DNA from: Candidatus Accumulibacter necessarius
GTDB lineage: Bacteria; Pseudomonadota; Gammaproteobacteria; Burkholderiales; Rhodocyclaceae
Length of the DNA: 64,000 bases
Direction: 5' to 3'
Assembly: GCA_017302435.1 (NCBI GenBank)
Contig: JAFLDL010000022.1
Coordinates: forward strand, 16,671-80,670
The notes under the pieces were generated by a model, which saw only the letters and a program-made list of their open reading frames with translations, was not told where the DNA came from and searched no databases. How positions within the stretch are numbered: position 1 is the stretch's first letter; every line of letters begins with the position of its first letter. Of the stretch, positions 1 to 64,000 are shown piece after piece. Position numbers and translations under genes: made by a program.

Positions 1-1
1 G

Positions 2-391
2 CAGAAGAACAAGGATGGCTGGACGAAAAAGCAGCAGGTGATGTTCCCGCGCTATGGCTTTGTCCGTTGCAGCCGCCCCGGGCAAAGCATCGCGCCCATC
101 CGCAGCACTCCCGGCGTGACCGGCCTGGTGACCTTCGGTAACGTTCCCGCGACGCTCGATGAAGCCACTCTGGCGGCGATTCGCTCGCTGGCTGAACACC
201 AGGCAAGGGCGCTGGATGAGAAGCAGCTTCCCTTTCAGGCCGGTGACAGCGTGGCAATCGCCGACGGCCCCCTCAAGGGCATGTCCGGCATCGTTTCCGC
301 CGTTGCCGAAGAACGGGTGACCGTGATGCTCAGCCTCCTGGGCCGCGAAAAGCCCGTAGCCGTACCGACCGGCCACCTGACCCTGGCCTGA
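2..391 (+). CDS. RfaH/NusG-family transcription antiterminator, 5' end outside window
   Basis: The frame is already open at base 2, so the first codons lie outside the window. The visible part contains the end of a NusG N-terminal domain (FPRYGFVR, then PIRSTPGVTGLVTFG) and a C-terminal KOW-type domain (FQAGDSVAIADGPLKGMSGI). In this family the N-terminal domain binds RNA polymerase and the KOW domain contacts ribosome or Rho partners. Specialised paralogues (RfaH, UpxY, LoaP) prevent premature termination in long polysaccharide operons. Its position just before the EPS regulator and sugar-nucleotide genes fits that role rather than housekeeping NusG, which normally sits beside ribosomal protein genes. 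An internal ATG at 41 is not the start, because the conserved domain extends upstream of it. Confidence 0.85.
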   Translation, partial: QKNKDGWTKKQQVMFPRYGFVRCSRPGQSIAPIRSTPGVTGLVTFGNVPATLDEATLAAIRSLAEHQARALDEKQLPFQAGDSVAIADGPLKGMSGIVSAVAEERVTVMLSLLGREKPVAVPTGHLTLA

Positions 392-491
392 GCCGCCGTG
401 CATGCACCCGCGCAGACCGCCGCTCGCCTCCTGACTGCCTTGCCGTCCGGCAGGCAGCACGTTCACCTGTCTCCCACTGCCGATAACGACC

Positions 492-1901
492 ATGACCTCG
501 ACCCTTGCAGCCAGAATAAGCCATCACGGCGCCGTTGACGGCGTCACCGGCTCCTGCCACCAGCTCAGCCTGCCCGACGGGCAATCCGTGCTGGTGGACT
601 GCGGTCTTTTTCAGGGCGCGGAAACCTCACGCGAAGGCGCCGGGGCCGAACGACTGGACATCACCTTCCTGATCGATCGGGTGCGCGCGCTGGTCGTCAG
701 CCACGTGCACATCGACCATGTCGGGCGCATCCCCAGGTTGCTGGCGGCCGGTTACCGCGGGCCGATCGTTTGCAGCCAGGCCTCTGCGGTGCTGCTGCCG
801 CTGGTCCTCGAAGATGCCCTGAAGGTCGGATTCACCCGCGACCAGGCGCTGATCAGCGGCTTTCTCAAGCAAATCCGCCAGCAGACCATCGCCGTACCGT
901 ACAAACAATGGCGCACGATCATCAGCGGCGAAGTGGCGCTGCGCGTCAGGCTGTCGCCGGCGGGCCACATCCTCGGCTCGGCCTACGTCGAATTCGATCT
1001 CAAGCGGGGCCAGGAGACACAGCGCGTCGTCTTCTCCGGTGACCTCGGCGCCCCCTACACCCCCTTGCTGCCAGCGCCCCGATCGCCCTACGGCGCCGAC
1101 GTCGTCGTCCTCGAAAGCACCTACGGCGACCGCACCCATGAAAGCCGCAAGGATCGCCGTCAGCGCCTGCAGGCCCTCTGCGAACGCTGCTTTGGCAACA
1201 AGGGCAGCCTGCTCATCCCGGCCTTCAGCATCGGCCGCACGCAGGAACTGCTCTACGAACTGGAAGAAATCATCCACCGCAACCGCCAGCGTCCCGCCGC
1301 GCCGGGCGTCACCTGGGACGACCTCGACATCATCGTCGACTCCCCGCTGGCGGCGGATTTCACCGCCGGCTATGGCCAACTGCGCGAGCACTGGGACAGC
1401 GAAGCGCGGCGCAAAGTGGCCGCCGGGCGCCACCCGCTGGCCTTCGAACAGCTCACCACCATCGACGACCACGCCACCCACCTCGGGGCCGTCGAGTACC
1501 TGGCGCGCACCGCGCGCCCGGCGATCGTCATCGCCGCCAGTGGCATGTGCAGTGGCGGCCGCATCGTCAACTACCTCAAGGCGATGCTCGGCGATCCGCG
1601 CCACGATGTCCTGCTCATCGGCTACCAGGCGGCCGGCACGCCGGGCAGGCAAATCCAGCAGTATGGCCCGAAGGGTGGCCATGTCGACCTCGATGGTCAG
1701 CGCTACCCGATTCGCGCCGGCATCCACACCCTCGGCGGCTACTCCGCCCATGCTGACCAGAAGGACCTCCTCAACTTCATCGGCCGCATGCGCCAAAAGC
1801 CACGGCAGGTCCGCCTGGTGCACGGCGATGCCGGTGCCAAACAGTCCCTCGCCGCCGCGATCAGGCAACGCCACCCGAACACCGAAGTCATCATCCCCTG
1901 A
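492..1901 (+). CDS. MBL-fold beta-CASP hydrolase (RNA-processing exonuclease type)
   Basis: This is a 469-residue metallo-beta-lactamase/beta-CASP protein. It has the zinc motif HVHIDHVGR near residue 71, the ESTYGDRTH signature, a beta-CASP segment around residues 240-370, and the C-terminal elements ASGMCSGGRIVNYLK and GGYSAHADQ. Relatives act on RNA as endo- or 5'-exonucleases (CPSF-73/RNase J-like), but the bacterial branch is poorly characterised, so the substrate is not known here. The ATG at 492 follows a 100-bp gap after the antiterminator and is compatible with the domain start. A family A REP begins 12 bp after the stop. Long open frames on the opposite strand are shadows of this GC-rich gene. 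Confidence 0.85.
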   Translation: MTSTLAARISHHGAVDGVTGSCHQLSLPDGQSVLVDCGLFQGAETSREGAGAERLDITFLIDRVRALVVSHVHIDHVGRIPRLLAAGYRGPIVCSQASAVLLPLVLEDALKVGFTRDQALISGFLKQIRQQTIAVPYKQWRTIISGEVALRVRLSPAGHILGSAYVEFDLKRGQETQRVVFSGDLGAPYTPLLPAPRSPYGADVVVLESTYGDRTHESRKDRRQRLQALCERCFGNKGSLLIPAFSIGRTQELLYELEEIIHRNRQRPAAPGVTWDDLDIIVDSPLAADFTAGYGQLREHWDSEARRKVAAGRHPLAFEQLTTIDDHATHLGAVEYLARTARPAIVIAASGMCSGGRIVNYLKAMLGDPRHDVLLIGYQAAGTPGRQIQQYGPKGGHVDLDGQRYPIRAGIHTLGGYSAHADQKDLLNFIGRMRQKPRQVRLVHGDAGAKQSLAAAIRQRHPNTEVIIP

Positions 1902-1912
1902 CCGATTTCCCA

Positions 1913-1937
1913 TGTAGGAGCCCGATTCATCGGGCGA
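1913..1937 (-). repeat. Family A REP
   Basis: One copy of the REP palindrome (core CCCGATGAATCGGG) with its CTCCTACA tail, reading on the minus strand. It lies 19 bp upstream of the RAYT-A gene and 12 bp after the beta-CASP stop codon. Confidence 0.9.
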
Positions 1938-1955
1938 CTTCTTCGCTAACGAACC

Positions 1956-2402
1956 GTGCAACCCGCTCAACCCCATGCCCGGAATCTGCGACAGGGGCGG
2001 TATTCTCAGGCCGGACAGATCTATCTGCTGACCCTGGTGACCGCCGGACGAGAACGCGTCTTCCAGGATTTCAGCGCAGCGCGCAGGGCGGTCCGGGCCT
2101 TTGGTGAGCAAGCGGTACGCGACTACGGCACCACCCTGGCGTTTGTGGTCATGCCCGATCACGTCCATTGGCTGCTCGAGCTTGGGTCAGAGGGAGGGGT
2201 CAGCGCGGCCGTGCGCGTCTATCGTGCCAAGGTCAGCCTGGCCCTCGGCCGGCGAATCTGGCAGAAGGGATTCTATGATCGCGCACTGCGCCGCGACGAA
2301 GATCTGGTTGCCGTCGCCCGCTATGTCGTCGGCAACCCGGTGCGTGCCGGGATCGTTGACCGTGTGGGCGATTACCCGCATTGGGATGCGGTGTGGATTT
2401 AG
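1956..2402 (+). CDS. RAYT-A: REP-associated tyrosine transposase (Y1, IS200-like)
   Basis: A 148-residue Y1-type HUH protein. The HUH motif is H69-V-H71 (in MPDHVHWLLE) and the likely catalytic tyrosine is Y123 in the family signature ARYVVGNPVRAG. RAYTs are domesticated IS200/IS605-like single-strand endonucleases thought to mobilise their cognate REP hairpins. This gene is bracketed by family A REPs: one inverted copy upstream and three copies downstream, the arrangement expected when a RAYT is the cognate enzyme of that family. The start is ambiguous: the first in-frame start is GTG at 1956, and no strong ribosome-binding site is seen. It differs clearly in sequence and repeat partner from the second RAYT at 39306. 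Confidence 0.88.
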   Translation: MQPAQPHARNLRQGRYSQAGQIYLLTLVTAGRERVFQDFSAARRAVRAFGEQAVRDYGTTLAFVVMPDHVHWLLELGSEGGVSAAVRVYRAKVSLALGRRIWQKGFYDRALRRDEDLVAVARYVVGNPVRAGIVDRVGDYPHWDAVWI

Positions 2403-2410
2403 AAAGACGA

Positions 2411-2586
2411 TCGCCCGATGAATCGGGCTCCTACATTGTCTGCTACCCGTTTCGGGATGCGGCGAGGATCTGCGCGGTCGGACGTCACGGGATCGCCCGA
2501 TGAATCGGGCTCCTACATTGCCTGCTACCCGTTTCGCGATGCGGTGATTTGGACCGCACACCGTAGGAGCCCGATTCATCGGGCGA
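2411..2586. repeat. Cluster of three family A REPs (REPIN arrangement)
   Basis: Three copies downstream of RAYT-A: 2411-2435 (+), 2493-2517 (+) and 2563-2586 (-). The last two are inverted relative to each other, the layout called a REPIN. The spacers of the first two copies share the segment TTGCCTGCTACCCGTTTCG or a near variant, so the unit was duplicated with flanking sequence. Confidence 0.88.
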
Positions 2587-2653
2587 TCGTCCTTCCCCGA
2601 TCGCGTATGGCGCCTCCAACATTGCCGCTGCCGGGGACTTCCCGTATCATTTG

Positions 2654-2670
2654 CGTTCACGATTTGAACG
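2654..2670. promoter_or_regulatory. Dyad upstream of the EPS MarR regulator
   Basis: An interrupted palindrome, CGTTCA-5-TGAACG, ends six bases before the ATG of the MarR-type regulator. The position suits an autoregulatory operator. No binding data exist here, so the role is inferred. Confidence 0.35.
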
Positions 2671-2676
2671 AACACC

Positions 2677-3015
2677 ATGACCCCGGCAGAACAGGCGCAC
2701 CTGCGCATCCTCAGAATCGTCGAAGAAGCACCGCAGATCAGCCAGCGGCAGCTCGCCGAACGTCTCGGCGTCAGCCTGGGCAAGGCCAACTACCTGCTCA
2801 AGGCGCTGCTCGACCAGGGCTATATCAAGGCCGGCAACTTTCTTCGCGCCGAGGACAAGCTGAAATACGCTTACCTGCTGACGCCTGAAGGAATCCGCGC
2901 CAAGCTGCGCTTGACCCGCGACTACCTGGCCCGGAAAGAACAGGAGTACGTGGCGATGCAGGTCGAGATCGAAGACATGCGCGCCGAACTGGCCGCGCAG
3001 GAACACACTGGATGA
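2677..3015 (+). CDS. MarR-family EPS-associated transcriptional regulator
   Basis: A 112-residue winged-helix protein with a recognition region ISQRQLAERLGVSLGKANY at about residues 24-42 and a C-terminal coiled-coil-like tail. It closely fits the small EPS-associated MarR regulator family (TIGR04176 type) found at the head of betaproteobacterial exopolysaccharide/O-antigen loci. Its position directly before gmd supports a role in controlling the sugar and glycan genes. The ATG at 2677 is preceded by an inverted repeat that could be its own operator. Confidence 0.85.
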   Translation: MTPAEQAHLRILRIVEEAPQISQRQLAERLGVSLGKANYLLKALLDQGYIKAGNFLRAEDKLKYAYLLTPEGIRAKLRLTRDYLARKEQEYVAMQVEIEDMRAELAAQEHTG

Positions 3016-3346
3016 AGCGCGTCGCGCAGCCCCGCGGATGACCCGTGCCGGGCAACCGCTCTGACCTGACGAAGGCCATCGCCGGCTGCGGCCTGCCAAC
3101 TGCGACCGGCAACAAGAAGCACGATTCCGGCGCTGCACGGGAACCCGCCGCCGCCAGTGGGAGGGAGACCGCCAGCGGCCAAGCCTTACCAAGTGCTGAA
3201 TGCGCAAGCATTCGGGCATGGCGGTAGCGTGCCTGACCCCCGGCTCTGACGTGACCCCCCGACGCTGACGACCTTCACGTTGCCCCTACAGCCGCTGGTC
3301 CAGCCACCAGGCCACTTTCACCCACTCTCACCGAGTCCCGAGCCAC
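3016..3346. other. Intergenic region, no gene recognised
   Basis: A 331-bp gap between the MarR regulator and gmd. It is GC-rich with short open frames that have no recognisable domains, and no REP copy. It presumably carries the gmd promoter and leader. If the upstream antiterminator is locus-specific, its recognition site could lie here, but no ops-like element was identified. Confidence 0.5.
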
Positions 3347-4492
3347 ATGCCCATGACCCAGCCCGCCCACACCCCCCAACGAAAAGTCGCCCTGATCACC
3401 GGTGTCACCGGCCAGGACGGTGCCTACCTGGCTGAACTCCTGCTCGAGAAGGGTTACGAGGTGCATGGCATCAAGCGCCGCTCGTCGCTGTTCAACACCG
3501 ATCGCATCGACCACCTGTACCAGGACCCGCACGAGAAGGATCGCCGCTTCATCCTCCACCACGGCGACCTCACCGACTCGACCAGCCTGATCCGCATCAT
3601 CCAGCAGGTCCAGCCGGACGAAATCTACAACCTCGCCGCGCAAAGCCACGTCGCCGTCAGCTTCGAAGAGCCCGAGTACACCGCCAACGCCGACGGCGTC
3701 GGCGCCCTGCGCATGCTCGAAGCGATCCGCATCCTTGGCCTGGAGAAGAAAAGCCGCTTCTACCAGGCCAGCACCTCGGAACTCTACGGTCTCGTCCAGG
3801 AAAGCCCGCAGAAGGAAACCACCCCCTTCTACCCGCGCAGCCCCTATGCCGTCGCCAAGCTCTACGCCTACTGGATCACCGTCAACTACCGCGAGGCCTA
3901 CGGCATCTACGCCTGCAACGGAATCCTCTTCAACCACGAAAGCCCGGTTCGCGGCGAAACCTTCGTCACCCGCAAGATCACCCGTGCCATCGCCCGCATT
4001 GCCCTCGGCCTGCAGGACTGCCTCTACCTCGGCAACCTCAGCGCCCTGCGCGACTGGGGCCACGCCCGCGATTACGTCGAAATGCAGTGGCTGATGCTGC
4101 AGCAGGACCATCCCGAAGACTTCGTCATCGCCACCGGCGTGCAATACAGCGTCCGCCAGTTCGTCGAGTTCGCCGCGGCCGAACTCGGCATCAGCCTGCG
4201 CTTCACGGGTGAGGGCGTCGATGAAGTCGGCATCGTCGACAGCGTCAGCGGCAACCAGGCCAAGGTCAAGCCGGGCGATGTCATCGTTCGCGTAGACCCG
4301 CGCTACTTCCGCCCGACCGAGGTCGAAACACTGCTCGGCGACCCGACCAAGGCGCGCGAGAAACTCGGCTGGACGCCGACCACCAGCCTGCACGAGCTGG
4401 TCAAGGAAATGGTCCTCGCCGATTACAGCTCGGCCCGGCGCGACGCCCTGGTCAAGCTCGCCGGCTTCCAGACCTTCGACCACCACGAATGA
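3347..4492 (+). CDS. gmd: GDP-mannose 4,6-dehydratase
   Basis: This enzyme converts GDP-D-mannose to GDP-4-keto-6-deoxy-D-mannose, the first step toward GDP-L-fucose and related sugars. The 381-residue protein has the NAD(P)-binding motif [15 protein letters not shown], the family marker [12 protein letters not shown], the catalytic region STSELYG with [15 protein letters not shown], and [14 protein letters not shown]. Length and all motifs match intact Gmd. Alternative starts ATG 3347 and ATG 3353 are close together. The stop lies 12 bp before the preferred fcl ATG, so the two are translationally linked. A broken second gmd copy lies at 12075. Confidence 0.96.
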
Positions 4493-4504
4493 GTGGCGGC
4501 CAGC

Positions 4505-5584
4505 ATGCCTGAACCCCGGATCTACGTCGCCGGCCATCGCGGCATGGTCGGTTCGGCCATCGTTCGGCAACTGCGCAATCCGCAAACGCGGGGCCTCGCC
4601 GCCGGCAACCCTGGCTCCATGCCCGAGATCGTCACTCGCAGCCACGCCGAACTCGACCTCACCAACCAGTCGGCCGTCAATGCCTTCTTTGCCAAGGAAC
4701 GGCCCGACCAGGTCTACCTGGCCGCCGCCAAAGTCGGCGGCATTCACGCCAACAACAGCTACCCGGCCGAGTTCATCTACCAAAACCTGATGATCGAGGG
4801 CAACATCATTCACGCCGCCTACACCCACGGCGTGCCGAAGCTGCTCTTCCTCGGCTCCAGCTGCATCTACCCTCGGCTCGCGCCGCAGCCGTTAGCGGAA
4901 GACGCATTGCTCACCGGCACCCTGGAACCGACCAACGAAGCCTACGCCATCGCCAAGATCGCCGGCATCAAACTCTGCGAGAGCTACAACCGCCAGTACG
5001 GCACCGACTACCGCAGCGTCATGCCGACCAACCTCTACGGCCCCGGCGACAACTACGACCTGCAGAACAGCCACGTCATTCCGGCGATGATCCGCAAGCT
5101 GCACCTGGCCAGACTCGCCGCCGAACACGACTGGCCGGCGATCGAAAGCGACGAAGCCAGGCACGGCCCCATCCCCGAAGACCTCAGACGCCAGCTCCAC
5201 GACACCTGCACCGGGCAGCTCGATCCCCATCTCACGCTCTGGGGCACGGGCACGCCCAGACGCGAATTCCTCTACGTCGACGACATGGCCGCCGCCAGCG
5301 TGCACGTCATGAACCTCGACCCGGCCACCTATGCCGCCCACACCCAGCCGATGCTCTCGCACATCAACGTCGGCACCGGCGAGGACATCACGATCCGCGA
5401 ACTCGCGACCACCGTCGCCAGCGTCATCGGCTATTGCGGTCGCATCGACTTCGACGCCAGCAAACCGGACGGCACGCCAAGAAAACTGATGGATGTCTCC
5501 CGCCTCCATGCCCTTGGCTGTTGCGCCACCGTCGGCCTCGCCGTGGGGCTGGCCAGGGCCTACGCTGATTTCCGCGCCGCCTGA
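4505..5584 (+). CDS. fcl: GDP-L-fucose synthase
   Basis: A short-chain dehydrogenase that epimerises and reduces the Gmd product to GDP-L-fucose using NADPH. Motifs are the nucleotide-binding [10 protein letters not shown], the region LGSSCIYPR, the catalytic YAIAKIAG and the family segment [11 protein letters not shown]. The frame is open from GTG 4493, immediately after the gmd stop, but ATG 4505 gives the conserved N-terminus [13 protein letters not shown], so that start is preferred. The C-terminal segment [12 protein letters not shown] is slightly unusual where most homologues have LGW, but the gene looks functional. Together with gmd it supplies GDP-fucose. Confidence 0.95.
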
Positions 5585-5708
5585 AGCAGGTTGGCCCCGT
5601 GACCCCACAACCGTGCTCCAGGGCGGAATCGCTCCGGCGCCAGCCAGCGCCCCCTCAGCGTCAAGCGACGCAACCCACTTAACTCACACTGTCCGCTGCG
5701 AGTCATTG

Positions 5709-6614
5709 ATGACCACTCCTTCCTCATCGCATGTCAATCGCCGCCAACGCAAGGGAATCATCCTCGCGGGGGGCTCCGGGACGCGCCTCTATCCCGCCAC
5801 CCTGGCGGTTTCGAAGCAGCTGCTGCCGATCTACGACAAGCCGATGATCTATTACCCGCTGACCACACTGATGCTGGCGGGAATCCGCGACATCCTGATC
5901 ATCTCCACCCCGCAGGACACCCCTCGCTTCGAGCAATTGCTCGGCGATGGCCAGCAGTGGGGGCTGAGCATCCGCTACGCGGTGCAAGCCAGTCCCGACG
6001 GCCTGGCGCAGGCGTTCATCATCGGCGCCGACTTCATCGGCAACGGAACGTCGGCCTTGGTGCTCGGGGACAACATCTTCTATGGCCACGAAATCGCCAA
6101 CGATCTGCAGTCGGCCAACGCCCGGGAGAGCGGCGCCACCGTCTTCGCCTACCGTGTCCATGACCCCGAGCGCTACGGCGTCGTCGAGTTCGACAAGTCC
6201 GGCTGCGCGATCAGTCTTGAGGAGAAGCCGGCGGCGCCAAAATCCCACTACGCAGTCACCGGACTTTATTTCTACGACAACCGGGTGGTCGATGTGGCCC
6301 GCAACCTCAAGCCTTCAGCCCGGGGCGAGCTCGAAATCACCGATGTCAACCGCCAGTACCTGCGGTGGGGTGAGCTCAGTGTCTCCATGATGGGCCGCGG
6401 CCACGCCTGGCTGGACACCGGCACCCACGAATCCCTGCTGGCAGCGAGCATGTTCATCGAAACCATCGAGAAGCGGCAGGGGCTCAAGATCGCCTGCCCC
6501 GAGGAGATTGCCTTCAGGGAGGAATACATCAGCGCCGCGCAGCTGGAAGCGCTCGCCGAGCCGATGAAGAAGAACCTCTACGGGCAGTACCTGCTCGGAT
6601 TGCTCAGGGAATGA
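5709..6614 (+). CDS. rfbA: Glucose-1-phosphate thymidylyltransferase
   Basis: RmlA makes dTDP-glucose from dTTP and glucose-1-phosphate, the entry to dTDP-rhamnose synthesis. The 301-residue protein shows the pyrophosphorylase signature [20 protein letters not shown], the GDNIFYG motif, the FDKSG/EEKP region and the [13 protein letters not shown] segment. The frame is open upstream, but ATG 5709 gives a normal-length protein starting about 15 residues before the signature. It is followed 91 bp later by rfbC. The companion genes rfbB and rfbD are not in this window, so the rhamnose pathway must be completed elsewhere. Confidence 0.95.
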
Positions 6615-6705
6615 CGCGCTCGGCGAGTCGTCATCGCTGAGGCAAAGAGACCTTCTTGCCGAATGCTGCCCTTTAAACGTCCCTTTTCCCACATCGGCCC
6701 AGCCC

Positions 6706-7245
6706 ATGAAACTTGTCCCGACCTCAATCCCGGACGTCCTGATCATCGAACCCAGGGTCTTTGGCGACTCCCGTGGCTTCTTTCTGGAAAGCTGGAACCG
6801 CAGGAGCTTTGCCGATCTTGGCCTGCATCTGGATTTCGTACAGGACAACCAGTCCCGTTCCGCGAAAGGTGTGCTGCGCGGCCTGCATTACCAGTTGCGG
6901 CAGCCCCAGGGCAAGCTCGTGCGGGTGACCCAGGGTGCCGTCTTTGATGTTGCAGTGGATATCCGCCGCTCGTCGCTCACTTTCGGGCGTTGGGAAGGGG
7001 TCGAGTTGTCGGCAGAAAATCAGCGCATGCTGTGGATACCGCCTGGTTTCGCGCATGGCTTTCTCGTGCTGTCCGACCTGGCAGACTTCTGCTACAAGGC
7101 CACGGCCTATTACTCCCCGGACGACGAGCGCTGCATCCAGTGGAACGATCCCGAAATCGGCATCCGCTGGCCGCTCGACGGCGAACCGACCCTATCGCCA
7201 AAAGACCGCGCAGGAACGCCGCTGCTGGCCGCCCAGGTGTACTGA
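6706..7245 (+). CDS. rfbC: dTDP-4-dehydrorhamnose 3,5-epimerase
   Basis: RmlC, a cupin enzyme that epimerises dTDP-4-keto-6-deoxyglucose at C3 and C5. The 179-residue protein has the family motifs FGDSRGFFLESWN, QDNQSRSAKGVLRGLHYQ (with the catalytic histidine in GLHYQ), GAVFDVAVDIRRSS and WIPPGFAHGF, and is full length. It is co-oriented with gmd-fcl-rfbA. A family A REP follows 64 bp after the stop and marks the change from conserved sugar genes to the accessory zone. Confidence 0.95.
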   Translation: MKLVPTSIPDVLIIEPRVFGDSRGFFLESWNRRSFADLGLHLDFVQDNQSRSAKGVLRGLHYQLRQPQGKLVRVTQGAVFDVAVDIRRSSLTFGRWEGVELSAENQRMLWIPPGFAHGFLVLSDLADFCYKATAYYSPDDERCIQWNDPEIGIRWPLDGEPTLSPKDRAGTPLLAAQVY

Positions 7246-7309
7246 TTCACCGACGCACGCCAGCCAAAGGTCACCTAGGCAATCGTGCTGCCATGCCCCG
7301 CCATATCCC

Positions 7310-7333
7310 GTAGGAGCCCGATTCATCGGGCGA
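7310..7333 (-). repeat. Family A REP
   Basis: Minus-orientation copy of the CCCGATGAATCGGG palindrome. It directly abuts the broken 5' end of the nucleotidyltransferase fragment that follows. Confidence 0.88.
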
Positions 7334-7552
7334 TTCCAACTGGCAGCGGGTACGGCTCGGCCGGACAGCGACCTCGATCTGGCGGTGGCGGATGACAAGT
7401 CGTTGAGCGCCGATGCCAGGATGGCATTGATTGCCGATCTCGCGGAGCATGTGGGCCGGCCAGTCGATCTGATTGACCTGGCTCGCGCCTGGTCGACCGC
7501 CTGGTGCAGGTCGCGACGCGGGCCGGGCGGCCTCGATGGGCTCTTCTCTTGA
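7334..7552 (+). pseudogene. MNT-type nucleotidyltransferase fragment, 5' end replaced by a REP
   Basis: The frame starts inside the REP and reads LAAGTARPDSDLDLAV, the second half of the nucleotidyltransferase active site; the preceding Gly-Ser element is lost. The downstream helix GRPVDLIDLA is typical of the family. No start codon or first beta strand remains, so this is the 3' remnant of a minimal nucleotidyltransferase antitoxin. Its HEPN partner is absent. An intact, different MNT/HEPN pair lies at 11011-11998. Confidence 0.7.
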
Positions 7553-7562
7553 GGAAATGCCG

Positions 7563-7573
7563 ATACTGTCCCC
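7563..7573 (-). repeat. Family B end (solo)
   Basis: A short ATACTGTCCCC segment, the complement of the family B terminus, lies 25 bp upstream of the Rpn gene. Confidence 0.55.
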
Positions 7574-7597
7574 TCATTTCAACCTGACGCCTTCACC

Positions 7598-8605
7598 TTG
7601 AACCCGCCATCCGAAACCGCCGTCGCCAACGACGATTACGACACCCCCTGGAAAGACGCCGTCACGCGCTACTTTCCTGAGTTCATCGAGTTCTACTTTC
7701 CCGACGCGCATCGGCAGATCGACTGGAACGGCGGTTACACCTTCCTTGATCAGGAACTTGCCCAGATCGTCAAAGATGCCGAACTCGGCAAGCGTCTCCT
7801 CGACAAACTCGTCCAGGTTGCCACCCACGACGGCGGCGAACACTGGGTGTACGTCCACATCGAAGTGCAAGGTGGCCAGGAAGGTGACTTCGCCGAACGC
7901 CTCTTCACCTACAACTACCGCCTCTACGACAAATATCGCCGCCCCATCGCCAGCCTCGCCGTTCTTGCGGACGATCGCCAACACTGGAAGCCGCAGACTT
8001 ATGGCTATGAGCTCTTCGGTTGCCGGCACTACCTCGAATTCCCCACCGTAAAGCTACTCGACTACCAGCCGCAAACGCAGGCCCTGCTGGTCGACCCCAA
8101 CCCTTTCGCTCTGGTTACTGCCGCTCATCTGCTCACCCAGCAAACCAAAGGCGACGACCGGCAAAGGCTGGCTGCAAAATGGCGGCTAGCTAAACTGCTC
8201 TACGAACGTAACTGGGACAAGCAACGCATCATTGACCTGTTCAGCGTCATAGACTGGATGATGCAAGTGCCCAAAGACCTGCAAAATCAACTCTGGCAAG
8301 ACATCGAACAACTGGAGAGGAACCGAACCATGCCCTACATCACCTCGGTAGAACGCATCGGCATTGAGAAAGGCATGCAGCAAGGCATGCAACAAGGCAT
8401 TCAACAAGGCATGCAGCAAGGCATGCAGCAAGGCATACGGCAAGGGGAGTCAGCCCTCCTCGAGCGCCAACTCACCCGCCGTTTTGGCCCGCCCAGCGCG
8501 GAGACAGTGGCTCGGCTGCAGGCGGGCACCGTCGAACAACTGGAACAGTGGGCCGAAAACATCCTTGACGCCACGACGCTGGAAGATGTCTTCAAGGATC
8601 ACTGA
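7598..8605 (+). CDS. Rpn-family recombination-promoting nuclease with DUF4351 tail
   Basis: A 335-residue PD-(D/E)XK-type protein of the Rpn/transposase_31 group. The N-terminal nuclease domain (about residues 10-230) includes VYVHIEVQGGQEGDFAERLF, where the E and Q of EVQ match the expected catalytic strand. A run of GMQQ/GIQQ tetrapeptides follows at about 256-281, then a DUF4351 tail (LLERQLTRRFG ... TLEDVF). In E. coli, Rpn proteins promote RecA-independent recombination and some act in phage defence. The start is TTG 7598; no ATG lies nearby that keeps the domain. The tetrapeptide run is encoded by 12-bp DNA repeats, so its length can change without a frameshift. Two related genes are in this window. 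Confidence 0.85.
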   Translation: MNPPSETAVANDDYDTPWKDAVTRYFPEFIEFYFPDAHRQIDWNGGYTFLDQELAQIVKDAELGKRLLDKLVQVATHDGGEHWVYVHIEVQGGQEGDFAERLFTYNYRLYDKYRRPIASLAVLADDRQHWKPQTYGYELFGCRHYLEFPTVKLLDYQPQTQALLVDPNPFALVTAAHLLTQQTKGDDRQRLAAKWRLAKLLYERNWDKQRIIDLFSVIDWMMQVPKDLQNQLWQDIEQLERNRTMPYITSVERIGIEKGMQQGMQQGIQQGMQQGMQQGIRQGESALLERQLTRRFGPPSAETVARLQAGTVEQLEQWAENILDATTLEDVFKDH

Positions 8606-8709
8606 CCATTTGACGCACTGGACAAGCAGGGCCGGTTCCGGTTATCGAGCACGCTTGTCTGTCGTAGGGCGCAATACGCGGCGCATCGCGCCATCGGCAA
8701 CCGCGCACC

Positions 8710-9399
8710 ATGATCATTCAACGGTTCGCGTCCGACGGACAGCGATTCGGCTTCATCTGGAGGAGACACTGTGGCGGGAAAAATGGCCTGTCGCGGTGGG
8801 TGTGGGTATGCAACGTCGTCACCACGGTGGTGTACTTCATTGGCAACCGCAGCGCGGAGATCCTCATCGATGCCCTGCCGGGCAGCCTGAAGTGCTATCG
8901 CCCGACGAACCGCTACTTTCTGCTCGAGGAAGCGAGCGTCGGGGAAGCGCAACTGGCCGACGAGTCGAACACGGTCGGCGGCATCATCCGGATCGAGAAG
9001 AGTGGTACGCCCGCGGACATCCGTCGAGCCGTCGCGCGGCTTCACCAGCGGCTGCAGGGTGCGCAGTACGACAGCCCGCGCCGGGCGCTGGTGGGATGGA
9101 TCAACCGGGTCGTACTCCGCCGGCTGATGCCCGGCCAGGCGATCCCGGAAGTCAACGAACTACAGGAGATCGACGCCATGCTGGCGGAAGCCGTAGATAG
9201 CTGGACAAGGCAGTGGAAGGAAGAAGGCGGCCTCGAAGGCGAGAGCACGCTGCTGCAGAAGCTTTTTGAGCGCCGTTTCGGGCCGCTGCCGGAGTGGGCA
9301 CGCCAACGGCTCGCGGAGGCGACGGGCGAGCAACTGGAGGCCTGGGCGCTCGAAGTCCTCGACGCCGACACACTCGAGGGCGTGTTCGAGAAACGGTAA
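8710..9399 (+). pseudogene. Rpn/DUF4351 protein remnant lacking the nuclease domain
   Basis: From about 8830 the frame matches the second half of Rpn-type proteins: a VVYFIGNR strand (normally VLYNGxR), then LIDALPGSLKCYRP and a DUF4351 tail LLQKLFERRFGPLP ... TLEGVF. The N-terminal catalytic half is missing, and the first 40 residues of the open frame look like unrelated sequence. Translation from ATG 8710 is possible, but the product would have no nuclease active site. It sits head to tail with the intact Rpn gene but differs strongly from it, so it is a separate family member that decayed. Confidence 0.7.
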
Positions 9400-9420
9400 C
9401 GGTATGCTTTTCTTGCCTAG

Positions 9421-9708
9421 ACGGTACGCTTCGGCGACTTCAACGGACGCCATGTTGCCGTCTGGGGACTGGCATTCAGGCCGAACACCGAAGACCTGCG
9501 CGAAGCGCCGAGCCGGACGCTGCTCTCCGACCTTTTCGCCACGGGGGCGACCGCGACCGCGCACGCCCCGGTTGCCATGGAAGCGGCCCGGCGCGTCCGC
9601 GGCGACGAGGTCTGCCTGATCTACCTGAGCCATCCGCGGACAGCGCTCGAAGCGCTTGGTGAGCGGGCTGGTCTCTGGAAGGTATTTCATATACTGTCCC
9701 CTTATTAG
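9421..9708 (+). pseudogene. Diverged fragment of UDP-glucose 6-dehydrogenase
   Basis: Frame 1 reads RFGDFNGRHVAVWGLAFRPN and then EDLREAPSRTLL, the hallmark of the C-terminal UDP-binding domain of Ugd, followed by a decayed PVAMEAARRV segment. Both ends of the gene are missing, and the frame runs into a family B repeat that supplies the stop. The sequence differs from the three ugd copies at 26845-34600, so this is an older or separate duplicate rather than part of the recent cassette expansion. Confidence 0.75.
9672..9701 (-). repeat. Family B end with extended flank
   Basis: TCTCTGGAAGGTATTTCATA followed by TACTGTCCCC. The same 30-bp string occurs at 10910-10938, and a near copy at 14581-14606, so the flank moved with the end. 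Confidence 0.75.
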
Positions 9709-10087
9709 CCGGGAAGTCTTCAATCAACGCCGACAGTAGCAAGGCACCGCACCCCCCAGCCGCTTGTCAGACCGAAATCTGCTGTTCCGAGGTCAGGGAC
9801 CGTCGCGGAAAAAAATCTCGCCATGCTCCACGTACAGCTCCGACCGCTTCGGAATTGAACGAGGATAGCAACCCGGAGGCCGGGAGCTGTGGCAAGGAGG
9901 CGTCAACGTGTTCTCGATGTCGAGAGAAAACTATACTGTCCCCTTTTTTACCCACCCCTGTAGGAGCCCGATTCATCGGGCGACTAAGGCCTACCCCCCA
10001 TTTTTTGCCGAACCGACGTGTTGCTCTCGAAACCGGAGCTTCGGGTGGGTAGAACCGACTTGCAGGCCATTGTTGAGGGAGGTCGAT
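9709..10087. other. Gene-free spacer with one family B end and one family A REP
   Basis: No credible gene. The spacer holds a family B end in minus orientation (9931-9943) and a family A REP (9959-9983, minus). The two families are only 15 bp apart. Confidence 0.6.
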
Positions 10088-10525
10088 ATGAGCACCAGGT
10101 ACGAAACCGATGTCGTGGCATGGGCCAACGAGCAGGCCAGCCTTCTTCGTGCCGGGCGGTTTGAGCTGCTCGACCGCGACCACATCGCGGAGGAAATTGA
10201 AGACGTGGGCAAGAGCGAACAGCGCGAACTTGCGAGCCGGATGTCGGTTCTTATGGCCCATCTGCTCAAGTGGCGACATCAGCCGGAGCGGCGGGGAGCC
10301 AGTTGGGAAAAGACCATCCTCGCACAGCGCAAGGAGATTGCCTATGGACTGAGTGACGCCCCAAGCCTGACCCCCAAGCTTCAGGAAACGCGATGGCTTG
10401 AGATGGTGTGGGCCAAGGCTGTCGCTCAGGCGGTTGGGGAAACCGGCCTTGATTGCTTTCCCGACACCTGTCCGTGGGCGATGGAAGAAGAAGTCCTCAA
10501 TGATGACTGGCTACCGGATGCCTGA
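10088..10525 (+). CDS. DUF29 family protein
   Basis: A 145-residue protein with the DUF29 pattern: YETDVVAWANEQASLLRAG at residues 5-23, the DHIAEEIEDVGKSEQREL helix, LLKWRHQPERRGASWEKTI, and a C-terminal CPWAMEEEVLNDDWLPD. The function of DUF29 is unknown. It is abundant in cyanobacteria and some environmental proteobacteria, usually in accessory regions next to TA modules and transposons, as here. ATG 10088 is preceded by a GAGGGAGG-like ribosome site. A diverged copy of its 3' end plus downstream sequence recurs at 13083. Confidence 0.85.
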   Translation: MSTRYETDVVAWANEQASLLRAGRFELLDRDHIAEEIEDVGKSEQRELASRMSVLMAHLLKWRHQPERRGASWEKTILAQRKEIAYGLSDAPSLTPKLQETRWLEMVWAKAVAQAVGETGLDCFPDTCPWAMEEEVLNDDWLPDA

Positions 10526-10978
10526 AGACACGCATCGCTAGTAGCCGATCCCGGCGCCGGCACGTCACCAGGCGGACAAGGGCTTGCGCAGTACCAGCGG
10601 TGGTACGGCGTCGGTTGCAGGGCAATTGCTCAACCGTCGGCAAGGCAGGGATACACCAGCTGCAGGCGTCTTTTCGTGGTCAGGATAGTTGGCTGGTGCA
10701 CGACTTCGATACGCTCATGACGATGGAGCGCTCAGCACTCGCGCGGCAATCCAAGTGGTTTATCTTTTTGTTCTTGAGGAATAACTGGTTGTACGAACTG
10801 CGTTTGCGCTTGCGCGGGAATGAGGGTTTGCTGGCGCCGCCCCAATTATTGCAGCCCCCGCGGCCGCGCGCCTTGACTGAGGTCAGCTGAGGTTATTGAG
10901 TGGGCGCGTCTCTGGAAGGTATTTCATATACTGTCCCCGTTTTTCCACCATCCTTCGCCCGGCGCCAACGAACGTGCC
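10526..10978. other. Gene-free spacer, 5' part duplicated at 13130
   Basis: No recognisable gene. The first 170 bp match, with many changes, the segment 13138-13315, and both follow a DUF29 end. A family B end with the extended flank lies at 10910-10938 (minus). Confidence 0.55.
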
Positions 10979-11009
10979 GGTATTTAGCATGATCATGCTA
11001 GTATTTAGC
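10979..11009. promoter_or_regulatory. Perfect palindrome between direct repeats, upstream of HTH-MNT/HEPN
   Basis: TAGCATGATCATGCTA (10985-11000) is a perfect 16-bp palindrome. It is flanked by two copies of GTATTTAGC (10979-10987 and 11001-11009), the second ending one base before the ATG. The position over the transcription start suits an autorepressor operator for the winged-helix antitoxin. No Shine-Dalgarno is visible, so the message may be leaderless. Confidence 0.6.
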
Positions 11010-11010
11010 C

Positions 11011-11578
11011 ATGTCACTCGCCAGCGCTCTATTCACGGAAAGCCAGTCCCGCCTGTACCCCTGGCTGTTCGGCCAGCCCGAGCGCAACTTTCACCTGAGC
11101 GAACTGCGCCGCTTGACCGGGCTGGGCAGCGCCTCACTACAAAGGGAACTGAATCGACTCGCCGCAGCGGGCTTGGTGCACGCCGAGCGGGTTGGCAACC
11201 TTCGCCGTTTCCAGGCGAACTCTCTCAGTCCGGTCTACGACGAGCTGGTCAGTCTGACACGCAAGACACTGGGCGCCGAGCCCCTGTTGCGCGAGGCGTT
11301 GCAACCACTCGTCCCATCGCTGGAAGCAGCCTGGATATATGGCTCAGTCGCCAAGCGAACCGACACTGCGCAAAGCGACATCGACCTGATGCTGGTGGGC
11401 CACGACCTCCTGCTCAGCACCGTAATGGAAAAACTGCTTCCCCTCGAAGCCCAACTGGGGCGCAAGATCAACCCCTCCTGCTATACGCCGGCCGAATTCG
11501 ACCGGCGGCGGGCCGAACCGGAGTCCTTCGTGAATCGTGTTCTGGCCCAGGACATCATCCCGCTGATCGGGCCGTCCC

Positions 11579-11601
<23 letters not shown>
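11011..11601 (+). CDS. Winged-helix-MNT nucleotidyltransferase fusion (antitoxin of an MNT/HEPN pair)
   Basis: A 196-residue two-domain protein. Residues 1-90 form a winged helix (FHLSELRRLTGLGSASLQRE). Residues about 100-180 form a minimal nucleotidyltransferase with YGSVAKRTDTAQSDIDLMLVG, which keeps both GS and D-x-D active-site elements. In characterised MNT/HEPN systems the nucleotidyltransferase modifies and neutralises the HEPN ribonuclease. A fused DNA-binding domain would also allow autoregulation. The gene overlaps the HEPN gene by 23 bp, and the palindrome just upstream is a likely operator. Confidence 0.85.
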
Positions 11602-12410
<809 letters not shown>

Positions 12411-12413
<3 letters not shown>

Positions 12414-12434
12414 AGCTATTTTATATACTGTCCC
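12411..12434 (-). repeat. Family B end (solo)
   Basis: GGAAGCTATTTTATATACTG then TCCC. It marks the exact break between the gmd fragment and the PIN-domain fragment. Confidence 0.75.
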
Positions 12435-12467
12435 TTTTATTCCCACAATCGGCCTGGACCGCGCGTA

Positions 12468-12761
12468 TTGAAAGCTTCTGCCATTTCCTGCTTTGAAGTC
12501 GCCTGGTTGGCGCATCATGGCCGAATCGACCTGCCATGTGCGGAAGAGGCATGGTTCGAAAAAGCCCTCGATGGTTCGGGCATCACGCTGTTGCCGATCA
12601 CCGCACGCATTGCCCGCATTGCCGTTCAGCTACCTGAACACCATCGCGATCCCCAAGACCGACTGATTATCGCCACGGCACTGACGCACGGTGCCACACC
12701 CGTTTCCAGGCATGACAAGCTTCCACTGCATGCCGAACTCGCCAGGCATCTGCTCCATTGA
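12468..12761 (+). pseudogene. VapC-type PIN toxin, 5' truncated
   Basis: The frame begins mid-domain with [20 protein letters not shown] and continues with LLPITARIARIAVQLPEHHR and DPQDRLIIATALTHGATPVSR, the second half of a PIN-domain ribonuclease of the VapC type. The first strand with its metal-binding aspartate is missing, and no antitoxin gene precedes it. The start is lost at the family B end at 12411-12434. Confidence 0.8.
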
Positions 12762-13508
12762 GACCGCCAGTCGCGTCCTGGTCGCGGGCCTCACCAGCCA
12801 GAATCACCCGCCTGCCACACGCTCTATCCACGTTGCAGAAAGACTCGAAGGCGGCCCAGCTGGCCCTTTCTTGCCAGCCATCTGCGACCATGTAGCCGGC
12901 CAGAGCAACGCGATTCGCGTCAGGGCTCGCGCAGCGCAAGCAGAGACCCCATGGACCACCCATCCACCCCCGTAGGAGCCCGATTCATCGGGCGAATCAG
13001 GCCTCGGGCGAATCAGGCCTCTGGCGAGGCATCAGGCGAGGCATCAGGCGAATGAACCAAATGAGAGGCCTCCCCGACGCCTGTCCCTCGGCGATGCCAG
13101 AACAAGCCCTCAATGATGCCTGGCGACCGGATGCCTGAAGACACGCATAGCGACCAGCCGCCACCCGGCGCCGTCACTTCACCAGGCAGCCAAAGGCTTC
13201 CGCAGCCCCCCGCGGCGGTGTAGCGAGCCCGCACCGCAGGGCAATTGTCCAATCGTCTGCCAAGCCCGCAACACGCCAGCCTCAGGCGTTTTTTCCTGGT
13301 CGGCAACCATCGCCCAGAAAGCCCATGGGCGACCCTGTCTGCAGCGGCACACGAGGCTCGGCGCCGGCTCCACTGAGGGGACTGCTCGGCGCAACTGGCG
13401 ACCCAGCCGCCCGGCGCCAGCAAGAAGCTCCCGATCGTGCTTAGCGTGTCGGCGCAAAAAGGAGAGCCGTCGTGGCCAGCGCAGGTTTTCAGGTCGTTGG
13501 TAGTCTGC
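12762..13508. other. Gene-free spacer with a REP, short direct repeats and a DUF29 3' remnant
   Basis: No gene is supported. Contents are a family A REP at 12972-12995; short direct repeats GCGAATCAGGCCT (x2) and GGCGAGGCATCA (x2) at about 12993-13048; and 13080-13137, which matches the last 20 codons of the DUF29 gene with changes. The homology to 10526-10690 continues to about 13315. Confidence 0.6.
12972..12995 (-). repeat. Family A REP
   Basis: Minus-orientation REP. The tail GGGCGAATCAGG is then partly re-duplicated downstream. Confidence 0.85.
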
Positions 13509-13530
13509 GGGAAATACCTATACTGTCCCC
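13509..13530 (-). repeat. Family B end (solo)
   Basis: GGGAAATACCTATACTGTCC then CC, 31 bp upstream of the UPF0175 antitoxin start. Confidence 0.75.
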
Positions 13531-13561
13531 TTATTAGCCTTATTAGCGGAGGCGGATTGCT

Positions 13562-13819
13562 ATGCAAAGCACCATTGAAATAGAGTGCCCACGGGAAATC
13601 TTGTTGGGTTTGCACCTGGACGCAGACCAATTTGCCGAATTGGTCAAGGAGGAAGCCGCGATGGCCTTGTTTCGCGAGGGTCGCTTGTCGTCTGGCATGG
13701 CAGCAAACTGGCTTGGCATTCCGCGCGCCCATTTCCTCTTGAAAGCGATGCAGACAGGTGGCGCAAACCTGTTGGAAGACAGCGATGACGACTTTCTCAG
13801 AGAGATTTCCTTGCTGTGA
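13562..13819 (+). CDS. UPF0175 family antitoxin-like protein
   Basis: An 85-residue protein matching UPF0175: IEIECPREILLGL, the helix AMALFREGRLSSGMAANWLG and PRAHFLLKAMQ. The family is predicted to be DNA-binding (helix-turn-helix around residues 38-60) and is routinely paired with DUF3368 PIN proteins as a type II TA system. An AGCGGAGGCGG ribosome site precedes the ATG. The stop overlaps the toxin start. Confidence 0.85.
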   Translation: MQSTIEIECPREILLGLHLDADQFAELVKEEAAMALFREGRLSSGMAANWLGIPRAHFLLKAMQTGGANLLEDSDDDFLREISLL

Positions 13820-14304
13820 TCGTTTTTTCCAATACCACGCCGTCTATTGCACTCGCCAGCATCGGGCAGTTGCATCTCCTGCCGCAGTTGTTCGCCAGGA
13901 TGCGCGTTGCAGAATCGGTCATCGGCGAATGCGCTGATGGCGGACGAATAGTTGTTCCCGCTTTGAGATCACTGGATTGGGTCATCCCCGTAGTAGATGA
14001 AGCGACATCGGGATTACCCGTCCTCCTCGAACTGGATCGCCGAGAAAAGCAAACCATCATCCTGGCGAGGAAGTACGCCGCGCACAGAGTGATCATCGAC
14101 GAGCGCCTGGGCCGCCGCATCGCCGAGTATCTTGGATTGAACGTGACAGGCACGCTCGGTGTGCTTGCCAAAGCCAAGTCGGCTGGCCTGATCCCGCCAT
14201 TCCATGAAGCCGCGCAAGCGATGCGACAACAAGGCATCCACGACAATGCGGGGCTGATCAGTCGGGTTGCCCTGCACTTGGGCGAGGAACCCGGATCGAA
14301 CTGA
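13816..14304 (+). CDS. DUF3368 PIN-domain toxin
   Basis: A 162-residue PIN-like protein: MIVFSNTTPSIALASIGQL at the N-terminus, IIDERLGRRIAEYLGL in the centre and GTLGVLAKAKSAGLI. It is a predicted ribonuclease toxin. The first metal-binding position is Asn (FSNTTP) where many PIN domains have Asp; Asn is known in part of this family, so activity cannot be excluded. GTG 13816 overlaps the UPF0175 stop (GTGA), so the pair is co-translated. Confidence 0.85.
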   Translation: MIVFSNTTPSIALASIGQLHLLPQLFARMRVAESVIGECADGGRIVVPALRSLDWVIPVVDEATSGLPVLLELDRREKQTIILARKYAAHRVIIDERLGRRIAEYLGLNVTGTLGVLAKAKSAGLIPPFHEAAQAMRQQGIHDNAGLISRVALHLGEEPGSN

Positions 14305-14654
14305 ATGACCCGGGGGCCCCTTCTGTTGGCGCACTGCATGTAGGCCGCTGTTCGCTGCTGCTGTATCGATTTTCCAACCGCTTTCAACATGGCAGAATCA
14401 CTCGCACCATTGAGATGAATCCAGCGAGGGTATTTCCTATACTCCCCCCCCTATTTCCCCCAATGAAACGCGACTCACCATCGAGCCGCACGGCGGGATT
14501 CCGCACTTGCTCTGCTGAGCCATGCGCAGGCTGCAGGCAACATAACCCAGCTCCGTCGAGGTTCCCGAGGTGACTGTTCTCTCAAGGTATTTCATATACT
14601 GTCCCCGTTTTTCCGGAGCGATGGCCCTTCCGACCACTCGGCCCAGCGACAGGC
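14305..14654. other. Gene-free spacer with two family B ends
   Basis: No gene recognised. It holds a degenerate family B end at 14428-14448 (run of C in place of GTCCCC) and a well-kept one at 14585-14606 (AAGGTATTTCATATACTGTC and CCC). The second directly precedes the truncated IS66 sequence. Confidence 0.6.
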
Positions 14655-15011
14655 GCAGCCCTGGCGCAACTCAAGGCCTTGTGCGAACGCCACCAACACA
14701 GTCCCTTCGTCAAACTCGGCGAATTCTGCCGGGAGATGCTCAACGATTGGGAAGCGATCATCCGGCCGCTGCTCGACGCCAACCTGCCGCTCACCAACAA
14801 TGCGGCCGAGCGTCTGTTGCGCCCCTTGGTCATTGCACGTAGCCTTAGCTTCGGTACCCGCAGCTAGCAAGGAACCCGAGCGTTTGCGCTGCCCGCCAGC
14901 ATCGTCGATACTTGTCGCGCCGGGAAGGCGTCCGCCTGGGATTACCTCACCGCAGCCCTCCAGGCCGGCCGCACCGATGCCGCCTTTGCCCGCCATTTCA
15001 GTAGGGGGTGA
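14655..15011 (+). pseudogene. IS66-family transposase 3' remnant
   Basis: The frame reads KLGEFCREMLNDWEAI, LTNNAAERLLRPLVIARS and SFGTRS, the conserved end of IS66 transposases (the DDE-domain glutamate region NNAAER). A TAG at 14865 replaces the codon after SFGTRS, and the reading frame then continues QGTRAFALPASIVDTCRAGK to a second stop at 15009. The first three quarters of the gene is absent, lost at the family B end upstream. Confidence 0.85.
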
Positions 15012-15158
15012 TTGGTTACGTACCCACACCTTTCCAGCGGACTTGCGAACGGGTACGCAGATTTGAATTCCGCTGTAACACAGTCAACATGTCAAACCTA
15101 AAGCAACTCAAGGTTCAATTCTCCAAGATACAAGAAAACAAGGTACGCCAGCGCAAGA

Positions 15159-16379
15159 ATGGTACGTAATATTCTATATCTGACCCTTTTCAATCTTGGT
15201 GGGCCTGTCATTATCTTTGTGTCGACGCCTCTCATCTCACGCGTATATACACCAGAGTCAATTGGCGAATATTACTATATCCTAACCGTAGCCACATTAC
15301 TCTCCCTAGTAATTACCGGTTGTCTTTTTAATGGCATATACGCAGAGAAAAGCTATCGTCGGGCCCAGCAAGTGTTTAGAGAGTGCGTTTCAATTAGCAT
15401 TTCATTATCCCTAATGCTCCAACTTCTCTTACTATGTGCAATAACAATACTTCTCATCCTTGGTTTGCCGACACCTGCGCTCGACTACATACTGCTAACA
15501 CCGCTCGCTCTAGCTCTAGCTCTCACTCAAACCGGCTATTCTCTACTATCTCGACTCCAACTCTACGATCTAAGTGGGAAACTATCCATTTTCCGTGCAC
15601 TGGTCACAGTATCTGTTCAACTGGCTTTTGGAACGATACTAAGCGCGACGGCAACTACCCTAATCTTAACGACAATAGCCTGTGAGATACTTATATTTAC
15701 ACTGACGGCACGCCACGCACCGAGTTTCATTACCGCACTTTCTAAAAAAAGGCATTTGTTGAGAGTTCCCAAGCGCTACAAGCAACACCTATCTTTTACA
15801 AAATATTTCCTTCCATCGCAACTGATTTCCGCGTCCGCTAACACACTCCCACTGGTGTTCCTGCGCGTATCCGAAAATATCAGCTTGCTTGGACTTTTCA
15901 CCATGTTATTGCGTCTTACAATGGTGCCAGCAAACGCCGTAGGACAATCAATTCGATCTACCTACTGGAACTGGATACGCAGTCACGGCAAGAACCCATT
16001 CAATGCCGGCCTAATTTCATCACTTACGCTTCACCTAGCAGCCGCCATGCTGTCGATAGTCTATGCTCATTTATCTCCACACCTTCTGGAGGCATATCTC
16101 GGTCACAAATGGGCAGGCATCGACGCCCTATTCCCTTTCGTTGCACTTTGGGTATTTTCCAGCCTCGCCAATGTGCCCCTAAGCGAATCAGTAAAATTTG
16201 GGCTTTCATCAAGACTGCTGCTAGTGGCAGAGCTATTTCTAGCAACTGGTAAGGCTGCGGTATTGGCTCTTACGCAAACCATTCCGCCTATTTCCTCCAT
16301 TCAATTGTTTTGCATTGCTTCATGGAGCATAAATATTATTATCTCAATTGCACTACTCATACAACTTAGAAGACTGTAG
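15159..16379 (+). CDS. Polysaccharide flippase-like membrane protein (Wzx/MATE type)
   Basis: A 406-residue protein with about 11-12 hydrophobic segments spread over its length and charged loops, e.g. near residues 65-75 and 200-210. The N-terminus LYLTLFNLGGPVIIFVSTPL and the motif SRVYTPESIGEYYYILTVAT resemble O-unit translocases that flip undecaprenyl-linked repeat units across the inner membrane. Base composition and codon use are clearly AT-richer than the genes before 14300 and after 23600, which suggests acquisition together with the following genes. ATG 15159 follows GCAAGA with no strong ribosome site. Confidence 0.8.
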   Translation: MVRNILYLTLFNLGGPVIIFVSTPLISRVYTPESIGEYYYILTVATLLSLVITGCLFNGIYAEKSYRRAQQVFRECVSISISLSLMLQLLLLCAITILLILGLPTPALDYILLTPLALALALTQTGYSLLSRLQLYDLSGKLSIFRALVTVSVQLAFGTILSATATTLILTTIACEILIFTLTARHAPSFITALSKKRHLLRVPKRYKQHLSFTKYFLPSQLISASANTLPLVFLRVSENISLLGLFTMLLRLTMVPANAVGQSIRSTYWNWIRSHGKNPFNAGLISSLTLHLAAAMLSIVYAHLSPHLLEAYLGHKWAGIDALFPFVALWVFSSLANVPLSESVKFGLSSRLLLVAELFLATGKAAVLALTQTIPPISSIQLFCIASWSINIIISIALLIQLRRL

Positions 16380-16382
16380 ATC

Positions 16383-16907
16383 ATGCAGAGAATACACATG
16401 CTGTTTAACCTATTTGTCTTCTTCGCGTTTGGCGGCAATGCATATGCACGCCGAATTGGCGTACAGTTAGGATCGGATTGCCGGATCTATACCAGGCATT
16501 TCGGATCAGAACCCTATCTAATTAGTATTGGGAACCATGTAACAATCACACAGACTGTCCGCTTTGTAACGCATGATGGCGCAGCGTGGCTTGTATCCGA
16601 TGCACATGGCCGTCGTTACCGCTATGGGCGGATATTTATAGGTTCTAACGTATTTGTCGGACTAGGCGCGATTCTTATGCCAGGAATCACAATCGGCGAC
16701 AATTGCATCGTTGCCGCAGGCTCCGTGGTAACAAAAGACGTTCCGCCAAACAGCATCGTAGCCGGAGTCCCTGCAAGGATAATATCCGACTTTAGAATTT
16801 ACAGGGATCGCGCTCTATCAGAATATATCTCAGAAGACTACTTTAGTGCGCATGGCGGGTTGACTCGTCAATCAATCGAGAGAATTTGTCCAAAGCCCCC
16901 TGTATGA
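16383..16907 (+). CDS. Hexapeptide-repeat acyltransferase (WbbJ-like)
   Basis: A 174-residue left-handed beta-helix protein. The turns include [40 protein letters not shown] and [20 protein letters not shown], and the end [14 protein letters not shown] is typical. Such enzymes use acetyl-CoA to O-acetylate sugars of O-antigen or capsule. The histidine in VTHDG is the expected catalytic base. It lies 3 bp after the flippase stop and overlaps the polymerase start by 4 bp, so it belongs to the operon. Base composition is AT-rich like its neighbours. Confidence 0.85.
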
Positions 16908-18082
16908 AGACATCTAATCTCATTAGATTTTTCCTAGTGGCTTACACTATAGTTGGCCTTTCTGCTAGCGCCAACCCGGCAATTTCATACTTAGCCGCAC
17001 CATCCGCATTTGCTTGCGTCCTTCTCTTGCTTGCAACGTCACGCGTCCAGCATATATGGCTTAAACAATACGCAGTACTTATTATATTTATGGGCATGTC
17101 ATGGGTCATGCCTCTCACCTTCGAATTTGGGCTAATAGGAAACTACATCACAGCTGTCTTCGGAGCTATGGCATTTGCACTCGCCTACAGTCACGGAATT
17201 ATTCGTGAGCGAGAATTGCTTTTGCTCCTCTCCACTCCAGCCATTGCTAACCTCTTTGCGTACTTACTTGACATCAATCTAACGGAGACCGTTTACCAAA
17301 TTGATTCCGAGCAAGCCAGCTCACGCTTTTCCGGCTTTCTCGGGAACAGCAACCTACTAGCGACCGCATTGGCACTGCCCCCATTTATTCATGTCCTCTT
17401 TACTTCGTCTAGGGCCCTACCCGTTTCCGCATCTCACATCGTGACCAATATCGCCATTCTAGCCTTTGGAGTAGCCGTTACGGGCTCGAGAAAATCACTA
17501 CTCTTTTTTGCGGTGTACTTTATTACGATCACTCTTATATACATTTACTCTCGAATAGCTTCCAATCGCTCGCTCGTCACTTTGCTGCTATCGACCATAG
17601 GCATTTTAATTTTGTATTCCCAGATAGGGGAAATAGTGGATTTTGACGAAATTCATTCCATCAACAGGCTTGTTCTCGCCTTCGATAGGGGTGGTGAAGA
17701 ATCACTGAACGAACGAAGGCTGCTGATTGAAAAGGGTCCAGATCTATTTCTCGATGCACCGATATTTGGCCATGGCATGGGCCAATTCAGGGAACTCTCG
17801 GGCATGGGAGTTTACTCACACAACAACTTCATTGAAGTCTTGGTGAATCAGGGCCTGATTGGAATTTGTCTCTACTATGGATTATTGGCGCACGCGATAT
17901 ACATAATATTTCGACGTAGCAGAACCTTGCTACCAGTTTTTTGCTTACCGATTATTATTTTTTCCACCGACATGACAGGGGTTTCTTATCTAGATAGAAA
18001 CTCGCAAATTGTATATTTACTAGTGTTGTGTGTTGCTTACGCAAGACGCGACAGAAGTCACTCAATAGCCAGAATGACTTAG
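16904..18082 (+). CDS. O-antigen polymerase/ligase-like protein (Wzy_C family)
   Basis: A 392-residue multi-pass membrane protein with about ten hydrophobic segments and a large periplasmic loop at about residues 235-310. The loop motif [17 protein letters not shown] is the Wzy_C/O-antigen ligase signature. Given the neighbouring flippase and glycosyltransferases it most likely polymerises the repeat unit (Wzy); WaaL cannot be excluded by sequence alone. ATG 16904 overlaps the previous stop (ATGA); the upstream in-frame start at 16886 would overlap more. An IS inserted precisely after the TAG, so the protein is unchanged. Confidence 0.8.
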
Positions 18083-19294
18083 GAACCACTGATTTAATCG
18101 CCGTATATCCGTATGGTATAATCTGGACATCTCAACTCACCCCGAGTAGCGCGATGAAGCAGATCAGTTTTTCGCAAGTGGAGTTTGCGGGCAAGAAGCG
18201 GATGACGCGTCGAGAAGTGTTCCTTACTGAAATGGAGGAGGCGATTGCGTGGGGCGAGGTACCGGGGGTGATCGAACCGCACTATCCGAAAGGCAACAGT
18301 GTCCCCCGCCGGCGGGTCTGGAGCGGATGCTGAGGGTGTATCTGGTGCAGCAATGGTACAACCTTTCGGATGAGGGCGTGGCGGATGCGATCACCGACAG
18401 CCAGGCGTTGCGCGGGTTCGTCGGGATCGACCTGTCGCGGGAAGCGGCACCGGATGCGACAACGCTACTGCAGTTCCGGCACCTGCTGGAGAAACATGAA
18501 CTGACGAAGAAGGTATTCGGGGCGATCAATGGCAAATTGTCTGCCACAGGCTTGATGATGCGGGAAGGGACGATCGCGGACGCCACGCTTCTTGCCGCAG
18601 CGCCGTCGGTCAAGAATGAGGCCCAGGCTCGCGACCCGAAGATGCACCAGACCAGGAAGGGTAACCAGTGGTACTTCGGCATGAAGGCTGATATTGGTGT
18701 TGATGCCGAAAGCGGATTGGTGCACACGGTGGTGGGCATGGCAGCGAACGTCGCGGACGTGACCCCGACCGGGGCGATTCTGCACGACGAAGAGAAGACG
18801 GCGTATCTGGATGCGGGCTATACCGGTGTCGAGAAGCGGGAAGAACTGAAGGAGCGGGACATTGACTGTGGCAGGTCGCCATGAAGCGTGGCAAGCTCAA
18901 GGCTGTGCCGGAAGACCGCGTGTTGAGTCAGCTGCTGCGCAAGCTGGAATCAGTGAAAGCCAGCATCCAGTCGAAAGTCGAGCACCCTTTCCACATCGTG
19001 AACAACCTGTTCCACTTCAGGAAGGTGCGTTACAAAGGCTTGGCCAAGAACACGGCGCAACTCCAAACCCTGTGGCCTGGCCAACCTGTTGATCGCCAAG
19101 CGGCGGCTCTTGGCGCTCAACAGCCAAGTTGCACCTTGATGAACGACCAACGCCCGGAAGCGGGTGAAACAAGGTCGAGAACCACACCGGATCGACCAAA
19201 TCGGATGATGTAATCATGACCAGTCGGGTGTGGCACGGCCGCTGCCGGCTTCGGGTTGGCGGGTGTGTCGAAAAGGTGTGTTAATCAGCGGTTC
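18083..19294 (+). mobile_element. IS5-family insertion sequence, decayed transposase
   Basis: A 1212-bp element whose ends are imperfect inverted repeats: GAACCACTGATTTAATCG at the left, and the complement of GTGTTAATCAGCGGTTC at the right. CTTAG flanks both ends (18078-18082 and 19295-19299), consistent with a short target duplication. The left copy contains the polymerase stop codon, so insertion regenerated the stop exactly. The intact flank duplication shows the element arrived at this site by transposition, while its transposase has since been broken. Confidence 0.85.
18154..19140 (+). pseudogene. IS5-type transposase with at least three frameshifts
   Basis: Homology runs through three frames. 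MKQISFSQVEFAGKKRMTRR starts at 18154. LERMLRVYLVQQWYNLSDEG onward lies in a second frame after a shift near 18300. MKRGKLKAVPEDR and KVEHPFHIVNNLFHFRK lie in a third frame after 18870. A last shift near 19075 is needed for the expected ANLLIAKRRLLALN end. The DDE-domain motifs GTIADATLLAAAPS, MHQTRKGNQWYFGMKADIGV and YLDAGYTGVEKREE place it in the IS5 subgroup. It cannot encode an active enzyme. Confidence 0.88.
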
Positions 19295-19299
19295 CTTAG

Positions 19300-19577
19300 C
19301 GATTTATTGTTTCCAATGCATTTTTCGAAGGAGCAAGTGCTATTAGCAGGGCCGTCAGCCGCAATACCAGGTGGTTGTATGTTACGCATTTAATTATACT
19401 AATCGGACTTGCCGGCCATTGCGAGCCGTATCGCCATTTACAATCTACCCGAGACCAATTCAATCAACCTGTGCCGTTGCTGGCTGACACAGCTGGGCGG
19501 TTATTTTCCGGCCATCCAAACAGCGAACCTCGCCCGCGTGATGGATCGATTAAGCACTGTATATATTTGCTACTGGA
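19300..19577. other. Intergenic region between polymerase and glycosyltransferase
   Basis: Two short overlapping open frames show no recognisable domain. Part of the sequence (19410-19560) is GC-richer than the flanking genes and could be the remains of a small gene or a leader. Nothing more can be supported. Confidence 0.4.
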
Positions 19578-20711
19578 ATGACTATGCTAAATCAATCTTT
19601 AAAGAGCGACACAATCCGAGTGCTTTGCTTTACAGATAATATGGGGTCCGGCGGCGCGCAAAGACAGCTTTCGTACCTTGCCATTCTCTTGAAGAGGAAA
19701 GGCTACGACGTCACCGTGGCAACTTACAGCGCTGGGAATTTCTTTCTTCCGACACTAACTGAACATGAAATACCCATAATTCAGATTTCTGCGAAATCCA
19801 AGCTTGCTAGAATTGTGTCCTTTCTTAGGATTACAACTAGCATCAAGCCAAATGCTGTTATTGCATTCCAGGAAACACCTTCTTTCATGGCCGAAGTATC
19901 GTCGATTTTTTGCAAATCCTATACTCTTATCGTAAGTGAGAGACAAACAATCCCCATTGAAAAGCTGCCTCGAATGCTTCGGTTTTTCAAGTTCTTTCAT
20001 CGCTTCGCTGACTCCATCACATCTAACTCACATACCAATCACGATCAACTGATATCTCTCCATCCCGAATATAAAAACAAGGTCACTGTTATTTATAACA
20101 CCGTAGACCTGAAGCGATTTTATCCGAAACTCCACGCAAAAATTGTTGGGCGTGTCATTCGCCTTGTAGTTCTCGCCAGCCATAAGCCGCAGAAAAACTT
20201 CGCGGCTCTTGCTTTAGCACTTAGTCACCTTCATCAAGAAGGAGGGCTACCTTCCTTCCACGTCGATTGGTACGGTGACGAGGCACCTGGCTGTCTCGCT
20301 GTCAATCTGGCATTGGCAGAAAAGCTCGGCCTCGAAAAAATTTTGACTCTCTATTCAGCAACGGAGGATGTGCCGCAAGTGCTAGGTGATTCGGACGCAC
20401 TAATTCACCCAGCGCTGTGGGAAGGTCTTCCGAATTCGGTTTGTGAGGCATTGGCCAGTGGATGCCCTGTTCTGATGGGTGACGTTTGCGACGCGCGAGA
20501 ACTAGTTACCGAGGGGGTCAATGGTTTTCTATTTGATCCAACATCGTCGGAGAGTATTGCTTCGTCGATTCGCGGATTTTTGCTTTTGTCTCCAGAGCGT
20601 CTGGCTGATATGCGCGTTCAAGCCAGACTACGCGCTGAACAACTTTTCGACGAATCTCGGTTTATATCTAGTTATGAGAACTTGTTGCGACAAGTAGAGA
20701 CAACTCGATGA
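19578..20711 (+). CDS. Glycosyltransferase family 4 (GT-B)
   Basis: A 377-residue GT-B enzyme. The N-terminal domain starts [20 protein letters not shown] (glycine-rich acceptor loop), and the C-terminal donor domain includes [26 protein letters not shown] and the E-x7-E element [20 protein letters not shown]. Family members transfer sugars from nucleotide donors with retention, at the cytoplasmic face of the membrane. The specific sugar cannot be read from the sequence. The gene is AT-rich, and its stop overlaps the next gene by 4 bp. Confidence 0.9.
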
Positions 20712-21304
20712 AGGCTATCTACAACTATCTGTTTTATCTTTCAAGGATATTGAGGCGACTTCATCTATTAGTCGCACGTCCGCGCTTCGCATCCCATGGG
20801 GCTAACTTTATTTTTGACCCGGGCGGGACTTATACATTCGAGAGAATATATGTTGGGAACGATGTATATATCGGTCCCAATTGCACTCTCCTTGCAGCGG
20901 ATTCATTCATTCATATTGGGGATAAGGTTATGTTTGGACCAGGCGTTTGTGTTATTGCAGGAAATCATCGGATTGATTTGCCTGGACGCTTTATGAGAGA
21001 CATCCAGCGCCACGAGAAGCTTGCCGCAAATGATCGAGGAATCACTATCGCCGAAGATGTTTGGATAGGGGCGAACGCCATTATCCTGGACGGGGTGGAA
21101 GTGGGAAGAGGTGCGGTAATTGCCGCGGGCTCAGTAGTTACATCCTCTGTTCCGCCATATGCGATAACAGCCGGAGTTCCAGCGAAGCGAATTCGGTCGC
21201 GTTGGGACTTCAATACAATAATACAGCACGAACAGACACTCTATCCACCCAGCCTTCAGCTGGCCGAGGATGTTATTAGAAGGGCACAGACAGAAATTGA
21301 TTAA
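20708..21304 (+). CDS. Hexapeptide-repeat acyltransferase
   Basis: A 198-residue left-handed beta-helix protein of the maltose/galactoside acetyltransferase type: [40 protein letters not shown] (with the catalytic His in AGNH), [20 protein letters not shown] and [14 protein letters not shown]. It probably O-acetylates a sugar of the repeat unit. The ATGA overlap with the upstream glycosyltransferase and the overlap with the downstream one show tight coupling. Confidence 0.88.
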
Positions 21305-22400
21305 GGTCGGTCTAGTGTCCCCATTACCTCCGCCATCCGGGGGAATCGCCCAGTGGTCGTATCTTGTTTTGCAAGAGGCTGCTCATAAGAGGGCTATCAA
21401 TTTCTCTCATATTGATAGCTCGCAACCTGGGCGGCATCTTTCAGGTACTGGTGCTATTCGTAGGGCAGTCGCTGGAATGGTAGTTTTGTTTCGAGTCGTT
21501 CCTAAAATATTCGCCGCGCTTTTTCGCCAGCTGGACGTACTACATCTAACTACTTCTGGGCATTTTGGACTAATTAGAGATCTCGTTATTATTTGGTTGG
21601 CTCGCCTATTCAGGTGCCCTGTCGTATACCACTTGCACTACGGTCGCATACCAGCAATAGTGGATTCCCGCAACTGGGAATGGTATATCCAAAGACTCTG
21701 CGTTAAGCTGAGCAATGGAGTAATTGCAATTGATATGATCACCAAGCAGTGTCTTGATGCCGCAATCAAGGATAGCGCACCGATATATTACATTCCAAAT
21801 CCTGTCGACATCAGCGCTACAAATAGCGAAGCATCATCTTTTAAGGAACAACATCGTCTAGATTTTCGCTATGCCCTCTATTTAGGCTGGGTTATCCCGA
21901 CCAAAGGTATTGAAGAGCTGATTCTAGCTTGGAATACAACGCACCATAGCAATATGCGTCTAGTTGTTGCGGGTCCTTTTGATCCAGCCTATTTAGCCAG
22001 ACTTTCGGCCTTGGTTACAGATACCTCAATCGATTTCATTGGGGAAGTTGATCATGATCGGGCGATGTTCATATTGTCGAAAGCTGAGTTCTTGATCCTG
22101 CCGAGCTATAGCGAAGGGTTTCCAAATGTAATATTGGAAGCGATGGCTCTTCGACGTGCGGTTTTATCTACATCCGTCGGGGCAATTCCTGACATACTGT
22201 CCGGCGGTTGTGGATTAGTGGTGGAGCCGCGCAGCGCGGAAGCCCTAGGTCCACCGCTGCAAAAGCTTATCGACGATCCGATATACACAACTTTGCTCGG
22301 CCTGAATGGTTTTGAACGGTGCAAAAATACGTACGACATTGATACGGTATTTGACATGTATCTCGACGTTTGGAATTCGCTAGCAAGTTGGAAGAGATAA
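21270..22400 (+). CDS. Glycosyltransferase family 4 (GT-B)
   Basis: A GT-B enzyme with N-terminal [20 protein letters not shown] and C-terminal [38 protein letters not shown] and [19 protein letters not shown] 21270 overlaps the previous gene by 35 bp; TTG 21297 would give a protein starting just before the conserved strand with a shorter overlap, and either is possible. The donor and linkage are unknown. The gene is AT-rich like the rest of the block. Confidence 0.88.
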
Positions 22401-22406
22401 CTAGCA

Positions 22407-22955
22407 GTGGCCGTTTACGCATATAAGCAGATCACCGTCGGCAGTAAGCTATTGAGAGCAATGTGGCAGGTAACTTGGGCGGTACTATTCCGGCCAAGCC
22501 CAGTCCCCTTGCATGCTTGGCGATGCTTCCTGCTGCGTCTATTTGGCGCTAAGATCGATCGTGGCGTGCACCCCTATCCATCCGCGCGTATTTGGGCTCC
22601 ATGGAACTTAACAATGGGTGAGCATAGTTGTCTTAGTCACAGAGTTGATTGCTACTGCGTAGATGTCATTAGCATTGGCGCATATTCAACGGTCAGCCAA
22701 TACAGCTTTTTGTGTTCAGCCAGCCACGACTACACAGTCGCCTCGATGCCCTTGGTAGCCGCTCCGATCACGATTGGCGAGCGGGTCTGGATTACCGCTG
22801 ACGTGTTTGTGGGACCAGGAGTCACAATCGGCGATGGCGCGGTAATCACTGCCCGCTCCAGTGTTTTCAACGACATTCCGCCGTGGACGGTTGCGAGTGG
22901 AAACCCTGCAGTTCCTAAGACGAGGCGGCGCTTTGAGGGAGCATCAATTGAATAG
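22407..22955 (+). CDS. Colanic-acid-type acetyltransferase (WcaF-like)
   Basis: A 182-residue beta-helix acyltransferase with the WcaF layout: an amphipathic N-terminus (RAMWQVTWAVLFRPSPVPLH), FGAKIDRGVHPYPSARIWAP, the catalytic SASHDYT region and ITIGERVWITADVFVGPGVT. It likely acetylates exopolysaccharide sugars. GTG 22407 lies 7 bp after the previous stop. The methyltransferase start lies inside its last codons. Confidence 0.88.
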   Translation: MAVYAYKQITVGSKLLRAMWQVTWAVLFRPSPVPLHAWRCFLLRLFGAKIDRGVHPYPSARIWAPWNLTMGEHSCLSHRVDCYCVDVISIGAYSTVSQYSFLCSASHDYTVASMPLVAAPITIGERVWITADVFVGPGVTIGDGAVITARSSVFNDIPPWTVASGNPAVPKTRRRFEGASIE

Positions 22956-23586
22956 GAACGAGATTTCTGGATACCGTTGGAATAGTGCTGCGCCGGAGGC
23001 TAGCCACGGATATCTACTACCTGCGGTCTTGAGCACACTCAAGGAACTGCGATCAGATCGGCCCGGGGTGCCATCCAAGATATTTGATCTAGGCTGTGGC
23101 AACGGCAGCGTGGCCAACGTACTCGCTCAACAAGGATGGGATGTCACCGGGGTGGATCCGTCTGCGGAGGGAGTTGCTCAAGCGAACACCCAGTTTCCAC
23201 ACTTGAAACTCTACGAGGGCTCGGCCTATGACGACCTGCCTCGACGTTACGGACAGTTCCCGGCGGTACTGAGTCTTGAGGTTGTCGAGCACGTCTACTT
23301 GCCGCGCTACTATGCCGCGACGTTGTTTGGGCTGGTTGAATCGGCTGGGATAGCAATCGTCTCCGCACCCTATCATGGCTACTGGAAGAACTTGGCGATG
23401 GCCGTCTCGGGGAAGATGGACGCCCACTTTACCGCCCTGTGGGATTACGGGCACATAAAGTTCTGGTCAATAAGGACCTTGACGGAACTCTTGCGTGAGG
23501 CTGGATTCGTGGATATCAGATTCCTGCGCGTAGGTCGGATACCGGCATTCGCCAAGTCGATGATTGCCATCGCGAGAAAACCATGA
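22948..23586 (+). CDS. Class I SAM-dependent methyltransferase
   Basis: The Rossmann motif IFDLGCGNGSVANVLAQQGW and the acidic GVDPSAEG loop identify a class I methyltransferase of the Methyltransf_11/23 type; LSLEVVEHVYLPRYYA follows. The frame is open upstream, but TTG 22948, overlapping the previous stop, gives MNRNEISGYRWN, a typical start in this family. It may methylate a terminal sugar of the glycan and so limit chain length; the substrate is unknown. The 3' end overlaps the next gene (ATGA). Confidence 0.85.
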   Translation: MNRNEISGYRWNSAAPEASHGYLLPAVLSTLKELRSDRPGVPSKIFDLGCGNGSVANVLAQQGWDVTGVDPSAEGVAQANTQFPHLKLYEGSAYDDLPRRYGQFPAVLSLEVVEHVYLPRYYAATLFGLVESAGIAIVSAPYHGYWKNLAMAVSGKMDAHFTALWDYGHIKFWSIRTLTELLREAGFVDIRFLRVGRIPAFAKSMIAIARKP

Positions 23587-24482
23587 AGTTGGTTGCCGTC
23601 ATCCTGACCTTCAACGAAGAACTTCATTTGGCGCGCTGCATTGCCAGCGTGAAGGAGATCGCCAGCAGTATCGTGGTGGTGGACTGCTTTTCGACTGACA
23701 GCACTGTGGCGATTGCACAGGCAAACGGCGCTCGAGTGATTCACCGGCCGTGGGTCAATTACGCCAGCCAATTCAACTGGGCTCTTACCCAGCTTGATGG
23801 CGACGCTGAGTGGGTATTGCGCATCGACGCGGACGAGTACCTGACGTCCGATCTGATGGCGGAGATCAAGACCCGGTTGCCATCGGTCGGCGCGACTATC
23901 GACGGCGTCTATTGCAGCCGGCGCATGACCTTCCAGGGCACGCTGATTCGTTATGGCGGCCTGTTTCCGGTGCGGGTACTCAGGATCTTCCGCCACGGGC
24001 GGGGCGAGTGCGAAAACCGCTGGATGGACGAGCACATCAAGATCTCGGGCCCCACGGTTGATTTCGCAGGCGAGTTGATCGACGACAACCTCAACTCTCT
24101 GACTTGGTGGACCGACAAGCACAACAGGTACGCCAGCCGCGAAGTGGTCGACATCCTGAACCTGGAATTCGGTTTCATGCCTCATGATTCTGTGGCCAGC
24201 CTGCGTGGCGGCAAGCAGGCCGGCGTCAAGCGCTGGCTGAAGGAGGTGGTGTATTCCCGTCTGCCTGGCGGGTTTCGGGCATTTGCCTATTTTTTGTACC
24301 GCTATGTCATCCGTCTCGGCTTTCTCGATGGCCAGGCGGGTACTTCGTTTCATTTCCTGCAAGGCTTCTGGTATCGCTATTTGGTGGATGCCAAGCTGGC
24401 CGAGGTGAAACGGTATATGCGGGAAAATGGGGTGGATGCCGTGGCAGCCATCGACCGAGTTCTGAGTATCAAGTTGCGCTGA
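23583..24482 (+). CDS. Glycosyltransferase family 2 (WaaE/KdtX-like)
   Basis: A 299-residue GT-A enzyme with AVILTFNEELHLARCIASVK at the N-terminus, DCFSTDST and a DADEYL metal-binding motif (RIDADEYL at about residue 81). The pattern matches the WaaE group that adds sugars to LPS core or exopolysaccharide. The C-terminal half has hydrophobic stretches (FAYFLYRYVIRLGFLDG) consistent with membrane association. Base composition returns to GC-rich here, unlike the preceding glycan genes. Confidence 0.88.
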   Translation: MKLVAVILTFNEELHLARCIASVKEIASSIVVVDCFSTDSTVAIAQANGARVIHRPWVNYASQFNWALTQLDGDAEWVLRIDADEYLTSDLMAEIKTRLPSVGATIDGVYCSRRMTFQGTLIRYGGLFPVRVLRIFRHGRGECENRWMDEHIKISGPTVDFAGELIDDNLNSLTWWTDKHNRYASREVVDILNLEFGFMPHDSVASLRGGKQAGVKRWLKEVVYSRLPGGFRAFAYFLYRYVIRLGFLDGQAGTSFHFLQGFWYRYLVDAKLAEVKRYMRENGVDAVAAIDRVLSIKLR

Positions 24483-24484
24483 AA

Positions 24485-25225
24485 TTGAAAATCTCGGTCA
24501 TTACCGCCGTCTATAACCGCGCCGCCTTGGTCGCCCAGGCGGTCGAAAGCGTTCAGACGCAAACCTGGGCAAACGTTGAGCATGTGGTTGTCGATGGGGC
24601 CTCCACTGATGGCACCTTGCAGGTGTTGCAGTCCTGTCTGGACGACCGAGCGATCTTGATCAGCGAGTCGGACCAAGGCATTTACGACGCGCTGAACAAA
24701 GGGCTGGCCCGCGCAACCGGCGATGTGGTGGGGCTGATGCACTCCGACGATTTTTATGCCGACGACCAGGTGCTCGACAGCGTGGCCCAAGCGTTTGCGG
24801 ATCCGGCCGTGGGGGCGGTGTATGGAGACCTGGAGTATGTGGCTAGGGACGATACCAGGCAGGTGATCCGGCGTTGGCGATCGGGTGAGTATCACCCGCG
24901 CAAGCTAGCGTGGGGCTGGATGCCGCCGCACCCGACGCTCTACCTGCGGCGCGGCGTTATCGAGCGCTGGGGCGGCTTCGACACCCGCTTCCGGATTGCT
25001 GCCGATTACGACGCGATACTGCGCTACTTCGGCCAAGGGCGGATTCACGCCGCCTATCTTCCCCGGGTATTGGTCAGGATGCGCGTCGGCGGGGAGAGCA
25101 ATCGATCGCTGGCCAAGATGTGGCTGAAATCCCGCGAAGATTACAGCGCGCTGAAGCGCAACGGGGTGGGCGGCGCAGGCGCGCTGGCGTGGAAGAACCT
25201 AAGCAAGCTGGGGCAGTTCTTCTGA
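24485..25225 (+). CDS. Glycosyltransferase family 2 (WcaA-like)
   Basis: A 246-residue GT-A enzyme: SVITAVYNRAALVAQAVESV, DGASTDGT, ESDQGIYDALNKGLARATGD and the metal-binding SDD in LMHSDDFY. The later segment PHPTLYLRRGVIERWGGFD is the acceptor-side element typical of colanic-acid-type WcaA/WcaE enzymes. TTG 24485 lies just after the upstream stop. It is the last gene of the glycan operon before the repeat-rich zone. Confidence 0.88.
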   Translation: MKISVITAVYNRAALVAQAVESVQTQTWANVEHVVVDGASTDGTLQVLQSCLDDRAILISESDQGIYDALNKGLARATGDVVGLMHSDDFYADDQVLDSVAQAFADPAVGAVYGDLEYVARDDTRQVIRRWRSGEYHPRKLAWGWMPPHPTLYLRRGVIERWGGFDTRFRIAADYDAILRYFGQGRIHAAYLPRVLVRMRVGGESNRSLAKMWLKSREDYSALKRNGVGGAGALAWKNLSKLGQFF

Positions 25226-25344
25226 TCCTCAGGAAGCTAGCAAAAATAAGTGGAACAGTTATTGCCGCGCGATGTCTCGATGCGGTCGGATTCGGTAGGT
25301 CCACTCGCCAAGGAGCTCGACGCGTTCGATCGCGACACCAGCGC

Positions 25345-25568
25345 TAATTCGGGGCAATAAGTATTTCCGGGGCTTTTTGGCCGACCGTCCGCGGATTATT
25401 GCTCGCGGTCGAGGTGACCGGGAGGATCTCCACCTCACAGTCAGTTTCTTCTGCAAGCTTGGCGATCCACGAGCCGGGCCCTGTGAAACAAGGGACAGCC
25501 TCTCAATCGTCTCGCGAGTTCAAATCGCTACAGCGTAATCCGGCGAGTCCGGGATGGGGTCAGCCCGT
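25345..25568 (+). repeat. Family B non-autonomous element, degenerate, without the family A palindrome
   Basis: TAATTCGGGGCAATAAGTAT is a decayed family B end. The body aligns with 29566-29814 and 38852-39060 (TTGGCCGACNGTCNGCGGAT, GTGAAACAAGGGACAGCCTC). At 25519-25535 it reads CAAATCGCTACAGCG where other copies have a 17-bp REP core between CAAATCG and CTACAGCG, so this copy looks like an empty site. Confidence 0.75.
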
Positions 25569-25818
25569 TCAGGAGGCCGTTCATCGGGCGGCACTTCGCT
25601 GTTGCCACATCGTCGTCGGCACTCGCACCGACGTGCTCGCGACGGCGCCGAGGGGCCAATCGGAGCGCGTCGCTCGCTCATCTGCTGCGCTGGGACTGGA
25701 ACGGTTGCCCGCGTGCCGCGTACTCCATGGCCGGGATATCGCGCCTGCACTTGCCGGTACAATGAGCGAAACGGCTTGGGGGCCAGCCGTGTGGTCCTGT
25801 TCCTGGGAGTCAACTGGC

Positions 25819-26826
25819 TTGAAAATCCTCATCACCGGCGCGGCCGGTTTCATCGGCATGCACACCGCGCTGAGCCTCCTGCGTCGCGGTGACACGGTTG
25901 TCGGCATCGACAACCTCAACGACTACTACGACGTTCGCCTTAAGCACGCCCGCCTGGCGTGCCTCGCAGGGCAGGGCGATTTTCGCTTCTTCGAGCGGGA
26001 CATCGCCGACCGGGCGGCGATGGCGGCGTTGTTCGCCGGCGAAGGTTTCGAGCGGGTGATCCACCTGGCTGCCCAGGCCGGTGTGCGCTACTCGCTGCTC
26101 AACCCCAACGCCTACGTCGATAGCAATCTGGTCGGTTTCGTGAACGTGCTCGAAGGCTGCCGCCAGCACGCAGTTCAGCATCTGGTCTATGCCTCGAGTT
26201 CCAGCGTCTACGGCGGCAACACGCGTATGCCCTTCGCCGAAAGCGACAACGTCGATCACCCGGTGAGCCTCTACGCCGCGACCAAGAAGGCCAACGAGCT
26301 GATGGCCCACACCTACAGCCACCTCTATCGCCTGCCGACCACCGGTCTACGCTTCTTCACGGTCTATGGCCCGTGGGGCCGGCCCGACATGGCGCCCTTC
26401 CTGTTCACCCGGGCGATCCTCGAAGGTCGGCCGATCGACGTCTTCAACCACGGCCGCATGCAGCGCGACTTCACCTACGTGGACGACATCGTCGAAGCCG
26501 TGCTGCGGGTGAACGACCGGGTGCCGGCGCGCGACCCCGGGTACACGGCGGCCAACCCCGATCCGGCGACCAGCGATGCCCCCTACCGGGTGTTCAACAT
26601 CGGCAACCATCAACCGGTCCCCTTGATGGACTTCATCGGCTGTCTCGAGGAGCGGCTTGGGCGCCAGGCCGAGAAGCGCCTGCTGCCGATGCAGCCGGGC
26701 GACGTCGCGGCCACTTACGCCGACACCGCCGCCCTCGAAGAATGGATCGACTTCGCCCCAAGCACGCCACTGTCCGCAGGCATCGCGCGCTTCGTCGATT
26801 GGTATCGCCATTACTACCAGATCTGA
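25819..26826 (+). CDS. NAD-dependent epimerase, UDP-glucuronate 4-epimerase type
   Basis: A 335-residue extended SDR of the CapI/WbtF type: ILITGAAGFIGMHTALSLLR, GIDNLNDYYDVRLKHARL, HLAAQAGVRYSLLNP, the catalytic YASSSSVYGG with SLYAATKKANE, and RFFTVYGPWGRPDMA. Members usually interconvert UDP-glucuronate and UDP-galacturonate. The neighbouring ugd, which makes UDP-glucuronate, supports this substrate. The frame is open far upstream, but TTG 25819 places the start directly before the nucleotide-binding strand. A degenerate second copy lies at 32930. Confidence 0.92.
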   Translation: MKILITGAAGFIGMHTALSLLRRGDTVVGIDNLNDYYDVRLKHARLACLAGQGDFRFFERDIADRAAMAALFAGEGFERVIHLAAQAGVRYSLLNPNAYVDSNLVGFVNVLEGCRQHAVQHLVYASSSSVYGGNTRMPFAESDNVDHPVSLYAATKKANELMAHTYSHLYRLPTTGLRFFTVYGPWGRPDMAPFLFTRAILEGRPIDVFNHGRMQRDFTYVDDIVEAVLRVNDRVPARDPGYTAANPDPATSDAPYRVFNIGNHQPVPLMDFIGCLEERLGRQAEKRLLPMQPGDVAATYADTAALEEWIDFAPSTPLSAGIARFVDWYRHYYQI

Positions 26827-26844
26827 AAGGAACGTTTTCCTCCC

Positions 26845-28173
26845 ATGAAAGTCACCGTTATTGGCACCGGCTATGTTGGCCTGGTCACCGGCGCATGCCT
26901 GTCGGAAATGGGCAACCACGTGCTCTGTCTGGATGTGGATGAGCGCAAGATCGAGATCCTCAACAGCGGCGGCATCCCGATCCATGAGCCGGGTCTGGAG
27001 CAGATGGTCAAGCGCAATGCCGCCGACGGCCGGCTGCAATTCACCACCGACGTCGTCGCCGCGGTGCATCACGGGACGCTGCAGTTCATCGGCGTCGGCA
27101 CGCCGCCGGACGAGGACGGTTCGGCCGATCTCCAGTATGTGCTGGCCGCCGCGCGCAGCATCGGCCAGCACATGACCGATTACAAGGTGATCGTCGACAA
27201 GAGCACGGTGCCGGTCGGCACCGCCGACCGGGTGCGCGCGGCGGTGCAGGAGGTGCTGGCCGAACGCGGCGTCAGCGTGGACTTTGCCGTCGTCAGCAAC
27301 CCGGAATTCCTCAAGGAAGGCGCCGCGGTCGACGACTTCATGCGCCCCGACCGCATCATCATCGGCGCCGACGACGAGCGCGCCCGGTTGCTGATGCGGG
27401 CGATCTACGCACCGTTCTCCCGCAACCGCGACAAGCTGCTGCTGATGGATACGCGCAGCGCCGAACTCACCAAGTACGCGGCCAACGCCATGCTGGCGAC
27501 GCGCATCAGCTTCATGAACGAACTGGCGCGGCTGGCCGAGCGCGTCGGCGCCGACATCGAGCTGGTGCGCCACGGCATCGGCAGCGATCCGCGCATCGGC
27601 ACGCACTTTCTCTACGCCGGCACTGGCTACGGCGGGTCGTGCTTTCCGAAGGATGTGAAGGCGCTGGTCCGCACCGGCCACGACCTGGGCGTCGACCTGC
27701 GGGTGCTGACGGCGGTCGAAGCGGCGAACGAAACCCAGAAGCGGGTGCTGGTCGACAAGGTCGTCGCCCGCTTTGGCGAGGATCTACAGGGACGCCGCTT
27801 CGCCCTCTGGGGCCTGGCCTTCAAGCCGGACACCGACGACATGCGCGAAGCGCCGAGTCGGGTGATCGTGCACGAGTTGCTGCACCGCGGCGCGACGATC
27901 CAGGCCTACGACCCGGTGGCGATGGACGAAGCGCGGCGGGTGTTCGGCGACCTGCCAGGGCTGAGCTTCGCCAGCCACCAGGCGGACGCCCTGCGCGATG
28001 CCGATGCGCTGCTGATCGTCACCGAGTGGCGCGAGTTCAAGAGCCCGGACTTCGAGCAGATGCGGGCGCTGCTCAAAGAGCCGCTGATCTTCGACGGCCG
28101 CAACCTCTTCGACCCCGCCCTGGTCCGCAGCCTGGGGCTCGAGTATCACGCCATCGGGCGCGGGGAAGCTTAA
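26845..28173 (+). CDS. ugd: UDP-glucose 6-dehydrogenase (intact copy)
   Basis: Oxidises UDP-glucose to UDP-glucuronate with two NAD+. The 442-residue protein is full length: nucleotide-binding [40 protein letters not shown], the active-site cysteine in [16 protein letters not shown], and the UDP-binding [17 protein letters not shown]. It lies 18 bp after the epimerase with an AGGAACG ribosome region. The TAA stop is also the first three bases of a family B element. Two shorter near-identical segments of this gene lie at 29815 and 33310-34599. Confidence 0.97.
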
Positions 28174-28590
28174 TTTCGGGGACAGTATATGTATCTTGGC
28201 AGGCTTCTGGCCGACAGTGGGCGGATTGTTGTGGGCAGTTGAGGTGATCGGGAGGATCGTCACCTCACGGTCAGTTCAAATCGCCCGATGAATCGGGCTC
28301 CTACAGCGTAATGTGGGTAGAGGCTGCTTCAAGCCACCCCAGCGCGTTGTGCCGAGAATTCGAGAATTCGGGGACAGTATATTTATCTGGGGGTGCTTCT
28401 GGCCGAAAGTCGGCGGATTGTTGCTCGCGGTCGACGTGGCCGGGAGGATTTCCTAGGAATCGGGGACAGTATATATAACTCGAAGGGGTGCACCGCCAGT
28501 TCGCCGATTGTTGTTGGGGCGTTGGCGCTGGAGGGATAGCGGACGGTGGATGGTGAGCTGTGCGAGGTTGCAATCAGGGTGCTGTCACCT
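28171..28590 (+). repeat. Compound family B element (three ends nested)
   Basis: It begins TAATTTCGGGGACAGTATAT, carries a family A REP (28281-28305) and the CTTCAAGCCACCCC module. A second family B end (28368) and a third (28461) follow before the right end GTGCTGTCACC at 28580-28590. It looks like one element invaded by others or rearranged. It starts at the ugd stop codon. Confidence 0.75.
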
Positions 28591-28877
28591 AGTCACGCTC
28601 GCAATGACGGCAGGGTTCGTCATCGCGAGCCCCAATGGGGGCGTGGCGATCCAGGGTGTCGGGGATCAAGGTCTGGGGGCGAGAGGCAATAATGAACGTG
28701 GGGTGGTACGTCCAATAACCCGTCGCACCGGCGAAGGCCGGTGCTCAGTTCGTTGACTTTTCTGGATTCCGGCCTTCTTCGGAATGACGGACCCGGATTG
28801 TTGGATGTGCCCTTGCATGGTTGCTGTTGATCATGTCTATGACTAACATGCAGTCATTGCTTGTATGAGGGGGGCGT
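28591..28877. other. Intergenic spacer with a third palindromic repeat type
   Basis: No gene. It contains dispersed-repeat-like inverted motifs unrelated to families A and B: CGCAATGACGGCAGGGTTCG with GTCATCGCGAGC, ACCGGCGAAGGCCGGTGC, and TTCCGGCCTTCTTCGGAATG. The FitA promoter should lie near its right end, where CATGTCTATGACTAACATGC is AT-richer. Confidence 0.5.
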
Positions 28878-29126
28878 ATGGCGACCATGACGATTCGCAA
28901 CATCGATGACCAGCTCAAGGCAAGGTTGCGGGTACAAGCAGCCATGCACGGTCGCTCGATGGAGGACGAGGCGCGGAACATTCTGCGCACGGCGTTGTCC
29001 GCCGAGCCCGCCAGCGGGCAATCCCTGGTGGATGCAATTCGGGCCAGGATCGAGCCACTGGGTGAGGTCGATCTGGAACTGCCGGCGCGCGAGCCGATGC
29101 GCGCGGCCGTGGACTTGGGCGCATGA
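28878..29126 (+). CDS. FitA-like ribbon-helix-helix antitoxin
   Basis: An 82-residue protein whose N-terminus MATMTIRNIDDQLKARLRVQ is the Arc/FitA ribbon-helix-helix domain. HGRSMEDEARNILRTAL follows, and a C-terminal tail would bind the toxin. It should repress its own promoter and neutralise the PIN toxin downstream. The ATG follows GAGGGGGGCGT. Its stop overlaps the toxin start by 4 bp. Confidence 0.9.
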   Translation: MATMTIRNIDDQLKARLRVQAAMHGRSMEDEARNILRTALSAEPASGQSLVDAIRARIEPLGEVDLELPAREPMRAAVDLGA

Positions 29127-29542
29127 TCGTATTGGATACCAATGTGGTGTCCGAATGCATGCGGCCGGCACCGCACGGGAGAGTGATCGGTTGGCTTGCT
29201 CTGCAGCCGCGTTCCGGGCTATTCACTACGACCGTGGTGGAAGGTGAGATTCTCTATGGGGTCCGTGTGTTACCCGATGGTGCACGCCGGGATGCGCTGC
29301 TGCTGGCTGTGCGGGCCATCTTCGCCGAGGATTTCGCCGGCCGGGTGCTCAGTTTTGACCGTGACGCGGCTGACGTCTACGCGGAGATTGCCGCAGTGAG
29401 GAAGAAGGCGGGAAAGCCCATCAGCCAGTTTGACGCGATGATTGCCGCTGTGGTCCGTTCTCGAGGGGCATGCCTGGCAACGCGCAACACCAGGGATTTC
29501 GTGGACTGCGGCATCGAATTGGTTGATCCGTGGTTGACCTGA
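29123..29542 (+). CDS. FitB/VapC PIN-domain ribonuclease toxin
   Basis: A 139-residue PIN domain with the metal-binding acidic residues in place: D5 in IVLDTNVVSE, E in TTVVEGEILYG, D in SQFDAMIAAVVRS and D in TRNTRDFVDCGIELVDPW. It is predicted to cleave RNA when freed from FitA. The gene overlaps fitA (ATGA). It is followed at once by the CAGGTTG heptamer tract and a family B element. Confidence 0.9.
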   Translation: MIVLDTNVVSECMRPAPHGRVIGWLALQPRSGLFTTTVVEGEILYGVRVLPDGARRDALLLAVRAIFAEDFAGRVLSFDRDAADVYAEIAAVRKKAGKPISQFDAMIAAVVRSRGACLATRNTRDFVDCGIELVDPWLT

Positions 29543-29565
29543 GGTTGCAGGTTGCAGGTTGCAGG
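29542..29565. repeat. Heptamer tandem repeat (CAGGTTG)n
   Basis: Three units of CAGGTTG directly after the toxin stop codon and before a family B end. This is the complement of the CAACCTG tract at 12012-12070. Confidence 0.75.
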
Positions 29566-29814
29566 TAATTCGGGGACAGTACACATATCTCTAGGGGCTT
29601 TTGGCCGACGGTCGGCGGATCGTTGCTCGCGGTCGAGGTGACCGGGAGGATCTCCCTCTCACGGTCAGTTCTTTCTGCAAGCGTGCCGATCCACGCGCTG
29701 GGCCCTGTGAAACAAGGGACAGCCTCTCAATCGTCCCGCGAGTTCAAATCGCCCGATGAATCGGGCTCCTACAGCGTAATTTGGCGAGGCTAGGATGGGG
29801 TCAGGCGACACTTC
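29566..29814 (+). repeat. Family B element fused to a ugd 3' segment
   Basis: The end TAATTCGGGGACAGTACACA is followed by the body, a family A REP at 29749-29773, then GCGTAATTTGGCGAGGCTAG and AGGCGACACTTCG, where ugd sequence starts. The element lacks its usual right half. The same junction occurs at 34024. Confidence 0.8.
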
Positions 29815-30427
29815 GCTGGTGCGCCGCGGCATCGGCAGCGAACCGCGCATCGGCACGCACTTTCTCTACGCCGGTACCGGCTACGGCGGGTCGTGCTTTC
29901 CCAAGGATGTCAAGGCGCTGGTCCGCACCGGCCACGACATGGGCATCGACCTGCGCGTGCTGACTGCGGTCGAGGCGGCGAACGATAGCCAGAAGCGGGT
30001 GCTGGTCGACAAGGTCGTCGCGCGCTTCGGCGAGGATCTGCAGGGACGCCGCTTCGCCCTCTGGGGCTTGGCCTTCAAGCCGGACACCGACGACATGCGC
30101 GAAGCGCCGAGTCAGGTGATCGTGCACGAACTGCTGCGCCGCGGCGCGGCGATCCGGGCGTACGACCCGGTGGCGATGGACGAAGCGCGGCGGGTGTTCG
30201 GCGACCTGCCGGGGCTGAGCTTCGCCAGCCACCAGGCGGACGCGCTGCGCGATGCCGATGCACTGCTGATCGTCACCGAGTGGCGCGCGTTCAAGAGCCC
30301 GGACTTCGAGCAGATGCGGGCGCTGCTCAAGCAGCCGCTGATCTTCGACGGCCGCAACCTTTTCGACCCCGCCCTGGTCCGCGGCCTCGGGCTGGAGTAT
30401 CACGCGATCGGGCGCGGGGAGGCGTAA
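29815..30427 (+). pseudogene. ugd: ugd 3' segment, copy 2
   Basis: Encodes the C-terminal 204 residues of Ugd, nearly identical to 27561-28173, including the active-site [12 protein letters not shown] and the [17 protein letters not shown] region. The NAD-binding half is absent and no start codon or ribosome site serves it, so no working enzyme is expected. The frame is nonetheless undamaged over its whole length, so the copy is recent or its sequence is conserved by gene conversion. The stop TAA again coincides with the start of a family B element. Confidence 0.9.
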
Positions 30428-30746
30428 TTCGGGGACAGTATATTTATCTCTGGGTGCTTCTGGCCGCCAGTCGGCGGATTGTTGTGGGCAGTTGAGGTGA
30501 TCGGGAGGATCGTCACCTCACGGTCAGTTCAAATCGCCCGATGAATCGGGCTCCTACAGCGTAATTGTGGGGCGTGCCCGCCAAGCGCTGCCCTGAGGTT
30601 GCTTCAATCCACCCCAGCCCGTCGTGTCAGCGGGGGGTATGACCAATTACCCCGCGGGTGGTTGTTGCGAAGGTGGCGCTGGAGGGGTGAGGGCGGCGGC
30701 GGGTGAGCTGTCCGAGCTTGCCATTGAGTATACCGTCACCGAATTA
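30425..30746 (+). repeat. Family B non-autonomous element, near full length
   Basis: Left end TAATTCGGGGACAGTATATT and right end GAGTATACCGTCACCGAATT are inverted copies around a 322-bp unit. Inside are the GGCCGNCAGTCGGCGG hairpin, a family A REP (30534-30558), CTTCAATCCACCCCAGCCC and GAGCTGTCCGAGCTTGCC. No open reading frame of note. A short GTCACCGAATTA duplicate follows the right end. Confidence 0.85.
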
Positions 30747-30861
30747 GCGTCACCGAATTAGCAATTCGCAAGGGTCACTGGTTACCCCATAGCCCAGTTG
30801 GCGTGATCCATTCGGGCCGCCGCGGACAGGAATGCGGTCGGCCCGTCGCAGCAGGGGGTGT

Positions 30862-31884
30862 TCAGGATCGCTCGACGAACACGGCGTCCAGGGTCTGTGC
30901 GTCGAGCACGTGCTTCGCCCACGCCTCCAGGCGCTCCGGTTCAGCGCCTGCGAGCTGGCTCTCAACCCAGGGCGGTAAGGCTCCGAAGCGCCAGGTCAAC
31001 AACTGCTTCAGCAGCCGTGCTTCGCCTTGCTCGATTCCCTGCTCGATTCCCTTTTCAATTCCCCTTTCGATCCCTTTTTCGATCCCTTTTTCGATCCCTC
31101 TCTCCATCGCCTGTTGTTCCCATTGCTCGGCAATCGTCAGCATCAGTTCACCTCCACCACTCAAAGTTTCTGTCACTACCTGGCGCAACTCGTCACCGCT
31201 CAAGCGGTCGATGCTCGCCGCCTGCGCCAGGTACCGTAAAAGCGTACGGACATAGTCCAACCCGATTGAGCTCTGCGCGAGGTCCCGCAGCAGTCCCAGA
31301 ATTTCCGGCAGCCGCTCGCTCAACTCGTTCCGGAAGATGTACTTCAGGGTCAGCAGCGCCGTATGCAGCATGACCGCACCCTGCAGCTCGTCGTCCCGGT
31401 ATCCGCTCAAGTCGATCAGGTGATAGATACAGGCCGGCACATAGGCGCGCAGGGCCGGAGCGTCTTCTACCTCATCGGCGAATTGCCGGCTGACGCGCCA
31501 GGTCGCCGTGCCGTGATAGACCACGACCGGTACGACAACGGGCAGGCGGCCGGAATTCCCGGCGTTCAGCCATTGTTCCCAGATCCGCACGCGGTAACGC
31601 AGGAGGTCCAGGCCGATTCGCGACTCGACGTAGCTCTTGTGTTCGAACAGCACGTGTACATAGCCGGTTCCGCCGCTGCAGAGATCAACGGTGTACAGCA
31701 GGTCCGCGGGATGCAGCGCAAGTTCCGGATCGAGAAACGAATCCTTGGCCGTGCGCAAGGTCTTCCAGTCCAGTGCCTGTCCGGCTGCCGCCGGCAGATA
31801 ACGTTCCAGGAACTCCGCCGCTACCTCGGTCCGCCCGAACACCGCCTTGAAAAAGCGGTCGTGAGGGCTATTCAACGCCGTCAT
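30862..31884 (-). CDS. Rpn-family recombination-promoting nuclease (transposase_31)
   Basis: A 340-residue protein with the Rpn N-terminus SPHDRFFKAVFGRTEVAAEF and the catalytic strand YVHVLFEHKSYVESRIGLDL (E and K of FEHKS), then RLPVVVPVVVYHG. A GIEKGIEKGIERGIEKG run at about residues 263-290 and a DUF4351 tail follow. It is intact, unlike the fragment at 8710. The repeats are coded by 12-bp DNA units, as in the gene at 7598 but with a different consensus. It is the only minus-strand gene in the 15-40 kb part that is not a remnant. Confidence 0.88.
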   Translation of the reverse strand: MTALNSPHDRFFKAVFGRTEVAAEFLERYLPAAAGQALDWKTLRTAKDSFLDPELALHPADLLYTVDLCSGGTGYVHVLFEHKSYVESRIGLDLLRYRVRIWEQWLNAGNSGRLPVVVPVVVYHGTATWRVSRQFADEVEDAPALRAYVPACIYHLIDLSGYRDDELQGAVMLHTALLTLKYIFRNELSERLPEILGLLRDLAQSSIGLDYVRTLLRYLAQAASIDRLSGDELRQVVTETLSGGGELMLTIAEQWEQQAMERGIEKGIEKGIERGIEKGIEQGIEQGEARLLKQLLTWRFGALPPWVESQLAGAEPERLEAWAKHVLDAQTLDAVFVERS

Positions 31885-31985
31885 GTGCGATCTCCGCCAA
31901 CTCGCTGAAGCTTCATCCTATCACTGTCAGGACTGACGTCGCCACTCTGAACAAGAGAAAACTCGGGGCCGGTGCACTCAACTGA

Positions 31986-32051
31986 CCACCAGCCCTCGCA
32001 ACCTGGCCTACGCTTTGCGCCAGGGGGATACGCTGTTATTCGCCACCGAAT
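31986..32051 (+). repeat. Direct repeat, left copy
   Basis: CCACCAGCCCTCGCAACCTG ... GGGGGATACGCTGTTATTCG then CCACCGAATG. A related segment lies at 32867-32935. The pair brackets the transposase and ATPase remnants between them. Confidence 0.6.
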
Positions 32052-32062
32052 GAAGTGATTTC

Positions 32063-32140
32063 AAGGAATACCGTGACAGTATCCATAACTCTGGGAATAC
32101 GGTGACAGTGGGAATACGGTGACAGTATCCATAACTCGAA
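32063..32140 (+). repeat. Degenerate family B ends in tandem
   Basis: Three GGAATACNGTGACAGT units, two with the TATCCATAACTC continuation, lie within 78 bp. They look like eroded family B ends with C replacing the usual A in TATA. Confidence 0.55.
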
Positions 32141-32260
32141 GTGGTGTGAAGCCCAGGCAGCGAGCGGTCGGCCGGCACCAAAGGCCAGATGCTTGATCTG
32201 CTCACCGACCCCCTGCAGCGGGCCGATGTAATGGGAGTCGGTGATCAGATGGTCGAAGAG
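32141..32260 (-). pseudogene. DUF4338-type transposase fragment
   Basis: On the minus strand the frame reads DSHYIGPLQGVGEQIKHLAF then GAGRPLAAWAS, the conserved HYLG...YLVFD.GRPLA core of DUF4338 proteins linked to certain IS elements. Only about 40 codons remain. Confidence 0.55.
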
Positions 32261-32394
32261 TCCCTCCAGCGGCGTGCGGCGAACCGCCCGCAGTTCAACC
32301 GGGCGTAGGGCGTCGAGACGGCTTTCCAGTGGCGTTCGGTCCACCCCCGCCGGCAAGCGGCCGGCGCCGAGCGATGGCGTTGTTCGGCGGGCGG

Positions 32395-32580
32395 TGGCGT
32401 ACCGCGGGCAGGCGGATGTGTTCGGCCCGGTGGAGGACGAGCAGCAAACTGCAGCTGAGTTCGACGAAGGCTGGTGACTGCGGCGAGGTCCGCTCGCCTC
32501 CGGCCCGATCTCGATCTCCGATGTCAGCACCTTGAAGCTGCGTCCGATGTCTGCGAGCGACCTGTAACTTGTGACCACCG
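32395..32580 (-). pseudogene. Possible IS1634-type transposase fragment
   Basis: On the minus strand SYRSLADIGRSFKVLTSEIE resembles the YKSLADVERGFRVLKSEIEI segment of IS1634/IS4-group transposases. After a frameshift, CSLLLVLHRAEHIRL resembles the following membrane-like helix. The remnant is short, and the assignment is by motif only. Confidence 0.4.
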
Positions 32581-32675
32581 CGTCGGGTGGCACTGGATTG
32601 CCACGTCGGCTGCGCCTCCTCGCCATGAGGGTGGGTATCGGTAATCGGAGCGGCGTGGCCCTGCCGGTGCTGTAG

Positions 32676-32845
32676 TCAGCCTTCGGCAACTTGGGTTGCC
32701 AGTTCGAGCAGTGAGACGGCCTGGATGTCGTGGGCCATTCGATAGCGTTCCTGGCCGGGATAGACGACGAACTTGCGCGCGGGGGCCAGGTCTTCACAGG
32801 CGGCATGAAAGCCGCGTTCGACTTTTGGATTGAGGCTGAGGGAAA
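32676..32845 (-). pseudogene. C-terminal fragment of an AAA+ ATPase with DUF4143
   Basis: The minus-strand frame reads PKVERGFHAACEDLAPARKF then VVYPGQERYRMAHDIQAVSL, the end of the archaeal-type ATP-binding proteins that carry DUF4143. The gene is cut at its 5' side by a family B end at 32847. ATPase motifs are absent. Confidence 0.6.
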
Positions 32846-32846
32846 C

Positions 32847-32866
32847 GGGGACAGTATAGTTAACTG
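32847..32866 (+). repeat. Family B end matching the RAYT-B element terminus
   Basis: GGGGACAGTATAGTTAACTG is identical over 19 bases to the inverted repeat of the RAYT-B element (39253), closer than the TATATTTATC ends of the non-autonomous copies. It may be a footprint of that element. Confidence 0.7.
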
Positions 32867-32935
32867 CCCCACCAGCCCTCGCAACTTCCCCGGCGTTGCG
32901 TTAGCCGGATACGCTGTTGATCGCCACTGAATGCG
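32867..32935 (+). repeat. Direct repeat, right copy
   Basis: CCCACCAGCCCTCGCAACTT ... GCCGGATACGCTGTTGATCG then CCACTGAATG, related to 31986-32051. Confidence 0.55.
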
Positions 32936-33291
32936 TCTACAGCGGCATGCCCTTCGCCGAATGCGACAAGGTCGATCACCTGGTCAGCTGCGACCAGGAA
33001 GGTCAACGAGCTGATGGCGCACACCTACAGCCATCTCTGTCGCTTGCCGAACACTGGCCTGCGCTTCTTCACCGTAAACCGGTGCCCCTGATGGACTTCA
33101 TCGGCTGTCTCGATGAGCGGGTTGGGCGCCAGGCTGCGAAGCGCATGCTGCCGATGGAGGCGGGCGACGTGGCGGCCACGTGCGCCGACACCGCCGCCCT
33201 TGAACCATGGATCGACTTCGCGCCGAGCACACCGCCGTCTGCGGGCATAGTGCGCTTGGTCGATTGGTCTCGCCACTACTACCAGGTCTGA
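32936..33291 (+). pseudogene. Degenerate second copy of the UDP-glucuronate-type epimerase
   Basis: The frame reads [14 protein letters not shown], then after a jump [20 protein letters not shown] and DVAATCADTAALEPWIDFAP to the end DWSRHYYQV. This matches the last third of the epimerase at 25819 with an internal deletion of the segment that carries the donor-binding loop. The nucleotide-binding start is missing. It is followed by a ugd copy in the same order and with the same 18-bp spacing as the intact pair, so the epimerase-ugd pair was duplicated as a unit. Confidence 0.88.
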
Positions 33292-33309
33292 AAGGAAAGT
33301 TTTCCTCCG

Positions 33310-33844
33310 AGGAAAGTCACCGTTATTGTCACCGGCCAGGTTGGTCTGGTCACCGGCGCTTGCCTGTCGGAAATGGGCAACCACGCGCTCTGTCTGGATG
33401 TGGACGAGCGCAAGAGCGAGATCCTCAACAACGGCGGCATCCCGATCCATGAGCCCGGTCTGGAAGAGATGATCAAGCGCAATGCCGCCGATGGCCGGCT
33501 GCAATTCACCATCGACATTGCCGCCGCGGTGCATCACGGGACGCTGCAGTTCATCGGCGTCGGCACGCCGCCCGACGAGGACGGTTCGGCCGATCTCCAG
33601 TACGTGCTGGCCGCGGCGCGCAGCATCGGCCAGCACATGACCGACTACAAGGTGATCGTCGACAAGAGCACGGTGCCGGTCGGCACCGCCGACCGGGTGC
33701 GCGCCGCGGTGCAGGCGGTGCTGGCGGAACGTGGCGTCAGCGTGGACTTCGCCGTCGTCAGCAACCCGGAGTTTCTCAAGGAAGGCGCCGCGGTCGACGA
33801 CTTCATGCGCCCCGACCGCATCATCATCGGGGCGGACGACGAGG
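33310..33844 (+). pseudogene. ugd: ugd 5' segment, copy 3, start codon lost
   Basis: Aligns with 26845-27379 of the intact ugd. The ATG is changed to AGG at 33310 and the first glycine-rich loop is altered ([12 protein letters not shown] for [12 protein letters not shown]), so the NAD site is damaged. From about 33373 the frame is clean through [20 protein letters not shown], then stops at ADDEA where a family B element is inserted. The active-site half resumes at 34025. Confidence 0.9.
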
Positions 33845-33848
33845 CATG

Positions 33849-34024
33849 TAATTCGGGGACAGTATATTTATCTCGGGGTGCTTCTGGCCGACAGTCGGCG
33901 GATTGTTGCTCGCGGTCGACGTGGCCGGGAGGATTTCCACCTCACGGTCAGTTCAAATCGCCCGATGAATCGGGCTCCTACAGCGTAATTTGGCGAGGCT
34001 AGGATGAGGTCAGGCGACACTTCG
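33849..34024 (+). repeat. Family B element separating two ugd segments
   Basis: TAATTCGGGGACAGTATATT at the left, a GGCCGACAGTCGGCGG hairpin, a family A REP at 33958-33982, then GCGTAATTTGGCGAGGCTAG up to the ugd junction. About 180 bp of ugd (equivalent to 27380-27560) is missing across this point. Confidence 0.82.
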
Positions 34025-34599
34025 CTGGTGCGCCACGGCATCGGCAGCGACCCGCGCATCGGCACGCACTTTCTCGACGCCGGCACCGGCTACGGCGGAT
34101 CGTGCTTTCCCAAGGATGTCAAGGCGCTGGTCCGCACCGGCCACGATATGGGCGTTGATCTGCGGGTGCTGACTGCGGTCGAAACGGCGAACGATAGCCA
34201 GAAGCGGGTGCTGGTCGACAAGGTCGTCGCCCGTTTTGGGGAGAATCTGCAGGGGCGCAGCTTTGCCCTCTGGGGCCTGGCCTTCAAGCCGGACACCGAC
34301 GACATGCGCGAAGCGCCGAGTCGGGTGATCGTACACGAACTGCTGCGCCGCGGCGCGGCGATCCGGGCGTACGACCCGGTGGCGATGGACGAAGCGCGGC
34401 GGGTGTTCGGCGACCTGCCGGGGCTGAGCTTCGCCAGCCACCAGGCGGACGCGCTGCGCGATGCCGATGCGCTGCTGATCGTCACCGAGTGGCGCGCGTT
34501 CAAGAGCCCGGACTTCGAGCAGATGCGGGCGCTGCTCAAAGAGCCGCTGATCTTCGACGGCCGCAACCTCTTCGACCCCGCCCTGGTCCGCGGCCTGCG
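34025..34599 (+). pseudogene. ugd: ugd 3' segment, copy 3
   Basis: Nearly identical to 29815-30399 and to the intact gene from 27561 on, including [16 protein letters not shown] and [17 protein letters not shown]. It ends at LVRGLR, before the last 14 residues, where family B sequence begins. The upstream junction is the same as in copy 2, so both derive from one already truncated cassette. Confidence 0.9.
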
Positions 34600-34846
34600 T
34601 AATTCGGGGACGCGTAATTCGGGGACAGTATATGTATCTCTGGGTGCTTCTGGCCGACAGTCGGCGGATTGTGGCTCGCGGTCGACGTGGCCGGGAGGAT
34701 TTCCACCTCACGGTCAGTTCAAATCGCCCGATTAATCGGGCTCCTACAGCGTGATATGGGGCGTGAATCGGGGACAGTATATGTAACTCGAAGGGCTGGG
34801 CGGTTCGGGCTTGCGGGCTTGCAATTGAGTATACTGTCACCGAATT
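34600..34846 (+). repeat. Family B non-autonomous element, variant right half
   Basis: Starts with a tandem 15-bp stutter of the end (GCGTAATTCGGGGAC twice). It carries a REP with one change (CCCGATTAATCGGG, 34734-34758), a second internal family B end at 34770, and the right end GAGTATACTGTCACCGAATT at 34827-34846. Confidence 0.82.
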
Positions 34847-34875
34847 CCGTCCACCGTATTCGCTACCGCGGGCGG

Positions 34876-34902
34876 GAAAAAGGCGACAGTATACTTAATT
34901 TC
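34876..34902 (+). repeat. Family B end (solo)
   Basis: AAAGGCGACAGTATACTTAA, just outside the ISAs1 insertion. Confidence 0.55.
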
Positions 34903-35003
34903 ATCTTCGCCGAGCGCCAGGCATCCTCTCGCGCAGGGCAATCGCATGAATGCCATCGTCGTGAACCCTCCGAAATAATCGTTTACGCTCAACGAGTTAC
35001 AAA

Positions 35004-35044
35004 GGGGCTGTTCACAGCCCCCTGATTTGTGTAGTTTTCTGTCT
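35004..35044 (+). terminator. Terminator-like hairpin inside the ISAs1 left end
   Basis: GGGGCTGT-TC-ACAGCCCC is a perfect 8-bp stem. It is followed after a few bases by a T-rich tract ending TGTCTTTTT. It sits between the IS end and its transposase and could block read-through from outside. Confidence 0.5.
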
Positions 35045-35058
35045 TTTTGGGGTTTTCC

Positions 35059-36189
35059 ATGAGGGCAGAAAGCAAGTTCCGGTTGGTTGACGTCTGGGTG
35101 GGCGTGCGCGATCCGAGGCAGAGTACGAAGGTCGAGCACGACCTGATCGAGTTGCTGGTGGTTGCAGTCAGTGCGGTCCTGTCAGGGGCCGACACCTTTG
35201 TCGAAATCGAGGCTTGGGCGAAAGAGAAGCTGGAGTGGTTGCGGGAGTATCTGAAACTCGAACAGGGCATCCCCTCGCACGACACCTTTGGCCGGGTCTT
35301 TGCGGCGATTGATCCCGACGAATTCGGGGCGGCCTTCGTGCGCTGGGTGGGCCAGGTGTTGCCCGTGCTGGCAAACGGCGACGTGGTGGCCATCGACGGC
35401 AAGACCAGTCGTCGGTCGGGAAAGGTGGGCGCCACCCCCCTTCACCTGGTCAGCGCCTTTGCGGCCCAAGCGGGTGTGGTGCTGGGGCAGCGCGCGACCG
35501 CCGAGAAGTCGAACGAGAAGACCGCCATCCCGGAACTGCTGGCGACCTTGGCACTGCAAGGCAGCATCGTCACCATCGATGCGATGGGCACGCAGCCGAA
35601 CATTGCGCAGGCCATTCGGGACCGCGGCGCGGACTACCTCCTGGCCGTCAAGGACAATCAGCCCAGGCTGGCCGAATCGATCGACGACTTCTTCATCGCC
35701 TTCGAGGCGGCACCAGCCAAGACGCCCCACCAGTTCCACGAAGTCGTCGAGAAGGATCATGGCCGGATCGAAGTGCGTCGCTGCTACGTCTTCAACCAGC
35801 TGGACTGTCTGCACGCCCCTGAGCGCTGGCCAGACCTGAAATCGTTTGTGGTGATCACCACCGAACGGACGATCAGAGGAAAAGCGACTTCGACTGAACG
35901 GCGCGTGTATCTCAGTAGCTTGCCACCTGACGCTCAGCGCATGAATCAGAGCGTCCGCCAGCACTGGCGTGTCGAGAACAGTCTGCACTGGTGCATGGAC
36001 GTGGTCTTTGGCGACGACCAGATGCGGGCCCGTATCGATCATGCCGCTCACAACCTCGCCGTCGTGCGCCAATTCGTCTTGAATCTCATCCGCCTCTCCC
36101 AGGTCAAGCGCAAGGGCGGCCTCAAGGTTCAGCGCCTCATCGCCGCCACCTCCGATACCTTCCGCGCGGAACTGCTCGGTCTTGTATAA
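35059..36189 (+). CDS. ISAs1 family transposase
   Basis: A 376-residue DDE transposase of the H-repeat/ISAs1 group: VVAVSAVLSGADTFVEIEAW, IPSHDTFGRVFAAIDPDEF, AIDGKTSRRSG (first Asp), ITIDAMGTQPNIAQAIRDRG-type segment (second Asp) and NSLHWCMDVVFGDDQMRAR (the Glu side, HWRVENSLHW). The frame is intact from ATG 35059; GTG 35047 is possible. The nested IS inserted two bases past its stop, so the transposase may still be active, but the element's right end is now displaced. Confidence 0.92.
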   Translation: MRAESKFRLVDVWVGVRDPRQSTKVEHDLIELLVVAVSAVLSGADTFVEIEAWAKEKLEWLREYLKLEQGIPSHDTFGRVFAAIDPDEFGAAFVRWVGQVLPVLANGDVVAIDGKTSRRSGKVGATPLHLVSAFAAQAGVVLGQRATAEKSNEKTAIPELLATLALQGSIVTIDAMGTQPNIAQAIRDRGADYLLAVKDNQPRLAESIDDFFIAFEAAPAKTPHQFHEVVEKDHGRIEVRRCYVFNQLDCLHAPERWPDLKSFVVITTERTIRGKATSTERRVYLSSLPPDAQRMNQSVRQHWRVENSLHWCMDVVFGDDQMRARIDHAAHNLAVVRQFVLNLIRLSQVKRKGGLKVQRLIAATSDTFRAELLGLV

Positions 36190-36191
36190 GA

Positions 36192-37685
36192 GAGCCTCTT
36201 GCAAAACTCGCTATCCAGCCGAATTTTTCCGTGCAAGGGGTTGGCAATGGGGGTGGCTGGCGGCCACTTCTGGCATGATTGGAGAGTGGAAACCCTGATC
36301 ACGCCTGCCATGACGAACGATAGCATAGCTTGCCGGACGATGGATCGCTGGAATGTGGTGCAGCACGAACTGATCCCGGAACTTGAGGCGCGCTGGGGCG
36401 CGATGACGCCGAAGCTGGAACGGGTGATCCACATTCTCGAGTGGGTGCGGATCGAGGAGTTCACGGCGGTGTCGTGGTGTGGTGTCGGCCGTCCGCCGTT
36501 TGAGCGGGCGTGGCTGGCGAACGCCTTTGTCGCCAAAGCGGTACTGGGGATGACGACGACCGTGGGGCTGATTGAGCGCCTGATGATCGACCGTGCGCTG
36601 CGCCGCATCTGTGGTTTCCCGCTACACAAGGCGCTGCCTTCCGAGGCCACCTTCTCGCGCGCCTTCGACGAGTTTGCCGGAGGGAGCCTGGGCCAACGAG
36701 TCCATGAATCCCTGATCAAGGAACATCTGGGAGATCAACTGATCGGGCATCTCAACCGCGACGGGACGGCCATCGAGGCCCGCGAACGCCCCGCGCGCAA
36801 CGGCAAAGCCGCAGAGAAAGGAGCCGCCACGACCCAGCCCACGCTGTTGGCGACCGAAGAGAGCCCTGCCGCGCCGACAAGCACGCTGGCACCGCCGGCG
36901 CTGGCGAGAAAGCGGGGCCGCCCGCGGCGGGGCGAAGCGCGTCCGGCGGCGAAGGCCTCCCCGATCGAGCGCCAGCGCGGGCAAACCTTGGCGCAAATGC
37001 TCCACGAGATTCCCACCGCGTGTGATCGCGGCACGAAGTGTAATGCGCAGGGCTACAAGAACAGTTGGACCGGCTACAAGCTGCATCTCGACACCGCCGA
37101 CTGTGGTGTCCCCATCTCAGCGCTCCTTTCCAGTGCTTCGATGCATGACAGCCTCGCCGCCATTCCCCTGTCGTTGATCAGCGCCGAGCGCGTCACCAAC
37201 CTCTATGACCTCATGGATGCGGCCTATTGCAGCACCGAGTTGCGCGCGCACAGCAAGAGCCTCGGGCACGTTCCCCTGATCGACCACAACCCGCGACGCG
37301 GTGAGAAGATCGAATTCTCCCCGGCCGAAGCGATCCGCTACAACGAGCGGAGCGCCGCCGAGCGGAGCAACGCCCGCCTCAAGGATGAGTTCGGTGGCCG
37401 GAACATCAGGGTCAAGGGCCACACCAAGGTGATGGCCCACCTGATGTTCGGCCTCCTCGCGCTGTCCGCTGACCAATTGATGCGATTACGACGATGACCC
37501 CCAGCCTTCGCTCTCTGAACGCGGTGCATTCGAGGAGTGCAGGAGGGGGTTCGCACCGGATTCCGAAAACGATGCCCTCAGGTTAGCCGCTCAGCCGGAC
37601 AGGCTTCGCTCGCAACAAAAATCGCTCCCGGAGAGCGAATGCTGCGGCGCAGCAACTCGCACCGGGGGAGTTTTGCAAGAGGCTC
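36192..37685 (+). mobile_element. IS5/IS1182-like insertion sequence nested in ISAs1
   Basis: A 1494-bp element bounded by a perfect 18-bp inverted repeat, GAGCCTCTTGCAAAACTC. AAGA flanks both sides (36188-36191 and 37686-37689) as the target duplication. Removing it restores a continuous ISAs1 right end, which gives the order of the two insertions. Confidence 0.92.
36310..37497 (+). CDS. DDE transposase (DUF772 N-terminal domain)
   Basis: A 395-residue transposase. The N-terminal DUF772-like part reads RPPFERAWLANAFVAKAVLG and LIERLMIDRALRRICGFP, with LPSEATFSRAFDEFAGG. The DDE domain has HLNRDGTAIEARERP (first Asp), LYDLMDAAYCSTELRAHSKS (second) and AAERSNARLKDEFGG (Glu). An insert rich in Ala, Pro and Arg (about residues 175-225) separates the first two. 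The frame is open further upstream, but ATG 36310 or ATG 36340 is more likely because the earlier codons lie close to the IS end. It appears intact. Confidence 0.85.
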   Translation: MTNDSIACRTMDRWNVVQHELIPELEARWGAMTPKLERVIHILEWVRIEEFTAVSWCGVGRPPFERAWLANAFVAKAVLGMTTTVGLIERLMIDRALRRICGFPLHKALPSEATFSRAFDEFAGGSLGQRVHESLIKEHLGDQLIGHLNRDGTAIEARERPARNGKAAEKGAATTQPTLLATEESPAAPTSTLAPPALARKRGRPRRGEARPAAKASPIERQRGQTLAQMLHEIPTACDRGTKCNAQGYKNSWTGYKLHLDTADCGVPISALLSSASMHDSLAAIPLSLISAERVTNLYDLMDAAYCSTELRAHSKSLGHVPLIDHNPRRGEKIEFSPAEAIRYNERSAAERSNARLKDEFGGRNIRVKGHTKVMAHLMFGLLALSADQLMRLRR

Positions 37686-37786
37686 AAGATTCATGCAATT
37701 GCCCTGTCCTCTCGCGAGCTATCGTGGCGGCGTTTTCCTGTAACCGCGAGAAACCATTGCTCGCGGCTACGCGCACCGCCGAAGTC

Positions 37787-37855
37787 GAGCCGGTGATCCT
37801 GGATGATCGCGACCGCTTTGACCCGGTGCTGGTGCGCGAGCCGGGTGTGGAGTAC
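37787..37855 (+). pseudogene. Tail fragment of a fourth ugd-like gene
   Basis: Twenty-three codons, EPVILDDRDRFDPVLVREPG then VEY, align with [20 protein letters not shown] plus LEY at the end of Ugd. It differs from the other copies and lies just beyond the ISAs1 target site. Its 5' part is not seen on the far side of the IS, so it was already truncated. Confidence 0.6.
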
Positions 37856-37935
37856 CCCACGGGAGGGTGTGGGGCGTGGTTTCCGGGGGGGCGCAGCAGC
37901 GGCTGGGCGGTCGAAGTGGGCCATCGCTATTGGTA

Positions 37936-37976
37936 TTGAATATACTGTCACCGTATTAGGGCGTCACCGTAATAGG
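37936..37976 (-). repeat. Family B right end with stutter
   Basis: TTGAATATACTGTCACCGTA followed by TTAGGGCGTCACCGTAATAG: the terminal GTCACCG(T)A motif is repeated once. Confidence 0.7.
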
Positions 37977-37977
37977 G

Positions 37978-38063
37978 CTGATGGTCCGCCATCGTTCCAA
38001 GGTGGCCTCGGCAACGCTCCAGCGCTTGGCCAGTTCTTTCTGGGTCATCAACTTCTCTTGCAT
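37978..38063 (-). pseudogene. Helix-turn-helix (AlpA/MerR-like) N-terminal fragment
   Basis: On the minus strand, from 38063 the frame reads MQEKLMTQKELAKRWSVAEA then TLERWRTISP, an excisionase/MerR-type winged-helix start. It is cut after 29 codons by the family B end at 37976. A start at the second Met (38048) is equally possible. Confidence 0.55.
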
Positions 38064-38234
38064 GTCAGCGTCTCTTCAGGAGTGTCGTCATGTCCCGGAT
38101 TTACGCGCTGCAAGCCCAAGAAGCCAAGCGACATGATGCTGGTGGTTCGCAACGTGGTCTTTACGGCTGCCAGCGATTGACTCAAGCCGTCAGGGTTGGC
38201 ATAATATGCCAATAGACATGAGATGGAGGTTGGC

Positions 38235-38516
38235 ATGCCTACGCGCAATGTTGTGCTCACCGAGCACCAAGCCTCGCTGGTCGAGCAGTTGGTCACCAGC
38301 GGTCGTTACCAAAACGCCAGTGAAGTTCTGCGTGAGGGTCTTCGTCTCGTTGAGCAACGCGAGGCCGAAGATGCTTGCCGTCTTGAGGCCCTTCGGTCTG
38401 CTGTGCAAATGGGGATTGCAGACATTGAGGCTGGCCGATTCAAGACCTTTGAAGCCAAAGAATCGCTGCGGGGCCAACTCAAATTCATCACCGACAAAGC
38501 GATCGCTGCTGCATGA
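38235..38516 (+). CDS. ParD-like antitoxin
   Basis: A 93-residue ribbon-helix-helix protein of the ParD/CC2985 type: NVVLTEHQASLVEQLVTSGR and YQNASEVLREGLRLVEQRE, followed by a toxin-binding tail rich in Ala and Glu. GGAGG six bases before ATG 38235 decides the start over the upstream in-frame ATG at 38223. It overlaps parE by 4 bp. Confidence 0.92.
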   Translation: MPTRNVVLTEHQASLVEQLVTSGRYQNASEVLREGLRLVEQREAEDACRLEALRSAVQMGIADIEAGRFKTFEAKESLRGQLKFITDKAIAAA

Positions 38517-38854
38517 GCTTTGTCTGGCAGATTCGGTTGGCAGAGCGAGCCGAACTGGATTTTCTCGACATCGCCGCATGGACTGCTGAGAACTTCGGCG
38601 CTCGCCAGGCAGAGTACTACGCCGAGACTGTGACGCTGGCGATTGAGGCCTTGCATGATGGGCCAGAAATTCTGGGGGCCCAAGCGCGGGACGATATTGG
38701 ATCAGGCATCCGCACCTTGCATGTGGCTCGGCAAGGCAGAAAAGGTCGCCATTTTGTGGTTTTCAAGGAAGCGGAAGGTCGAAGCATCGATGTCCTCCGA
38801 TTGCTTCATGACAGCATGGACTTGGCCAGGCATGTTCCTGTGGCCGGTCGGTAA
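38513..38854 (+). CDS. ParE/RelE-superfamily toxin
   Basis: A 113-residue toxin: WQIRLAERAELDFLDIAAWT, LGAQARDDIGSGIRTLHVAR and RHFVVFKEAEGRSIDVLRLL. ParE toxins inhibit DNA gyrase, but the class also includes RelE-type ribonucleases and the exact target is not proven by sequence. The TAA stop is the first codon of a family B element (TAATTCGGGG), so the repeat may have replaced the native last residues; the tail VPVAGR looks plausible for the family. Confidence 0.9.
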   Translation: MSFVWQIRLAERAELDFLDIAAWTAENFGARQAEYYAETVTLAIEALHDGPEILGAQARDDIGSGIRTLHVARQGRKGRHFVVFKEAEGRSIDVLRLLHDSMDLARHVPVAGR

Positions 38855-39209
38855 TTCGGGGACAGTATATTTATATCTGGGTTCTTTTGGCCGACAGTCG
38901 GTGGATTTTTGCTCACGGTCCAGGTGACAGGGAGGAGCCGCGCCTGACGATCAATTCGGTTGGCAAGCTTGCCGATCCACGAGCCGGACCCCGTGAAACG
39001 AGGGACAGCAAGGCAATCGTCCCGCGAGTTCAAATCGCCCAATGAATCGGGCTCCTACAGCGTATGCTTCAAGCCACCCCAGCCCATTGTGCGAGCGGGC
39101 GGTGTGATCGACTACCCCGCGGGTTGTTGTTGCGGAGGTGCGGCTGGAGGGGTAGAGGGCGGCTGCTGGGCTGTCCGAGCTTTCTATTGAGTATACTGTC
39201 ACCCAATTA
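38852..39209 (+). repeat. Family B non-autonomous element, longest version
   Basis: A 358-bp unit: left end TAATTCGGGGACAGTATATT, right end GAGTATACTGTCACCCAATT. It keeps the segment GTGAAACGAGGGACAGC and CCCGCGAGTTCAAATCG that the 30425 copy lacks, plus a REP with one change (39035-39059) and CTTCAAGCCACCCCAGCCC. It lies 43 bp from the RAYT-B element. Confidence 0.85.
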
Positions 39210-39252
39210 AGGTCACCAAATTAAGGCCAAGAACCACTTGTTTGTTAAAAAA

Positions 39253-40021
39253 GGGGACAGTATAGTTAACTCCACGGGATCACACAGACGGCCAGGAGGA
39301 CGACGGTGGCGAGAATTGCGAGGGTGGTGGCATCGGGCTGTCCGCATCACGTGACACAGCGGGGTAACCGGTGCCAGCAGACTTTTTTCTCCGAGGACGA
39401 TTATCGCGAGTACTTGCGCCTGATGTCAGCTTCGTGCGCGCGTACCGGGACGGAGGTCTGGGCTTACTGCCTGATGCCGAACCATGTCCACCTGATCATG
39501 GTGCCGCAGCATTCCGATGGGCTGCGAAGTGCGGTCAGTGAGGCGCACCGGCGCTTTACGCTTCGGATCAACGTCCGCGAAGGATGGCGGGGCCACCTTT
39601 GGCAGGAGCGCTTCCACTCATTCCTGCTGGATGAAACGCATTTGCTGGCTGCCGTTCGGTATGTCGAGAACAACCCGGTTCGTGCCGGGCTGTGCGCGCA
39701 CGCCGAAGACTGGCCGTGGTCCAGTGCCCGCGCACACTTGCGGGGTGAGGACGACGGGCTGGCAAGGGTTGCGCCGATGCTGGCTATGGTTGCGAACTGG
39801 CCAGAGTACCTGAGCGAAGCGACGGATCAGTCTCTGGCCGAAAAAATCCATGCTCACACCCGGACCGGGCGGCCGTTGGGCGAAGAGGCCTTCGTCGGAG
39901 AACTGGAAGCGCGGCTCGAGCGCAGGCTGCGGCCGCAGAAACGCGGTCCAAAGCCGAGATCGGAGACCGGCGAGTAGCGCGTTCTGATCGGTGCTGCGGT
40001 GGAGTTAACTATACTGTCCCC
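39253..40021 (+). mobile_element. RAYT-B element with perfect inverted repeats
   Basis: A 769-bp unit. GGGGACAGTATAGTTAACTC (39253 on) extends to a 23-bp repeat that recurs perfectly inverted at 39999-40021. The ends contain GTTAAC and share GGGGACAGTATA with all family B repeats. It encodes only the RAYT. The right end is fused to the last codons of the amidase gene. Confidence 0.9.
39306..39977 (+). CDS. RAYT-B: Y1-type REP-associated transposase
   Basis: A 223-residue HUH/Y1 protein. It has the N-terminus MARIARVVASGCPHHVTQRG, the HUH motif H60-V-H62 in LMPNHVHLIMV, WQERFHSFLLDETHLLAAVR, and the likely nucleophile Y119 in RYVENNPVRAG. A basic C-terminal tail follows (RRLRPQKRGPKPRS). It is longer than RAYT-A and belongs to a different RAYT group. 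GTG 39306 follows CAGGAGGAC. Being enclosed by the ends shared with the scattered GGGGACAGTATA repeats makes it the probable enzyme for that family. Confidence 0.9.
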   Translation: MARIARVVASGCPHHVTQRGNRCQQTFFSEDDYREYLRLMSASCARTGTEVWAYCLMPNHVHLIMVPQHSDGLRSAVSEAHRRFTLRINVREGWRGHLWQERFHSFLLDETHLLAAVRYVENNPVRAGLCAHAEDWPWSSARAHLRGEDDGLARVAPMLAMVANWPEYLSEATDQSLAEKIHAHTRTGRPLGEEAFVGELEARLERRLRPQKRGPKPRSETGE

Positions 40022-40767
40022 GAATTGCGCTTCGCGATTACCAGGCATTGTAGGAGGCGGCGCTCTGCTTCGCTCGCTGCTCCCTCCGCGTCGATGCCGA
40101 GGTAATGCCGCCGGAACGCGGCCATGGCGGCTGCCGGGTTGGTGAGGTCGTAACCGATGGCCTGGAGTGCAACCAGGGGGTCGGAAACATCCGGGATCGG
40201 TGTCAGTGGGGGCTCGTCGCACCACAAGCCAAAGCCCGCGCTTGCCAGACGTTGCCAGGGGAAATAACGACTCGGATCGACTTTTCGGCCGGGGGCCACA
40301 TCGCCGTGCCCGAGGAAATTGCCCGTCGGAATCCGGTAACGTTCCTTCAAGCCCTTCAACAGCTCAAGGAGACGCACGATCTGTGCTTCCGGGTAGGGTT
40401 CGGCACCCGTATTGTCGAGCTCGATGCCGATTGACGCTGAGTTCAGATCGGTGTTTCCTCCCCACCAGGAGGCCCCGGCGTGCCAGGCGCGCCTTTCTTC
40501 GTCGACCAGCTGGTAAAGGGTGCCGTCGCGCCCGATCAGGTAATGCGAGCTGACTTTGCGGGCCGGGTCGGTGAGTGTCCTGAGGGCAGGCTCGACGCTG
40601 TCGTTGGTGGTGTCGTGGATGATCACGAAATTGGGCCGACGGGCATTGTGGTTTGGCGACGGAACCGCAATGGCGCCTTCCTCTGGGCCGGTCGGAAAGC
40701 CGCCGCATCCGGCCAGCAAGACGCATGCGAAACCGAGACAAACGCCCGGCGCAAGCCGGGAAATCAA
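40009..40767 (-). CDS. N-acetylmuramoyl-L-alanine amidase, predicted lipoprotein (AmpD-like)
   Basis: A 252-residue amidase_2 protein. From TTG 40767 the N-terminus has a lipoprotein signal (CLGFACVLLAGCGG, lipobox LLAGC). The fold has VIIHDTTN (zinc His), SSHYLIGRDGTLYQLV, NSASIGIELDN and GHGDVAPGRKVDPSRYFPW (second His and Asp), as in AmpD/AmiD. It should cleave the muramyl-alanine bond at the outer membrane. The frame is open upstream without signal character, so the later start is preferred. The last residues KRNSGTV and the TAG come from the RAYT-B element end, so the native C-terminus has been replaced. Confidence 0.85.
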   Translation of the reverse strand: MISRLAPGVCLGFACVLLAGCGGFPTGPEEGAIAVPSPNHNARRPNFVIIHDTTNDSVEPALRTLTDPARKVSSHYLIGRDGTLYQLVDEERRAWHAGASWWGGNTDLNSASIGIELDNTGAEPYPEAQIVRLLELLKGLKERYRIPTGNFLGHGDVAPGRKVDPSRYFPWQRLASAGFGLWCDEPPLTPIPDVSDPLVALQAIGYDLTNPAAAMAAFRRHYLGIDAEGAASEAERRLLQCLVIAKRNSGTV

Positions 40768-41020
40768 CTCTGGCTCCCGGGGCCGGGGGGTCGCCGGCGA
40801 GGTGATTTGCCTCTGGCCACGTGCCGGGCTGCAGGTTGATCGACAAAAAAGGTCATCTGCTGGGCTCCCCTTTGATCCGTACCTGCTTGCTTGCCGTGCA
40901 GCGGCGTATCCTTTTCGCTGGCCGCCGCACAGGCCCTGCAGTCCAGAATTGACGACGGCTGCCGTGGCCGGCGATACTTGGCGCACCCGGGTCGATTCCC
41001 CATTCTCTATCGCCACCTTG

Positions 41021-41287
41021 ATGATCAACCGCGCCCTGCTCCTTACTCTCCTGCTCTCCGGCTGCGCCGATACCATGCTTGTGGGCTATGGTGCCGACAC
41101 AAACTACCTGACCTTCGATCACCCGAATTCCGAAAAGGCCATTGCGGACGTTCGTACGAGGGCCGAAAGACTGTGCCAACAGCGTAAGCAGGTGGCGATC
41201 AGGACGGCAAGCGTCTGCTCCCTGACAAAGTGCGTGACCGACTATCAGTGCGCTGATGAGACCGATGTGATCAGGTATGGGCTATAG
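41021..41287 (+). CDS. Small predicted lipoprotein
   Basis: An 88-residue protein with a short signal MINRALLLTLLLSGCADTML (lipobox LLSGC). The mature part has four further cysteines (ERLCQQRK, SVCSLTKC and YQCADE). No family is recognised. It is divergent from the amidase and convergent with yebC. The frame is open well upstream, but ATG 41021 is the only start that yields a signal peptide. Confidence 0.6.
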   Translation: MINRALLLTLLLSGCADTMLVGYGADTNYLTFDHPNSEKAIADVRTRAERLCQQRKQVAIRTASVCSLTKCVTDYQCADETDVIRYGL

Positions 41288-41391
41288 CGCACGGCAACGT
41301 GACGCGACCCCGTCAATGGTCAGCGCCCGGACTCGATTTGTCCGGGCCCTCGGTTGTTGGCGCTCGAGCTCTTCCATCCCCCCGCCGCTGT

Positions 41392-42117
41392 TCACTCGTC
41401 CATGACGACGCTGGTGTAGACCTCCTGCACGTCGTCGAGGCTTTCGAGGACGTCGATCAGCTTCTGCATGCGCACTGCTTCGTCACCGCCGAGTTGCGTT
41501 TCGTTTTCCGGTTTCATCGTCACGCCACCATACTCGGCCTTGAAGCCGGCGGCTTCGAGGGCATCCTTGACCGCCATGTAGTCATTCGGCGCGGTCATCA
41601 CTTCGACCGAGCCATCATCGTTGCTCAAGACGTCGTCGGCTCCGGCTTCGATCGCCGCATCCATCAGCGCGGCCTCGTCAGTCCCGGGGGCAAACAGCAG
41701 CTGCCCGCAATGCCTGAACTGGAAGGCGACACAGCCATCGGTGCCGAGGTTGCCGCCGTACTTGTTGAAGGCATGGCGGACGTCGGCGACGGTACGCGTC
41801 TTGTTGTCGGTCAGACAGTCGACGATCACGGCGGCGCCGCCGATGCCGTAGCCTTCGTAGCGGATCTCGACGTACTCGACGCCTTCGATCTCGCCGGTGC
41901 CCTTCTTGATCGCGTTGTCGATCTTGTCCCTGGGCATGTTGACGCCCTTGCCCTTGTCGATCGCCAGCCGCAGACGCGGGTTGAACGACGGGTCGCCGCC
42001 GCCCATCTTGGCCGATACGGTGATTTCCTTGGCGATCTTGGAAAAGGATGCGCTGCGCTTCTCATCCTGGCGACCCTTGCGGTGCTGGATATTGGCCCAT
42101 TTCGAGTGTCCTGCCAT
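41392..42117 (-). CDS. yebC: YebC/PmpR family DNA-binding or translational regulator
   Basis: A 241-residue protein with the family N-terminus [20 protein letters not shown], then [20 protein letters not shown] and [20 protein letters not shown]. YebC proteins were described as transcriptional regulators, and more recent work links them to relief of ribosome stalling at proline runs. The minus-strand frame stays open for 3.3 kb upstream, but the ATG at 42117 is the conserved start. It is divergent from the HerA-like ATPase. Confidence 0.95.
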
Positions 42118-42258
42118 GCTGCCCTCTTGTGATTGCTCGTCTGCTACGGCTGTCGCCCGAGGCAACAAAACCGGCCGCAAATGGTTGATAATCAAGCACG
42201 GCATTTTAGCACTTCCCGTTCTGCCGCCCCTTGCTGTCATCACTTTCCGGAGTCGATC

Positions 42259-43782
42259 ATGGTCACACCCCTTGTCATCGCCAAACACGAAGAGACCGAA
42301 CTGGCGCTGCTGCCGGCGCTCGCCAACCGGCACGGCCTGATCACCGGTGCCACCGGCACCGGCAAGACGATCACCCTGCAGCTGCTGGCCGAGCGGTTTT
42401 CCGCGATTGGCGTGCCGGTGTTCATGGCCGACGTGAAAGGGGATCTTTCGGGTCTCGCTGCGCCGGGCAGCCTGAGCCCGAAGATGCAGTCGCGCCTTGA
42501 TATGCTCGGCGTCACGGATTACGCGCCGGCGAAATGTCCGGTCGCTTTCTGGGATGTTTTCGGCGCGCAGGGGCATCCGGTGCGCGCGACGATTTCGGAC
42601 ATGGGGCCGGTGTTGCTGGCGCGGCTGCTGAATCTCAACGACACGCAGGCGGGTGTGCTGCAGCTGGTGTTCAGGATCGCCGACGACAACGGCCTGCTGC
42701 TGCTGGATCTGAAGGATCTGCGGGCAATGATTCAATACGTCGGCGAGAACGCGAAGAGCTTCACGACGGAGTACGGCAATGTCTCGGCCGCCTCGGTCGG
42801 TGCCATCCAGCGCGGGTTGCTGAACCTGGGCGAGCAGGGGGGCGAAGTCTTCTTCGGCGAGCCGATGCTGGACATTGCCGACCTGATGCAGACCGACGAT
42901 GGCAAGGGCGTGGTCAACATTCTCGCCGGCGACAAGCTGATGGCCTCGCCACGCCTGTACTCGACCTTCCTGCTCTGGCTGCTGTCCGAGTTGTTCGAGC
43001 AACTGCCGGAAGTTGGCGATCTTGACAAACCCAAGCTGGTGTTCTTCTTTGACGAGGCGCACCTGCTGTTCAACGAAGCGCCGGCGGCGCTCCTGGAGAA
43101 GATCGAACAGGTGGTGCGCCTGATCCGTTCGAAGGGGGTCGGCATTTACTTCGTGACGCAGAATCCGCTCGACATCCCCGATACCGTTCTCGGTCAGCTC
43201 GGCAACCGGGTCCAGCATGCGCTGCGGGCGTTCACGCCACGTGACCAGAAGGCGGTGAAAGCGGCTGCCCAGACCTTGCGGGCGAATCCGCGCTTCGATG
43301 CCGAGACGGCGATCACCGAACTCGGCGTCGGCGAGGCGCTGGTTTCCTTTCTCGACGAGAAGGGCCGGCCCAACGTCGTCGAGCGCGCCTTCATCCTGCC
43401 GCCGGCGTCGCGTATCGGTCCGCAGACTGCCGAAGAGCGGCAGGCAGTGATCCGGAGTTCGGCGATCTACGGCCATTACGAGAAGGCGGTCGATCGCGAG
43501 TCGGCCTACGAGAAGCTGAAGGGCAGCAGCGCTGCCCAGGCGAATGGCGGGACGCAGCCGACTGCCGGCGAGCCGGCGCCGGCGGCTGCCGGTGGCGGCT
43601 GGCTGGGCGGTCTCGGCGACCTCTTCGGCGGCGGCGCCGCTGGCGGCCGGACACGGGGCGGCGATTCGGTGATCGAGACGGCCGCCAAGAGTGCTGCGCG
43701 GGCCATCGGCTCGCAGGTCGGCCGCGAGATCATTCGTGGTGTGCTGGGGTCCATCCTCGGTGGCGGTTCGCGCCGGCGCTGA
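42259..43782 (+). CDS. HerA-like ATPase, DUF853/YjgR family
   Basis: A 507-residue P-loop ATPase: Walker [13 protein letters not shown], Walker [14 protein letters not shown], sensor-like [20 protein letters not shown] and the arginine region [13 protein letters not shown] Gly/Ala-rich C-terminal tail ([19 protein letters not shown]) is typical of YjgR. ATG 42259 ([12 protein letters not shown]) is the family start even though the frame is open to 42133. The cellular role is unknown. Despite adjacency to a TIR gene, it is the common stand-alone type, not the Sir2-HerA defence ATPase. Confidence 0.9.
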
Positions 43783-43887
43783 GCGGCCCTGACCTGGCGT
43801 GACTGATGGCCGGTCAGGCGTTGCCATGCTGCCGTTGGCCTGTCCATCGGCAGTCCCCGTTCTGCAATTGTTGTGCTTGGTGATTCC

Positions 43888-45168
43888 ATGGCTGATATCC
43901 CGCTGCGTGAACGTCCCTTCGACACTTTCCTGAGTCACGCCCACGCCGACAAGGCGGTGGTGGACCGCATACACGCGTGGCTGGAGCGCGCCGGGCTTAA
44001 GGTCTGGTACGACGCGACGCATCTGGGTGCCGGTACGAAGATTGCCAGCGAACTCGGCCAGGCGATCGCCCAGTGCCGCTCGGCGCTGGTGGTGATGTCC
44101 CGCGCTTCGGTCGAATCGGGTTGGGTCGAGGATGAATGGAACCTGGCATCGGTGGAACGTAACCGCAAGGCGACGCGTGACTTCCGGGTCATCCCGCTGC
44201 GCCTCGAGGACTGTGAGCTGCCCCGTTTTCTGGAGTCTACGAAATGGGTCGACCTGGTCGGTCGACTGGACGACGTGGCTGCCTGGGCCGAGGTTCTGGA
44301 TGCGATGGCCGGTGACGACACCGACCTGGATGCGGTGCGGCCGCTGGATGTGTATGTCAGTCGCAGCTGGCAGGTCGGCCGCGAGCAGACCCTGGCCGAC
44401 CAGGTGCTGGCCCGCCTGGCGGCGCCCGACCTGCGCCTGATTGGCGACTCGCCCGAATGGCCGAGCTTCAGCGGCGACCGTATTCGCTCGATCATGCGCA
44501 GTTGCGGCGGCGTCGTCTGCATCATTCCGAACCGGCCGCGCAGTGCCGACAACGACCGGCTGAAGTACTTCATTCGCGAGGCCCGCACGGCAGGGCAACT
44601 CGGGCTGCCCCTGCTGGTGGTGGCCGAGGACGGCGCTGACCTCCCGGCCGACCTGCCGGTGCGCCTGCGGGCCGGCGCCGACGGCGTCAATGCACATCCC
44701 GCTTTGGCCGCCGACCTCGCCGAGGGGGTGGAGGAGTTCCTTGAGCGCTGCCGCAGCCGGCCACGCGCCGGCCATGTGTTCCTGGCCACCGATTTCGACG
44801 AGGCCTCTCGCGCGCGCAACCACCTGCTGCGCCGGGTGATCCAGCGCTGCAGTGGTCTGCGCTGCGTGGTCGGCGAGCAGGTCGGCGGCGATAGCGTGCA
44901 CAGCTCGATCATCAGCCTGATTCGCGACGCGGTGTGGGTGCTGGCCGACGTCAGCGGCAACAATCTGAACACCTGTATCGAGGCCGGCGCTGCTTGCGGT
45001 GCGGCGGTCGATTGCACGCTGGTGGCGCGCAAACCCTACCAGCAGCAGCCCTTCATGCTGCGCGGCATGGAACTCAAGACCTATGACGATGCGGTGGACC
45101 TGCTGGCCATCGCGCACCGGGCGGCGAGGGCTTATCGGCGCAAGGTGCTGCGCATTGGCAACGACTAA
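43888..45168 (+). CDS. TIR-domain protein with two further Rossmann-like modules
   Basis: A 426-residue protein. Residues 11-135 are a TIR domain: [34 protein letters not shown], and SGWVEDEW with E83 at the position of the NADase glutamate. Residues about 153-250 repeat a TIR-like pattern ([36 protein letters not shown]). Residues about 296-415 look like a nucleoside-deoxyribosyltransferase/SLOG-like domain ([30 protein letters not shown]). It may be an NAD-cleaving immune effector with ligand-sensing modules, but the activity is inferred. ATG 43888 is preferred over TTG 43873. It has no clear operon partner. Confidence 0.75.
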
Positions 45169-45220
45169 GGAGTTGGCCACGTGCCGTCGCCGACTGCGCT
45201 GCGCCTGCTGGCTGGGCAGG

Positions 45221-46033
45221 TCAGCGACCTGCCGAGAGTCGCCGCAGCACGCCACTGAGCACCGCAAAAGCAACCAGCAGGAGGCCGCACAGGGGACTGA
45301 AAGGCTGGTCGAGCGAGAGCGCCAGGGCGAATGCGAGGACGTAGATCGCGACGCCGGTCGCCGTCGCAAGGAGCAGGCATTGACGCCAGCCACCACCCCA
45401 GGCAAAGGCCACCAGCGGTGGCACGAAGATCAGCGCGAAGGCACCCATTACGCCCAGGCTCATGGTCGCCAGCGCCAGCGCGCCGGCGACCAGCAGATCG
45501 AAGACGAGTTGCGCGCGTCTCCCGGACAGCCCGCGTGCGCGCAGGAAGTCGGGAAAGAAATGCGCCAGCAACAGGCGTTGCGAGAGCAGTCGCATGACGA
45601 ACAGGGAAGCGAGCGCAAGGGCGGCGGCCGAGATCAGGTGGGACTGGTCGGTGAAGTAGAGCTGGCCGTCGAAGAGGGCTTGCCCGATACGTTCCGCCAG
45701 CGGCAGATTGCTCACCATGAGCACCGAGGCTGCCCAGCCAAGCAGGAGCAGCAAGCCATAGGCGGCCCCCTGCGTGGTGTGCGACGAGCCATCGAAGGCG
45801 TGTTTGAGACTGCCGGCCAGGCCGGCGGCAGCCAGCCCGCCGAACACCATCGGCAGGCCGGCGAGCATCGCCAGCAGCGAGCCGGCAGCCGCCGTCTGGG
45901 CAAAGGCCAGGGCGGCCAGCCACTCGCCGCGCAGGCGAAGGTAGCAGCCGAGCAGTGGCAGCAGCATGGCGAACATCAAGCCGGTCAGGAAAGGCCCGGC
46001 AAAGAGCGGGTCGAGTAGCAGGGCAGGGTTCAT
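45221..46033 (-). CDS. Metal ABC transporter permease (ZnuB/ABC-3 type)
   Basis: A 270-residue membrane protein with seven to eight hydrophobic segments. [20 protein letters not shown] at the start, the [15 protein letters not shown] region and [16 protein letters not shown] match ABC-3 permeases for zinc or manganese. ATG 46033 overlaps the ATPase stop by 4 bp. It is the last gene of a five-gene minus-strand cluster. Confidence 0.88.
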
Positions 46034-46596
46034 CCGAGGCTGATCTTCCGGTGGCAGACGGCATTGATGAAGCGTTGGTCGTGGCTGACCACGAGCAAGC
46101 CGCAGCCGGCGTCGGCGCGCCGCTGCAGCACCCGCTCGAGAAAGATCGTGCCTTCGGGGTCGAGGTTGTTGGTCGGCTCGTCGAGCAGGACGACGTCAGC
46201 CGCTGCGAGCAGGCAGGACCAGAGGTAGAGAAACTGGAGCTGTCCTCCGGAGAGCCTGTCGAGCCGTTTGCCGAGCTGTGTCGAGAGCCAGGGTGGCAGC
46301 TCCTCCGGACTGGCGCCGGTCAGTGCCAGCAGGTCGGTGGCATTGATCGGGAGACCATCGATCGCCGGCGGCTGTTGCTGCTGCAGCGAGATCTGCAAGC
46401 CGGCCGCCTTGCCGATCTGGCCCGAGAAGATCCTTGCCGATCCGGTCAGGGCAGCCAGCAGCGTCGACTTGCCGCAGGCATTGGGCCCGACGACGCCGAG
46501 GATCTCGCTGCGGGCGAGGCGAAACGAGAGCGGGCCAACCACCGGCCGGGTGTAGCCGGCGGTCAGCGCGTCGATGTCGAGCAGTGGCTTCGGCAC
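46030..46596 (-). CDS. Metal ABC transporter ATP-binding protein
   Basis: A 188-residue ATPase with Walker A VGPNACGKSTLLAALTG, signature LSGGQLQFLYLW, Walker B VVLLDEPTNNLDPEG and the H-loop VVSHD. It is shorter than typical ZnuC (about 230-260 residues), ending soon after the H-loop. The GTG start at 46596 gives VPKPLLDIDALTAGY, while the frame is open upstream in non-homologous sequence. It sits 1 bp after the binding-protein gene. Confidence 0.85.
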   Translation of the reverse strand: MPKPLLDIDALTAGYTRPVVGPLSFRLARSEILGVVGPNACGKSTLLAALTGSARIFSGQIGKAAGLQISLQQQQPPAIDGLPINATDLLALTGASPEELPPWLSTQLGKRLDRLSGGQLQFLYLWSCLLAAADVVLLDEPTNNLDPEGTIFLERVLQRRADAGCGLLVVSHDQRFINAVCHRKISLG

Positions 46597-46597
46597 G

Positions 46598-47491
46598 CTA
46601 CAGCGCCCTGAGGAGGCGGTTGATGGTGTCGTCGTAGAGCGAGAAGAGGTTGGTCGCCTCGGGCGTGCCGCCGATGGTGAACGGCAGTACGACGACCGGA
46701 ATTCCCGTTCGCTCGGCGATCCAGAGTGAGGGCGCGGCATGTTGGTAGGCGGCGCGGAGGACCATTCTGGCTGGCTGAGCGGTCTGCTGGGCGACGATCC
46801 CGGCCAGCCACGAGCTGGTCGGTTCAAGCCCGGGTTTTGGTTCGAGCGTGCCGGTTTCCTTCAGGCCGAGCCAGTTCTGCAAATAGGGAAAGGCCTTGTG
46901 CTGAACCAGCACCGGTACGCCGCGCAGCGGCGCAGCTTGTTTCTCCCAGCGGACCAGCGCGGTTCGCAGGCGTTCGGCGAATGCCTGGTAGTTGGCGACG
47001 TAGGCGGTGGCATTGGCCGGGTCGAGCTCGACCATGCGTCGGGCCAACGCCTCGCCGACCTTGAGCAGATTGCGCGGATCGGTCTGGATATGCGGGTTGC
47101 CTGCGGCATGCACGTCGCCGAGAGTCCGGTCGAGCACCGGGGGGATTTCCAGCATGCTGACGAAACGTGCGGCTTCGAAGTAGCCGGGTCGGCCGAACTG
47201 GATGGCGGCGTTGCCCGACTCGCGAACGACCAACGGTAACCAGCCGATCTCGAGATCGGCGCCGGTCGCCACCACCAGCTGCGCTGTGCGCGCGCGGGCG
47301 ATCAGCGAGGGTTTGGCCTCGATTCGGTGGGGATCCTGCAGGCCGTGCGTGGCTGTGTAAACACTGACCTTGTCGCCGCCGACTTCCTGCGCCAGCGCTC
47401 CCCATTCCGGGACAGTGGCGAAGATGTTGAAGGCGGCATGCGCCGGCAGCGAGACTGCGAGCAGGATCAAGAGGGAAAAGAAACGTGTCAC
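46598..47491 (-). CDS. Metal ABC transporter substrate-binding protein (ZnuA-like)
   Basis: A 297-residue periplasmic protein. Signal peptide FFSLLILLAVSLPAHA with cleavage after AHA. The cluster A-I binding histidines are in LQDPHRIEAKPSLI, AAGNPHIQTDP and VLVQHKAFPYLQNW, with a Glu/Asp near IGGTPEATNLF. The histidine-rich loop of E. coli ZnuA is absent. GTG 47491 starts the signal peptide. Zinc is the likeliest ligand because of the outer-membrane partner, but manganese or iron cannot be ruled out. Confidence 0.88.
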   Translation of the reverse strand: MTRFFSLLILLAVSLPAHAAFNIFATVPEWGALAQEVGGDKVSVYTATHGLQDPHRIEAKPSLIARARTAQLVVATGADLEIGWLPLVVRESGNAAIQFGRPGYFEAARFVSMLEIPPVLDRTLGDVHAAGNPHIQTDPRNLLKVGEALARRMVELDPANATAYVANYQAFAERLRTALVRWEKQAAPLRGVPVLVQHKAFPYLQNWLGLKETGTLEPKPGLEPTSSWLAGIVAQQTAQPARMVLRAAYQHAAPSLWIAERTGIPVVVLPFTIGGTPEATNLFSLYDDTINRLLRAL

Positions 47492-47555
47492 GATAACTCC
47501 TTGGCGGCGAATGTGGCGCTGGGCGGCAAGAGCCAGCCGACCGGCGCCGCTGGTC

Positions 47556-48971
47556 CTAGAACTTGTGGGCGCCATGGCTGCCCATGCTCATGATGTATTG
47601 CAGGGTCACCTGGTTGTCGGTCACCCCCTGCATCGACCGGTCCTGCGCATACTGCAGGCGCATGCGTGCGAACTCGCTCCAGCTGTAGTCGGCCATCACC
47701 GTAGCGCGCTGCGGGCGATAATCGGCGACCAGCAGGTTGTTCGCGTTGACGCCGAAATCGCGCCTGCCGGAATCGAGCCGGTCATAACGCAGACCGGCAC
47801 GCCAGTTGGGCGTGAACTGATAGACGCCCTGCAGATACCATCCGGACTGGCGCGTGTCATAGTTGCTGAGGACCGTGGCGCCGCTCATCGCCGGATCGCA
47901 GGCGTTGCCGACGCCCTCTTCATCCAGGCAGTCGAGCTCGCCCTTCTCCGTTCGCCGGAAGTACTCGCCCTGCAGCTTGAAGTTGCGATCGCTCGGGTTG
48001 CCGTCAGGCGCCCACTTCCAGACGAAGTCGGCAATCCAGGTCTTCGTCGTGCCATCGAACAGGCCCTGTGCCGCGAGGCCGTTGACGTCCTCGAATTCCG
48101 CTTCGCGGTCCTTCGCCGAGGTCTGCAGATACGACAGGCCGGCGAGCCAGCTGTTGGCCACCCCGACATCGCCGCCGAACTTGACGTAGGCCGCGCCGGC
48201 GTTGGCGCCGTTCGCGTTTTCGTCCGTTCCGGGGTAAGTGGAGCCGCGGCCAGCCTCAAGACCGATCTCGACGAAGAGCTTGCTTGGTGCCACCCATTTC
48301 AGCTGAGCGCCATCCTGGGTGTAGCTGGCATGGCTGCCAAACAGCACCTGATACATCAGGGGTGCATCGGCGAAATCCCAGGCGTGCGGATGTTTGTCGT
48401 TGAGGTAGCCGATCCCCGAACGGAAACGACCGCCCTTGAGGCCCAGGCCGTGACCGATTGCCAGCGACTGGAACCAGGCCTCTTCGACCTCGACTTCGTT
48501 GTCCTGAATACCCAGCGTCAGATTGCCGCGCCAGTAGGGGTCGATGCCGGCGGTGAACACCAGTTCGCTATGATCGATCGAGAATCCTCTCTGCTCGGCG
48601 CTGTGGTCATCGCCATGGCTGTGCCCGTTGGCCGGCCAGAAGCCGGTGATTCCACGTTCCGGGATGTCCTTCATGTTCTTGTACTGGCCCTGCAGGATCA
48701 CCGATATCTCGGGGTTGAAAGCACTCATCGCGGCGGCTGGCGCAGCCGGTGGCGGTGCTGTTGCCACCTGCACGGCGGTGGCTTCGGCCTTTGCTGCGGT
48801 CTTTTCGGCGTCGGCAAGGCGGCTTTCGAGCGCTGCGATGCGTTGTTCGTAGCTTTCCTTCATTTGTTTGACCTGGGCACGGATCTCGGCCAGAGCGGCG
48901 TCGTTGGCAGCATCCGCCGACGGGGCAAAGCAGAGCACCGCAGCCAGGGCGGCGGTAAGTGTGGTACGCAT
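47556..48971 (-). CDS. Outer-membrane beta-barrel, zinc-uptake associated
   Basis: A 471-residue protein: signal peptide (LTAALAAVLCFAPSADA), a coiled coil at about 25-62 (AEIRAQVKQMKESYEQRIAA), an Ala/Pro linker, then a porin-like barrel ending in Phe (GSHGAHKF). A His/Asp-rich loop NGHSHGDDHSAEQ at about residue 115 could bind metal. Its place at the head of the transporter cluster suggests it passes zinc across the outer membrane. ATG 48971 is chosen for the signal peptide; the frame is open 21 bases further. Confidence 0.78.
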   Translation of the reverse strand: MRTTLTAALAAVLCFAPSADAANDAALAEIRAQVKQMKESYEQRIAALESRLADAEKTAAKAEATAVQVATAPPPAAPAAAMSAFNPEISVILQGQYKNMKDIPERGITGFWPANGHSHGDDHSAEQRGFSIDHSELVFTAGIDPYWRGNLTLGIQDNEVEVEEAWFQSLAIGHGLGLKGGRFRSGIGYLNDKHPHAWDFADAPLMYQVLFGSHASYTQDGAQLKWVAPSKLFVEIGLEAGRGSTYPGTDENANGANAGAAYVKFGGDVGVANSWLAGLSYLQTSAKDREAEFEDVNGLAAQGLFDGTTKTWIADFVWKWAPDGNPSDRNFKLQGEYFRRTEKGELDCLDEEGVGNACDPAMSGATVLSNYDTRQSGWYLQGVYQFTPNWRAGLRYDRLDSGRRDFGVNANNLLVADYRPQRATVMADYSWSEFARMRLQYAQDRSMQGVTDNQVTLQYIMSMGSHGAHKF

Positions 48972-49041
48972 GACGATTCCTCCAGTGAGCACTGCACTTC
49001 ACCCGGCGGGGGCTGGGCGATGGACTGTTCGGGGCAGGCGG

Positions 49042-49323
49042 TCAGGCGGCGGGAGGAGCGCGGGCGCATTCGCGCGGGTTCTGCGGCGAACAACGGCCAT
49101 GGCTTGTCCCGGCCGGCGACGCGAGAGGGGAAAACGGCTCGGGCAACGCCCTGGCAAGCGCGGGCAGGGGTGCATCCAGCGCGTGCACGGCGAGGCAGAG
49201 GGTGCACACCGGTTCGCCCCCTTCATCGGCGGCAGGCTGCAGGTGTTCGAGTGAATGGAGAAGCGCAGCCGACTGGGCAAACAGCAGCAGGACTGCCAGG
49301 AAGGCTGCGCGGGCGAACGGCAT
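49042..49323 (-). CDS. Small exported protein, DUF2946-like
   Basis: A 93-residue protein with a signal peptide or membrane anchor (MPFARAAFLAVLLLFAQSAA), a HSLEHL motif and a CTLC pair followed by LAVHALD. The H-x3-H plus CxxC pattern resembles DUF2946 proteins found near copper or zinc transport genes. It is the first gene of the metal-transport cluster on the minus strand. Function is unproven. Confidence 0.6.
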   Translation of the reverse strand: MPFARAAFLAVLLLFAQSAALLHSLEHLQPAADEGGEPVCTLCLAVHALDAPLPALARALPEPFSPLASPAGTSHGRCSPQNPRECARAPPAA

Positions 49324-49449
49324 TCGCGCGTCCTTACCGCGCCGGCAGGACGGGTGCGTCAGTGCAGCCAACCTGCAGGGAGATGATGTCCGGATTGGCA
49401 GGCTGGTCGATAGTGGCGGCGGTCTTCATGGCGGCCAATTTAAGCACAG

Positions 49450-49488
49450 GGGACTTCTACTTGCAACACAGTTGCAAGTAGAAGTCCC
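49450..49488. repeat. Perfect 18-bp inverted repeat with 3-nt loop
   Basis: GGGACTTCTACTTGCAAC, loop ACA, then GTTGCAAGTAGAAGTCCC. It lies between divergent genes, 127 bp upstream of the metal cluster and 162 bp upstream of the TPR gene. No T tract follows on either strand, and neither neighbouring gene ends here, so it is not a normal terminator. Confidence 0.85.
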
Positions 49489-49649
49489 TCAAGGAAGAAT
49501 GCCCGCTTGACTTCGGTTTTCAAGGCCAGCGATACTCGTGCAGCGGCGCGGTGGTTTTTACCGGCGGTGTCCGGTGAGTGCCAGCCAGCCGGGCTGACCC
49601 AGTCAATGCGCCTTCCCAAGCAAGGCGTCTGTCGTCGAGGAGAAGATTG

Positions 49650-50984
49650 ATGCAACCCTTGTGTTTCGTATTGATGCCTTTCGGCAGGAAGACCATTGCC
49701 TCGGGGGCCACCATCGACTTCGACGCGGTCTATCAGGAGCTGATTGCTCCGGCCATTGCAGCGGCGGGCATGGAGGCGCTGCGCGCCGACGAGGAGGTCA
49801 CCGGTGGTGTGATCCACAAGCCGATGTTCGAGCGGCTGATCCTGTGCGATTTCGCGGTCGCCGATCTGACCGGTGCCAATGCCAACGTCTTCTACGAACT
49901 CGGCCTGCGGCATGGTGTTCGCCCGGCAACCACGGTGCTGCTCTGCGCCGGCCCGATGCCCTTCGATGTCGCGCTCCTGCGCGCGCTGCCGTATCAGCTT
50001 GGCGCGGATGGCCGGCCGACCGCCGTGCCGATCGCCGTCGAGGGCCTGCGCAAGCTGCTCGATGCGGCCCGGCGAACGCAGGGGGAGGCGAACCTGGACA
50101 GCCCGGTCTTCCAGCTGGTCGATGGCTACACGCCGCCAGACATTGCCCGGCTGAAGACCGATGTCTTCCGTGATCGAGCCCATTATGCGATCGCGGCACG
50201 CAACCGCCTGGCGGCTGCCCGCCGCGTTGGTCGTGACGCGCTGGCCGAGGTGGCGAGCACCCTGGGCGACATCGGGGATCTCGAATCCGGGGTGCTCATC
50301 GACCTGTTTCTCTCCTATCGCGCACTCAGCGACTGGCAGGCAATGATTGATCTTGCCTTGCAGATGCCGGCGCCCCTGGCACGCAGCGTGATGGTCCGGG
50401 AGCAACTTGGCTTCGCCCTCAACCGTCTGAAACGTCGCGACGAGGCTGAGCAACTGCTGCGCGAGCTGATCAGGGAGCGCGGGCCGAGCAGCGAGACCAA
50501 TGGTCTGCTTGGCCGCGTTTACAAGGATCGCTGGGACGAAGCGCGCACTGCCAACGATCTGCTTGGCGCTGCCGGCTGGATTGGCAAGGCGATCGAGGCT
50601 TACCTGCAGGGTTTCGAGGCCGATTGGCGCGACGCCTATCCGGGGATCAATGCGGTGACGCTGATGGAACTGAAGAACCCGCCCGACCCGCGGCGGCTCG
50701 AACTGCTGCCGGTCGTCAGTTACGCGGTCAAGCGTCGCCTGGCCAGGGGTACGCCCGATTACTGGGACCACGCGACGCTGCTCGAGCTGGCTGTTCTGCA
50801 AAAGGACGAGTCGGCGGCCACCGAGGCCGCTGCCAACGCACTGGCAGCGGTTCGTGAGAACTGGGAGCCGGAAACGACGGCGCGCAATCTGGCTCTGATA
50901 CGCCAGGCACGCTCTTCTCGCGGCGATGCTGTCGCCTGGGCGTCCGTGATCGAGGAGGCTCTCGACAAGCGCGCTCGCGGCTGA
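49650..50984 (+). CDS. TPR protein with N-terminal nucleotide-hydrolase-like domain (DUF4071 type)
   Basis: A 444-residue protein. Residues 1-120 form a Rossmann-like domain, CFVLMPFG at the start and CDFAVADLTGANANVFYELG at 67-86, the pattern shared with nucleoside deoxyribosyltransferase and SLOG-like sensors. Residues about 180-440 are helical repeats (DWQAMIDLALQMP, EQLGFALNRLKRRDEAEQLL, ELAVLQKDESAATEAAANAL). Similar proteins are annotated as TRAFs-binding/DUF4071 and appear with signalling kinases. A GAGGAGA site precedes ATG 49650. Function is not established. Confidence 0.78.
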   Translation: MQPLCFVLMPFGRKTIASGATIDFDAVYQELIAPAIAAAGMEALRADEEVTGGVIHKPMFERLILCDFAVADLTGANANVFYELGLRHGVRPATTVLLCAGPMPFDVALLRALPYQLGADGRPTAVPIAVEGLRKLLDAARRTQGEANLDSPVFQLVDGYTPPDIARLKTDVFRDRAHYAIAARNRLAAARRVGRDALAEVASTLGDIGDLESGVLIDLFLSYRALSDWQAMIDLALQMPAPLARSVMVREQLGFALNRLKRRDEAEQLLRELIRERGPSSETNGLLGRVYKDRWDEARTANDLLGAAGWIGKAIEAYLQGFEADWRDAYPGINAVTLMELKNPPDPRRLELLPVVSYAVKRRLARGTPDYWDHATLLELAVLQKDESAATEAAANALAAVRENWEPETTARNLALIRQARSSRGDAVAWASVIEEALDKRARG

Positions 50985-51046
50985 CGCGGGCTACGACGGT
51001 GACGCCGGCGGTTGCCGGTCAGCTTGTGCCCGTGCGGCCCGGGATT

Positions 51047-52072
51047 TCAGATCAGTTGCCGGCTGGCAAGCTCATCCTTCAGCCAGGCATAGCAGATCGG
51101 TGCGGCGACCAGTCCGGCAAGACCGAAGGTGCTCTCCATGAACAGCATTGCGGTCAGCAGCTCCCAGGCCTTGGCTCTGATCTGGGCGCCAACGATGCGT
51201 GCGTTGAGGAAGTACTCGAGCTTGTGAATCAAGATCAGGAAAGTCAGCGAGGAGATGGCCACCATTGGCGAGTGTGCCAGGCTGACGACGAAGATCACCG
51301 TGTTGGAAATCAGGTTGCCAACTACCGGCAGCAGGCCGGCGATGAAAGTGACGACGATCATCGTCTTGGTCAGCGGTAGGTGAATGCCAAACAGCGGCAG
51401 GAGGATGGCCAGATAGAGCGCACTGAACAGGGTGTTCAGTGCCGAAATCCTTACCTGGGCGAACACGATCCGGCGGAAGGCATCGCCAAGGCGCGAGATC
51501 CTGTCGGCCAGAGCGAGCGCCAGCGGCCCGGTGCTTTCGTCGGGGTTGGCCTCGCGCAGCGAGACCATGCCACCGATGACCATGCCGATGAGCACGTGCG
51601 CGAGTATGTGGCCGGTTTCCTTGCCGATCATCTGCAGTTCGGCCGAGTGTTCTCGCAGCCATTGGCTGGCAGATTCACGCATCGCTTTGCCGTCTCGCGG
51701 CAGCAGGTCGGCCAGCCATGCGGGCAGCGTCGAGCGCGAGGTTTCGATGATTTCAGCCATCTTCGCCAGCAGCGCAGCGAAACTGCCTCCCTCGCTATTC
51801 ATGAAGGCAATGAGCCCGAGCACTGCCCCGCTTACCGCGCCGAGTACCAGTAGTACCACCAGGCCCACAGCCAGCCCCCGGGCGCGCGCACTCGACAGGT
51901 GTCGGGCGAAGAACGGCGCCAGCACGTGCACCAGTTCGTACACCAGCAGACCGGCAATCAATGCCGGCAACAGGTGGACCTTGAGGATCATCAGCATTCC
52001 CAGCAGGGCCAGGCAGCAGGAGACGTACTCATATGCGGTGGCTCTGCTGAGACGGTTGTCTGGCGCAATCAT
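51047..52072 (-). CDS. AI-2E family transporter
   Basis: A 341-residue membrane protein of the PerM/YdiK family: paired N-terminal segments (LALLGMLMILKVHLLPALIA), a long amphipathic middle section at about residues 110-190, and four or more C-terminal segments with the conserved FIAGLLPVVGNLISNT. Members export small molecules or act as Na+/H+ antiporters; the AI-2 role is shown only for TqsA. It overlaps the preceding flavoprotein stop by 4 bp and so ends a murI-flavoprotein-transporter operon. Confidence 0.9.
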   Translation of the reverse strand: MIAPDNRLSRATAYEYVSCCLALLGMLMILKVHLLPALIAGLLVYELVHVLAPFFARHLSSARARGLAVGLVVLLVLGAVSGAVLGLIAFMNSEGGSFAALLAKMAEIIETSRSTLPAWLADLLPRDGKAMRESASQWLREHSAELQMIGKETGHILAHVLIGMVIGGMVSLREANPDESTGPLALALADRISRLGDAFRRIVFAQVRISALNTLFSALYLAILLPLFGIHLPLTKTMIVVTFIAGLLPVVGNLISNTVIFVVSLAHSPMVAISSLTFLILIHKLEYFLNARIVGAQIRAKAWELLTAMLFMESTFGLAGLVAAPICYAWLKDELASRQLI

Positions 52073-53376
52073 GACTGCCTCTCGTGAGATGAATCGGTCG
52101 GGGTGTCAGCGCTTCTGTATTGATCGTTGAGCCACGCCAGTACGCCAAGGCCGGCCGCGCGGCCGCTGGCAAGACACGCGCTGAGGAGATAGCCGCCGGT
52201 CGGCGCTTCCCAGTCGAGCATTTCGCCGGCGCAGAACACGCCCGGGAGATGCCGCAGCATCAGTCGTTCGTCCAGCGCTTCGAAGCACACGCCGCCGGCG
52301 CTGCTGATCGCCTCGTCCAGCGGTCGCGGTGCGATCAGGCGAACGGGCAAGGACTTGATGGCCGCGCCAAGGGACTCGGGGTGGGCGAAGTCGCTTGCCG
52401 CGACGCATTCGTGCAGCAAGGCGACCTTGGCACCCTTGAGTTGCAGGCGGCTTTGCAGGTGGCTGCTCAGCGAGCGCGCCCCGCGTGGCCGTGCCAGCTC
52501 GCTGACGACACGGGCGAGGTCGTGCCCGGGTAGCAGGTCGAGGTGCAGGGTTGCCGATCCACGACTGGCGATCTCGTCGCGCAAGACGGCGGACAGGGCG
52601 TAAATCAGGCTACCTTCCAGCCCGCTTGCCGTCAGCACGAATTCACCCTGGCGACGATGCAGGGCCCCAGTCGAGTCAACGAAAGTGGCGACCACAGGCT
52701 TGATTGGCGCGCCGGCGAAGCGTTCGCTGAGGTACTGGCTCCAGCCGACGTCGAAGCCGCAATTGGCCGGACGCAGCGGCGTCACGGGTATGCCCGCCCG
52801 TTCGAGGAGCGCGCACCAGCGTCCGTCCGAACCGAGCTTCGGCCAACTGCCACCACCGAGCGCCAGGACGACCGCCGCTGCCTCGCGCTGCTGTTCGCCA
52901 TCGGGTGTCGCGTAATCAAGCCGCGTACTGCCGGTGCTGGAACGTGTCCAGCCGCACCAGCGGTGGCGCACGTGGAAGACGACGCCGGCGGCGCGCAGGC
53001 GCTGCAGCCAGGCGCGCAGGAGCGGCGTGGCTTTCATGTCGGTGGGGAAAACGCGTCCGGAGCTGCCGACGAAGGTTTCTACGCCAAGGCCTCGCGCCCA
53101 TTCGCGCAAGGCCGCTGGACCAAAGGCGTCGAGTAGCGGCGTCAGTTGATCCTGCCGGCTGCCATAGCGGGAGCGAAACTTGGCTGCCGGTTCCGAGTGC
53201 GTGAGGTTCAGACCACCCTTGCCGGCGATCAACAACTTGCGGCCGACCGAGGGCATTGCATCGTAAAGATCGACCGTCGCTCCGCCAGCGCTGAGCGTTT
53301 CAGCCGCCATCAGGCCTGCCGGCCCACCGCCGATGACGGCGACCCGGGCAGGTGGGGAACTGCCGCGATCCTTCAA
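52069..53376 (-). CDS. FAD-dependent oxidoreductase, HI0933/BaiN family (TIGR03862 type)
   Basis: A 435-residue flavoprotein: RVAVIGGGPAGLMAAETLSA at the start, SVGRKLLIAGKGGLNLTHSE, GRVFPTDMKATPLLRAWLQR and the C-terminal GVFCAGEMLDWEAPTGGYLL with QACLASGRAAG-like end. The biochemical role is unknown. The family is widespread and usually single copy. It overlaps murI by 4 bp upstream and the transporter by 4 bp downstream. Confidence 0.9.
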   Translation of the reverse strand: MKDRGSSPPARVAVIGGGPAGLMAAETLSAGGATVDLYDAMPSVGRKLLIAGKGGLNLTHSEPAAKFRSRYGSRQDQLTPLLDAFGPAALREWARGLGVETFVGSSGRVFPTDMKATPLLRAWLQRLRAAGVVFHVRHRWCGWTRSSTGSTRLDYATPDGEQQREAAAVVLALGGGSWPKLGSDGRWCALLERAGIPVTPLRPANCGFDVGWSQYLSERFAGAPIKPVVATFVDSTGALHRRQGEFVLTASGLEGSLIYALSAVLRDEIASRGSATLHLDLLPGHDLARVVSELARPRGARSLSSHLQSRLQLKGAKVALLHECVAASDFAHPESLGAAIKSLPVRLIAPRPLDEAISSAGGVCFEALDERLMLRHLPGVFCAGEMLDWEAPTGGYLLSACLASGRAAGLGVLAWLNDQYRSADTPTDSSHERQS

Positions 53377-54158
53377 GCGACGACCAGGCGCGCAGTGCTG
53401 CTGCTGCGCCTGCTCAGCCAGTTCAGGCCGAGGGCGGGCAGGGCGGCCTGCAGTCGTTCCGGCTGGGCGGTTGCCAAAAGTATCAGTCGGCCCTGCCCAT
53501 GGGCGTCAGTGCCGGCGAGGCGAACGCACTGGCGGGCGACGGCATCGGCGACGTCTACCAGCGTCGCCTTGTTGGCCACGATCGTTTCGAGTACTGGACA
53601 GAGGAAGGCGTAATGGGTGCAACCGAGCACAATCTGGTCCACCCCGGCAGCGAGCAGGGGGGCCAGATGTTGCCGGGCTTCTTCGACAAAGTCCGGTTCA
53701 TCGAGGCGTAGCGTCTCCACTCTGGTGGCCCAGCCGGGGCAGGCTTCGACGCTCACCTGTACCGATCCCGCGTGTCGCCGAATCAGCTCGGCCAGCCGCT
53801 CGCTGCGCGCCGTCGATTCCGTTGCCAGGACGGCGATGCGGCCACTGCGCGATAGCGCCGCGGCCGGCTTGACGCCGGGTTCGACGCCGACCACTGCCAG
53901 GCCGGGAAAGGTCTCGCGAAAGGCCGCCACGGCTGCCGCGGTGGCGGTGTTGCAGGCAACGACGATGACGCGGCAGCCTTGGTCAACCAGGTGCCTGCCG
54001 ATCCGCAGCACCCGGCTGCGGATGTAGGCGTCGTCCTTGTTACCATAGGGCAGATGCGCGGTGTCGGCAAGGTAAACCAGGTCGGCGCGGGGCAGCGCGC
54101 GGGCGATGGCTGCCAATACCGAGAGGCCGCCGAGGCCGCTGTCGAAAACGCCAATCAT
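53373..54158 (-). CDS. murI: Glutamate racemase
   Basis: Supplies D-glutamate for peptidoglycan. The 261-residue enzyme has IGVFDSGLGGLSVLAAIARA, DTAHLPYGNK, the first catalytic cysteine in VVACNTATAAAV and the second in VLGCTHYAFL, so both are present. It is the promoter-proximal gene of the operon. The region 54159-54277 upstream holds no gene. Confidence 0.95.
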   Translation of the reverse strand: MIGVFDSGLGGLSVLAAIARALPRADLVYLADTAHLPYGNKDDAYIRSRVLRIGRHLVDQGCRVIVVACNTATAAAVAAFRETFPGLAVVGVEPGVKPAAALSRSGRIAVLATESTARSERLAELIRRHAGSVQVSVEACPGWATRVETLRLDEPDFVEEARQHLAPLLAAGVDQIVLGCTHYAFLCPVLETIVANKATLVDVADAVARQCVRLAGTDAHGQGRLILLATAQPERLQAALPALGLNWLSRRSSSTARLVVA

Positions 54159-54277
54159 CGAGTCAGAGGAACGCTCCGCGATGGGCCATCAGCCAGAGCT
54201 GTCCGCCGGGCACGGGCGCGGGTTGTGGGGAGATGCCCTGCGGCGCGCTTCTCCGGTTGCCGGCGACGCCGGCGCCT

Positions 54278-54622
54278 CTAGCGGGCAGCAACGACGGCGA
54301 TTTCAATGAGGAAGTCGTGATGGGCCAGTTTGGCTTCGACGCAGACCCGCACCGGCGCTGTCCCGTATGGAATCCATCGGTCCCAGACCGCGTTGACGGC
54401 AATGGCGTCGTCGATATTGCGCAGGTAGATGGTGACCATCAGCAGGCGTGTCCTGTCGCTTCCCGCTCGTTCCAGCAGTTTATCGATGCCGGCCAGTACC
54501 TCGTGTGTCTGTGTGGCGACGTTGCTGTCAAGCGTCTGCGGCGTCTCGACGAGGTAGATGGTGTTGCCATAGGCGCAGATGTCCGAGTAGCGCTGCGTCG
54601 TGCCGTGCCGCTCTATCGCCAT
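54278..54622 (-). CDS. RidA/YjgF family protein
   Basis: A 114-residue RidA-like protein: AIERHGTTQRYSDICAYGN, VATQTHEVLAGIDKLLERAG, MVTIYLRNIDD and GTAPVRVCVEAKLAHHDFLI. The arginine in APVRVCVEA is the one used by RidA to hydrolyse reactive enamine/imine intermediates; the group with the YSD start belongs to the less studied subfamilies. ATG 54622 is the family start. It lies 67 bp downstream of the fumarase gene. Confidence 0.88.
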   Translation of the reverse strand: MAIERHGTTQRYSDICAYGNTIYLVETPQTLDSNVATQTHEVLAGIDKLLERAGSDRTRLLMVTIYLRNIDDAIAVNAVWDRWIPYGTAPVRVCVEAKLAHHDFLIEIAVVAAR

Positions 54623-54689
54623 GGGTGCCTTCTCCAGCAAAGGCGAGGCTGGCCGAAAACCAAATCCCCGCCTGGCCACTCGCGGAAAC

Positions 54690-56210
54690 TCAGGCCACCG
54701 CGACCGGGATCTTGCCGATCCTGGCCTGCCATTCCTTCGGGCCGGTGTCATGCACCGATGTGCCGCTGGAATCCACCGCCACGGTCACGGGCATGTTCTT
54801 GACATCGAATTCGTAAATTGCCTCCATGCCGAGATCGGCGAATCCAACCACCCTTGCTGTCTGGATGGCTTTCGCGACGAGATAGGCGGCGCCACCGACG
54901 GCCATCAGGTACGCCGACTTGTGTTTTCTGATGGCCTCGATCGCGGTCGGTCCCCGCTCGGCCTTGCCCACCATCGAGATGAGGCCGGTTTCGGCCAGCA
55001 TCATCTCGGTGAACTTGTCCATTCGCGTTGCAGTCGTTGGGCCAGCCGGGCCAACGGCTTCGTCACGAACGGGGTCAACCGGTCCGACGTAATAGATCAC
55101 CCGGTTGGTGAAGTCGACGGGCAGTTTCTCACCTTTGGCCAGCATATCCTGGATCCGTTTGTGCGCCGCATCGCGCCCGGTCAGCATCTTGCCGTTGAGA
55201 AGAAGCGTTTGGCCAGGTTTCCATGCGGCGACTTCAGCGGGTGTCAGCGTGTCGAGGTTGACTTGCGTCGAGGTCTCGGTATTTGGCATCCAGTTGACCT
55301 TGGGCCATTCATTCAGGTCCGGTGGCGTCAGGACAGCCGGTCCGGAGCCGTCGAGGTGGAAATGTGCGTGGCGGGTTGCCGCACAATTGGGGATCATGGC
55401 CACCGGCAGACTGGCGGCATGCGTCGGGTAGTCGAGAATCTTGACGTCGAGGACGGTGGTCAGGCCGCCCAGGCCCTGCGCGCCGATACCGAGCGCGTTG
55501 ACCTTTTCGTAGAGCTCGAGGCGCAATTCCTCGACTCGATTGCCCGGGCCGCGAGCGATCAATTCATGGATGTCGACCGGCGCCATCAGCGATTCCTTGG
55601 CCAGCAGCATGGCTTTCTCCGGCGTGCCGCCAATGCCGATGCCAAGGATTCCCGGCGGACACCAGCCAGCGCCCATGGTCGGCACCGTCTTGAGAACCCA
55701 GTCGACGATCGAGTCGGACGGGTTGAGGGCGTAGAACTTGGACTTGTTTTCCGAACCGCCGCCCTTGGCGGCGCAGATGACTTCCAGGTGGTGGCCGGGA
55801 ACGATCTCGTAATGGACGACGGCGGGGGTGTTGTCGCGCGAGTTTTTGCGCGCGCCGGCGGGGTCGAGCAGCACCGAGGCGCGCAGCTTGTTGTCCGGAT
55901 TGTTGTAGGCGCGGCGGACGCCCTCGTCGCACATTTGCTGCACTGAAAGGCTGGCGTCCCATTGGACCTCCATGCCGACCTTGAGGAAGATGACTGCAAT
56001 GCCTGTGTCCTGGCAGATCGGGCGGTGCCCTTCGGCACACATGCGGCTGTTGGTGAGAATCTGGGCGATGGCATCCTTGGCTGCCGGACTCTGTTCGCGT
56101 TCGTAGGCGGCGCCGAGCGCCTTGATGTAGTCGAGTGGGTGATAGTAGCTGATGTATTGGAACGCGTCGGCAACGCTCTGGATGAAGTCTTCCTGCTTGA
56201 TAGTGGTCAT
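54690..56210 (-). CDS. Class I fumarate hydratase (4Fe-4S)
   Basis: Converts fumarate to malate in the TCA cycle. The 506-residue protein has CQDTGIAVIFLKVG (first cluster Cys), AKGGGSENKSKF, CPPGILGIGIGGTPEKAMLL (with the second Cys in GAGWCPPG), IPNCAATRHAHFHLDG (third) and the C-terminal domain GPTTATRMDKFTEMML. It is full length. It follows the UPF0114 gene by 51 bp and precedes the RidA gene on the same strand. Confidence 0.95.
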   Translation of the reverse strand: MTTIKQEDFIQSVADAFQYISYYHPLDYIKALGAAYEREQSPAAKDAIAQILTNSRMCAEGHRPICQDTGIAVIFLKVGMEVQWDASLSVQQMCDEGVRRAYNNPDNKLRASVLLDPAGARKNSRDNTPAVVHYEIVPGHHLEVICAAKGGGSENKSKFYALNPSDSIVDWVLKTVPTMGAGWCPPGILGIGIGGTPEKAMLLAKESLMAPVDIHELIARGPGNRVEELRLELYEKVNALGIGAQGLGGLTTVLDVKILDYPTHAASLPVAMIPNCAATRHAHFHLDGSGPAVLTPPDLNEWPKVNWMPNTETSTQVNLDTLTPAEVAAWKPGQTLLLNGKMLTGRDAAHKRIQDMLAKGEKLPVDFTNRVIYYVGPVDPVRDEAVGPAGPTTATRMDKFTEMMLAETGLISMVGKAERGPTAIEAIRKHKSAYLMAVGGAAYLVAKAIQTARVVGFADLGMEAIYEFDVKNMPVTVAVDSSGTSVHDTGPKEWQARIGKIPVAVA

Positions 56211-56261
56211 TTCAGGCTCTCTCGGGTGGGTGGCGGGGGCGTCCCCCCGCTGGGAATCAGT

Positions 56262-56819
56262 TCAGTGCTTGCCGGCAGGCGTCGACCGGCTCAGCGCCAG
56301 GGTCTGGGTCATCACCCGGTCGACCCAGACCATGGACAGTGCCGAGAGGAGGAAGACGGCATGGATGATGACCTGCCACATGATCGTATGCTGGTTCATG
56401 TTTTGAGCATTGATGAAGGTCTTCAGGAGATGAATCGAAGAAATGCCGATGATTGCGGTCGACAGCTTGATCTTGAGCACGCCGGCGTTGACATGCGAGA
56501 GCCACTCGGGCTGGTCGGGATGGCCGTCAAGGTCGAGGCGGGAAACAAAGGTCTCGTAGCCGCCGATGATGACCATGATCAGCAGGTTGGCGATCATCAC
56601 CACGTCGATCAGGCCGAGAACGACGAGCATGACTTCGGTCTCGTTGATGCGGGTGGCGCTGAAAAAGAGGTTGTGGACCAGATGCGACAACTCGAGCATG
56701 AACAGATAGACATAGGCCCCCTGGGCAATGATCAGGCCAAGGTAGAGCGGTGCCTGCAGCCAGCGGCTCCAGAAAATGAACATCTCGAGTTTGTCTACGG
56801 TGGGTTTCAGTGAGGGCAT
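56262..56819 (-). CDS. UPF0114 (YqhA/TIGR00645) inner-membrane protein
   Basis: A 185-residue protein with four hydrophobic segments: LYLGLIIAQGAYVYLFMLEL, VMLVVLGLIDVVMIANLLIM, LSTAIIGISSIHLLKTFI and MWQVIIHAVFLLSALSMVWV. The segment GGYETFVSRLDLDGHPDQPE between them is the conserved signature. Function unknown. It is first in a minus-strand group with fumarase and RidA, divergent from acsA. Confidence 0.92.
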   Translation of the reverse strand: MPSLKPTVDKLEMFIFWSRWLQAPLYLGLIIAQGAYVYLFMLELSHLVHNLFFSATRINETEVMLVVLGLIDVVMIANLLIMVIIGGYETFVSRLDLDGHPDQPEWLSHVNAGVLKIKLSTAIIGISSIHLLKTFINAQNMNQHTIMWQVIIHAVFLLSALSMVWVDRVMTQTLALSRSTPAGKH

Positions 56820-57076
56820 GGCTTCGGCGTCGGACGATTCGGATGCGCGATTCTAGCACCAAAAAAAGGCCTGTTTCCGTCGCGCGGCAAGGCCATGGCG
56901 TAAGTGGTGTGTAAGATTGGCGGCGTCTAATCGGAGGAGATTGGCGTGACACCAGGCCATCCCTGAAGCGTATCATTTACCTTCGGCGACGCGGAATTCG
57001 CAAACAACGGGTTCTTTTCGCCACTTGCTGCATCGCTTTCTTGAATCTTCCACAAATACTGAACAGGAGACGGGAT

Positions 57077-59044
57077 ATGTCACTGAACGAGGCCCTAGAC
57101 TTTTTTGAGCCCTCCGCCGAGTTTGTCAAGCAGGCGACGATTTCGGGCATGGATGCCTACAAGGCGCTATGCGCCGAGGCTGAGAAGGATTACGAGGGTT
57201 ACTGGGGTCGCCTTGCCCGCGAGCACATTTCCTGGAAACAGCCGTTCACGCAGGTGCTTGACGAGTCCAACGCTCCGTTCTTCAAATGGTTTGCCGACGG
57301 CAAGTTGAATGCTTCGTACAATTGTCTCGACCGTAACGTCGAAGCCGGTCTCGGCGACAAGGTGGCGATCGTCTTCGAAGCCGATGACGGCGAGGTCAAG
57401 CGGATCACCTACAAGGAACTGCTGTCGCGTGTCAGCCAGTTCGCCAACGGCCTGCGGTCGCGCGGCATCAAGAAGGGTGACCGGGTACTGATCTACATGT
57501 CGATGGGCGTCGAGGGCATCGTGGCAATGCAGGCCTGTGCGCGTATCGGCGCCATTCACTCGGTGGTCTTTGGCGGTTTCTCGGCGCAGTCGGTGCGTGA
57601 CCGGGTCAACGATGCTGGTGCCGTGGCGGTGATCACCGCCGACGAGCAATGTCGCGGTGGCAAGAAGATCCCGCTCAAGCCGGCGGTCGACGAGGGCATT
57701 GCGCTGGGTGGTTGCGAGTCGGTCAAGGATGTGATCGTTTTCCGGCGCACCGGTGGCGCCTGCAACATGGTCGCCGGTCGTGACATCTGGTGGCACGACG
57801 TGATCGCCGGTCAGTCCGATGTCTGCGAGCCGGAGTGGGTCGAAGCCGAGCATCCCTTGTTCCTGCTGTACACCTCGGGCTCGACCGGCAAACCGAAGGG
57901 CGTCCAGCATTCGACGGGCGGTTACCTGCTGCACGCTGTGCTGACGATGAAGTGGACCTTTGACCTGAAGCCTGACGATCTTTTCTGGTGTACTGCCGAC
58001 ATCGGCTGGGTCACCGGCCACACCTACATCACCTATGGGCCACTCGCCTGTGGCGGAACGGAGATGGTTTTCGAGGGCATTCCGACCTATCCGGATGCCG
58101 GTCGCTTCTGGAAGATGATCCAGGACCACAAGGTCAGCATCTTTTACACGGCGCCGACGGCGATCCGCTCGCTGATCAAGGCCGCAGACACCAATCCGTC
58201 GGTTGGGCCGACGAAGTATGACCTGTCGTCGCTGCGCCTGCTGGGTACGGTTGGCGAGCCGATCAACCCGGCGGCCTGGCAATGGTATTACGACAGCGTC
58301 GGTGGCGGTCGCTGCCCGATCGTCGATACCTTCTGGCAGACCGAGACCGGCGGCCACATGATCACCCCGCTGCCGGGCGTTACGCCGCTGGTACCGGGCT
58401 CATGCACCTTGCCCTTCCCGGGCATCCAGGCGGCCGTGGTCGATGAAACAGGCACCGAGCTCGATTGGGGCAAGGGCGGCCTGCTGGTCGTCAAGAAGCC
58501 GTGGCCTGCGATGATCCGCAACATCTGGGGCGATCCGGAGCGGTTCAAGAAATCGTATTACCCGGACGATTTCGCTGGCAAGCTGTACCTCGCTGGCGAT
58601 GGTTCAATACGGGACATCAACACCGGCTATTTCACGATCACAGGTCGTATCGACGACGTGCTGAACGTTTCCGGTCACCGTATGGGGACCATGGAAATCG
58701 AGTCGGCCCTGGTTTCGCACCCGATGGTGGCGGAAGCGGCAGTGGTCGGTCGCCCGGATGATCTGACCGGCGAGGCGATCTGTGCCTTTGTCGTGCTGAA
58801 GGGTCCGCGGCCGACGGGTGAAGCCGCGAAGAAGATGATCAAGGAACTGCAGGATCATGTCGGACGGGAGATTGGCCCGATTGCCAAGCCGAAGGATCTG
58901 CGTTTTGGCGAGAACCTGCCAAAAACCCGCTCCGGAAAGATCATGCGTCGTCTGCTGCGCTCCCTGGCCAGAGGTGAAACGGCCGCGCAGGACGTTTCGA
59001 CGCTTGAGAATCCAGCCATTCTGGAGCAGCTGCGGGGTGGATGA
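57077..59044 (+). CDS. acsA: Acetyl-coenzyme A synthetase
   Basis: Activates acetate to acetyl-CoA via acetyl-AMP. The 655-residue protein has the P-loop-like [48 protein letters not shown] and the C-terminal [13 protein letters not shown] with the lysine that is acetylated by Pat-type enzymes. ATG 57077 after CAGGAGACGGG is preferred over the upstream ATG 57041. Its place before the DUF294 regulator-like gene and a sodium:solute symporter suggests an acetate-use cluster. Confidence 0.96.
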
Positions 59045-59197
59045 TCGAAAGGCGGTCGCGCGGTCCGGCGCGTTCTGAAGCATCGGGCCGCAGCGGCGGG
59101 CTGCTCACGGCGACCCCCCGCGTGTCGCCCTGTCTGACTTTGGCTTGGCGGCAAAGTCGGACACGAGCAGAACTGGCGGCTGAGCCTCTACCAAGCG

Positions 59198-59228
59198 GGC
59201 CGGCGCTCTAGGTGCCGGCCTGTTCTTT
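59198..59228 (+). terminator. Rho-independent terminator after acsA
   Basis: GGCCGGC, loop of nine bases, GCCGGCC, followed by TGTTCTTT. The T tract is imperfect. It separates acsA from the next gene, whose start is 22 bp further. Confidence 0.6.
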
Positions 59229-59249
59229 TGTGCCGATCGAGGAGCAGGC

Positions 59250-61160
59250 ATGAGCAACAGTGCGACAGAGATACTGGTCTCGGCATGCATCCGCTTCCTG
59301 CAGGCTTACCCACCATTTGATCGAATGGAGGGCGAGGCGCTGCGCTTTCTCGCCGAGCATGTCAGGCTTGCTCATTACCCGAGGAGCGCCCTGATTCTGT
59401 CGAGCGAGATGGGCGTCGCGCGTGCTCTTTACATCATGCAGCGTGGCAGGGTGCGGGTGAAGGCGGGCGCCGGTCTTGCTCACAGTGAGCATTCGCCGAC
59501 CAACCTGGGTCCTGGTCAGTGCTTCGCCATCGCGGCGCTGATGGCGCAGCGGCCGACATCCAGTGCCTATACGGCTGCCGAGGACGTCTTCTGCTACGAA
59601 TTGCCGGCCAGTGACTTCTTCACCCTGACCCAGAAGAGCACGGTCTTCAACCTTTTCTGCACGCAGTACATCGCCGATCTGCTCAAGCAGTCGCAGCAGC
59701 AGTTGCAGCTTCAACTGGCCCAGCGCGCTGGCGAGCAGAGGACGATGAATTCTCCGCTGGCCTCGATTGTCAAGCGGGAGCCGGTTGCGGTGGGGTTGGC
59801 AGCGTCCATCCGCCAGGTGGTCGAGTTGATGGCCGCCAGCCACCTCGGTTCGATGGTGATTGTCGATGACCTGCAGCAGCCGGTCGGCATCTTCACCCTG
59901 TCGGACGTGCTCAAGCGGATTGTCTTGCCCGGCACTTCGCTGGATCAGCCGATTTCGACGGTGATGTCGCCTGTGCTGCAGACCTTGCCGATGGCCGCCA
60001 ACGCTCACGATGCGGCACTGGCGATGGCCATGCACGGCATCCGCCATGTGCTGGCGGTGGACGAGGGTGGTCGCCTGAAGGGCGTGATTTCCGAGCGCGA
60101 TCTGTTCAAGCTGCAGGGGGCTGGCCTGCGACAGATCCGGCACGCGATCGATGCCGCGAGCAGTCTCGAGGTGCTGCAGCATGCTCGCGCGGATGTTCGG
60201 CAGCTGTCGCTGACGATGCTCACCGAGGGGGTCGGCGCGCAGGAGATCACCCAGTTCATTTCGACGCTGAACGACACCGTGACCCGCCGCATCATCGAGC
60301 TGAATCTCGATCGGCATGACCTCTACGGAATCGACTGGGCGTGGCTGTCTTTTGGTTCGGAGGGTCGTGACGAACAGACCTTCACCACCGACCAGGATAA
60401 CGGGATCGTTTATATCTGTACCGACATCATGGATCGCGAGCTGACGCAACTGCGTTTTCTTGAGTTCGCGCGTGACGTCAATGCCGATCTCGACCAATGT
60501 GGTTTCCCGTTGTGCAAGGGGAACATCATGGCCAGCAACCCGGATCTGTGTCTGACGCTCGAGGAGTGGGAGGAAAGATTCGCGCGTTGGGTGCGCACGC
60601 CGGAGCCGCAGGCTTTGCTCAACGCGACCATCTTCTTCGATTTTCGACCGCTCTACGGCCGCTTCAATCTCGCCCACCGGTTGCGCCTTTCATTGCTCAG
60701 GCAGACGCGTGGAAATCCACTGTTCCTGCGCATGCTGGCGCAAAACGCGCTCGCCGTGTCGCCGCCGCTGGGCAGGATCCGTGACTTCGTCACCGGTTCT
60801 GATCCAGACCATCCGGGAACCATCGATCTCAAGAAATATGGTGTCCGCCTGTTTACCGATGCAGCACGGGTTTTTGCGCTGGCACATGATGTCGAGGCGA
60901 CCAACACCGTGCAACGTCTCAAGCGCGCGGCTGCGGTGATGAATATTTCTTCGGATGACCTGGCTGCGAGTCTCGAGGGTTTCAACTTCATTCAGCTTTT
61001 GCGCCTGCGGCACCAGCATTTCGAGCAGGAGCACGGGCGTGCCGGAGACAATCTCATTCGACCGGAGGAACTGAACGAGATCGAGCGACGTATCCTGAAA
61101 GAGGCCTTCCGGCAGGCACGCAAGCTGCAGGCACGCCTGAAACTCGATTACCAACTCTGA
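59250..61160 (+). CDS. cNMP-binding/CBS-pair/DUF294 nucleotidyltransferase-like protein
   Basis: A 636-residue four-part protein: a cyclic-nucleotide-binding-like domain (about 15-135, PRSALILSSEMGVARALYIM), two CBS motifs (165-285), a DUF294 nucleotidyltransferase domain (FGSEGRDEQTFTTDQDNGIV) and a DUF294 C-terminal domain (RGNPLFLRMLAQNA onward). The GSEGR...D-x-D arrangement is intact, as in GlnD-like enzymes. Members are predicted signal-transducing enzymes that sit beside acetate or C4-dicarboxylate transport. It precedes the exonuclease gene by only 2 bp. Confidence 0.9.
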   Translation: MSNSATEILVSACIRFLQAYPPFDRMEGEALRFLAEHVRLAHYPRSALILSSEMGVARALYIMQRGRVRVKAGAGLAHSEHSPTNLGPGQCFAIAALMAQRPTSSAYTAAEDVFCYELPASDFFTLTQKSTVFNLFCTQYIADLLKQSQQQLQLQLAQRAGEQRTMNSPLASIVKREPVAVGLAASIRQVVELMAASHLGSMVIVDDLQQPVGIFTLSDVLKRIVLPGTSLDQPISTVMSPVLQTLPMAANAHDAALAMAMHGIRHVLAVDEGGRLKGVISERDLFKLQGAGLRQIRHAIDAASSLEVLQHARADVRQLSLTMLTEGVGAQEITQFISTLNDTVTRRIIELNLDRHDLYGIDWAWLSFGSEGRDEQTFTTDQDNGIVYICTDIMDRELTQLRFLEFARDVNADLDQCGFPLCKGNIMASNPDLCLTLEEWEERFARWVRTPEPQALLNATIFFDFRPLYGRFNLAHRLRLSLLRQTRGNPLFLRMLAQNALAVSPPLGRIRDFVTGSDPDHPGTIDLKKYGVRLFTDAARVFALAHDVEATNTVQRLKRAAAVMNISSDDLAASLEGFNFIQLLRLRHQHFEQEHGRAGDNLIRPEELNEIERRILKEAFRQARKLQARLKLDYQL

Positions 61161-61162
61161 CC

Positions 61163-61879
61163 ATGACCTGGTTTTCGCGAATTTTCTCCGGTCAGCAGGC
61201 CCCTGGCCAAGCACTGACAGCCAGGCAGCAGCAGCTGATCGCCGGTTGGCAGCATTTGCCTGAGGCGGATCTGCGCCGTTCGCACTATCGCTGTCGCTAC
61301 GTGGTGGTGGACGTCGAAGCGACCGGAAGCAACGTCACCAGCGATCGCCTGTGTTCGATTGCCGCGCTGGCCCTGGTCGATGGCCAGATTGACTTCAATG
61401 ATGCCTTTCAGCTGCTGTTGGCAGATGTCGAGCAGGGCGTCGATTCTGCACCTTCGCCGGCTGAGCAGCCGACGCCGGAGCCGACGGTCGCCGGGCCGTC
61501 GGTCGAACCGTTGATCGACTTCCTGCAGTTTGTCGGCAAGGCGCCTCTGGTTGCCTATAACGCCCCGTTTGTTGCCAGGATGATCGACGACGCGCTGGCA
61601 GAGCATTTGGGAATCAAGCTGGGCCTGCCGTGGATCGATCTGGCGTGGGTTCTGCCCGATCTCTTTCGCGATGCCAACGATGCGCAGGGCGGGCTGGACG
61701 GCTGGCTTGCACACTTTGGCGTCGACAGCATCGACCGTCACAATGCTCTGTCGGATGCTTTCGCTAGTGCTCAATTGTTGCAGATCACCATTGCCTACGC
61801 GGCACGCAAAGGTTTCGACACGCCGGCCAGTCTGCATGCGCTCGAAAAGGCGCGGCGCCACCTGCACCAGAGCGGCTAG
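61163..61879 (+). CDS. DnaQ-like 3'-5' exonuclease domain protein, one catalytic Asp missing
   Basis: A 238-residue DEDDh-type protein. Exo I is D50-V-E52 in VVVDVEATGS. Exo III is H193 to D198 in RHNALSDA. Exo II reads VAYNAPFVARMI, where the usual HN..FD has Val137 in place of the metal-binding Asp. Activity may be reduced or lost. The same gene order (DUF294, exonuclease, symporter) is seen in other betaproteobacteria, which suggests a conserved but uncharacterised role. It is followed 18 bp later by the symporter. Confidence 0.85.
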   Translation: MTWFSRIFSGQQAPGQALTARQQQLIAGWQHLPEADLRRSHYRCRYVVVDVEATGSNVTSDRLCSIAALALVDGQIDFNDAFQLLLADVEQGVDSAPSPAEQPTPEPTVAGPSVEPLIDFLQFVGKAPLVAYNAPFVARMIDDALAEHLGIKLGLPWIDLAWVLPDLFRDANDAQGGLDGWLAHFGVDSIDRHNALSDAFASAQLLQITIAYAARKGFDTPASLHALEKARRHLHQSG

Positions 61880-61897
61880 GTTAAGGTTAGGCCGGCG

Positions 61898-63937
61898 ATG
61901 GCTGATCACGACACGCCGTTGCGTCAATATTACGCTTCCTACACCGCCGCCTTCTTCCTTGTCGTCCTTCTGCTGGCCGTGCTCGAGCGCTACGGCATGC
62001 CGCCGCGCTGGATAGGCTACTCTTTCCTCTTTCTGACCATCCTGCTCTACGCGACTATCGGTGTGCTGGCACGCACCACCAGTGTCACCGAGTACTACGT
62101 GGCGGGCCGGCGGGTACCGGCAGTATTCAACGGCATGGCCACCGGTGCAGACTGGATGAGCTCCGCCTCGTTCATGGGGCTGGCCGGGACCTTGTACCTG
62201 TCGGGCTATCAGGGCCTGGCCTACGTCATGGGCTGGACGGGCGGTTACGTTCTGGTTGCGCTGTTGCTGGCGCCTTATCTGCGTCGTTTTGGGCAATACA
62301 CGATCCCCGACTTCCTCGCCGCCCGCTATGGCGGCAATCTGGCGCGACTGGTCGGGGTCTTTGCAACCGTCCTGGCGTCTTTTGTTTACGTCGTGGCGCA
62401 GATCTATGGCGTCGGGCTGATTACCAGCCGCTTTGTTGGCCTGCAGTTCGAGATCGGGGTGTACGTCGGCCTTGCCGGCATCCTCGTCTGCTCCTTTCTT
62501 GGCGGTATGCGCGCGGTGACCTGGACACAGGTGGCGCAATACGCCATCCTGATCGTTGCCTACTTGGTTCCGGTGACCATTCTCTCCTACCAGGTGACCG
62601 GCATTCCGCTGCCCCAGCTGACCTATGGCCAGGTGCTGCAGAAGGTACAGGTTCTTGAGGAGAAGATCTTCGAGAACCCCGCCGAGGTCGAAGCGCGCCG
62701 CCTTTTTCGCGAGCGTGCCGACGGCTACTACGAACGAATACTGACACTTCCGGCTTCGCTCGAGGAGGAGCGCCGCAGCCTGTCAGTACAGATCGATGAG
62801 TTGAAGAGCAGCAATGCGCAAATGCGCGAGGTGGTCGCACTCGAGCGGCAGCGTCGGGAGTTGCCGAAGAGCAGCGAAGATGCCCGCAGCTACTGGGACG
62901 GCCTGATGCGCCAGGCAGGGCTGCGTGGGGCACCACCCGATCACCACCTGACTCCCTATCCCGGCAAGGGCGACGAGGTAAACGCCGCCGCGCGCCTGAA
63001 CTTCCTCACCCTGGTCTTCTGTCTGATGATCGGCACGGCTGCCCTGCCGCACGTGCTGACGCGCTACTACACCACCCCCAGCGTACGCGAGGCGCGGCGC
63101 TCGGTTTTCTGGTCGCTGTTTTTCATCCTCGCGCTGTATCTGACGGCGCCAGCTTATGCGGCTTTTGCCAAATACGAGATTTACTCGAGTCTGATTGGCT
63201 CATCGATCGCGCAACTACCGCTCTGGGTCAGTTCATGGGGCAAGAACGGCATGGTGTCGATCGAGGACATCAACGGCGACGGTATCCTGCAACTCGCTGA
63301 ATTGGCGCTCAACCCGGATGTGATCCTGCTCGCGACCCCGGAAATCGCCGGTCTGCCGTACGTCATTTCCGGCCTGGTGGCTGCCGGTGCGCTGGCTGCC
63401 GCCCTGTCCACTGCCGATGGGCTGTTGCTGACGATAGCCGGGGCCCTGTCGCATGACGTCTATTACAAGATCTTTCGCCCACAAGCGACAACGCAGTGGC
63501 GGCTGGTGGTTTCGAAATCCCTGCTGCTGGTGGTTGCCGTGCTGGCGGCCAGTGTGGCCTCGCAGAAGCCTGCCACCATTCTCTTCATGGTCGCCTGGGC
63601 CTTCTCACTGGCCGGCGCCGCTTTCTTCCCAGCCCTGATTCTTGGTGTTTTCTGGAAGCGGGCGACGCCGGCCGGTGCCGTGAGCGGCATGGCGATTGGT
63701 CTTCTGGTGACCGCCTATTACATGGTGAGGGTGCATTTTGATGCCATCCCCTGGCTAGGTATTCAGGGGATCGGCATGGAGCCCTGGCTGGGGATTCAGT
63801 CAACCTCGGCCGGGGTGTGGGGCGTTGCTGCCGGCCTCCTGACGATCGTCGTCGTCAGCCTGCTTGGCAAGCCGCCTAGCAGCCTGTCGGACTTTCGGCT
63901 TGCTCCCCACCGGATATGCTATAATCATGCCTTTTGA
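61898..63937 (+). CDS. Sodium:solute symporter, VC_2705 type (likely acetate/monocarboxylate)
   Basis: A 679-residue SSS-family transporter: SVTEYYVAGRRVPAVFNGMA, TGADWMSSASFMGLAGTLYL, FGQYTIPDFLAARYGGN, and GTAALPHVLTRYYTTPSVRE. A coiled-coil-rich cytoplasmic insertion at about residues 250-340 (KVQVLEEKIFENPAEVEARR) splits the membrane core, as in the VC_2705 subfamily. Close to acsA, it probably imports acetate with sodium. The ribosome site GGTTAGG lies before ATG 61898. The stop is 17 bp before the IS1182-like gene. Confidence 0.92.
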   Translation: MADHDTPLRQYYASYTAAFFLVVLLLAVLERYGMPPRWIGYSFLFLTILLYATIGVLARTTSVTEYYVAGRRVPAVFNGMATGADWMSSASFMGLAGTLYLSGYQGLAYVMGWTGGYVLVALLLAPYLRRFGQYTIPDFLAARYGGNLARLVGVFATVLASFVYVVAQIYGVGLITSRFVGLQFEIGVYVGLAGILVCSFLGGMRAVTWTQVAQYAILIVAYLVPVTILSYQVTGIPLPQLTYGQVLQKVQVLEEKIFENPAEVEARRLFRERADGYYERILTLPASLEEERRSLSVQIDELKSSNAQMREVVALERQRRELPKSSEDARSYWDGLMRQAGLRGAPPDHHLTPYPGKGDEVNAAARLNFLTLVFCLMIGTAALPHVLTRYYTTPSVREARRSVFWSLFFILALYLTAPAYAAFAKYEIYSSLIGSSIAQLPLWVSSWGKNGMVSIEDINGDGILQLAELALNPDVILLATPEIAGLPYVISGLVAAGALAAALSTADGLLLTIAGALSHDVYYKIFRPQATTQWRLVVSKSLLLVVAVLAASVASQKPATILFMVAWAFSLAGAAFFPALILGVFWKRATPAGAVSGMAIGLLVTAYYMVRVHFDAIPWLGIQGIGMEPWLGIQSTSAGVWGVAAGLLTIVVVSLLGKPPSSLSDFRLAPHRICYNHAF

Positions 63938-63954
63938 AGCAACCGAGGGCCGGC

Positions 63955-64000
63955 ATGTCCCACTTCATCGTCACCGACCGTAAGACCGACTACCTGCTAC
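63955..64000 (+). CDS. Start of an IS1182-like transposase, cut by the window edge
   Basis: The first 15 codons, MSHFIVTDRKTDYLL, match the common start of IS1182-type transposases. A TATAAT-like box at 63920-63925 upstream may be its promoter. Only the N-terminus is visible, so the call rests on a short match. Confidence 0.5.
   Translation, partial: MSHFIVTDRKTDYLL

Follow-up and report, generated by a model that had tools for sequence, protein, structure and literature searches.

The window, a stretch of 64,000 nucleotides from Candidatus Accumulibacter necessarius, contains two genes for Y1 enzymes. RAYT-A (1956..2402, + strand) encodes a REP-associated Y1 transposase, which scored 124.1 bits against the NCBIfam profile REP_Tyr_transpos (NF047646, cut-off 80) and 25.3 bits against Y1_Tnp, and which contains both Y1 signatures, HVH and YVVGNP. 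All residues assigned to the reading of GTAG (W94, Q95, E/D100, H/R101, and R104) are present as WQKGFYDRALR, matching the pattern WQ....DR..R; their positions were taken from the accessible text of PMC6006769 and the numbering was transferred by matching the WQxxF motif. Four copies of GTAGGAGCCCGATTCATCGGGC, at 1914-1935 (+), 2413-2434 (-), 2495-2516 (-), and 2563-2584 (+), surround the gene and delimit REPtron A (1914..2584, unstranded), and the palindrome CCCGATGAATCGGG lies at 1921 (-), 2414 (+), 2496 (+), and 2570 (-), as an earlier note on this DNA had described. RAYT-A and its GTAG-tagged palindromes form an ordinary REPtron. With at most one mismatch, CCCGATGAATCGGG gave 14 matches at 13 sites in the window (one site was counted on both strands), where 0.04 were expected. 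A search of the whole genome with up to three mismatches found 14 copies of this family A, 13 in the window and one elsewhere, and 13 of them were within 38 kb of RAYT-A. Six copies lie within the B units described below and eight outside, including those at 7310..7331 and 12972..12993, both found by the genome motif search, and at 9960..9981, which is separated by 16 nt from a solo TIR whose end is at 9943 (all + strand). The possibility that most family A copies would be inside B units with none free, which would have spoken against the earlier note, was thus not borne out.

The second gene, RAYT-B (39306..39977, + strand, 223 aa), scored 41.6 bits against Y1_Tnp and 77.8 bits against NF047646, below the cut-off of 80. 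It is indeed enclosed by a perfect 23-bp inverted repeat (39253-39275 and 39999-40021), the TIRs of a 769-bp TIRtron (39253..40021, + strand). The inverted repeat can be extended to 31 nt at 90%, and equivalents of the element in four relatives measure 767-777 bp. GGGGACAG is present at both TIRtron ends, in agreement with the GGGGWSAS sequence of TIRYT/TIRtrons. No GTAG palindromes enclose RAYT-B; the enclosing repeats are the TIRs, although a REP is present ~250 nt upstream, inside the unit at 38858. The GTAG-reading residues were not found in RAYT-B, which has WQERFHSFLLD instead (HMMER's own alignment to 4er8 set this reading four residues off). Among the best 80 of 292 relatives, 79 were scorable, and S was found at position 100 in all 79 and D at position 104 in 74, in place of the E/D and R of GTAG readers. 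In the same best 80 of 292, the TIR motif was present upstream in 77 loci and downstream in 58; it therefore accompanies the RAYT-B homologues, and the lack of association in relatives that the earlier note had considered was not seen. The C-terminal tail of ~80 aa was searched for the helix-turn-helix-like domain of subclass 2.1, and no further Pfam match was obtained at E 0.01. Both enzymes matched the TnpA-REP structure 4er8, and the solved TnpA chains 2xma, 2xm3, and 2fyx of IS200/IS605 matched RAYT-B weakly. RAYT-B is a TIRYT in a TIRtron, which is a described kind of element and not a second RAYT/REP pair, its subclass being assigned by residue signature rather than by phylogeny. The earlier claim of two interleaved RAYT/REP systems thus holds in that two distinct Y1 enzymes with distinct, nested repeats are present, but fails in the identity of RAYT-B, as its profile score is just below the RAYT cut-off and its residues are of another type.

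The TIR motif GGGGACAGTATA, with at most one mismatch, occurs 23 times in the window (0.08 expected). The proposed genome-wide search for both motifs returned, besides the 14 family A copies, 31 exact copies of GGGGACAGTATA, 16 of which are in the window. Across 28 genomes of the genus, 81 of 90 exact copies are in the six genomes that have a close RAYT-B homologue. One might guess that the one-way TIR arrays resemble integrons, or that the TIRs serve as outward promoters (TATACT).

TIRYT-type ends also bound shorter repeats, the B units (those given below are on the + strand). Six of them carry a family A REP in the interior, as had been claimed, with palindromes at 28284, 29752, 30537, 33961, 34727, and 39038 (3-7 bases from the places given previously); the REPs at 34727 and 39038 are variants with one substitution each. 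The unit at 28178..28369 lies at the stop codon of an intact gene (26845..28173, + strand), putatively ugd, for UDP-glucose 6-dehydrogenase; the unit has no right end, and its orthologous copy is present in genome G020. It is followed by a truncated unit without the REP region (28370..28461), and the tip sequence GAGAATTC is found twice in tandem at 28354-28369. The unit at 29572..29790 is of the long form without a right end, that at 30431..30740 is of the short form with both ends, and that at 33855..34000 is of the short form, lacks a right end, and replaces ~180 bp of a broken ugd copy (33373..34600, + strand). The unit at 34621..34841 contains a second TIR nested at 34770 and adjoins a tip microduplication consisting of two 15-nt units (34597..34626, + strand). 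The unit at 38858..39203 is of the long form with both ends and lies at the stop codon of a ParE-like gene. A recognisable right end was thus found in three of the six (30431-30740, 34621-34841, and 38858-39203); the one at 34621 is possibly that of the nested TIR. A long-form unit at 25345..25560 is free of REP; it reads ...AAATCG|CTACAGCG... and is missing 17 nt at the place of the REP. The units that keep both ends are 221-346 bp long and non-autonomous, and share their ends with the autonomous TIRtron, as MITEs do. When the 38858 unit was folded as single-stranded DNA, its stability was no better than that of shuffled sequences (z 0.42).

Five of the six REP-bearing composites adjoin copies of ugd, which match one another over blocks of 750-840 bp. 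Three of the units (28178, 30431, and 34621) each adjoin the 3' end of a ugd copy, with ~600 bp of ugd in common, and a single ugd junction recurs at the other two (29572 and 33855). An ugd 3' fragment lies between two B units (29795..30427, + strand), and positions 29815-30571 are 93.8% identical to 27561-28317 over 758 bp. For this locus, these borders weaken the earlier suggestion of a subsequent amplification by the second enzyme. Multiplication of the B units in the window by TIRYT transposition would account for their TIRYT-type ends, for the copies at several loci in several genomes, and for the deletion derivatives and MITE-like units of ~94-148 bp elsewhere. However, besides the matching ugd blocks, all eight long B units found in the genome are on a single contig (40 of 50 candidates were scored), and a clean empty site was found for none of the B units, the comparison of 38858 with two relatives revealing no simple insertion. 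We consider this route unlikely as the source of the copies in the window.

The REP is at one position and in the same orientation in 9 of the 12 informative B units, while the other three are without exactly 17 nt beside a GTAG; the 12 comprise units that extend to the REP site, the units broken off before it being set aside (28370 in the window and short matches in L224, L225, and L226). REP-bearing composites were found in four genomes of the genus, the copies after ugd at window 28178 and in G020 being orthologous. Given this distribution, the nesting of the REP in the B unit predates the species. That one family inserted into an ancestor of the other, as had been claimed, agrees with the REP-free alleles and with the common position of the REP. 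The tree of B units (28370 left out), however, does not provide the direction: it requires two changes and does not settle gain against loss (AU p 0.44 and 0.33). In 199 genomes of the family, with three candidates scored per genome, long matches were limited to the genus of the window, and the matches in other genera were short (E 4.9e-5 or weaker). Empty sites of other REPs were not used, because the REP-bearing copies there are divergent across 40-50 nt of the surrounding sequence as well. It is a serious alternative, somewhat short of an even chance, that the REP was an original part of the B unit and that the REP-free units are hairpin deletions. The REP-free sites retain both REP ends, GTAG and CGAT, as such a deletion would leave them, and microhomology of one nucleotide would be enough for it. 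On the other hand, the identical junction at two loci (window 25345 and G006/G007) requires one junction that spread or two identical deletions, and 8 of the 14 genomic REPs are outside B units.

Duplicated tips like those at 28354 and 34597 recur at TIRYT repeats elsewhere. Of 160 homologue ends, 25 without the motif and 9 with too little flank were removed, and direct repeats of at least 10 nt were found on the outer side of 49 of the remaining 126, compared with 3 on the inner side, 3 in distant windows, and none in shuffled sequences, the inner controls being partly and the distant ones possibly coding. The TIRs of the genus, a few Accumulibacter ends of which are common to both sets, gave 18 of 78 on the outer side against 2 inner, 1 distant, and 0 shuffled. 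Of 36 cases beside family A REPs, none had such repeats on the 5' side and 3 had them on the 3' side. Perfect duplications were present at 28 of 212 ends, and microhomology was 0-1 nt in 23 of these 28. Their inner breakpoint was at +6 in 10 and at +8 in 9, with an uncertainty of 1 nt where microhomology is 1 nt; in the 11 with zero microhomology it was at +6 in six, +8 in four, and +14 in one. The duplication at 34597 belongs to this type, with a breakpoint at +6 (GGGGAC|AG) and zero microhomology. Doubled tips were detected in 15 of 398 further genomes (this genome counted) and the reversed pattern in none; among the loci fetched, 17 of 27 sites outside this genome were perfect duplications, 15 of the 17 had 0-1 nt microhomology, and nine ended at +8. 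The duplicated units begin close to where the TIR consensus stops on its outer side (-7 to -9) and end mostly at +6 or +8. Most ends show no stutter, and its presence at the left end is independent of that at the right: of 55 elements scored at both, 2 have it on both sides, 4 on the left alone, 7 on the right alone, and 42 on neither. Outer tandem microduplications beside TIRYT repeats are not described in the accessible text of the literature searched.

Judged from sequence patterns, these microduplications may be scars of TIRYT nicking near GGGGACAG^TATA. We tentatively propose, with the odds somewhat against it, that the TIRYT, an HUH enzyme, makes near-blunt tandem duplications at its own border, where a fixed nick in the TIR followed by re-copying would add a flank-plus-tip unit of 10-19 nt each time, so that ends would grow into stuttered arrays. 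If instead the tips arose by ordinary replication slippage beside a hairpin-prone inverted repeat, without the TIRYT, this would agree with the ability of the TIRs to fold and with arrays such as the 9-nt unit at locus L125, which look slippage-like once a first duplication exists. Slippage would, however, be expected to leave microhomology and varied ends, whereas 23 of the 28 perfect cases have 0-1 nt and 19 of the 28 end at +6 or +8, the sites outside this genome also favour +8, and both the inner sides and the palindromic REPs are nearly free of repeats; slippage is therefore rather improbable. The tips could also be leftovers of repeated insertion and imperfect excision at one place, with one outer half-TIR left per cycle, and the regular start and end points of the units as well as locus L002, which has an outer half-TIR without the rest, point in this direction. 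Such cycles should mark both ends together, but only 2 of the 55 elements are marked at both ends against 11 at one, and in our reading the two ends of an element often have units with different flanks, which makes this origin quite improbable.

We favour, at a probability of roughly 0.55, a joint reading of a REPtron and a TIRtron, a single-strand REP step, spread by ugd duplication, and stutter through TIRYT nicking. RAYT-A or an orthologue would have placed, or later removed, a REP 3' of GTAG in one B unit in a single-strand step. The composite would then have multiplied in the window mainly because the ugd DNA next to it was duplicated, B units lying at the junctions, and TIRYT-driven movement of units would be possible. 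The TIRYT would putatively nick its own repeat near GGGGAC^AG or GGGGACAG^TATA; copying would stop at the putative nick and resume ~7-12 nt outside the repeat, giving a near-blunt tandem copy of flank and tip, and could thus produce the stuttered ends here and in homologues from several phyla (as named in record titles).

What is new is, first, an old composite of a REP within a TIR unit that exists in REP-filled and REP-free forms at a GTAG, so that the entry or exit of a single REP becomes testable at one site, and second, a signature in the DNA flanking TIRYT repeats that hints at the cutting site of the enzyme. If the TIRYT does make tandem duplications at its own border, stuttered ends would be a readable record of its activity across several phyla, and the reaction could be among the sources of short tip-like repeats.

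IS200/IS605 elements, which have Y1/HUH enzymes in common with the window, are not known to have TIRs. The element of RAYT-B, with its perfect TIRs, differs from them in this respect; their ends are described as subterminal secondary structures in the accessible text of PMC6006769. The REPtron and the TIRtron themselves are known kinds. We take the A. phosphatis of the 2013 survey to be Accumulibacter. That survey, by Di Nocera et al., named TIRYT/TIRtron, noted that TIRtrons occur in REP-containing species, and in its accessible text lists two TIRYTs in A. phosphatis without reporting TIR repeats, whereas here 31 exact copies and MITE-like units are present (PMC3733652). In the accessible text of PMC6006769, TIRYTs are subclass 2.1, the second largest, which it equates, citing Bertels et al. 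2017, with RAYT group 1; as PMC3733652 defers to later assays the question of how TIRYTs act on TIRs, the class is common and little tested. The available descriptions in both papers agree with the present TIRtron in HVH, Y...NP, the long C-terminal tail, and TIRs with GGGGWSAS around the gene, and their REPtrons of the GTAG-1 type agree with RAYT-A, which has GTAG-GA-palindrome-GA units of either orientation on its flanks, although family A has just 14 copies, clustered near RAYT-A. Like MITEs, the B units are short, TIR-bounded, and non-coding with ends common to an autonomous element, but neither a target duplication nor a clean insertion was seen for them here. A REP inside a TIR unit is not described in the accessible text of either paper. 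The GTAG-1/TIR fusions of Pseudomonas putida and P. fluorescens likewise combine a REP with a TIR-type repeat; as far as the available text of PMC3733652 goes, degenerate REPs there adjoin unrelated stem-loops and form the TIR, whereas in the B units the REP is in the interior, away from the ends.

The window is part of contig 15 in a genome of 4.56 Mb and 88 contigs. An earlier note had described two interleaved RAYT/REP systems here, and had inferred that one family inserted into an ancestor of the other and was later amplified by the second enzyme. All the items it listed are present in the window sequence at slightly offset positions, and the nested structure is real. Matches to the TIR motif number 23 in the window against 0.08 expected by chance, and those to the family A palindrome, the GTAG-tagged REP, 14 against 0.04. 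RAYT-A (1956-2402) scores 124 bits as a REP-associated transposase, against a cut-off of 80; it is surrounded by four GTAG-tagged palindromes and carries, at the positions given in PMC6006769, the residues associated with GTAG reading.

RAYT-B (39306-39977), a Y1 enzyme (Y1_Tnp, 41.6 bits), had been placed in the wrong family when taken for a second RAYT/REP enzyme: it lacks the GTAG-reading residues of RAYT-A, and its gene is enclosed in a 769-bp element with perfect 23-bp TIRs. The gene and its element are the TIRYT and TIRtron of Di Nocera et al. 2013 (PMC3733652), which, according to PMC6006769, are probably the same as its subclass 2.1. Among the best 80 of 292 relatives, 79 could be scored for residues, with S at position 100 in 79/79 and D at position 104 in 74/79; the TIR motif was found upstream at 77/80 of these loci, downstream at 58/80 and on both sides at 57/80, where the short motif alone would occur by chance in an estimated ~8% of comparable stretches. 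The TATA after it is 82-96% conserved. The nearest named relatives come from Accumulibacter MAGs (78-89% identity), which makes Accumulibacter the probable genus. Deletion derivatives of the TIRYT element keeping both TIRs were seen at L025 (C40; 407 bp) and L228:5550-6077 (528 bp), and MITE-like TIR pairs of ~94-148 bp at L003, L030 (two side by side), L272 and L283.

A close TIRYT (at least 78% identity) is present in 6/28 genus genomes, including that of the window; these 6 hold 81/90 exact copies of GGGGACAGTATA, which is absent from 17 of the 22 genomes without a close TIRYT. The pairing of RAYT-A with family A is looser than this, because family A copies occur not only in the three genomes with RAYT-A or an orthologue (14, 15 and 20 copies, at most 2 mismatches) but also in genomes with neither (four with 8-16 copies, seven more with 1-5). 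Those in G001, G002, G004 and G026 (8-16 each), which have no close RAYT-A orthologue, are orphan REPs. When at most 3 mismatches were permitted, the window's genome yielded 14 copies, each with 1 mismatch at most; the reversed pattern gave no match. Free copies do accompany nested ones: 8 lie outside B units (non-autonomous units with TIRYT-type ends) and 6 inside; 13 are in the window, and the one elsewhere is outside B units.

At some TIR borders, flanking DNA and the adjoining TIR tip are repeated as short tandem copies. Direct repeats of at least 10 nt were detected in the 63-nt outer windows of 49/126 homologue ends, compared with 3/126 inner, 3/126 distant and 0/126 shuffled windows. 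For 78 distinct genus TIRs, a set sharing a few Accumulibacter ends with the former, the counts were 18, 2, 1 and 0. Beside 36 REP-A copies there were 0 on the 5' side and 3 on the 3' side. Perfect tandem duplications adjoin 28/212 TIR ends, 23/28 with microhomology of 0-1 nt. Their inner breakpoint is at +6 in 10 and +8 in 9, a placement uncertain by 1 nt where the microhomology is 1 nt; in the 11 with zero microhomology it is at +6 in 6, +8 in 4 and +14 in 1. The outer breakpoint of the 23 is at -7 in 8 and -9 in 9. A separate pattern search found doubled tips in 15/398 genomes of the phylum, the window's included, and the reversed pattern in 0 of the same 398. Among the 30 loci fetched from this search, 17/27 sites outside the window's genome are perfect duplications, 15/17 with 0-1 nt of microhomology; the end falls at +8 nine times and at +7 three times, the search pattern being blind to breakpoints before +6. 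Tandem GGAATACGGTGACAGT tip copies also stand at 32065-32129 of the window with no full element pair nearby.

Errors in MAG assembly probably do not account for all of these stuttered ends, since six named-isolate loci are among the 38 tip-repeat ends (L055, L059, L060, L071, L123 and L092, the last weak at 8 nt). The preference for certain inner breakpoints, together with the scarcity of microhomology, suggests that an enzyme made the end and speaks against slippage. Judging from these breakpoints, TIRYT may nick one strand near +6 to +8 of the TIR, and copying would run up to the nick and resume outside the TIR, leaving an extra tip. Insertion-excision cycles were considered as another source, but the two ends of one element stutter independently (both in 2, one only in 11, neither in 42), which speaks against them. 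No description of border microduplications beside TIRYT repeats was found in the literature searched, whose coverage excluded most subscription journals.

Solo-TIR arrays with one predominant orientation were observed at 7562-14606 of the window and at L284, L285 and L286. The TIR at 7573 points its GGGG end at a DUF4351 ORF (7598-8605) that starts 24 nt away, and TIRs are similarly placed, at 45 and 12 nt, by two homologous ORFs of L286 (9264-10307 and 13407-14390). Read outward, the TIR contains TATACTGTCCCC, which resembles a -10 box; in the consensus of 135 ends, an iteron-like AATTCC-like stretch flanks GGGGACAGTATAC on both sides, at about -6 and +16.

Amplification of the nested units by the second enzyme, as the earlier note proposed, is not needed to explain most copies in the window, given the duplication blocks found there. 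Self-comparison paired 27561-28317 with 29815-30571 (93.8%) and 29741-30576 with 33950-34765 (91.9%), both comprising ugd DNA and B units, and 26606-27378 with 33071-33843 (91.7%), comprising ugd DNA. The B units at 28178, 30431 and 34621 lie at 3' ends of ugd inside these blocks, and those at 29572 and 33855 have a ugd junction in common; the only exceptions are 38858 and the REP-free 25345. For 38858, the sole site compared, no clean empty site was found in the relatives compared. Across 26845-34600, an Rpn-type nuclease gene (PF04754, 30862-31884) and TIR units are interspersed among ugd copies and fragments, as also at L221; in G007, several matches to ugd and Rpn-like genes have comparable surroundings.

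All eight long B units found in the window's genome are on its contig. Aligned B units have in common the left end GGGGACAGTATAT-TATCT, ~100 nt of interior and the REP site, which in the long but not the short forms is preceded by a ~75-nt stretch bordered by AGTTC; the right end, in units that retain it, reads ...TTGAGTATACTGTCACC. The REP site could be read in 12 B units from five genomes. In 9/12 (six in the window's genome, one each in G009, G020 and G006) the REP has one position and orientation; in 3/12 (window 25345, G006 contig 100, G007 contig 76) exactly 17 nt are missing. On the opposite strand the REP-free site reads GTAG|CGAT and the filled one GTAG|GAGCCCGATTCATCGGG|CGAT, the two states that insertion or precise loss 3' of a GTAG tag would leave. 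Deletion of the hairpin would yield an identical REP-free product, and the B-unit tree, which needs two changes of REP state, favours neither gain nor loss. The B unit after ugd is orthologous in the window and G020 (tree support 96/91; synteny), so the composite is older than the species split. A REP inside a TIR unit is a new composite of component kinds that were already known.
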